Assembly: GCA_016190205.1 (NCBI GenBank)
Contig: JACPQZ010000052.1
Span: forward strand, 1-21,154
DNA length: 21,154 nucleotides
Direction: 5' to 3'
Source of the DNA: Candidatus Omnitrophota bacterium
GTDB taxonomy: Bacteria > Omnitrophota > JACPQZ01
Shown here in pieces: positions 1 through 21,154 of this stretch. The notes beneath the pieces were generated by a model. The model was given only the letters and a program-made list of their open reading frames with translations, was not told the origin of the DNA and made no database searches. How positions within the stretch are numbered: the stretch's first letter is position 1; each line of letters begins with the position of its first letter. The position numbers were made by a program, and so were the translations under genes.

Positions 1-7
1 CGGCGGA

Positions 8-22
8 TCCGCCTCGGGCGGA
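8..22. repeat. Short GC-rich inverted repeat at window edge
   Basis: TCCGCC (8-13) and GGCGGA (17-22) are perfect 6-bp arms around a 3-base loop. The left arm also lies inside the palindrome GGCGGATCCGCC (2-13). There is no adjacent T-run on either strand to make it a convincing intrinsic terminator. It lies downstream of otsB, beside the heptad array. It may be part of a larger repeat cut by the window edge. Confidence 0.5.
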
Positions 23-28
23 AAATCC

Positions 29-224
29 GAACAATATCGAAATTCGAAATTAGAAATTCAATACCAGAGGTTCAACAATTCGGATTTTGGATTTCGAATT
101 TGTTCGTGCTTCGAATTTCATATTTCGAATTTTACAATCTGGTATCTGGTTACTGGTTTCTGGTTACTTGTATTGTTGTTGCGATCACCGATGACCGATC
201 ACCGATTCACGAATCACGAATCAC
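29..224. repeat. Degenerate heptad array downstream of otsB
   Basis: The DNA advances in 7-bp steps with a slowly changing motif. CGAAA-type units are at 38, 45 and 52. Units ending TTC are at 99, 106, 113 and 120. GGTNNCT units are at 141, 148, 155 and 162. GATCACC-type units are at 183, 190 and 197, passing to GAATCAC at 211 and 218. The last unit contains the otsB stop codon (221-223). The motif types and their order match the right half of the array at 2529-2892. The whole 220-bp gap before the window edge is essentially this array, and no gene is seen in it. Confidence 0.85.
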
Positions 225-1018
225 GCAACCCGAAGCCCTCTGATTTTTCTAAGGCACTCTAGAACCTCACGGGGTTCCTTGAGAAAATAAAGGGCCTGAC
301 TGTTGCCATTAGAGCTGCCCACTTTAACGGCTATGCCCCGCCCGGCGACCACGCGGAACGCGCCCTCGTCCGTGCGGTCATCCCCAAAATATATGGGGAT
401 CAGATTAAACCCCTGCCGGGCAGCTTCTTCGTGATACAGTTTGCTCACAAACGCGTCTTTGCCCCAATCAAACGGCGGATGGATTTCCCACACCTTCCTG
501 CCCTGCCGGATGACGCAATGCCCCATTTTGACCGCACGATCCACCAGCTTGTAGAATACCTTCTGTGCACGAGGAAGTTCTCGGGGCTCGGCGTTTCGGT
601 AATGGACGCTCACCGTAAGGCCCTTGTCTTCCACAATGACACCGCGGAAGGCGCTCATCCCGCGGCGCAGGCTTGCGGCGAGAGGCGCCATGCGCTTCCG
701 AAGAAGCCATGACTCCGGATGCACCCAGGAAGCCCGAGGCCCGTCCGCTTCCAGGCCGTGGTTACCAGAGTAAAGAATTCCCCCTACTCCCACACGATTT
801 TTGACATCGGCGACGCCACGCCCGCTCACGACACTCACCAGGATACCCGGCAGGGAAACAAGGGACGTTAGAACCTGCCGTCCTGCCTCTGAAAAGACGG
901 CGTCCCCGGGAGTTGCGACGATGGGCGTGAGGGTGCCGTCATAGTCAAGACAGAGAAGCAATTTTTGGGACTTGAGCCGCCCCGAAAACTGGGGCCAGGA
1001 GGACAAAAGATGTTGCAT
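221..1018 (-). CDS. otsB: Trehalose-6-phosphate phosphatase
   Basis: A HAD-superfamily phosphatase that removes phosphate from trehalose 6-phosphate, the second step of the OtsAB pathway, in the cytoplasm. The protein has 265 residues, normal for bacterial OtsB. The nucleophile motif LDYDGTLTP is near the N-terminus, with Asp25 as nucleophile and Asp27 as acid/base. SGR at 65-67 and GNHGLE at 85-90 are typical of the family, followed by a conserved-type lysine in DWGKD (about 187) and the Mg-binding GDDRTDE at 212-218. The ATG lies 3 bases after the otsA stop, so the two genes are almost certainly co-transcribed and translationally linked. The TGA stop lies inside the last heptad of the adjoining repeat array. 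Function is confident from motifs and context. Confidence 0.95.
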   Translation of the reverse strand: MQHLLSSWPQFSGRLKSQKLLLCLDYDGTLTPIVATPGDAVFSEAGRQVLTSLVSLPGILVSVVSGRGVADVKNRVGVGGILYSGNHGLEADGPRASWVHPESWLLRKRMAPLAASLRRGMSAFRGVIVEDKGLTVSVHYRNAEPRELPRAQKVFYKLVDRAVKMGHCVIRQGRKVWEIHPPFDWGKDAFVSKLYHEEAARQGFNLIPIYFGDDRTDEGAFRVVAGRGIAVKVGSSNGNSQALYFLKEPREVLECLRKIRGLRVA

Positions 1019-1021
1019 CGC

Positions 1022-2503
1022 TTACTGCTCTTGGAACTCTAGGCGCGCGAGCGCAGAAAGGACCTTGGCCGCCCAGCGGTAAATATTATTCTCCCGGATA
1101 ACCTTACGCATCCTTCCCATGCGCGTCCTCGTCTCCTCCGGATCCATACGCAGGGCCCGGTCCAGCGCCGCGGCAACCCCGTCCGAATCGTAAGGGTTCA
1201 CGATGAGGGCGTCTGTGAGCTCCCAGGCGGAGCCTGTAAACTGGGACAGCACGAGCACTCCCCCCTGATCCACGCGGGCCGCGCAGAACTCCTTCGCCAC
1301 CAGATTCATCCCGTCGTGAAGCGGGGTGATGAGACATGCCTGCGCAATGCGGTAGAGGGCGATGATCTCCTCATAATCCATGTAATCGCGGGTCAAGATG
1401 ACCGGAGACCACTCGGCCTCCGAATGCTTCCAATTGATGGCCTCTACAGCCGCATTGATTTCATCGTTCAGTTGTTTATAGCGCGGGATGTGAATCCGGC
1501 TCACCTGGCCCTGCTGCAAAAGAACAAACTTCTTTTTGTGCTCGGGATGGAGCTCGAGCAGCCTGTCCACCGCGCGAAGCTTATCCAGGATCCCTTTGGT
1601 GTAATCAATCCGGTCCACCCCCAATATGACGGCCATGCCGCCCACCCCGAAGCGCTCGATGAGGGCCTTCGAACGCGCGCGCGTCTCCTGCGAGGAGGCG
1701 ATGTCATGCGTGCGTTTGTAATCAATAGAAATGGGAAATGCCTTGATCTGCGTCTCATGCCCCTGGTAAGAAACCACGCCCCTCTCGCGGTCAATCCGGC
1801 TTTCGAGCTCCACGTCCACGGTGTCCAGCATGTTCGTCAGGTGATGGCGCGTATGAAATCCCAAAAGGTCCGTGGAGAGCAGGCCCTCAAGGACTTCGCG
1901 TTTCTGGGGGCAGATGCTGAAGACCTCCGGATTAGGCCAGGGGATGTGCCAAAAAAGGGCGGACATGATATTCGGCCGGTTGGCCTCCCTTAGAAATTTC
2001 GCCACCCGGGTCAGGTGATAATCCTGAAGCCACACAAAGGCGTTCCGGCCGCCCACCTCATCCAGGATAGCCTCTGCAAACTTGCGGTTGACTTCCTCGT
2101 ATCCCTCCCAGTCCTTACTCGAAAACTCGGGCCGCGTGTAGGCGACGTGACACAGGGGCCACAGCGCCCGGTTCGAATACCCATAGTAATAACAGTCCAT
2201 TTCCTGCTTGGAAAGCCAGATGCGCCTTAGGTCATAGCTCGGGGCCTCGGCCGGAACCCGCACCTTATTGTCTTTTCCCACCACCTGCCGGTCATATTTT
2301 TGATCGCCTACCGCGATCCAGGTCCCCTGTACAGCCTGCATGACAGGATCCAGGGCAGTCACGAGCCCCCCCGGCTGCCTCTGGCAGATGATCTTGCCAT
2401 CCTTCATGAAATGCCCGTACGGCTGGCGGCTCGAGACGATCACCAGGTGGTAATCGGCATATCTGGCGCGGATGGTTTCAATGAGAGATTCTTTGGTCCA
2501 CAT
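1022..2503 (-). CDS. otsA: Trehalose-6-phosphate synthase (GT20)
   Basis: Transfers glucose from UDP- or ADP-glucose to glucose 6-phosphate to give trehalose 6-phosphate, which OtsB then dephosphorylates to the osmoprotectant trehalose. From the ATG at 2503 the protein has 493 residues, close to the usual GT20 length. Seen: QPGGLVTAL at 43-51, WLQDYHL at 158-164, FWHIPWP at 184-190, LGFHTRHH at 214-221, GVDRIDYTKG at 295-304 with the Arg and Lys expected to bind donor phosphate, and a C-terminal TGSAWEL. The frame stays open to 2671, but those 56 extra residues are translated intergenic repeat, rich in Arg, Tyr and Val and unlike the family, so they are rejected. The start MWTKESL has only a weak AGGG upstream. 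First gene of the otsA-otsB pair. Confidence 0.95.
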   Translation of the reverse strand: MWTKESLIETIRARYADYHLVIVSSRQPYGHFMKDGKIICQRQPGGLVTALDPVMQAVQGTWIAVGDQKYDRQVVGKDNKVRVPAEAPSYDLRRIWLSKQEMDCYYYGYSNRALWPLCHVAYTRPEFSSKDWEGYEEVNRKFAEAILDEVGGRNAFVWLQDYHLTRVAKFLREANRPNIMSALFWHIPWPNPEVFSICPQKREVLEGLLSTDLLGFHTRHHLTNMLDTVDVELESRIDRERGVVSYQGHETQIKAFPISIDYKRTHDIASSQETRARSKALIERFGVGGMAVILGVDRIDYTKGILDKLRAVDRLLELHPEHKKKFVLLQQGQVSRIHIPRYKQLNDEINAAVEAINWKHSEAEWSPVILTRDYMDYEEIIALYRIAQACLITPLHDGMNLVAKEFCAARVDQGGVLVLSQFTGSAWELTDALIVNPYDSDGVAAALDRALRMDPEETRTRMGRMRKVIRENNIYRWAAKVLSALARLEFQEQ

Positions 2504-2528
2504 TTTAAGCCCTAAGCGTGCGCGGAGC

Positions 2529-2892
2529 GTGATACGTGAATCGTGATTCGTGATTCGTGAAACGTAGTTGACGACTTGAGTAACCAGAAACCAGTAACCA
2601 GATACCAGAAGATTCCAGAAACCAGATACCAGAGTAAAACGATAAAATTCGAAATACGAAACGCGAAGCACGAATCCATTCGAACTTCCGGCTTTCGGCT
2701 GTTAGCTTTGAGCAGATGGCTGAAGGCTGACAGCCGATAGCCTCTTTGTTTAGAACTTGTTTTGAATTTTGATCTTGTTCGGATTCTCCTTCTTTCTGGA
2801 AACTGGTATCTGGTATCATCTGGTTACTGGTAACTGGTATCTGGTTTCTTTTTTTCACGATCCACGGTTCACGAACCACGATTCACGAACCT
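2529..2892. repeat. 364-bp heptad array with inverted block order
   Basis: This fills almost all of the 395-bp gap between apt and otsA. Blocks each step by exactly 7 bp: GTGATTC-type (2529-2563), CCAG-type (2584-2633, with one 10-bp step), CGAA-type (2650, 2657, 2664, 2671), and GGCT/AGCC-type (2690 to 2739, eight units). Then come the reverse-complement forms of the earlier blocks: TTTTGAA-type (about 2760-2780), CTGG-type (2797-2841, with one 9-bp step) and CACGA/CACGG-type (2856 to 2884, five units). The order is therefore B-A-C-D-C'-A'-B', and the whole gap could fold on itself imperfectly. No coding gene is supported inside. Open frames here are short and low-complexity. Confidence 0.9.
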
Positions 2893-2898
2893 GTCTAT

Positions 2899-3432
2899 TC
2901 AGTAAGTAATAAGCGAGGTCACCGGGTAGTCTTTAAGCCGTTTCCGGCCGTTCAGGAAAGTGAGTTCGATGAGGAAGGTGCAGCCCACGATTTCTCCGCC
3001 GAGCCGCCGGATGAGTTTAATAACCGCATCGCAAGTACCCCCCGTTGCCAGAAGGTCATCCACCAGGAGCACCCGTTCTCCCTTCACAATGGCATCCTGG
3101 TGAATTTCCAGCTGATCCACGCCGTACTCAAGCTCATAAGACTCTTTGATACGGGTGTGCGGGAGTTTCCCCTTTTTACGAACCGGGATAAAACCTGCTT
3201 CCAGACGGGCCGCGATCGCCGCTCCAAAGATAAACCCCCGGGCCTCAACCGCCACCACCTTGTGAACGTGGGAAGCCGTATAGGGCCTGGACAATAGCCC
3301 CACCGCGTCATTGAAAAGCCTGCCGTCGGACAAAAGTGGCGTAATGTCCTTAAAAATGACGCCCTTTTTGGGAAAATCAGGAACATCCCGGATGGCGCTC
3401 TTGAGTTCTTGAACAGGAGTCAACGTCTGCAT
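2899..3432 (-). CDS. apt: Adenine phosphoribosyltransferase
   Basis: Salvages adenine by joining it to PRPP to give AMP and pyrophosphate in the cytoplasm. From the ATG at 3432 the protein has 177 residues, typical of bacterial APRT. It shows the N-terminal FPKKGVIFKDITPLL segment, VEARGFIFGAAIA, RKKGKLP, and the PRPP-binding motif VLLVDDLLATGGT near residue 125. The frame continues to 3546, but that extension runs through the 3' end of the sigma-factor gene and resembles no APRT, so MQTLTPVQEL is taken as the start. The start lies 7 bases after the sigma-factor stop, with a GGGGGAG Shine-Dalgarno-like stretch overlapping that gene's end, which indicates co-transcription. Confidence 0.95.
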   Translation of the reverse strand: MQTLTPVQELKSAIRDVPDFPKKGVIFKDITPLLSDGRLFNDAVGLLSRPYTASHVHKVVAVEARGFIFGAAIAARLEAGFIPVRKKGKLPHTRIKESYELEYGVDQLEIHQDAIVKGERVLLVDDLLATGGTCDAVIKLIRRLGGEIVGCTFLIELTFLNGRKRLKDYPVTSLITY

Positions 3433-3439
3433 GCCCCCC

Positions 3440-4390
3440 CTACTCCCCCGCGTGTTCGGTGGTTTCTTCATCCAGCGCCACAAAGAGACGCAGCTTGCGA
3501 ATGGCTGCCGACTCGATCTGCCGCACCCTTTCGCGCGTAAGCCCAAAACGCTTCGCCGTCTCTTCCAGGGTCAGGTTGTGGCCGTCCTTCAAGCCAAAGT
3601 GGAGCTCCAGGATCTGCCGCTCGCGCGCATCCAAAAGCGACAACAGCTCATCCACGCGCTCGCCCTTCAGGATTTCTTCAATGGCCTCTGCAGGAGAAGA
3701 CGCCGCCTGGTCTTCAATGAGGTCCAGAAGCTGGCCGCTTCCGTCCATACTTAAGGGGGCGTCGAGGGAGCTCGGACGGGACGCCATCTCCGAAATCTCC
3801 TTGACCTTGTCGACCCCGAGGTCCATGGCCTTGGCAACTTCCTTCGGGGTGGGTCTCCTGCCCAGCTTTTGAGAGAGGTGCTCGGTAATCTTTTTCCACT
3901 TCGTGATGGTCTCGGACATGTACACCGGGATGCGGATGGTCTTCCCCTGGTTGGAAAGCGCGCGAATAATCGCCTGCCGGATCCACCAGCTCGCGTATGT
4001 GCTGAAGCGATAGCCCCGCTTGTAGTTATACCGCTGAACAGCCTTCATAAGCCCCAAGTTGCCCTCTTCCACGAGGTCCTCCAGAGGAAGCCCCAGGTGC
4101 GTGTAGCGCTTCGCGATGGAAATGACGAGCCTCAAATTGGAGCGGATCATCTTGCGACGGGCCTCGCTGTCGCCTTCCGCCACGCGCTTGGCAAGCCGCC
4201 TTTCCTCATCCGCCGTAAGGAGCGGGATGGTTTCGATGTCCTTGAGATAAAGGCGCATGGGGTCCAGGTCCCGCGTCTTCGACTCGTAGTCCACGGCAGA
4301 AGACGCGCGAGACCTCCCCCGCGCCTTGGGAGACATCCAGCGTTTCTTTTTCTCGGCCAGGTCCTTTTTCTGTGATGGCTTGGGATTCAT
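3440..4390 (-). CDS. RNA polymerase sigma-70 factor, RpoD/RpoS-like
   Basis: A sigma factor that directs RNA polymerase to -10/-35 promoters. From the ATG at 4390 it has 316 residues. Region 1.2 starts at DPMRLYLKDIE (about 43). Region 2 carries NLRLVISIAKRY, LEDLVEEGNLGLMKAV and the melting/-10 segment GYRFSTYASWWIRQAI. Region 3 includes IRIPVYM. Region 4.2 has the helix-turn-helix LEETAKRFGLTRERVRQIE. It lacks the long region 1.1 and the large non-conserved insert of many primary sigmas, so it may be a compact primary or a group-2 sigma; the sequence alone does not decide. A GTG at 4429 would add 13 residues encoded by repeat DNA, whereas 4390 has AGGA six bases upstream. First gene of a pair with apt. 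Confidence 0.93.
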   Translation of the reverse strand: MNPKPSQKKDLAEKKKRWMSPKARGRSRASSAVDYESKTRDLDPMRLYLKDIETIPLLTADEERRLAKRVAEGDSEARRKMIRSNLRLVISIAKRYTHLGLPLEDLVEEGNLGLMKAVQRYNYKRGYRFSTYASWWIRQAIIRALSNQGKTIRIPVYMSETITKWKKITEHLSQKLGRRPTPKEVAKAMDLGVDKVKEISEMASRPSSLDAPLSMDGSGQLLDLIEDQAASSPAEAIEEILKGERVDELLSLLDARERQILELHFGLKDGHNLTLEETAKRFGLTRERVRQIESAAIRKLRLFVALDEETTEHAGE

Positions 4391-4396
4391 TAGTAA

Positions 4397-4400
4397 TCCT
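4397..4400 (-). promoter_or_regulatory. Ribosome binding site fixing the sigma-factor start
   Basis: AGGA on the minus strand lies six bases before the ATG at 4390. The alternative GTG at 4429 lies inside heptad-array sequence and has no such site. Confidence 0.6.
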
Positions 4401-4414
4401 GGTTTTTCATTTTG

Positions 4415-4526
4415 CGATCCACGATCCACGACTCTTGTATGAACTGCGCTTGTCGTGAGTGATGCGTGATATGTGGTGAGACAATCTCATCACTCTCATC
4501 ACTCATCACTCAACGCTCACGACAGA
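4415..4526. repeat. Heptad array and hairpin between ppdK and sigma gene
   Basis: CGATCCA units are at 4415 and 4422. GTGA/GTGG-type units step by 7 at 4459, 4466 and 4473. Their complement CTCA recurs at 4486, 4495, 4502, 4509 and 4516, mostly at 7-bp steps. TGTCGTGAG (4451-4459) pairs perfectly with CTCACGACA (4516-4524), so the two halves could form a 74-base stem-loop. It ends four bases before the ppdK stop codon and reaches close to the sigma-factor ribosome site. It could act as a terminator or attenuator, but no U-tract is visible. Confidence 0.8.
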
Positions 4527-4530
4527 CCAT

Positions 4531-7230
4531 TCACCTATCCTTGCCAACAGCCTGCGCCGCCGCAAGACGCGCGATGGGGACGCGGTAGGGCGAACAACTC
4601 ACGTAATCCAACCCCGCCCGGTGGCAGAACTCAACGGACTTAGGATCCCCTCCATGCTCCCCGCAAATCCCGACACTCAAGTCCGGCCGCCGCTTTCGGC
4701 CCTCGCGTACCGCAAGCTCAACGAGCTGGCCCACGCCGATCGTATCGAGACTCATAAAGGGGTCGGTCGCCAAAATCCCTGCATCCAGGTAAAAGGGCAG
4801 GAACTGGCCGATGTCGTCCCGCGAGAACCCGAACACAAGCTGTGTGAGGTCATTGGTGCCAAAGCTGAAAAAGTCGGCCGCCGCAGCAATCTCACCCGCC
4901 GTAAGGGCCGCGCGCGGGACTTCAATCATGGTGCCCACCTTAAACTTGATCTTGACTCTTTTCGCTTCGAGAATCTCCTGCGTGAGACGGCTGATCATGT
5001 CGCGGATGCGCGTATATTCATTCACATGGCCTACGAGGGGCACCATGATCTCGGGACGGGCGTCTACCCCTGCGCGGGCGAGCTCACACGCAGCCTCGAT
5101 GATCGCCCGCACCTGCATCGCGTATATTTCAGGGTACGTGATCCCGAGACGGCAGCCGCGATGACCCAGCATGGGATTAACTTCATGCAGGCGTTTGACC
5201 ATGGACTCGATTTTGGATCTCGGCACCTGCATGGACCGGGCCACGGAGTGCACCTCTTCCTCGCTTCTGGGGAGAAACTCGTGGAGAGGAGGATCCAGGA
5301 GACGGATTGTGACCGGAAGGCCCTCCATCACCTCCAGGATGCCCTTGAAATCGCTTCTTTGCATGGGCATGAGCTTATCCAACACACGGGTTCGCTGACC
5401 GGTTTCATCCGACAAAATCATCTGGCGCATGAAAGGCAGGCGGTCCTCGTTAAAAAACATGTGCTCCGTCCGGCAGAGCCCTATTCCCTCGGCGCCGAAC
5501 TCCCGCGCGAGTTTGGCATCGTGCGGTGTGTCCGCATTCGCCCGCACCCTCAAACGGCGCGCGCTGTCAGCCCAGGAGAGAAGCTTCTTGATATGGCTGC
5601 CCAGCTTGGGTTCGATGAGAGGGGCCTGGCCATCTATCACTTCCCCCGTGGAACCATTCAGGGTGATGGGATCTCCTTCCTTTAACTGGAGGTCTTTACC
5701 GGGCACGACCACCGTCATGGTACCGGTCTTTTCGTCGATGACGAGGTCCGAGCAGCCGGCTACACAGCACTTGCCCATACCGCGCGCCACCACTGCGGCG
5801 TGAGAGGTCATCCCGCCGCGCGCCGTCAAAATGCCCTCCGCCACGGCCATGCCCCCGATGTCCTCGGGACTCGTCTCCTGACGGACTAAAATCACTTTCT
5901 GACCGGTCTCGACGAGCTCCTCGGCGCGATCGGCCGTAAAGACGATCTGACCCACGGCAGCCCCCGGCGAGGCCGGGAGACCCTTGGCCAGCACCTTAAC
6001 TTTTGCACCGGGATCGATCATGCGATGCAAGAGCTGATCCAGCTGTCCGGCATCCACCCGCGCCAGGGCCGCCTGGCGGTTTAAGAGACCCTCCTCCTCC
6101 ATTTCCACGGCAATGCGTACAGCGCTCTGCGCTGTGCGCTTTCCGGAGCGGGTCTGAAGAATGAAGAGCCGGCCGGACTCGATGGTAAACTCGATATCCT
6201 GCATATCTTTGTAGTGGCGCTCGAGCTTTTTATAAAGCGAGACGAGCTGGGCATAGGCCTTGGGCTGTTCCTTCTTCAAGGATTCGATCGGCTGGGGAGT
6301 TCGTATCCCAGCGACAACGTCCTCCCCCTGGGCGTTGGCCAAATATTCTCCGTAGAAACGGTTTTCACCTGTGGAGGGATTCCGGGTAAAAGCAACTCCC
6401 GTACCGCTGTCGGAGCCCATATTTCCGAAGACCATGGCCTGGGTGTTGACCGCAGTGCCAAGCGCATGGCTGATCCTGTGGATATTCCGGTACTTGATGG
6501 CCCGCTCGTTGTGCCAAGAGCCAAAGACAGCATGAAACGCGAGCCTAAGCTGCTCTCGGGGATCTTCCGGAAATGGCTGTGCCGCATGCCGCGCGATAAT
6601 CTTCTTAAACGTTCTGACGAGCTCTTTGAGATCTTCGACGACAAGCCCCGTATCCTGCGTCACGCCGCGCTTCTTACGGGCGCCCTCGAGCGCCTCTTCG
6701 AAATGGGCGCGCTCCACCTTGAGCACCACATCGCCGAACATCTGCAAGAGCCTGCGATAGGCGTCGTAGGCAAAGCGTTCGTTCCGGCTCCGCTGGGCCA
6801 ATCCCTTCACCGTCACGTCATTGAGTCCCAGGTTGAGTATCGTGTCCATCATCCCGGGCATGGACACCGGGGCCCCGGAGCGCACGGACACGAGGAGGGG
6901 ATTGCGCGGATCGCCAAACTTCTTCCCCATCACCTGTTCCAGACGGGCCAGGTGCGCTTGAACCTCTTCATCCAGACCGCCGGGAAAACGGTTCTTGTTC
7001 TCATAGTAGAGGGCGCACACTTGGGTGGTAATGGTAAAACCGGGCGGGACCGGTACACTTAAGTTGGTCATCTCCGCCAGGTTGGCCCCCTTGCCGCCCA
7101 GGAGGTCCTTCATGCCGCGGTTCCCCTCGGCCTTTCCCTCCCCGAAGAAGTAGACATATTGGGTCCCCACTGACCCACGGCGGTTAAGGGCGCGCCCGCG
7201 CTCTTTACGACCCTTCACGGTGATAGTCAC
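4531..7230 (-). CDS. ppdK: Pyruvate, phosphate dikinase
   Basis: Interconverts pyruvate, ATP and phosphate with phosphoenolpyruvate, AMP and pyrophosphate, at the pyruvate/PEP node. The protein has 899 residues, about 25 more than the common bacterial length; the excess is a basic N-terminal stretch before YVYFFGEGKAEG. The nucleotide-binding domain shows LGGKGANLAEM (44-54) and RSGAPVSMPGMMDT (117-130). The swivelling phosphohistidine domain shows GGMTSHAAVVARGMGKCC with His477. The PEP-binding barrel shows GLCRTEHMFF and GICGEHGGDP, with catalytic Cys at about 856. The GTG start lies 3 bases after the glyS stop with a GAGGGGG stretch upstream, so it follows glyQ-glyS in one operon. An internal start nearer YVYFFGEG is possible, but no better-placed ribosome site was seen. 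Confidence 0.96.
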   Translation of the reverse strand: MTITVKGRKERGRALNRRGSVGTQYVYFFGEGKAEGNRGMKDLLGGKGANLAEMTNLSVPVPPGFTITTQVCALYYENKNRFPGGLDEEVQAHLARLEQVMGKKFGDPRNPLLVSVRSGAPVSMPGMMDTILNLGLNDVTVKGLAQRSRNERFAYDAYRRLLQMFGDVVLKVERAHFEEALEGARKKRGVTQDTGLVVEDLKELVRTFKKIIARHAAQPFPEDPREQLRLAFHAVFGSWHNERAIKYRNIHRISHALGTAVNTQAMVFGNMGSDSGTGVAFTRNPSTGENRFYGEYLANAQGEDVVAGIRTPQPIESLKKEQPKAYAQLVSLYKKLERHYKDMQDIEFTIESGRLFILQTRSGKRTAQSAVRIAVEMEEEGLLNRQAALARVDAGQLDQLLHRMIDPGAKVKVLAKGLPASPGAAVGQIVFTADRAEELVETGQKVILVRQETSPEDIGGMAVAEGILTARGGMTSHAAVVARGMGKCCVAGCSDLVIDEKTGTMTVVVPGKDLQLKEGDPITLNGSTGEVIDGQAPLIEPKLGSHIKKLLSWADSARRLRVRANADTPHDAKLAREFGAEGIGLCRTEHMFFNEDRLPFMRQMILSDETGQRTRVLDKLMPMQRSDFKGILEVMEGLPVTIRLLDPPLHEFLPRSEEEVHSVARSMQVPRSKIESMVKRLHEVNPMLGHRGCRLGITYPEIYAMQVRAIIEAACELARAGVDARPEIMVPLVGHVNEYTRIRDMISRLTQEILEAKRVKIKFKVGTMIEVPRAALTAGEIAAAADFFSFGTNDLTQLVFGFSRDDIGQFLPFYLDAGILATDPFMSLDTIGVGQLVELAVREGRKRRPDLSVGICGEHGGDPKSVEFCHRAGLDYVSCSPYRVPIARLAAAQAVGKDR

Positions 7231-7233
7231 CCT

Positions 7234-9342
7234 TCACCCCCTCGCTTCCCGAGATACGATAATCTTTGAAAGGTCCGCGACCCGGTCTGTGTACAACCGG
7301 TTAACTGCCTTAAGTAAGGCCACCCGGTTGGTCCGGATCTTTGGCTCTTCAACGTTAACCATAACCTTATCAAAAAAGACGTGAATGGCGTCGAAAAAGG
7401 TGCGGCCGTACTCCACGGTGGCCTGCCGGTATTGCCGGGCCTCAATCAGCTTATGAATCTCATCCTGCTTGGTACTGTAAATCTGGTAAAGCTGGTCTTC
7501 CAGAGGCTCCTGAAAAAGCTTGGGGTTCGGCTTGTGACCCTCGTCCCCGGCGCCTTGTATGATATTGTGCGTGCGCTCCACCACCGTGCGCGCCTGCTCA
7601 AACCCCTTGCTCGATGACAAATCCTTGAGTTCCTTGACCCGCTGCGTAATGTCCACCAGATCATCATCCCAGCTGGACAGCACGGCGTCTATAATATCAA
7701 AACGGTCGCAGGAGTCATTTAAGATCGTGATGAGACGGTCTTTGAGGAACGTGACCACCTTTCGTGAGAGCCCGGGCCGGCATTTGGCGTCCAGCCGGTC
7801 CCCGTAGAGCGCTTGGGCTTCGTCCAGGAGCCGGCTCAAGGACAGGGGCCTGCCAAAGGCCAGGATGACGCCTACGGCTCCCTGCGCTTGCCTTCTTAAG
7901 GAAAAGGGATCGAAGCTCCCCGTAGGGACTTTCCCGATGCCAAAAAAACCAATGAGCGTATCGATTTTGTCCGCAATGGCCAGGATCTGCCCGGCGGGCG
8001 TCTTGGGCAGGATATCTTCGCGAAACCTGGGAAGGTAGTGCTCGAAAATGGCCTCGGCCACCTCCGGAGACTCTCCGTCGCGCAACGCGTACTCCCGGCC
8101 CATCACGCCCTGCAGATTCGGAAACTCCCCCACCATATGCGTCACGAGATCCGCCTTCGATAAAACGGCCGCCCGCTTCAAATGGCGATCCAAGACGTCC
8201 TTTACTCCCCACTCCCCCGCGATCACAACCGCAAGCCTGGCCACACGCTCGCCCTTCTCATGTAAAGAACCGAGCCGCTCTTCAAACACGGTCCGCTTGA
8301 GCTCCGGGACCTTTTCCTCAAGCCGGGTACGGGTATCTTCTTCAAAGAAAAACTTGCTGTCCGAAAGCTTGGCCTCCAGGATGCCCTCAAAGTGCGCGCG
8401 CACCGCCCGCGAGGCGCCCGCCACCCCGTTCACAATCGCCACAAAACGCGGGAGCGGTTTCCCCGCCCGGTTACTCAGAAGAAATATGCGCTGGTTCTGC
8501 GCCATGCTGGTGGTCAGCACTTCTCTTGGAAGTTTGAGGTAATCTTTGTTGAAACCGCCCACAAAGAGATACGGCTTTTCAACCAGGTGATTTACGATCG
8601 TCACGAGGTGCGGATCTATGCGCGCATCCGCCCCCTGCGACCGGGCCAGGCGTTCAAACTCGCGCTCGATCATGCCACGGCGCTCCCGGTGGTCTAATAT
8701 CACCTGGGCGCGCTTGATAACGGTAAAATACTGACCGACGCCCCTGACCGTAAAAGGGCCGGGACCCAAGATCCTGTGTCCGAACGTCATGCGCCCGGAG
8801 CACACGTCCGCAACACTAAACCGAAGGACCTTCGGCCCCCACAGGCACAGAAGCCAGCGGATGGGCCTGGCAAAACGAAAACCGCTCGGCTCCCAGCGCA
8901 TCGCTTTAGGAAATTGAACCCTGCCGACCAAGCCCGGCAGAATCCCCGCCAGGATTTTCTCCGCGGGCTGCGCCGGCATCTCAACCCGCACCGACACGTA
9001 TTCACCCCGGGGGGTATTCTTGATCGCTACGTCACTTAAGGCCGCGCCCTGTTTTTTAAGAAATCCCAGGAGGGCCGGCGTCGGCTTTTCATTGTCGTAC
9101 GCGATGCCTCTCGCAGGACCTATGACCTCTTTCCAGAGAGCGGCCTGACGGGTAGAGCACCCGCATGCCTGAACCACCAGCCGCCGGGGCGTGCCGTACG
9201 TGCGGACCTCCTTCAGATCCAGGCGGCTCGCGCGAAAGGCCTCGAAGAACAGCGATTCCAACTGTTCCAGGGCAGGCTCGATCCCTGCCGGGGGCAGCTC
9301 TTCGGTTCCGATTTCAAGTAACAAGTCTTGGGTGGATTTCAT
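7234..9342 (-). CDS. glyS: Glycyl-tRNA synthetase beta subunit
   Basis: Beta subunit of the heterotetrameric (alpha2-beta2) bacterial GlyRS, which binds tRNA-Gly and supports charging by the alpha subunit. The protein has 702 residues, close to the usual 690. Seen: the family N-terminus LLLEIGTEELPP (7-18), KAMRWEP, GHRILGPG, an HD-like region with KADLVTHMVGEFPNLQGVMGREYA, and a C-terminal anticodon-binding region ending near FFDKVMVNVEE. The ATG follows the glyQ stop by 7 bases. Its likely ribosome site, AAGG, comes from the edge of the heptad array that also forms the end of glyQ. Identity is secure. Confidence 0.97.
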   Translation of the reverse strand: MKSTQDLLLEIGTEELPPAGIEPALEQLESLFFEAFRASRLDLKEVRTYGTPRRLVVQACGCSTRQAALWKEVIGPARGIAYDNEKPTPALLGFLKKQGAALSDVAIKNTPRGEYVSVRVEMPAQPAEKILAGILPGLVGRVQFPKAMRWEPSGFRFARPIRWLLCLWGPKVLRFSVADVCSGRMTFGHRILGPGPFTVRGVGQYFTVIKRAQVILDHRERRGMIEREFERLARSQGADARIDPHLVTIVNHLVEKPYLFVGGFNKDYLKLPREVLTTSMAQNQRIFLLSNRAGKPLPRFVAIVNGVAGASRAVRAHFEGILEAKLSDSKFFFEEDTRTRLEEKVPELKRTVFEERLGSLHEKGERVARLAVVIAGEWGVKDVLDRHLKRAAVLSKADLVTHMVGEFPNLQGVMGREYALRDGESPEVAEAIFEHYLPRFREDILPKTPAGQILAIADKIDTLIGFFGIGKVPTGSFDPFSLRRQAQGAVGVILAFGRPLSLSRLLDEAQALYGDRLDAKCRPGLSRKVVTFLKDRLITILNDSCDRFDIIDAVLSSWDDDLVDITQRVKELKDLSSSKGFEQARTVVERTHNIIQGAGDEGHKPNPKLFQEPLEDQLYQIYSTKQDEIHKLIEARQYRQATVEYGRTFFDAIHVFFDKVMVNVEEPKIRTNRVALLKAVNRLYTDRVADLSKIIVSREARG

Positions 9343-9343
9343 A

Positions 9344-9413
9344 GGGCCTTCAGCTTTCGGCCTTCAGCTTTCTGCTATCGGCCTTCGGCTGTTGGCTGAC
9401 GGCTGACAGCTCA
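9344..9413. repeat. Ten-unit heptad array in the glyQ 3' end
   Basis: GGCC, AGCT, TGCT or GGCT recurs at 9345, 9352, 9359, 9366, 9373, 9380, 9387, 9394, 9401 and 9408, ten consecutive exact 7-bp steps. The motif matches the central block D of the array at 2690-2745. It overlaps the last 20 or so codons and the stop of glyQ, and its left edge supplies the AAGG ahead of glyS. Confidence 0.9.
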
Positions 9414-10267
9414 GCATGTTGCCGAAGATACTGATCGGCGCACCCCTTTGCCAGACCGCGGATGCGGCCGATCAGTGCCTGCCGTTCCGTAGTGGAAAGG
9501 CTGCCGCTGGCGTCGAGCAGATTGAAACTGTGCGACGTCTTGAGCACATAGTCATAAGCGGGCAGGTAAAGAGACTTTTCCAGAAGTCGCTTAGCTTCCC
9601 TCTCGTACAGCTCGAACAACTTTTGCTGAAGCGCCGGGTCCGCTTGCTCAAAGTGGTACGTGCAATACTGGATTTCGCGCTCCTTAAAGAGATTTCCGTA
9701 GAGAAGCTCTCCGTTTCCATTCCCATTGCTCCAGACGAGCTCGAAGAGATCCGGCTTGCCCTGAAGATACATGGCAATGCGCTCAAGACCATACGTAATC
9801 TCGCAGGAGACGGGGTTGAGTTCTATCCCGGCCATCTGCTGGAAATAAGTAAATTGGGTGATCTCGAGGGAATCAAGCCACACCTCCCAACCTAAGCCCC
9901 CAGCGCCCAGGGTAGGTGACTCCCAGTCGTCTTCCACAAAACGCACATCGTGCCGCCTGACCGAAATCCCCGCCGCCTCGAGGCTGCGCAAATAAATCTG
10001 CTGGATGTCAGGAGGTGAGGGCTTCACGATCACCTGCAGCTGAAAATAGGCCTGGGTGCGCAGGGGGTTGGAGGCGTAGCGCCCGTCCGTCGGCCTTCTC
10101 GAGGGCTGAACGTAGGCAGTGCGCCAGGACGCCGGGCCCAGGACCCTGAAAAAGGTAAACGGATGAAAGGTGCCGGCGCCCACCTCCACGTCATAGGGTT
10201 GGCCTATGAAGCAGCCTTGGCTTTGCCAGAAGGCGGAGAGTGTAGTAATAAGGTCTTCGAATACCAT
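9350..10267 (-). CDS. glyQ: Glycyl-tRNA synthetase alpha subunit
   Basis: Catalytic alpha subunit of heterotetrameric GlyRS (class II), activating glycine for transfer to tRNA-Gly. The protein has 305 residues. Seen: [26 protein letters not shown] (in two stretches, about 21-46), then [22 protein letters not shown], and [21 protein letters not shown], all strongly conserved in GlyQ. The ATG at 10267 fits the family N-terminus ([13 protein letters not shown]). No Shine-Dalgarno is visible, but TATAGA lies about 15 bases upstream, so a short or leaderless transcript is possible. The last 20 residues, from about AELSAVSQQ on, are encoded by the heptad array and are not family sequence; normal GlyQ would end near YLRQHAEL. 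Confidence 0.97.
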
Positions 10268-10352
10268 TATTTGTGTATCTATAGGTAAGAGTTAATCTTA
10301 TAGTGTATCAGAACTTAATCAGACAGTCCATAGAAGGATGATTTATTTCTCT

Positions 10353-10534
10353 GTCCCAGGTCCCAAGTTCTTGAACTACTCACGCGTGATACAAGCCCCG
10401 TGACCCGCATGCCGCGGATTGGGGTTTGGGTCTTGGGTACAGGGTCTCGAGACCCGAGCCCCGTGACCCGAGACCTGGGACATGGGACTTGGGACAAACC
10501 GGAATCTTTCAACGTTGATATGGGACTTTGGACT
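10353..10534. repeat. Heptad array with central palindrome upstream of glyQ
   Basis: GTCCCAG and GTCCCAA sit at 10353 and 10360. GGGT units follow at 10428, 10435 and 10442. GACCC/GACNTGG units are at 10451, 10458, 10465, 10472, 10479, 10486 and 10493, all at 7-bp steps. The perfect palindrome GGGTCTCGAGACCC (10442-10455) lies near the middle. The exact 13-mer GCCCCGTGACCCG occurs at 10395-10407 and 10458-10470. The right end (10472-10495) is complementary in type to the left end (10353-10366). This accounts for most of the 277-bp gap between the phosphatidyltransferase and glyQ. The remaining 85 bases next to glyQ look like an ordinary AT-rich leader. Confidence 0.85.
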
Positions 10535-10544
10535 ATCGCTATTT

Positions 10545-11153
10545 TCAAAGAAATACGACAAGTACCGCTACCATACAGTAGGCATCATACTGCCAGCTGT
10601 AGCGCTTGTAGTTCCAGAAGAGCACCTTGCCCAGCGCCCCCAGAGGACCCCGCCACGAGGCCCAGAAGCAGGGACGCCCCTCGATTGCTTCCCAGGCCAC
10701 GAATACGCGCTGAAGGGCGGTCAGCGGGGCGAAAAAGGCAAGGACGAGTACGGCGCGATCCGGCCGGCCGGCCGCGAGTGCCAGAATAAGGAAGACCAGG
10801 CGCTCCGGGCGCTCCCAAAACCCGGCCGTTAAAGACTGGACGTGAAGCTCCGCGCGCGCACGCACGTAACTGACGAGATAAGAACCCACCAGGGACACAT
10901 ACGCGAAAAAGGCGTGCGCGGGCTCCCCTCGAAATCCAAAATATCCCAAAAAGCCCAGGTAGATGAACCCTTCAGAAACCCGGTCCATGGTGGCATCCAG
11001 AAGGGTCCCGAAACGCGTCACACTATTTTGTACCTTGGCCAGCTGGCCATCCAGGACGTCGCAGGCACCCGTTAAGATGACGAACAGCGCGCCCCACCCC
11101 ATCCCCCCGGAAAGCACTGCGAGGCCCGCCCCCAAGGCAAAAAAAGGGCCCAA
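10545..11153 (-). CDS. CDP-alcohol phosphatidyltransferase, probably inositol-lipid forming
   Basis: A membrane enzyme that swaps CMP of a CDP-lipid for an alcohol. The family motif D-x2-D-G-x2-A-R-x8-G-x3-D-x3-D is complete at residues 32-57 (from the TTG at 11153), with Lys in place of the usual Arg after the Ala. Several hydrophobic segments follow. Its position directly after ino1 suggests the alcohol is inositol 1-phosphate, giving phosphatidylinositol phosphate or a related lipid; that is inference. The TTG start is doubtful. The same frame continues upstream into IHTRPNTVTVLG, the family's usual N-terminal segment, back to the ino1 stop, but no ATG, GTG or TTG occurs there. The true start may be non-canonical or hidden by a frameshift. 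Confidence 0.85.
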   Translation of the reverse strand: MGPFFALGAGLAVLSGGMGWGALFVILTGACDVLDGQLAKVQNSVTRFGTLLDATMDRVSEGFIYLGFLGYFGFRGEPAHAFFAYVSLVGSYLVSYVRARAELHVQSLTAGFWERPERLVFLILALAAGRPDRAVLVLAFFAPLTALQRVFVAWEAIEGRPCFWASWRGPLGALGKVLFWNYKRYSWQYDAYCMVAVLVVFL

Positions 11154-11257
11154 GACTGTGACCGTATTGGGCCTGGTATGGATCTGTGCGAGGCCGGCCG
11201 TAACGGCCGACTTAACGGCGTTTACCCCCCGGCGGATCCAACCGGTGGCTGTAGCGA

Positions 11258-12373
11258 CTAGCGCTCCCTCTCTCCGCCGATAAACTCTTCGACCTGTTGG
11301 CGGGCCCGTTCATCATCCATCTGCACGGGCGGGTGCTTCATCATATAAGCCGCCACAGAAGTGAGCGGGCCCGCAATGCCTCGGTCGCGGGCAAGCTTAC
11401 AACACCGGATCGCATCGATCACAACCCCGGCCGAGTTCGGGGAGTCTTCGACCGAGAGGCGCACCTCCACTTCAACAGGCGCCCCCCCAAAGCCGGTGCC
11501 CTCGATGCGGATGTAGCTCACTTTATTATCCTTCTGCCAGGGAACGTAATCGCTGGGGCCGATATGAACCTGGTCCTCTTTGATGTAGCCATTGAGCTGT
11601 GAGATCACCGCCTCCGTCTTGGAGATTTTCTTCTGCTTGAGGCGGGTGTAATTCCGCATGTTCAAAAAATCCGTGTTCCCGCCCGTATTGAGCTGATAGG
11701 TCCGGTTGATCCGAACCCCGCGGTCATGAAAGAGCTTTGCCAAGGCGCGGTGGAGTATAGTGGATCCCAGTTGTGATTTAATATCATCGCCGACCACGGG
11801 GATGCCCGCCTTCGTGAACCGGTGGGCCCAGTCATTATCACTGACGATGAACACCGGCATACAATTGATAAAGCTGACTTCCGTTGCGAGGCAGGCCTGG
11901 GCGTAAAACTGGGCAGCCTGCGTGGACCCGACAGGCATATAGTTGACCAGGATTTCGACCCCCTCGTCCCGGAGAATCTGGGCCACATCCACAGGGGCGG
12001 CCGTACTCGGACGAAACGTACAGTCCTCGGGATATTCATGCATATGTTCGGACACCCCGTCCAGGATGGGACCCATCTTTACCTCTGTGGGGTAGTCCAC
12101 GATCTGGGAGGCAATGACCTCGGTGCAATTGGGCTTGGCAAAAGCCGCCTCCGCCAAAGTCCGCCCCACTTTCCTGGTGTCAATATCGAACGCAGCGACG
12201 ACTTCGATATCAGAAGGGATATACCCTCCCAAACTATAGTGCATGAGTCCAAGCGTATAATCTTTGTGTTGTACACCATTCTGCGAATAATGATAAATTC
12301 CCTGAAGAAGGGAACTTGCGCAGTTGCCTACTCCCGCAATGGCTAAACGAATTTTTGTTTGATGACGTTTCAT
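11258..12373 (-). CDS. ino1: Myo-inositol-1-phosphate synthase
   Basis: NAD-dependent enzyme converting glucose 6-phosphate to inositol 1(3)-phosphate, the committed step to inositol. The protein has 371 residues, the size of the compact prokaryotic type. The Rossmann motif AGVGNCASSLLQG is at 13-25. FDIDTRKVG, YMPVGS, GDDIKSQLG and the signature NTGGNTDFLNM (about 231-241) are all typical. The ATG at 12373 has GAAGG upstream, and a consensus-like promoter lies 44-72 bases before it. It precedes the CDP-alcohol phosphatidyltransferase, so the product probably feeds a phosphoinositide lipid, not osmolyte pools; that use is inferred. Codon use is like its neighbours. Confidence 0.95.
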   Translation of the reverse strand: MKRHQTKIRLAIAGVGNCASSLLQGIYHYSQNGVQHKDYTLGLMHYSLGGYIPSDIEVVAAFDIDTRKVGRTLAEAAFAKPNCTEVIASQIVDYPTEVKMGPILDGVSEHMHEYPEDCTFRPSTAAPVDVAQILRDEGVEILVNYMPVGSTQAAQFYAQACLATEVSFINCMPVFIVSDNDWAHRFTKAGIPVVGDDIKSQLGSTILHRALAKLFHDRGVRINRTYQLNTGGNTDFLNMRNYTRLKQKKISKTEAVISQLNGYIKEDQVHIGPSDYVPWQKDNKVSYIRIEGTGFGGAPVEVEVRLSVEDSPNSAGVVIDAIRCCKLARDRGIAGPLTSVAAYMMKHPPVQMDDERARQQVEEFIGGERER

Positions 12374-12416
12374 AGCGTTTACCTTCAGCCGCAGAAACAG
12401 TTAGGATAAGTATCTA

Positions 12417-12445
12417 ATTCTATACCACGTACGCTAGTGTGTCAA
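12417..12445 (-). promoter_or_regulatory. Sigma-70-type promoter for ino1
   Basis: On the minus strand, TTGACA (12440-12445) is followed after exactly 17 bases by TAGAAT (12417-12422). That is a perfect -35 and a one-mismatch -10. Transcription would start near 12410, giving a leader of about 37 bases before the ino1 ATG. It lies just past the recO stop, so it would separate the inositol genes from the upstream operon. Confidence 0.7.
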
Positions 12446-12455
12446 CACGCAGAAT

Positions 12456-13262
12456 CTACAGTACCCCTGCGCCAGACACGCTGGGATGTCTGGCTTCTGC
12501 GACATGCGCGCATTTACGCAAAAATTCCAAGGGGCGAAAACGCTGCCCGATATGGTAATCCACCAGGAGACGGAGCCATGCGCTCAACTCCCGACGCACT
12601 TCTGGAGTCTCCGCGGCCGCATCTTGAGAATCAGCCGAAGGCTGGGCAGACAGTTGGGACAGGGCTTCCAGCGCGCCAGGGTGGAGCACGAGGCCCTCCC
12701 GCGCAGTCCCCGAACAGCCGCTGCACAGGAAAGCCCTTTCAGAAAATCTGAACACGGCATAGGGGCTCGAGAGCGTCTTACGACACTTGGCACAGCACGC
12801 CCAAGAAGGTAAAACCCCTCCTTGTTTCAAGAGCCGCAATTCAAAAAAGCGCATAAGCCAAAATTGCTCCTGAGCACCTTCAAGACCTTGCAGTGTGCTT
12901 ACGAGAAGCTGAAAGAGTGCCGGATCGGGGTCGTGCTCCACGGTAGCGGCATGCGTGAGCTCCGTCACGTACCCTGCGGCACCGAAGCGCCCCACATCCT
13001 CGCTTAAGCCCCCGAAGTGATCCAGAAGTGCCGCTTGGCCTACCAGATCGAAATCCCGGTGGGGACGCGCGTAAAAAACGAGCTCGTTGAGCGTGAAAAG
13101 ATCAAGCCTCGATCCGAACCGCCTGGGGTCTCTCTTGATTCCCTTGACCAAGGCCCTGATCTTGCCGTACTTTTCTGTAAAAAGGATGACGATAAGACTC
13201 GTCTCACGGAAATCGTAACGTCGCAGCACAAGGCCAGCGCTCTTACGCAGATGGGCTCTCAT
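12456..13262 (-). CDS. recO: DNA repair protein RecO
   Basis: Recombination mediator of the RecFOR pathway that helps load RecA on gapped DNA and anneals single strands. From the ATG at 13262 it has 268 residues. The N-terminal OB-fold is seen as KSAGLVLRRYDFRETSLIV and YGKIRALVKGI. The zinc site has Cys pairs in CCAKC (157 and 160) and CSGC (180 and 183). An upstream TTG at 13301 would add 13 residues from the end of the DUF502 gene, with no family match. The ATG has GAGGGG eight bases upstream and starts 13 bases after the DUF502 stop. The last residues, about AEARHPSVSGAG, are encoded across a palindromic repeat, so the tail may not be ancestral. Confidence 0.92.
   Translation of the reverse strand: MRAHLRKSAGLVLRRYDFRETSLIVILFTEKYGKIRALVKGIKRDPRRFGSRLDLFTLNELVFYARPHRDFDLVGQAALLDHFGGLSEDVGRFGAAGYVTELTHAATVEHDPDPALFQLLVSTLQGLEGAQEQFWLMRFFELRLLKQGGVLPSWACCAKCRKTLSSPYAVFRFSERAFLCSGCSGTAREGLVLHPGALEALSQLSAQPSADSQDAAAETPEVRRELSAWLRLLVDYHIGQRFRPLEFLRKCAHVAEARHPSVSGAGVL
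12471..12494. repeat. Palindromic repeat in recO 3' end
   Basis: GCCAGACA (12471-12478) and TGTCTGGC (12487-12494) form perfect 8-bp arms around an 8-base loop. The same arms occur at 20101-20124. This copy lies inside the final recO codons, about 25 bases upstream of the ino1 -35 hexamer. It could end the recO transcript, though no clear U-tract follows. Confidence 0.75.
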
Positions 13263-13270
13263 CTCCTGTG

Positions 13271-13276
13271 CCCCTC
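13271..13276 (-). promoter_or_regulatory. Ribosome binding site fixing the recO start
   Basis: GAGGGG on the minus strand lies eight bases before the ATG at 13262 and touches the stop codon of the DUF502 gene. It supports 13262 over the TTG at 13301. Confidence 0.6.
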
Positions 13277-13905
13277 TAGTCCATGACGCGCGGCCCCACA
13301 ACGCCTCCCGAGACCACGAGCTTCATGGCGTCCTCCACGGACATCTTAAGATCTATGAGTTCCTTTTCAGAAACGAGCAACAAAAACCCTGAAGTGGGAT
13401 TAGGCGTCGTGGGGACGAAGACATTGACGACGTGAGATGGCGTTTTCTCCTGGGTCTCCCCCCTGGCCTGCGAGGTCACAAAGCCAATCATATATATCCC
13501 TTTACGCGGGTATTCTACCAGCACCACACGCTGAAAAACCTGCTTCCGTCCCAAAAAGGCGTGTCCGATCTGTTGGATGGTGACATAGACCTTGTTGAGG
13601 AGGGGGATTCTCGACACCAGGCCCTCCGCCGAGCTTAGCATCCTCTTGAAGAGTATCACCCGGGTCGCGAGGCCCACGAAGGTCACGAGGACCAGGGACA
13701 GGAGAAACACGAGAACCTTGACGAGAAAAACGATGAGCTGCTGATTCACCTTTTCAAATGGAATGACGGTGGACAAAAGCTTGATGAAGGGATTGATGAC
13801 ATAATCGTTCGCGGCATTGAGAAGTATCCAGACGACATACGCCGTCACGACAATGGGAAGGAGCACAATCACGCCGGTCAGAAAACTGTTTTGAAGCTTG
13901 GACAT
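13276..13905 (-). CDS. DUF502 family membrane protein
   Basis: A 209-residue inner-membrane protein of the DUF502 family, whose biochemical role is not established. Seen: an N-terminal hydrophobic helix with FLTGVIVLLPIVVTAYVVW (8-26), a second long hydrophobic stretch at about 57-83 (LIVFLVKVLVFLLSLVLVTFVGL), then IPLLNKVYVTIQQI and a soluble beta-rich part with VEYPRKGIYMIGFVT and the family-typical VFVPTTPNPTSGFLLLV. The C-terminus SVEDAMKLVVSGGVVGP is also typical. An AGGGG ribosome site precedes the ATG. It lies 38 bases after the DgkA-PAP2 gene and 13 before recO, consistent with one operon. Confidence 0.92.
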   Translation of the reverse strand: MSKLQNSFLTGVIVLLPIVVTAYVVWILLNAANDYVINPFIKLLSTVIPFEKVNQQLIVFLVKVLVFLLSLVLVTFVGLATRVILFKRMLSSAEGLVSRIPLLNKVYVTIQQIGHAFLGRKQVFQRVVLVEYPRKGIYMIGFVTSQARGETQEKTPSHVVNVFVPTTPNPTSGFLLLVSEKELIDLKMSVEDAMKLVVSGGVVGPRVMD

Positions 13906-13943
13906 CTGAAAACCCCTGTTCCTTAAAAGGGAACGCTTTTATT

Positions 13944-14642
13944 TTAGCGGAAAATCTGAAAGATGAACACCGTGATGATTATCCCCAAAAAGGCGCCTGC
14001 CACGACTTCCCAGGCCGTGTGTATCTTTTTGCGCACCCGGCTTAGGGCCACCAGCCCTGCCAGGGAAAAGGTCACGAGGCTTACGAGCCCGTTCAAAGAC
14101 ACGAGCGAACAGATCACCCAGCCGCTGAAGGCCACGGCGGCATGCCCGCTGGGCATGCCCCCCCGCATGGGAGAGCCCTTATGAAAAAGTCCCTTGACAC
14201 TGATCACGGCGATCAGCACGAGAATCGCGGCCGCCAGGCTGACATGCCAGGGCCATTCCAAGACCCAACCCGCCCAATCTCCCACGCTCGGCATGAGACG
14301 GCGCAAGATCACGAGATAGCCCACGATACAGGCATTGATCGCGGTGAGAAGCACAATACCCGCCGAGATATCCTTCACGCGCCGCGCGAGCGGATGATAG
14401 GTATTCGTCATCATGTCTACGACCCCCTCGAGGGCCGTATTGGCCATCTCAGCCACGAGAACCAGGGTGATGGTGAGACAAACCAGCGTAAACTCCTGGG
14501 CATTGAGCTGAATGGCCAGAGAAAGCGCCAGGACCCCCGCGGCCACGAGAAAATGCAGACGCATGTTGCGCTGTGTCTTCAGGCATTCCACGATGCCTTT
14601 GATGGCACGGTTGATACTCCCGGTGAGGTGCTTAGGCCTCAT
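13944..14642 (-). CDS. DgkA-type lipid kinase fused to PAP2 phosphatase
   Basis: A 232-residue membrane protein joining two lipid enzymes. Residues 1-115 match the prokaryotic diacylglycerol/undecaprenol kinase family: AEMANTALEGVVD at 64-76 with the catalytic-type Glu, and HPLARRVKDISAGIVLL at 83-99. Residues 130-232 match a PAP2 (acid phosphatase-like) domain: PSGH at 164-167 and SRVRKKIHTAWE at 201-212, the latter with Glu where the motif usually has Asp. The first PAP2 motif (KX6RP) is not clearly present. A likely substrate is undecaprenol and its phosphates, so the protein could both phosphorylate and dephosphorylate the lipid carrier for cell-wall polymers; that is inference. The ATG overlaps the ybeY stop (ATGA). 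Confidence 0.9.
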   Translation of the reverse strand: MRPKHLTGSINRAIKGIVECLKTQRNMRLHFLVAAGVLALSLAIQLNAQEFTLVCLTITLVLVAEMANTALEGVVDMMTNTYHPLARRVKDISAGIVLLTAINACIVGYLVILRRLMPSVGDWAGWVLEWPWHVSLAAAILVLIAVISVKGLFHKGSPMRGGMPSGHAAVAFSGWVICSLVSLNGLVSLVTFSLAGLVALSRVRKKIHTAWEVVAGAFLGIIITVFIFQIFR

Positions 14643-15079
14643 GTCGTCAATTCATCTGAACGATCAAGGATTTCCTCCTGCACGCGTAACATCCGGCTCC
14701 GTCCGGGACCGCGGTCCCTGAACCCGGCAAGGTGGAGGATGCCGTGGACCACATAGCGCCGGACCTCGCGCCGGAAGGGTTCGTGCCAACGCCTCGCATT
14801 CACCCTCGCGCGGTCGAGAGAGATGGCGATATCCCCCACGTGCCCCCGGAGGGCACCCCGCCTTTTTTCTTCATCATAATAAAACGCGAGGCAGTCGGTG
14901 GCTTCATCCCGGCCGTGGAACTTGCGGTTCAAGCTCCGCATCGCCGAGTCGCTTAAGAGCCTGATGGCCACCTCGGCCCGCGGCCGCCCTACACGGCGCA
15001 GGGCGAGCCGCGCTGCGCGGCGAATCTCCTCGAGCGGAAGGCGGATCGTCCGGTGACGGTTTTCAACCTTCACGCGCAT
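14639..15079 (-). CDS. ybeY: Endoribonuclease YbeY
   Basis: Zinc-dependent endoribonuclease acting in 16S rRNA 3'-end maturation and ribosome quality control. The protein has 146 residues, typical. Seen: LNRKFHGRDEATDCLAF (50-66), GDIAIS (82-87) and the metal site HGILHLAGF at 112-120. The usual site is H-x3-H-x5-H; here the ligands are His112 and His116 with Asp122 in the third place, in RDRG. Arg at the end (MRVQEE region) follows the normal pattern. It overlaps the phoH end by 17 bases and the kinase-phosphatase start by four. The phoH-ybeY-dgkA order is common in bacteria and supports the call. Confidence 0.93.
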   Translation of the reverse strand: MRVKVENRHRTIRLPLEEIRRAARLALRRVGRPRAEVAIRLLSDSAMRSLNRKFHGRDEATDCLAFYYDEEKRRGALRGHVGDIAISLDRARVNARRWHEPFRREVRRYVVHGILHLAGFRDRGPGRSRMLRVQEEILDRSDELTT

Positions 15080-16037
15080 TTTTCTTGGAACGCGGCCGTG
15101 TTTTCTTGTATGCGCTGATCACTTCCTGCACCAGGCGATGCCGCACCACGTCCTCGCCGCCAAACTGAACGAAACGGATCCCTTCGATGCCCTTCAATAG
15201 CTTCTGGGCCTCCACGAGTCCGGAGGCCTTGCCGCGGGGCAGATCCACCTGGGTCACGTCTCCTGTGATCACAGCCTTGGAATCAAACCCCAGGCGCGTC
15301 AGGAACATGAGCATCTGCCCCGAGGTCGTGTTCTGGGCTTCGTCCAAGATAATGAAGGAGTCGTTCAAGGTGCGCCCTCGCATAAAGGCGAGAGGCGCCA
15401 CCTCGATGATGCCGCGGTTTAAGAGCTGCTGGACCCGGTCGAACTCCATCATTTCGTACAGGGCGTCGTACAAGGGTCTTAAATAGGGATTGACCTTTTC
15501 CGTGACCGTGCCCGGGAGAAAACCCAGCTGTTCACCCGCCTCCACAGCAGGCCGGGCCAGGATGATGCGGCTGACGATTTGCCTCACGAGCGCCGCGACG
15601 GCCATGGCGATCGCGAGATAAGTTTTTCCCGTCCCGGCCGGGCCTATGCCGAATACCACATCGTGGCGTTTGATCGCCTCGATATACTCCCGCTGCGTCC
15701 GGGTGCGCGGGACGACGTGTTTTCTTTTCGAAGGGACCTCGATGGCCTCGCTGATCTGCCGCCCGAGGTCAAAAGTGCCGTTCTGCTGAAAGAGCACCAG
15801 GGCCTGGGTGATGTCGGTCCGGCTCAAAACCTGGCCCTTCCTCGAGCACTCCAGGAGTTGATGAATGAACTGCTCCGACCGCTCGACCGTATCTTTCTCG
15901 CCCCCGATGGTAAGGGTTTCGCCCCGCCCGATCAAGGTGACACCGAAGGCGCGCGAAATAAGCTTCAGGTGCTCATCGCGCGGCCCAAATAAACGCTGGG
16001 CCTCGCCGGCGTTCTCGATTCGTATGAACTTATTCAT
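15063..16037 (-). CDS. phoH: PhoH family ATPase
   Basis: A cytoplasmic P-loop ATPase of the PhoH (YbeZ-like) family, often encoded beside ybeY and thought to act with it in RNA metabolism. The protein has 324 residues. A KH-like or leader region covers about 1-105. The Walker A motif GPAGTGKT is at 132-139, Walker B FIILDEAQ at 228-235, and the family segment LARPAVEAGEQLGFLPGT at 160-177. The ATG at 16037 has GAGG six bases upstream and overlaps the aspS end by eight bases. The ribosome site borders the CGTCCGT repeat array. Identity is secure; the precise physiological substrate is not known from sequence. Confidence 0.95.
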   Translation of the reverse strand: MNKFIRIENAGEAQRLFGPRDEHLKLISRAFGVTLIGRGETLTIGGEKDTVERSEQFIHQLLECSRKGQVLSRTDITQALVLFQQNGTFDLGRQISEAIEVPSKRKHVVPRTRTQREYIEAIKRHDVVFGIGPAGTGKTYLAIAMAVAALVRQIVSRIILARPAVEAGEQLGFLPGTVTEKVNPYLRPLYDALYEMMEFDRVQQLLNRGIIEVAPLAFMRGRTLNDSFIILDEAQNTTSGQMLMFLTRLGFDSKAVITGDVTQVDLPRGKASGLVEAQKLLKGIEGIRFVQFGGEDVVRHRLVQEVISAYKKTRPRSKKNAREG

Positions 16038-17826
16038 CCCTTTCCTCGTCCGTCGTCCGTCGTCCGTCGTCCCTTTGAAGAATCTTTATGTTTAGCTCCT
16101 TGAGCTGCCTATCGGATACGGTCGCGGGCGCGCCGCTCACGAGACACGTCCCCTTCTGGGTCTTGGGAAATGCGATCGTATCCCGAATCGTCGTCAGATT
16201 GAGCATGAGCATGATGAGGCGGTCAAGGCCGACGGCGATACCCCCGTGCGGCGGCGCCCCGTATTCGAGGGCATTCAACAAAAATGAAAACTGGGCCCGG
16301 GCTTGGACCTCTCCAATCCCCAGCACCTTAAAGACCTTTTCCTGAAGATCCCTCCTGTGAATTCGGATACTGCCTCCGGCCACCTCCGTTCCATTGAGCA
16401 CCAAATCATAGGCGCGCGCGTATACAGACCCTGCATCGTTCTCCACGCGAGCCGCATCAGCTTCCAGAGGGGCCGTGAACGGATGGTGCATAGATACCCA
16501 GCGGCCCTCGTCCTCGCTCCATTCAAAGAGCGGAAACTCCGTTATCCAGACGAAACTATTTTTCGAAGGGATGAGGTCTAACCGGCTTGCCAAATGGCGG
16601 CGCAGCATGTCGGCCAGCATCCTGGCCTTGTGCGGCTTGTCCGCGATAAAAAAGAGGGTTTCTCCGGGCGCGGCCTTCAAACGTCCCGCCAGCCTCTTGA
16701 CCAGGCCCTCCGGGAAAAACTTGGAGATCGGCGACCCCTCATCGCCGGCCCCGGCCTTAAGCCACGCCAGGCCCTGGCCTCCCTGTTCCTTGACCCACTC
16801 GGTCAGACGGTTTAGGTCCTCCCGGCTCAAACGGGGTTTACCCTCCGTGGCAAGGGCGAGAACGACGCCCCCCTGATCCATTACAGCTCGAAAAATCTTG
16901 AGCTCGGTTTCCCGCACCAGGACGCTCACGTCGGCGAGCTCCATTCCAAAACGCATATCGGGCTTGTCCGTTCCGAAGCGAGCCAGGGACTCCGCGTGCT
17001 TAAGGCGCGGGAAAGGGATTTCCAACTTAATCCCCAATAGACTTTGATAAAGCCGGGATACCAACCCCTCGACCACCCGGATAACTTCGTCCTCATCTAC
17101 GAATGACATCTCCAGATCTATCTGGGTGTGCTCCGGCTGGCGGTCGGAGCGAAGGTCCTCGTCCCGAAAGCAGCGGGCGATCTGGAAATACTTCTCGAAG
17201 CCCGAGACCATGAGGACCTGTTTAAACTGCTGGGGAGACTGGGGCAGGGCATAAAAGGTCCCCGGCACGAGCCGCGATGGAACGAGAAAGTCCCGCGCGC
17301 CCTCGGGGGTGCTGCGGGTCAAGACAGGCGTTTCAATCTCTACAAAGCCTTGGGAAGCCAGCCAGTTGCGCGCTTCCAACGTCAGCCGGTGACGAAAGCG
17401 GAGCGTGCGCTGCATGGGCGCCCGCTTCAGATCCACAAACCGGTATGCCAGCCGCACCTCTTCGGAGACCGATGCCGCGGCGTCCAGCTCAAAGGGAAGC
17501 GGCGAGGAGATATTGATGATCTCAAGACGCGCAACGCCTATCTCGATACCGCCTGTCGTCAGACGGGGATTTTCTGTCCCAGCCGGACGCCGCTTCACCT
17601 GGCCCTCCACACCTACAACGTACTCCGGCCTCACCTCCCGCGCGCGCGCATGCAGGGCAGCGTCACCCTCGGGATTAAAAACGAGCTGCGCCATGACCTG
17701 TTCGTCCCTTAAGTCGATGAACAAAAGCCCTCCATGATCCCTCACGGCAGCCACCCAACCCGTCAGGACCACCTGTTGACCCAGCATTTGGGATGTCAGG
17801 GAGCCGCAGGAATGGGTTCTCTTCAT
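16030..17826 (-). CDS. aspS: Aspartyl-tRNA synthetase
   Basis: Class IIb synthetase charging tRNA-Asp. About 598 residues from the ATG at 17826, the normal bacterial length including the GAD insertion domain. Seen: the OB-fold anticodon domain with GWVAAVRDHGGLLFIDLRD (23-41), motif 2 FRDEDLRSDRQPEHTQIDLE, and motif 3 GGIAVGLDRLIMLM. Residue 31 is His in RDHGG, as reported for non-discriminating AspRS that also charges tRNA-Asn. A GTG one codon upstream (17829) is also possible. The ATG overlaps the hisS stop by one base (TGATG). The last 14 residues, RDDGRRTTDEERDE, are encoded mainly by a 7-bp tandem repeat and so are probably not ancestral. Confidence 0.96.
   Translation of the reverse strand: MKRTHSCGSLTSQMLGQQVVLTGWVAAVRDHGGLLFIDLRDEQVMAQLVFNPEGDAALHARAREVRPEYVVGVEGQVKRRPAGTENPRLTTGGIEIGVARLEIINISSPLPFELDAAASVSEEVRLAYRFVDLKRAPMQRTLRFRHRLTLEARNWLASQGFVEIETPVLTRSTPEGARDFLVPSRLVPGTFYALPQSPQQFKQVLMVSGFEKYFQIARCFRDEDLRSDRQPEHTQIDLEMSFVDEDEVIRVVEGLVSRLYQSLLGIKLEIPFPRLKHAESLARFGTDKPDMRFGMELADVSVLVRETELKIFRAVMDQGGVVLALATEGKPRLSREDLNRLTEWVKEQGGQGLAWLKAGAGDEGSPISKFFPEGLVKRLAGRLKAAPGETLFFIADKPHKARMLADMLRRHLASRLDLIPSKNSFVWITEFPLFEWSEDEGRWVSMHHPFTAPLEADAARVENDAGSVYARAYDLVLNGTEVAGGSIRIHRRDLQEKVFKVLGIGEVQARAQFSFLLNALEYGAPPHGGIAVGLDRLIMLMLNLTTIRDTIAFPKTQKGTCLVSGAPATVSDRQLKELNIKILQRDDGRRTTDEERDE
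16047..16072. repeat. CGTCCGT tandem repeat in aspS 3' end
   Basis: CGTCCGT occurs at 16047, 16054 and 16061, with a partial fourth copy to 16072: exact 7-bp tandem units. It encodes most of the AspRS C-terminal tail and lies directly upstream of the phoH ribosome site. It has the same period as the other arrays but a different motif. Confidence 0.9.
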
Positions 17827-19106
17827 CACTGGACCGCCCGCGTGAGATAAGCCACGAGCTCACGTATGGGAAGCTCCTTCTGCTCGCGTGCGACGAGGTC
17901 CTTGACCGTCACCACCTGCCGCTCCATCTCGCGCTCGCCCAGCATCACAACGGAGCGGAGCTTAAGCCGGTCGGCCTCCCGAAGCTGTGACTTAAGACTG
18001 CGGCTGGTTTCAAATGCCATATGACACGGGACGCCGCCCTCCCGCAGCTTACGCACGAAATGAAGTGCGCTCTCCACGCCGCTTTCACCCAGCAACGCGA
18101 CATAAACACCGCCCTTGGCCTCTTCGGCGGCATTTTTTCCGCCTGCCTCCAACGCCAGCATGAGCCGTTCCAGACCTATGGCCATTCCCACTCCCCCCAC
18201 CTGCGGCCCTCCCAAGAGCTCTACCAAACCGTCATAGCGCCCGCCGGCCGCCACAGCATCCTGGGCGCCCAGCCCCTGGGCCACTACCTCAAAAGCGGTC
18301 TTCGTATAATAGTCCAACCCCCTCACAAGACAAGGTTCGATTTGAAAGGCCACGCCGGAAGCCTTGAGACCCTTTTGAACCGTCTCGAAATGGCGGCCGC
18401 AGTCGCAGGCCGCAGTCCGGATGTGTTCCGCAAGTGAAGGCCCCCCCCGGGTCACCTTGCGGCAGCCCTCTTTTTTGCAGTCCAAGATGCGCCACACCCG
18501 CTTGGGGTAACGCCCCCGGCACTCCGGACAGAGCGAGGGGAGATGAGCTTTGAGATACTGGGTGAACAGGGTCACAAAACGGGCCCTGCAGGTCTCGTGT
18601 CCGCAGCCTACACTGTTTAAAAGCAGTGTGAAGCGATCCGCCCCCGCCCCGATGAGAAGGTCTGACAAGAGCGTGATCATTTCGACATCGGCCAGGGGAT
18701 GAGCGCAGCCGATTGCTTCCGCGCTGATCTGATGAAACTGCCTCTGCCTGCCCGCCTGGGGCCTCTCCGTCCTGAACATGGGTCCGATCAAATACAGTTT
18801 CGCGAGGGCCCCCTCGCTATTCATGTGGTGTTCCACATAGGCCCGGCAAACCGATGCGGTAGCCTCCGGCCGGAGGGAAACGCTCGCCCCGCCGCGTTCG
18901 TTAAACGTGTACATCTCCTTTGAAACGATATCCGTCGCCTGACCGATCGCCCGCTCGAAAAGCCCTGTCGCCTCCAGAACGGGTGTCCGGATTTCTTCAA
19001 ATCCGTAAGCCCTTAGGGTGCTGCGGGCCGATTGCTCGACCCGCTCCCACCGCGCTACCTCCCCGGGCAGGATATCCTTCATGCCGCGCACGGTCTTAAT
19101 CTCCAC
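17826..19106 (-). CDS. hisS: Histidyl-tRNA synthetase
   Basis: Class II synthetase charging tRNA-His. From the GTG at 19106 it has 426 residues, the normal bacterial length. Seen: the N-terminal VRGMKDILPGE, motif 2 FRTERPQAGRQRQFHQI, the histidine-binding segment LVRGLDYYTKTAFEV and AAGGRYDGLVELLGG, motif 3 GVGMAIGLERL, and a C-terminal anticodon domain. A Cys-rich insert (CPEC, ILDCKKEGC, CDCG) is seen in a subset of HisRS. The frame is open to 19250, but the 48 extra residues lie antisense-like over the AMMECR1 gene end and match nothing. A strong GGAGG six bases before the GTG fixes the start. The gene overlaps the AMMECR1 end by 11 bases. Confidence 0.96.
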   Translation of the reverse strand: MEIKTVRGMKDILPGEVARWERVEQSARSTLRAYGFEEIRTPVLEATGLFERAIGQATDIVSKEMYTFNERGGASVSLRPEATASVCRAYVEHHMNSEGALAKLYLIGPMFRTERPQAGRQRQFHQISAEAIGCAHPLADVEMITLLSDLLIGAGADRFTLLLNSVGCGHETCRARFVTLFTQYLKAHLPSLCPECRGRYPKRVWRILDCKKEGCRKVTRGGPSLAEHIRTAACDCGRHFETVQKGLKASGVAFQIEPCLVRGLDYYTKTAFEVVAQGLGAQDAVAAGGRYDGLVELLGGPQVGGVGMAIGLERLMLALEAGGKNAAEEAKGGVYVALLGESGVESALHFVRKLREGGVPCHMAFETSRSLKSQLREADRLKLRSVVMLGEREMERQVVTVKDLVAREQKELPIRELVAYLTRAVQ

Positions 19107-19644
19107 CGAAGACCTCCGCCTGAAAGCGCCACAGCCGGGCCCCCTCTCTCCAGGCCCCGGGCTTGAGCCCAGCCTTGAGGGAGACCTGGCGCAGAAATTC
19201 GCGGGGCGAAAAACGATGCTGAACCGCCACCTGGGGAAGGAGGAGTCCACTGGCGGCCCCCTTTCGGATCAAAAGCCCGTCCTCGCCCACCCGGACCTCG
19301 TCGGGTCCATGGATTTCTTCCGGTTCCGAAAGCACAGAAATCTCCATCCTCACTTCATCCAGTTCTGCCAAGGCAAGCTCCGGAAAGCGCGGATCACAAA
19401 ACGCCGCATCTATGGCCACAACAGAAATGAGTTCCCGGAGAGGCCGGTCAGGCTCCACCGCTCCGATGCAACCGCGTAACTCTTCCTTAACGTATAAGCT
19501 CACAAAGACCCCGCGCTTCACGTCCAGCCCGGCCGGCGCAGGTTCCGGCACCGTGTGAGGTTTGCGGAGCAGGCGGCCTTCGATCGCCCCCCGTGCCGAC
19601 TTTAATAGCCATTCCTTTTGCAGCAAAGACAGTTTATGAAACAC
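19096..19644 (-). CDS. AMMECR1 domain protein
   Basis: Member of the AMMECR1 family (AmmeMemoRadiSam system protein A), a conserved protein whose biochemical role is not settled. The signature LRGCIG is at residues 56-61 (from 19644), preceded by GVFVSLYVKEE and followed by DPRFPELALAELDEVRMEISVLSEPEEI, LLIRKGAASGLLLPQVA and a Trp-rich end, all typical. The partners Memo and radical SAM are not in this window. The start is uncertain: GTG at 19644 gives 182 residues and the usual N-terminus, while ATG at 19698 would overlap the upstream gene by 65 bases. No good ribosome site is visible for either. Confidence 0.88.
   Translation of the reverse strand: MFHKLSLLQKEWLLKSARGAIEGRLLRKPHTVPEPAPAGLDVKRGVFVSLYVKEELRGCIGAVEPDRPLRELISVVAIDAAFCDPRFPELALAELDEVRMEISVLSEPEEIHGPDEVRVGEDGLLIRKGAASGLLLPQVAVQHRFSPREFLRQVSLKAGLKPGAWREGARLWRFQAEVFGGD
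19113..19117 (-). promoter_or_regulatory. Ribosome binding site fixing the hisS GTG start
   Basis: GGAGG on the minus strand is six bases before the GTG at 19106. It is the strongest Shine-Dalgarno in the window and selects this start over the much longer open frame. Confidence 0.75.
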
Positions 19645-19954
19645 GGGAGCCGGGCCGAATGTCCCGATCCAACGTGAGGATTCCCAACACGCGATCATCC
19701 TTGGCAGCGAGGAGCATCCCCCGGCTTTCCACCCCGCGTATCAGGGCAGGCTCCAGGTTGCACACGACGATCACCGATTTACCGGTAAGCTCCTCCGCCC
19801 GGTAATGCGGTTTGATTCCGGCCACGATTTCGCGTGTTTCATCTCCGAGGTCCACCGTCAGGAGATAGAGCTTGTCCGCGTTCGGATGGTCCTTGACCGA
19901 TCGAACAGTCGCGACCCGGAGATCCAGCTTTTTAAATTCTTCTAACGTCACCAT
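19634..19954 (-). CDS. tRNA-binding domain protein (MetRS beta / CsaA-like)
   Basis: A 106-residue stand-alone tRNA-binding OB-fold of the EMAP II / MetG C-terminal type. Seen: FKKLDLRVATVRSVKDHPNADKLYLLTVDLG in consecutive segments (7-37), REIVAGI, LTGKSVIVVCNLEPALIRGVESRGMLLAA, and the end ILTLDRDIRPGSRVS, all characteristic. It may serve as a detached MetRS C-terminal domain (in trans with metG elsewhere) or as a CsaA-like chaperone. The MetRS-type pattern fits better, and its place ahead of two synthetases agrees. ATG at 19954; no Shine-Dalgarno seen. It overlaps the next gene's proposed GTG start by 11 bases. Confidence 0.9.
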   Translation of the reverse strand: MVTLEEFKKLDLRVATVRSVKDHPNADKLYLLTVDLGDETREIVAGIKPHYRAEELTGKSVIVVCNLEPALIRGVESRGMLLAAKDDRVLGILTLDRDIRPGSRVS

Positions 19955-19972
19955 TTTTTAACGAATAAATAG

Positions 19973-20084
19973 CCCGGTTCGTACGGCGTACATTACTCCA
20001 AGCGAGCGCGGTCGTACTGCGTCCTGCGCAGGCTAATTCTAACAGCTAGTCTTGCGCGATGCGCAAGGTGCAATGTGCAAAGAG
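19973..20084. repeat. GTACTGC-family repeat and heptads
   Basis: Positions 19973-20024 match 21061-21112 in the same orientation at 45 of 52 bases. Short 7-bp steps follow: CGTAC at 19980 and 19987, TGCG at 20018 and 20025, TGCG at 20053 and 20060, GTGC at 20068 and 20075. This fills most of the 183-bp gap between the tRNA-binding protein gene and the small membrane protein gene. Confidence 0.8.
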
Positions 20085-20099
20085 AATTATTCCCCATAG

Positions 20100-20125
20100 G
20101 GCCAGACACGAATGCGTGTCTGGCC
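20100..20125. repeat. 11-bp-arm palindrome, second copy of GCCAGACA element
   Basis: GGCCAGACACG (20100-20110) and CGTGTCTGGCC (20115-20125) are perfect 11-bp arms with the loop AATG. It lies 12 bases beyond the stop of the minus-strand gene at 20138, so it may act as that gene's terminator, but no U-tract follows. Its inner arms are shared with the palindrome at 12471-12494. Confidence 0.8.
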
Positions 20126-20137
20126 TTGCACTAACGT

Positions 20138-20776
20138 TCAATAAGTGGAGAGGGCCGATCGGTAAATCTTGACCCGTTCCCCCTGCTCGGTAAGCACCAA
20201 AAGGTAATCCCATTCCTCGTGCAGGATCATGCCGCTTAGGACTTCGCCGGATTTTAGATAAAAATCCTGTGATCCGGAAGGCGGACCCTGATTGCTTGCC
20301 TCCGCCTCCTGCGCCAGGCGGGCCTGTTCCGCTTGCTCCGGGAAGAACGGACCGCCGTAGACTTTGTCGACCCCAACGAGTTCCGCCGCATCGTCGGGCA
20401 GTGAAGACTTCAGTTCTCCCCTCATTCCTTTCGTGATGGTTCGCTTCATATCTTCGAAGACCCGCGCCTCCGGACTTTCCGCAGGGGCCTCCGGCCCCTT
20501 CGGGCCGTAGGTCCGGGGGGCACCGGGAATTTTGAGGGCCTCGATCTCATGGATGCCCCTTTCAACATAAATACCAGGCAGCACAAAAAGACCGACGAGC
20601 GACATGCCGATTCCGGCGAGAGAGAGTACCAAAACCCCCGCCCTCGCCGCTCGTCCAGTCAAAAAAAGGATCACGCCCGCGGCCCCGAACACCAAGGCGA
20701 GGATGCCAAAGGGGATGCCCAGCACCTGCACCACAAAGAGAAGCGCCAGGACAAAGCTGGCGAGAGCGAATTTCAT
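20138..20776 (-). CDS. Small membrane protein of unknown function
   Basis: A 212-residue protein not recognised as a named family. Three hydrophobic segments at about 4-19, 21-41 and 46-69 form a compact membrane part. A linker follows that is rich in Pro, Gly, Ala and Glu (about 85-105). Then a probably soluble region ends in YLKSGEVLSGMILHEEWDYLLVLT and GERVKIYRSALSTY. That last stretch resembles short Sm-like beta folds that begin with a Lys-Ser-Gly-Glu turn, but this is only a visual likeness. ATG at 20776. No ribosome site is seen, because the heptad array begins at the start codon. It is a single gene, not packed with its neighbours. Confidence 0.75.
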   Translation of the reverse strand: MKFALASFVLALLFVVQVLGIPFGILALVFGAAGVILFLTGRAARAGVLVLSLAGIGMSLVGLFVLPGIYVERGIHEIEALKIPGAPRTYGPKGPEAPAESPEARVFEDMKRTITKGMRGELKSSLPDDAAELVGVDKVYGGPFFPEQAEQARLAQEAEASNQGPPSGSQDFYLKSGEVLSGMILHEEWDYLLVLTEQGERVKIYRSALSTY

Positions 20777-20949
20777 CGTTGATTCACCGGTTCGTTTATC
20801 GGTGTTCGGTGATCGTTTATCGCACGCTTCAACGAAATAACATCGTTCATTTTTGAATGGTAGATTTTAGATTTTAGATTGTACCTTGTAGATTTCTACC
20901 TCCGGGACCCCCCCAATCTAAAATCAACAATCGTAAATCTAAAATGAAC
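20775..20949. repeat. Heptad arrays upstream of the small membrane protein gene
   Basis: First block: GTTCG/TATCG/GATCG at 20790, 20797, 20804, 20811 and 20818, exact 7-bp steps. Second block: TAGAT at 20861, 20868, 20875 and 20889, with a variant at 20882. Third block: AATC at 20915, 20922, 20929 and 20936, with AATG at 20943; this is the reverse complement of the second. Blocks two and three are separated by about 21 bases including a run of seven C, so they could form a hairpin with 35-base arms. The array fills most of the gap up to the tRNA. Confidence 0.88.
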
Positions 20950-20969
20950 GTCGTACCTACGCGTAAACC

Positions 20970-21042
20970 TGGAGCTGACCGGGATCGAACCGGCGGCCTC
21001 CACAATGCGAATGTGGCGCTCTCCCAGCTGAGCTACAGCCCC
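20970..21042 (-). tRNA. tRNA-Ala (anticodon CGC)
   Basis: A complete 73-base cloverleaf on the minus strand. The acceptor stem GGGGCTG/CAGCTCC has the G3-U70 wobble pair that identifies alanine tRNA, with discriminator A73. D-arm GCTC/GAGC. The anticodon stem CCACA/TGTGG holds loop TTCGCAT with anticodon CGC at 21007-21009 (reads GCG). The T-arm GCCGG/CCGGT has the TTCGATC loop. The 3' CCA is not encoded. It is the rightmost gene, flanked on both sides by heptad-type repeats. Confidence 0.96.
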
Positions 21043-21060
21043 TTTAGAAAGTATAACGTG

Positions 21061-21150
21061 CCCGGATCGTACTGCGTACCTTATTCCATGCGAGCGCGAT
21101 CGTACTGCGTACAGCGTAAAGTGTACTGCGTACTGCGTACTGCGTGAAAG
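21061..21150. repeat. GTACTGC repeat array upstream of tRNA-Ala
   Basis: 21061-21112 is a 45/52 match to 19973-20024. From 21102 on, GTACTGC-type units step by exactly 7 bp at 21102, 21109, 21116, 21123, 21130, 21137 and 21144. The array continues to within a few bases of the window end and lies on the upstream side of the minus-strand tRNA gene, where its promoter should be. No clear promoter was seen. Confidence 0.88.
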
Positions 21151-21154
21151 TTGA

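Follow-up and report, generated by a model that had tools for sequence, protein, structure and literature searches.

Heptamer arrays between the genes of an Omnitrophota bacterium are very probably the arms of small S23 mobile elements

We find that the intergenic DNA of a Candidatus Omnitrophota bacterium is populated by short arrays with a constant 7-bp step, and that S23 genes (PF05635, the 23S rRNA intervening-sequence protein) lie between inverted arrays in several phyla. The arrays are very probably the inverted terminal arms of small S23 mobile elements. A complete element would measure about 0.4-0.5 kb and consist of an arm, one gene for an S23 four-helix bundle and a complementary arm, with each S23 lineage having its own heptamer, and it would spread without a recognisable transposase. 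Most copies in the genome, and all those in the window (the whole 21,154-nucleotide stretch analysed here), would be S23-less MITE-like derivatives, single arms or nested elements. The window contains no S23 gene; its S23-less copies are tied to S23 by family membership.

A sequence-only reading of the window had proposed at least nine segments built of 7-bp units, and the step itself is real. In the window, lag-7 identity reaches 0.439 between genes against 0.252 within coding DNA, and the intergenic signal echoes at lags 14, 21 and 28. Compared with 200 dinucleotide shuffles per segment, seven of the nine listed segments show a clear excess (29-224, z = 9.6; 2529-2892, z = 13.3; 4415-4526, z = 5.8; 9344-9413, z = 7.8; 10353-10534, z = 8.8; 20775-20949, z = 6.2; 21102-21150, z = 5.9). 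Segment 19973-20084 is weak (z = 3.3, echoes not significant), and 16047-16072 is a perfect array of only 26 bp (z = 2.8). The sharp lag-7 peak recurs in the intergenic DNA of the whole 1.65-Mb genome, where 539 arrays score at least 10, 409 of them mostly intergenic. At the same threshold, control lags 5, 8, 10, 11 and 13 yield 5-13 arrays each, and lags 6 and 9, which are multiples of 3, yield 40 and 33. The same arrays also turn up in many genomes and in plasmid records that are complete, which speaks against an assembly artefact.

The motifs had been thought to differ completely and to share no sequence; instead, they sort into about 10 main families, in each of which the unit drifts around a conserved core of 4-5 bp. 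Array length is quantised at 30-32 bp (186 arrays, with a sharp drop above 33), which is four heptamers plus 2-3 bases and hence five cores per array. Neighbouring inverted arrays of one family have a fixed polarity, and the spacers between arrays are homologous across loci, with identities up to 98-100%. The earlier idea of one kind of agent behind many motifs, which have the period and not the motif in common, is borne out; the part of it that set copying aside does not survive the near-identical spacers. Slippage producing simple sequence repeats is very unlikely to be the primary cause: array lengths peak and then fall sharply instead of decaying, polarity is fixed, spacers are homologous, arrays flank S23 genes, and the filled and empty sites described below contradict a primary role. 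Heptameric repeats are nevertheless over-represented in many bacterial genomes (PMC4692102). Unit number varies and some arms are very long, as in locus L340 with its run of TAAAAGC units, so slippage probably acts secondarily on the arms.

At many loci the arrays belong to larger elements, built as nested palindromes, of which copies are dispersed through the genome; the window carries a full copy at 2528-2891. The features of the window are as follows (strand in brackets where one applies).

37-135: TTCG-family arrays in facing orientation (37-58, 79-135), from the interior of a CTGG element that is cut short close to the contig start
137-171 (+): CTGG-family arm of 4 heptamers (CTGGTWN), right arm of the truncated element
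182-238 (-): TCGG-family block (CGATCAC) that passes into one of CGTG type (CGAATCA), located at the 3' end of a trehalose-phosphatase-like gene
2528-2565 (+): outer arm of the CGTG family, to which the arms around the S23 gene of contig C21 also belong
2579-2633 (-): CTGG-family left arm, AG + 4 heptamers (2579-2609), then AG + 3 heptamers (2610-2633)
2645-2790: centre of the nested palindrome, with inner TTCG arrays and, at 2685-2742, a GGCT/AGCC hairpin
2796-2849 (+): CTGG-family right arm, 3 + 4 heptamers, terminal CTGGTTTCTT
2854-2891 (-): outer arm of the CGTG family, paired in inverted orientation with 2528-2565
4415-4431 (-): short CGTG-family remnant (CGATCCA)
4455-4480 (-): S23-less CACA element, left arm, which aligns with its counterpart in the S23 element of contig C31
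4495-4527 (+): right arm of that CACA element, which likewise aligns with the right arm in the S23 element of contig C31
9346-9411 (+): GCTC-family array (GCCTTCA/GCTTTCG, then GCTGACG), reaching into the 3' end of glyQ
10416-10495: GGAC-type arrays, GGGTTTG.. and GACCTGG/GACCCGA
16046-16072 (-): perfect TCGTCCG array, 27 bp, within the aspS 3' end
19973-20084: weak ACGC-family remnant (about 19976-20030) and GTGC array (20053-20080)
20792-20822 (+): lone TCGG-family block of 31 bp (4 heptamers + 3)
20861-20945: TAGATTT/AATCTAA inverted pair (20861-20890, 20915-20945)
21101-21145 (-): ACGC-family arm (CGTACTG) adjoining the contig end and matching the left arm of the C13 S23 element over 46 bp

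The array at 79-171 is weak in the scan, and the ACGC remnant near 19976-20030 bears only a loose resemblance to the C13 right arm. The CTGG left arm at 2579-2633 shares its family with the S23 element at C24:40212-40684. By DNA similarity, the window element has no match in phages and only weak short matches in plasmids.

Across the genome there are 36 paired CTGG elements of 119-473 bp. Element ends are sharp (AG...CT), and the flanks beyond them are unrelated. Inverted terminal repeats, small size, many copies and related interiors, seen in these pairs and their homologous spacers, are the marks of MITEs. Like MITEs, the elements are short, dispersed and nested, with inverted ends and no enzyme of their own; unlike those of MITEs, the full-length relatives found carry only an S23 gene and no transposase. 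In the 36 CTGG elements, no target-site duplication stood clearly above chance. An autonomous transposase was also sought among near-duplicate genes, nearly all pairs of which proved to be contig-end duplicates. Joining flanks within the Omnitrophota genome gave only weak array-to-array matches in place of empty sites. Mobilisation of REP/BIME elements by RAYT (Y1) transposases might be suspected, as the genome has four Y1_Tnp genes and paired inverted short repeats look like BIMEs. We rejected this link, and consider it extremely improbable, because the Y1 genes are not array-flanked (two of the four have no array within 2.5 kb, and the others have one or two nearby but no inverted pair around the gene) and the outer tag reads RAG instead of GTAG or CGTC. 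Moreover, Y1 genes occur in 48 of 58 relatives, whereas CTGG arrays are patchy among them.

The gene that does lie between arms is S23. PF05635 has five matches in the Omnitrophota genome, and four of these genes stand between inverted arrays of four different families: ACGC on contig C13, CGTG on C21, CTGG on C24 and CACA on C31, where the left array is weak. The fifth, on C16, is in an operon and has no arms. Two CTGG elements, C24:38969 and C24:47853, retain truncated remains of the S23 reading frame seen at C24:40214.

The association extends to other genomes. Among 63 non-redundant S23 loci with both flanks present, lag-7 arrays flank the gene on both sides in 36 and on either side in 51. 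Other lags on both sides occur in none of these loci at lags 5, 6, 10 and 11 and in one at lag 9. Control genes flanked on both sides number 0 of 19 for glyQ and 0 of 37 for PPDK, and random positions in the same S23 loci give 0.000 for both sides and 0.105 for either side. Left and right arms are similar at 0.88 as reverse complements, versus 0.55 in direct orientation and 0.56 to other loci. Motifs are shared by 61% of S23 pairs above 60% protein identity versus about 6-16% below (Mantel p 0.001). No lag-7 array reaches the threshold in 13 of 72 S23 loci, some of which have lag-8 arrays, and several S23 elements have an 8-bp period with about four units. The helical phasing suggested earlier, three units of 21 bp in total making two turns, is not needed.

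Precise sites that are occupied by the elements in some Nostoc plasmids are empty in related ones. A stop/start junction of the TTCTAG|GTT|ATG type is empty in L338, L347, L348 and L349 and filled in L344 and L345 by 420 bp of arm, S23 and arm; L338 provides the reciprocal site. In L350, an S23-less arm pair of 182 bp is inserted within the S23 gene. Both the S23-bearing and the S23-less versions occupy such sites, and any target duplication at the Nostoc site is at most about 3 bp. Empty sites were seen in Nostoc and not in Omnitrophota.

Two functional readings of the arrays have to be weighed against mobility. The arms could be kept because their transcribed hairpins terminate transcription, stabilise mRNA or offer RNase III sites between the genes of operons. 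Arrays do lie mostly between tandem genes, elements often begin at a stop codon and end shortly before the following start, and the RNA fold of 2529-2892 has z = -13; yet segment 29-224 folds at shuffle level (z -0.4), and about half of the array loci (149 of 294) hold a single array. Besides, there is no compensatory matching between the two arms of a pair in the larger families, since paired arms are no more alike than arms from different pairs. A hairpin function is unlikely as the explanation. Multi-site operators for nucleoid or global regulators, of the kind proposed for the paired sites of Geobacter metallireducens or omega-like, seem less probable still. The omega ribbon-helix-helix protein binds 7-bp heptads, and a fixed core, drifting linkers, fixed unit number and inverted pairing resemble a protein-binding array; against this stand about ten large families at 294 loci in a 1.65-Mb genome, sharp insertion ends, dispersed homologous copies and S23 genes within arm pairs.

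How might an S23 element work? We suggest that the S23 protein is the putative reader of its own arms. Each of the solved S23 structures, 2gsc and 2rld, comprises five chains, alongside a modal five cores per arm; arms beyond five cores exist, up to 17 units, so that five is a mode and not a rule. A pentamer facing five cores at a fixed step is most economically read as a ring taking one core per subunit, a proposal we make tentatively, at slightly under even confidence. The TRAP ring reads RNA repeats in a comparable way. In the proposal, the protein would set the step length because each subunit takes one core, and arm drift would be limited to what the ring accepts. Five four-helix bundles in S23 are described by Lin et al. 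2006, as that work is cited in PMC4990558 and PMC10053308. Transcribed copies could fold into very long hairpins, which RNase III could cut as in 23S rRNA intervening sequences. More broadly, the elements may form a widespread class whose sole product is a pentameric S23 ring reading five cores, with no recognisable transposase, and which would be the common source of heptamer and octamer arrays in many phyla, 23S rRNA intervening sequences being one habitat; we hold this wider picture possible but a little short of an even call.

Several known systems resemble parts of these elements. The intervening sequence (IVS) in the 23S rRNA of Coxiella burnetii is about 0.43 kb long and has an S23 gene between complementary ends with a 28 bp stem; S23-encoding IVSs are regarded as selfish, the origin and function of the protein being unknown (PMC4990558). 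The elements described here likewise enclose one S23 gene by complementary ends at a similar size. Unlike the rRNA IVSs, they lie between protein genes, and in 20 S23 loci compared with Rfam there was no rRNA match; they have four-heptamer arms and abundant S23-less derivatives. Avd of diversity-generating retroelements, a related four-helix-bundle protein, is homologous to S23 (PMC10053308); the NCBIfam match of S23 to Avd is weak and below the cut-off and, unlike in Avd systems, there is no reverse transcriptase (PF00078) in the Omnitrophota genome.

Many drifting motifs with one period had been taken as undescribed. Heptamer arrays are in fact published for Xanthomonas, Geobacter metallireducens, Beggiatoaceae and Cyanobacteria; we found no description of their cause in the literature. 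The Xanthomonas GGGAATC heptamers have mostly four units, conserved at positions 1-4 and 6, and each genome has about 70 pairs of them in convergent inverted arrangement, located between genes and close to the upstream one; that study, in the parts available to us, concerns one motif family, reads it as G-quadruplexes and does not draw the S23 link (PMC4692102). Four-unit heptamers in inverted pairs between genes also occur here. The solved S23 protein XCC0516 comes from the same species. Geobacter metallireducens has four tandem heptamers at 49 inter- and intragenic places and paired sites on opposite strands at variable distance, with 4x8 or 5x7 repeats; the study reads them as RNAs or as binding sites of regulators and names no carrier gene (PMC2700814). 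TAACTGA heptamers of Beggiatoaceae, Cyanobacteria and Bacteroidetes are, like the cyanobacterial STRR and the present arrays, intergenic, tandem and patchy, with an apparently horizontal distribution, but the published account treats them as direct repeats of a single motif that may have a role in translation (PMC4679880).

Tandem intergenic heptamers have so far been reported piecemeal and read as slippage, quadruplexes or regulator sites. The S23 link offers them a single testable cause, and offers the common orphan family PF05635 a candidate function. It would explain PF05635 inside operons, including CRISPR gene clusters, and PF05635 near defence genes need not imply a diversity-generating retroelement. 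If true, the ring with its five cores would be a simple recognition code, solvable from pairs of S23 and arm sequences. The TTCG, TCGG, GTCG, CGGG and GGAC families have no S23 gene in this assembly, whose completeness is 92.8% and whose contigs break at repeats of this kind. The GC-rich CGGG and GGAC blocks within genes are mostly unpaired and may be something other than element arms.

We find the 7-bp period in intergenic DNA that the sequence-only reading had proposed to be real and strong. Within the window, lag-7 identity is 0.439 in intergenic versus 0.252 in coding DNA (borders are approximate, genes having been called with a purpose-made hexamer-based caller), with echoes at 14, 21 and 28. 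Across the genome (1,648,513 bases in 76 contigs; 1,647,403 bases analysed, seven contigs masked as N) a scan at lag 7 yields 539 arrays versus 5-13 at lags 5, 8, 10, 11 and 13, while lags 6 and 9 give 40 and 33, counts probably raised by codon periodicity. Arrays are 3.7 times enriched at contig ends (up to 300 bp), as expected since repeats break assemblies. Two window arrays, 9346-9411 and 16046-16072, extend into glyQ and aspS, respectively, at the 3' end of each gene, and so encode the C-terminal residues of both aminoacyl-tRNA synthetases. Gene order in this genome is strongly one-sided; of the 1382 pairs of neighbours among 1451 predicted genes, 1280 run in tandem.

The same reading had held the motifs to be unrelated, which proved wrong, because the arrays cluster in families with conserved cores. 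A set of 574 arrays, obtained at a threshold slightly unlike that giving 539, sorted into 17 clusters, of which roughly ten are large. In each unit the core is conserved and the remaining positions vary, and many families coexist in this one genome.

Heptamer families among the 574 clustered arrays
CTGGTwT: 153 arrays
ACGCwGT: 95 arrays
CGTGmwT: 72 arrays
GGACGwn: 47 arrays
TTCGnAT: 46 arrays
TCGGTkA: 33 arrays
ACnCAys: 30 arrays
CGGGAAG: 28 arrays
GTCGCTr: 26 arrays
GCynTCA: 13 arrays

The length distribution of the arrays has maxima at 17-18, 24 and chiefly 30-32 bp (186 arrays) and falls sharply beyond. The last class equals four heptamers plus 2-3 bases, therefore five cores and four linkers, a quantum that would not be expected from slippage alone. 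It recurs in other genomes of the phylum, for example as AG(NNACCAG)x4, a single block between unrelated flanks. GC-rich four-heptamer blocks of the CGGGAAG and GGACGwn families lie within genes of the Omnitrophota genome, mostly without a partner (for example C23:12278-12307 and C59:27632-27663), and are possibly a separate class.

Inverted neighbours of the same family stand in -+ polarity for CTGG (20 versus 2 opposite) and ACGC (19 versus 3, the three more than 400 bp apart), and in +- polarity for CGTG (10 versus 0), TCGG (5 versus 0) and GTCG (4 versus 0). A composite order recurs, CGTG, CTGG (4 + 3 heptamers), TTCG, then the mirror image.

Composite copies in the window
2528-2891: full copy
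37-238: truncated copy

RNA folding of the full copy gives z = -13, that of the truncated copy z = -0.4, i.e. no excess. With arrays masked, spacers from separate loci still align, at up to 98-100% identity across roughly 100 bp and in either orientation. The CTGG elements have abrupt boundaries, AG...CT, set in unrelated DNA; the 36 paired ones span 119-473 bp, with no clear target duplication. In the larger families, arms within a pair are no more similar than arms across pairs, and are therefore not maintained as perfect palindromes. In genome G056, from another family, which shares the CTGG family (L233-L252), many facing arms are separated by hardly any spacer, and an additional inverted repeat (AATAGCATAAG...CTTATGCTATT) encloses them.

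The longest CTGG element (C24:40214-40682) contains a gene for a 139-aa protein matching PF05635 (23S_rRNA_IVP; hereafter S23) and TIGR02436 (four helix bundle protein), and two neighbouring CTGG elements hold truncated remnants of the same reading frame. The genome has five PF05635 genes. Four are flanked by inverted arrays, with a different family at each gene; the fifth, on C16, sits within an operon without arms. A PF00078 search of the genome gave no reverse transcriptase, and its Y1 transposases are not linked to arrays.

S23 genes between inverted arms, by contig
C13: ACGC arms
C21: CGTG arms
C24: CTGG arms
C31: CACA arms

This arrangement extends beyond one genome. We collected 72 S23 loci from this genome, its phylum, other phyla, cyanobacterial plasmids and those of one gemmatimonad, and tested the 63 non-redundant loci with both flanks present. 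Lag-7 arrays occur on both sides of 36 and on either side of 51, versus 3 and 8 for lag 8; on both sides, lag 9 gives one locus and lags 5, 6, 10 and 11 none. Random positions in these loci give 0.000 (both sides) and 0.105 (either side), glyQ controls 0/19 and 4/19, and PPDK controls 0/37 and 0/37. The left and right arms at a given S23 gene are reverse-complementary to each other (0.88 versus 0.56 for arms of other loci). The motif is usually common to S23 proteins of more than 60% identity, some pairs being near-identical copies. Of 20 loci checked, none was inside rRNA. Certain loci that lack lag-7 arms carry 8-bp arms of about four units (L298, L335 and L342, also L329 and L343), matching the 4x8 paired sites of Geobacter (PMC2700814); core number, not step, seems the more constant feature. 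On cyanobacterial plasmids one S23 gene lies between cas10 and cmr3 (L343) and another between cas6 and cas4 (L340). PF05635 genes near CRISPR genes may be S23 elements rather than Avd of retroelements.

Homologous Nostoc plasmids show that arm-S23-arm and arm-arm units insert precisely. Two genes meet at a TTCTAG-GTT-ATG junction that is unoccupied in four plasmids; in two others it holds an insert of 420 bp comprising a TCAGGAG arm, S23 and the second arm; at a second junction the empty and filled states are reversed. In a third filled plasmid (L350) the S23 gene is itself interrupted by a 182-bp element with same-motif arms and no S23 gene, an arm pair that has moved and corresponds in kind to the window arrays. 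Two of the insertion cases seen are at stop/start junctions.

We infer that S23 recognises its arms. The agreement of five cores per arm with five subunits suggests that each subunit may read one core, in the manner of the TRAP ring, although arms of more than five cores exist. A step set by the fold and a motif set by lineage would explain why the step is fixed and the motif free. Solved S23 structures have five chains, and S23 is described as a ring of five four-helix bundles, as cited in PMC4990558 and PMC10053308.

Comparable arrays have been reported as four-unit heptamers in convergent pairs in Xanthomonas (PMC4692102), four-heptamer and paired elements in Geobacter (PMC2700814) and TAACTGA arrays in Beggiatoaceae and Cyanobacteria (PMC4679880). 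S23 intervening sequences in rRNA have been regarded as selfish elements whose origin is unclear (PMC4990558); in full-text searches of the open-access literature we found no paper linking them with heptamer arrays. Two viral contigs (L271, L272) carry 25-27 heptamer arrays on one contig, many of ACTGATT/CAGTAAT type and in inverted pairs, resembling the cyanobacterial TAACTGA repeats.
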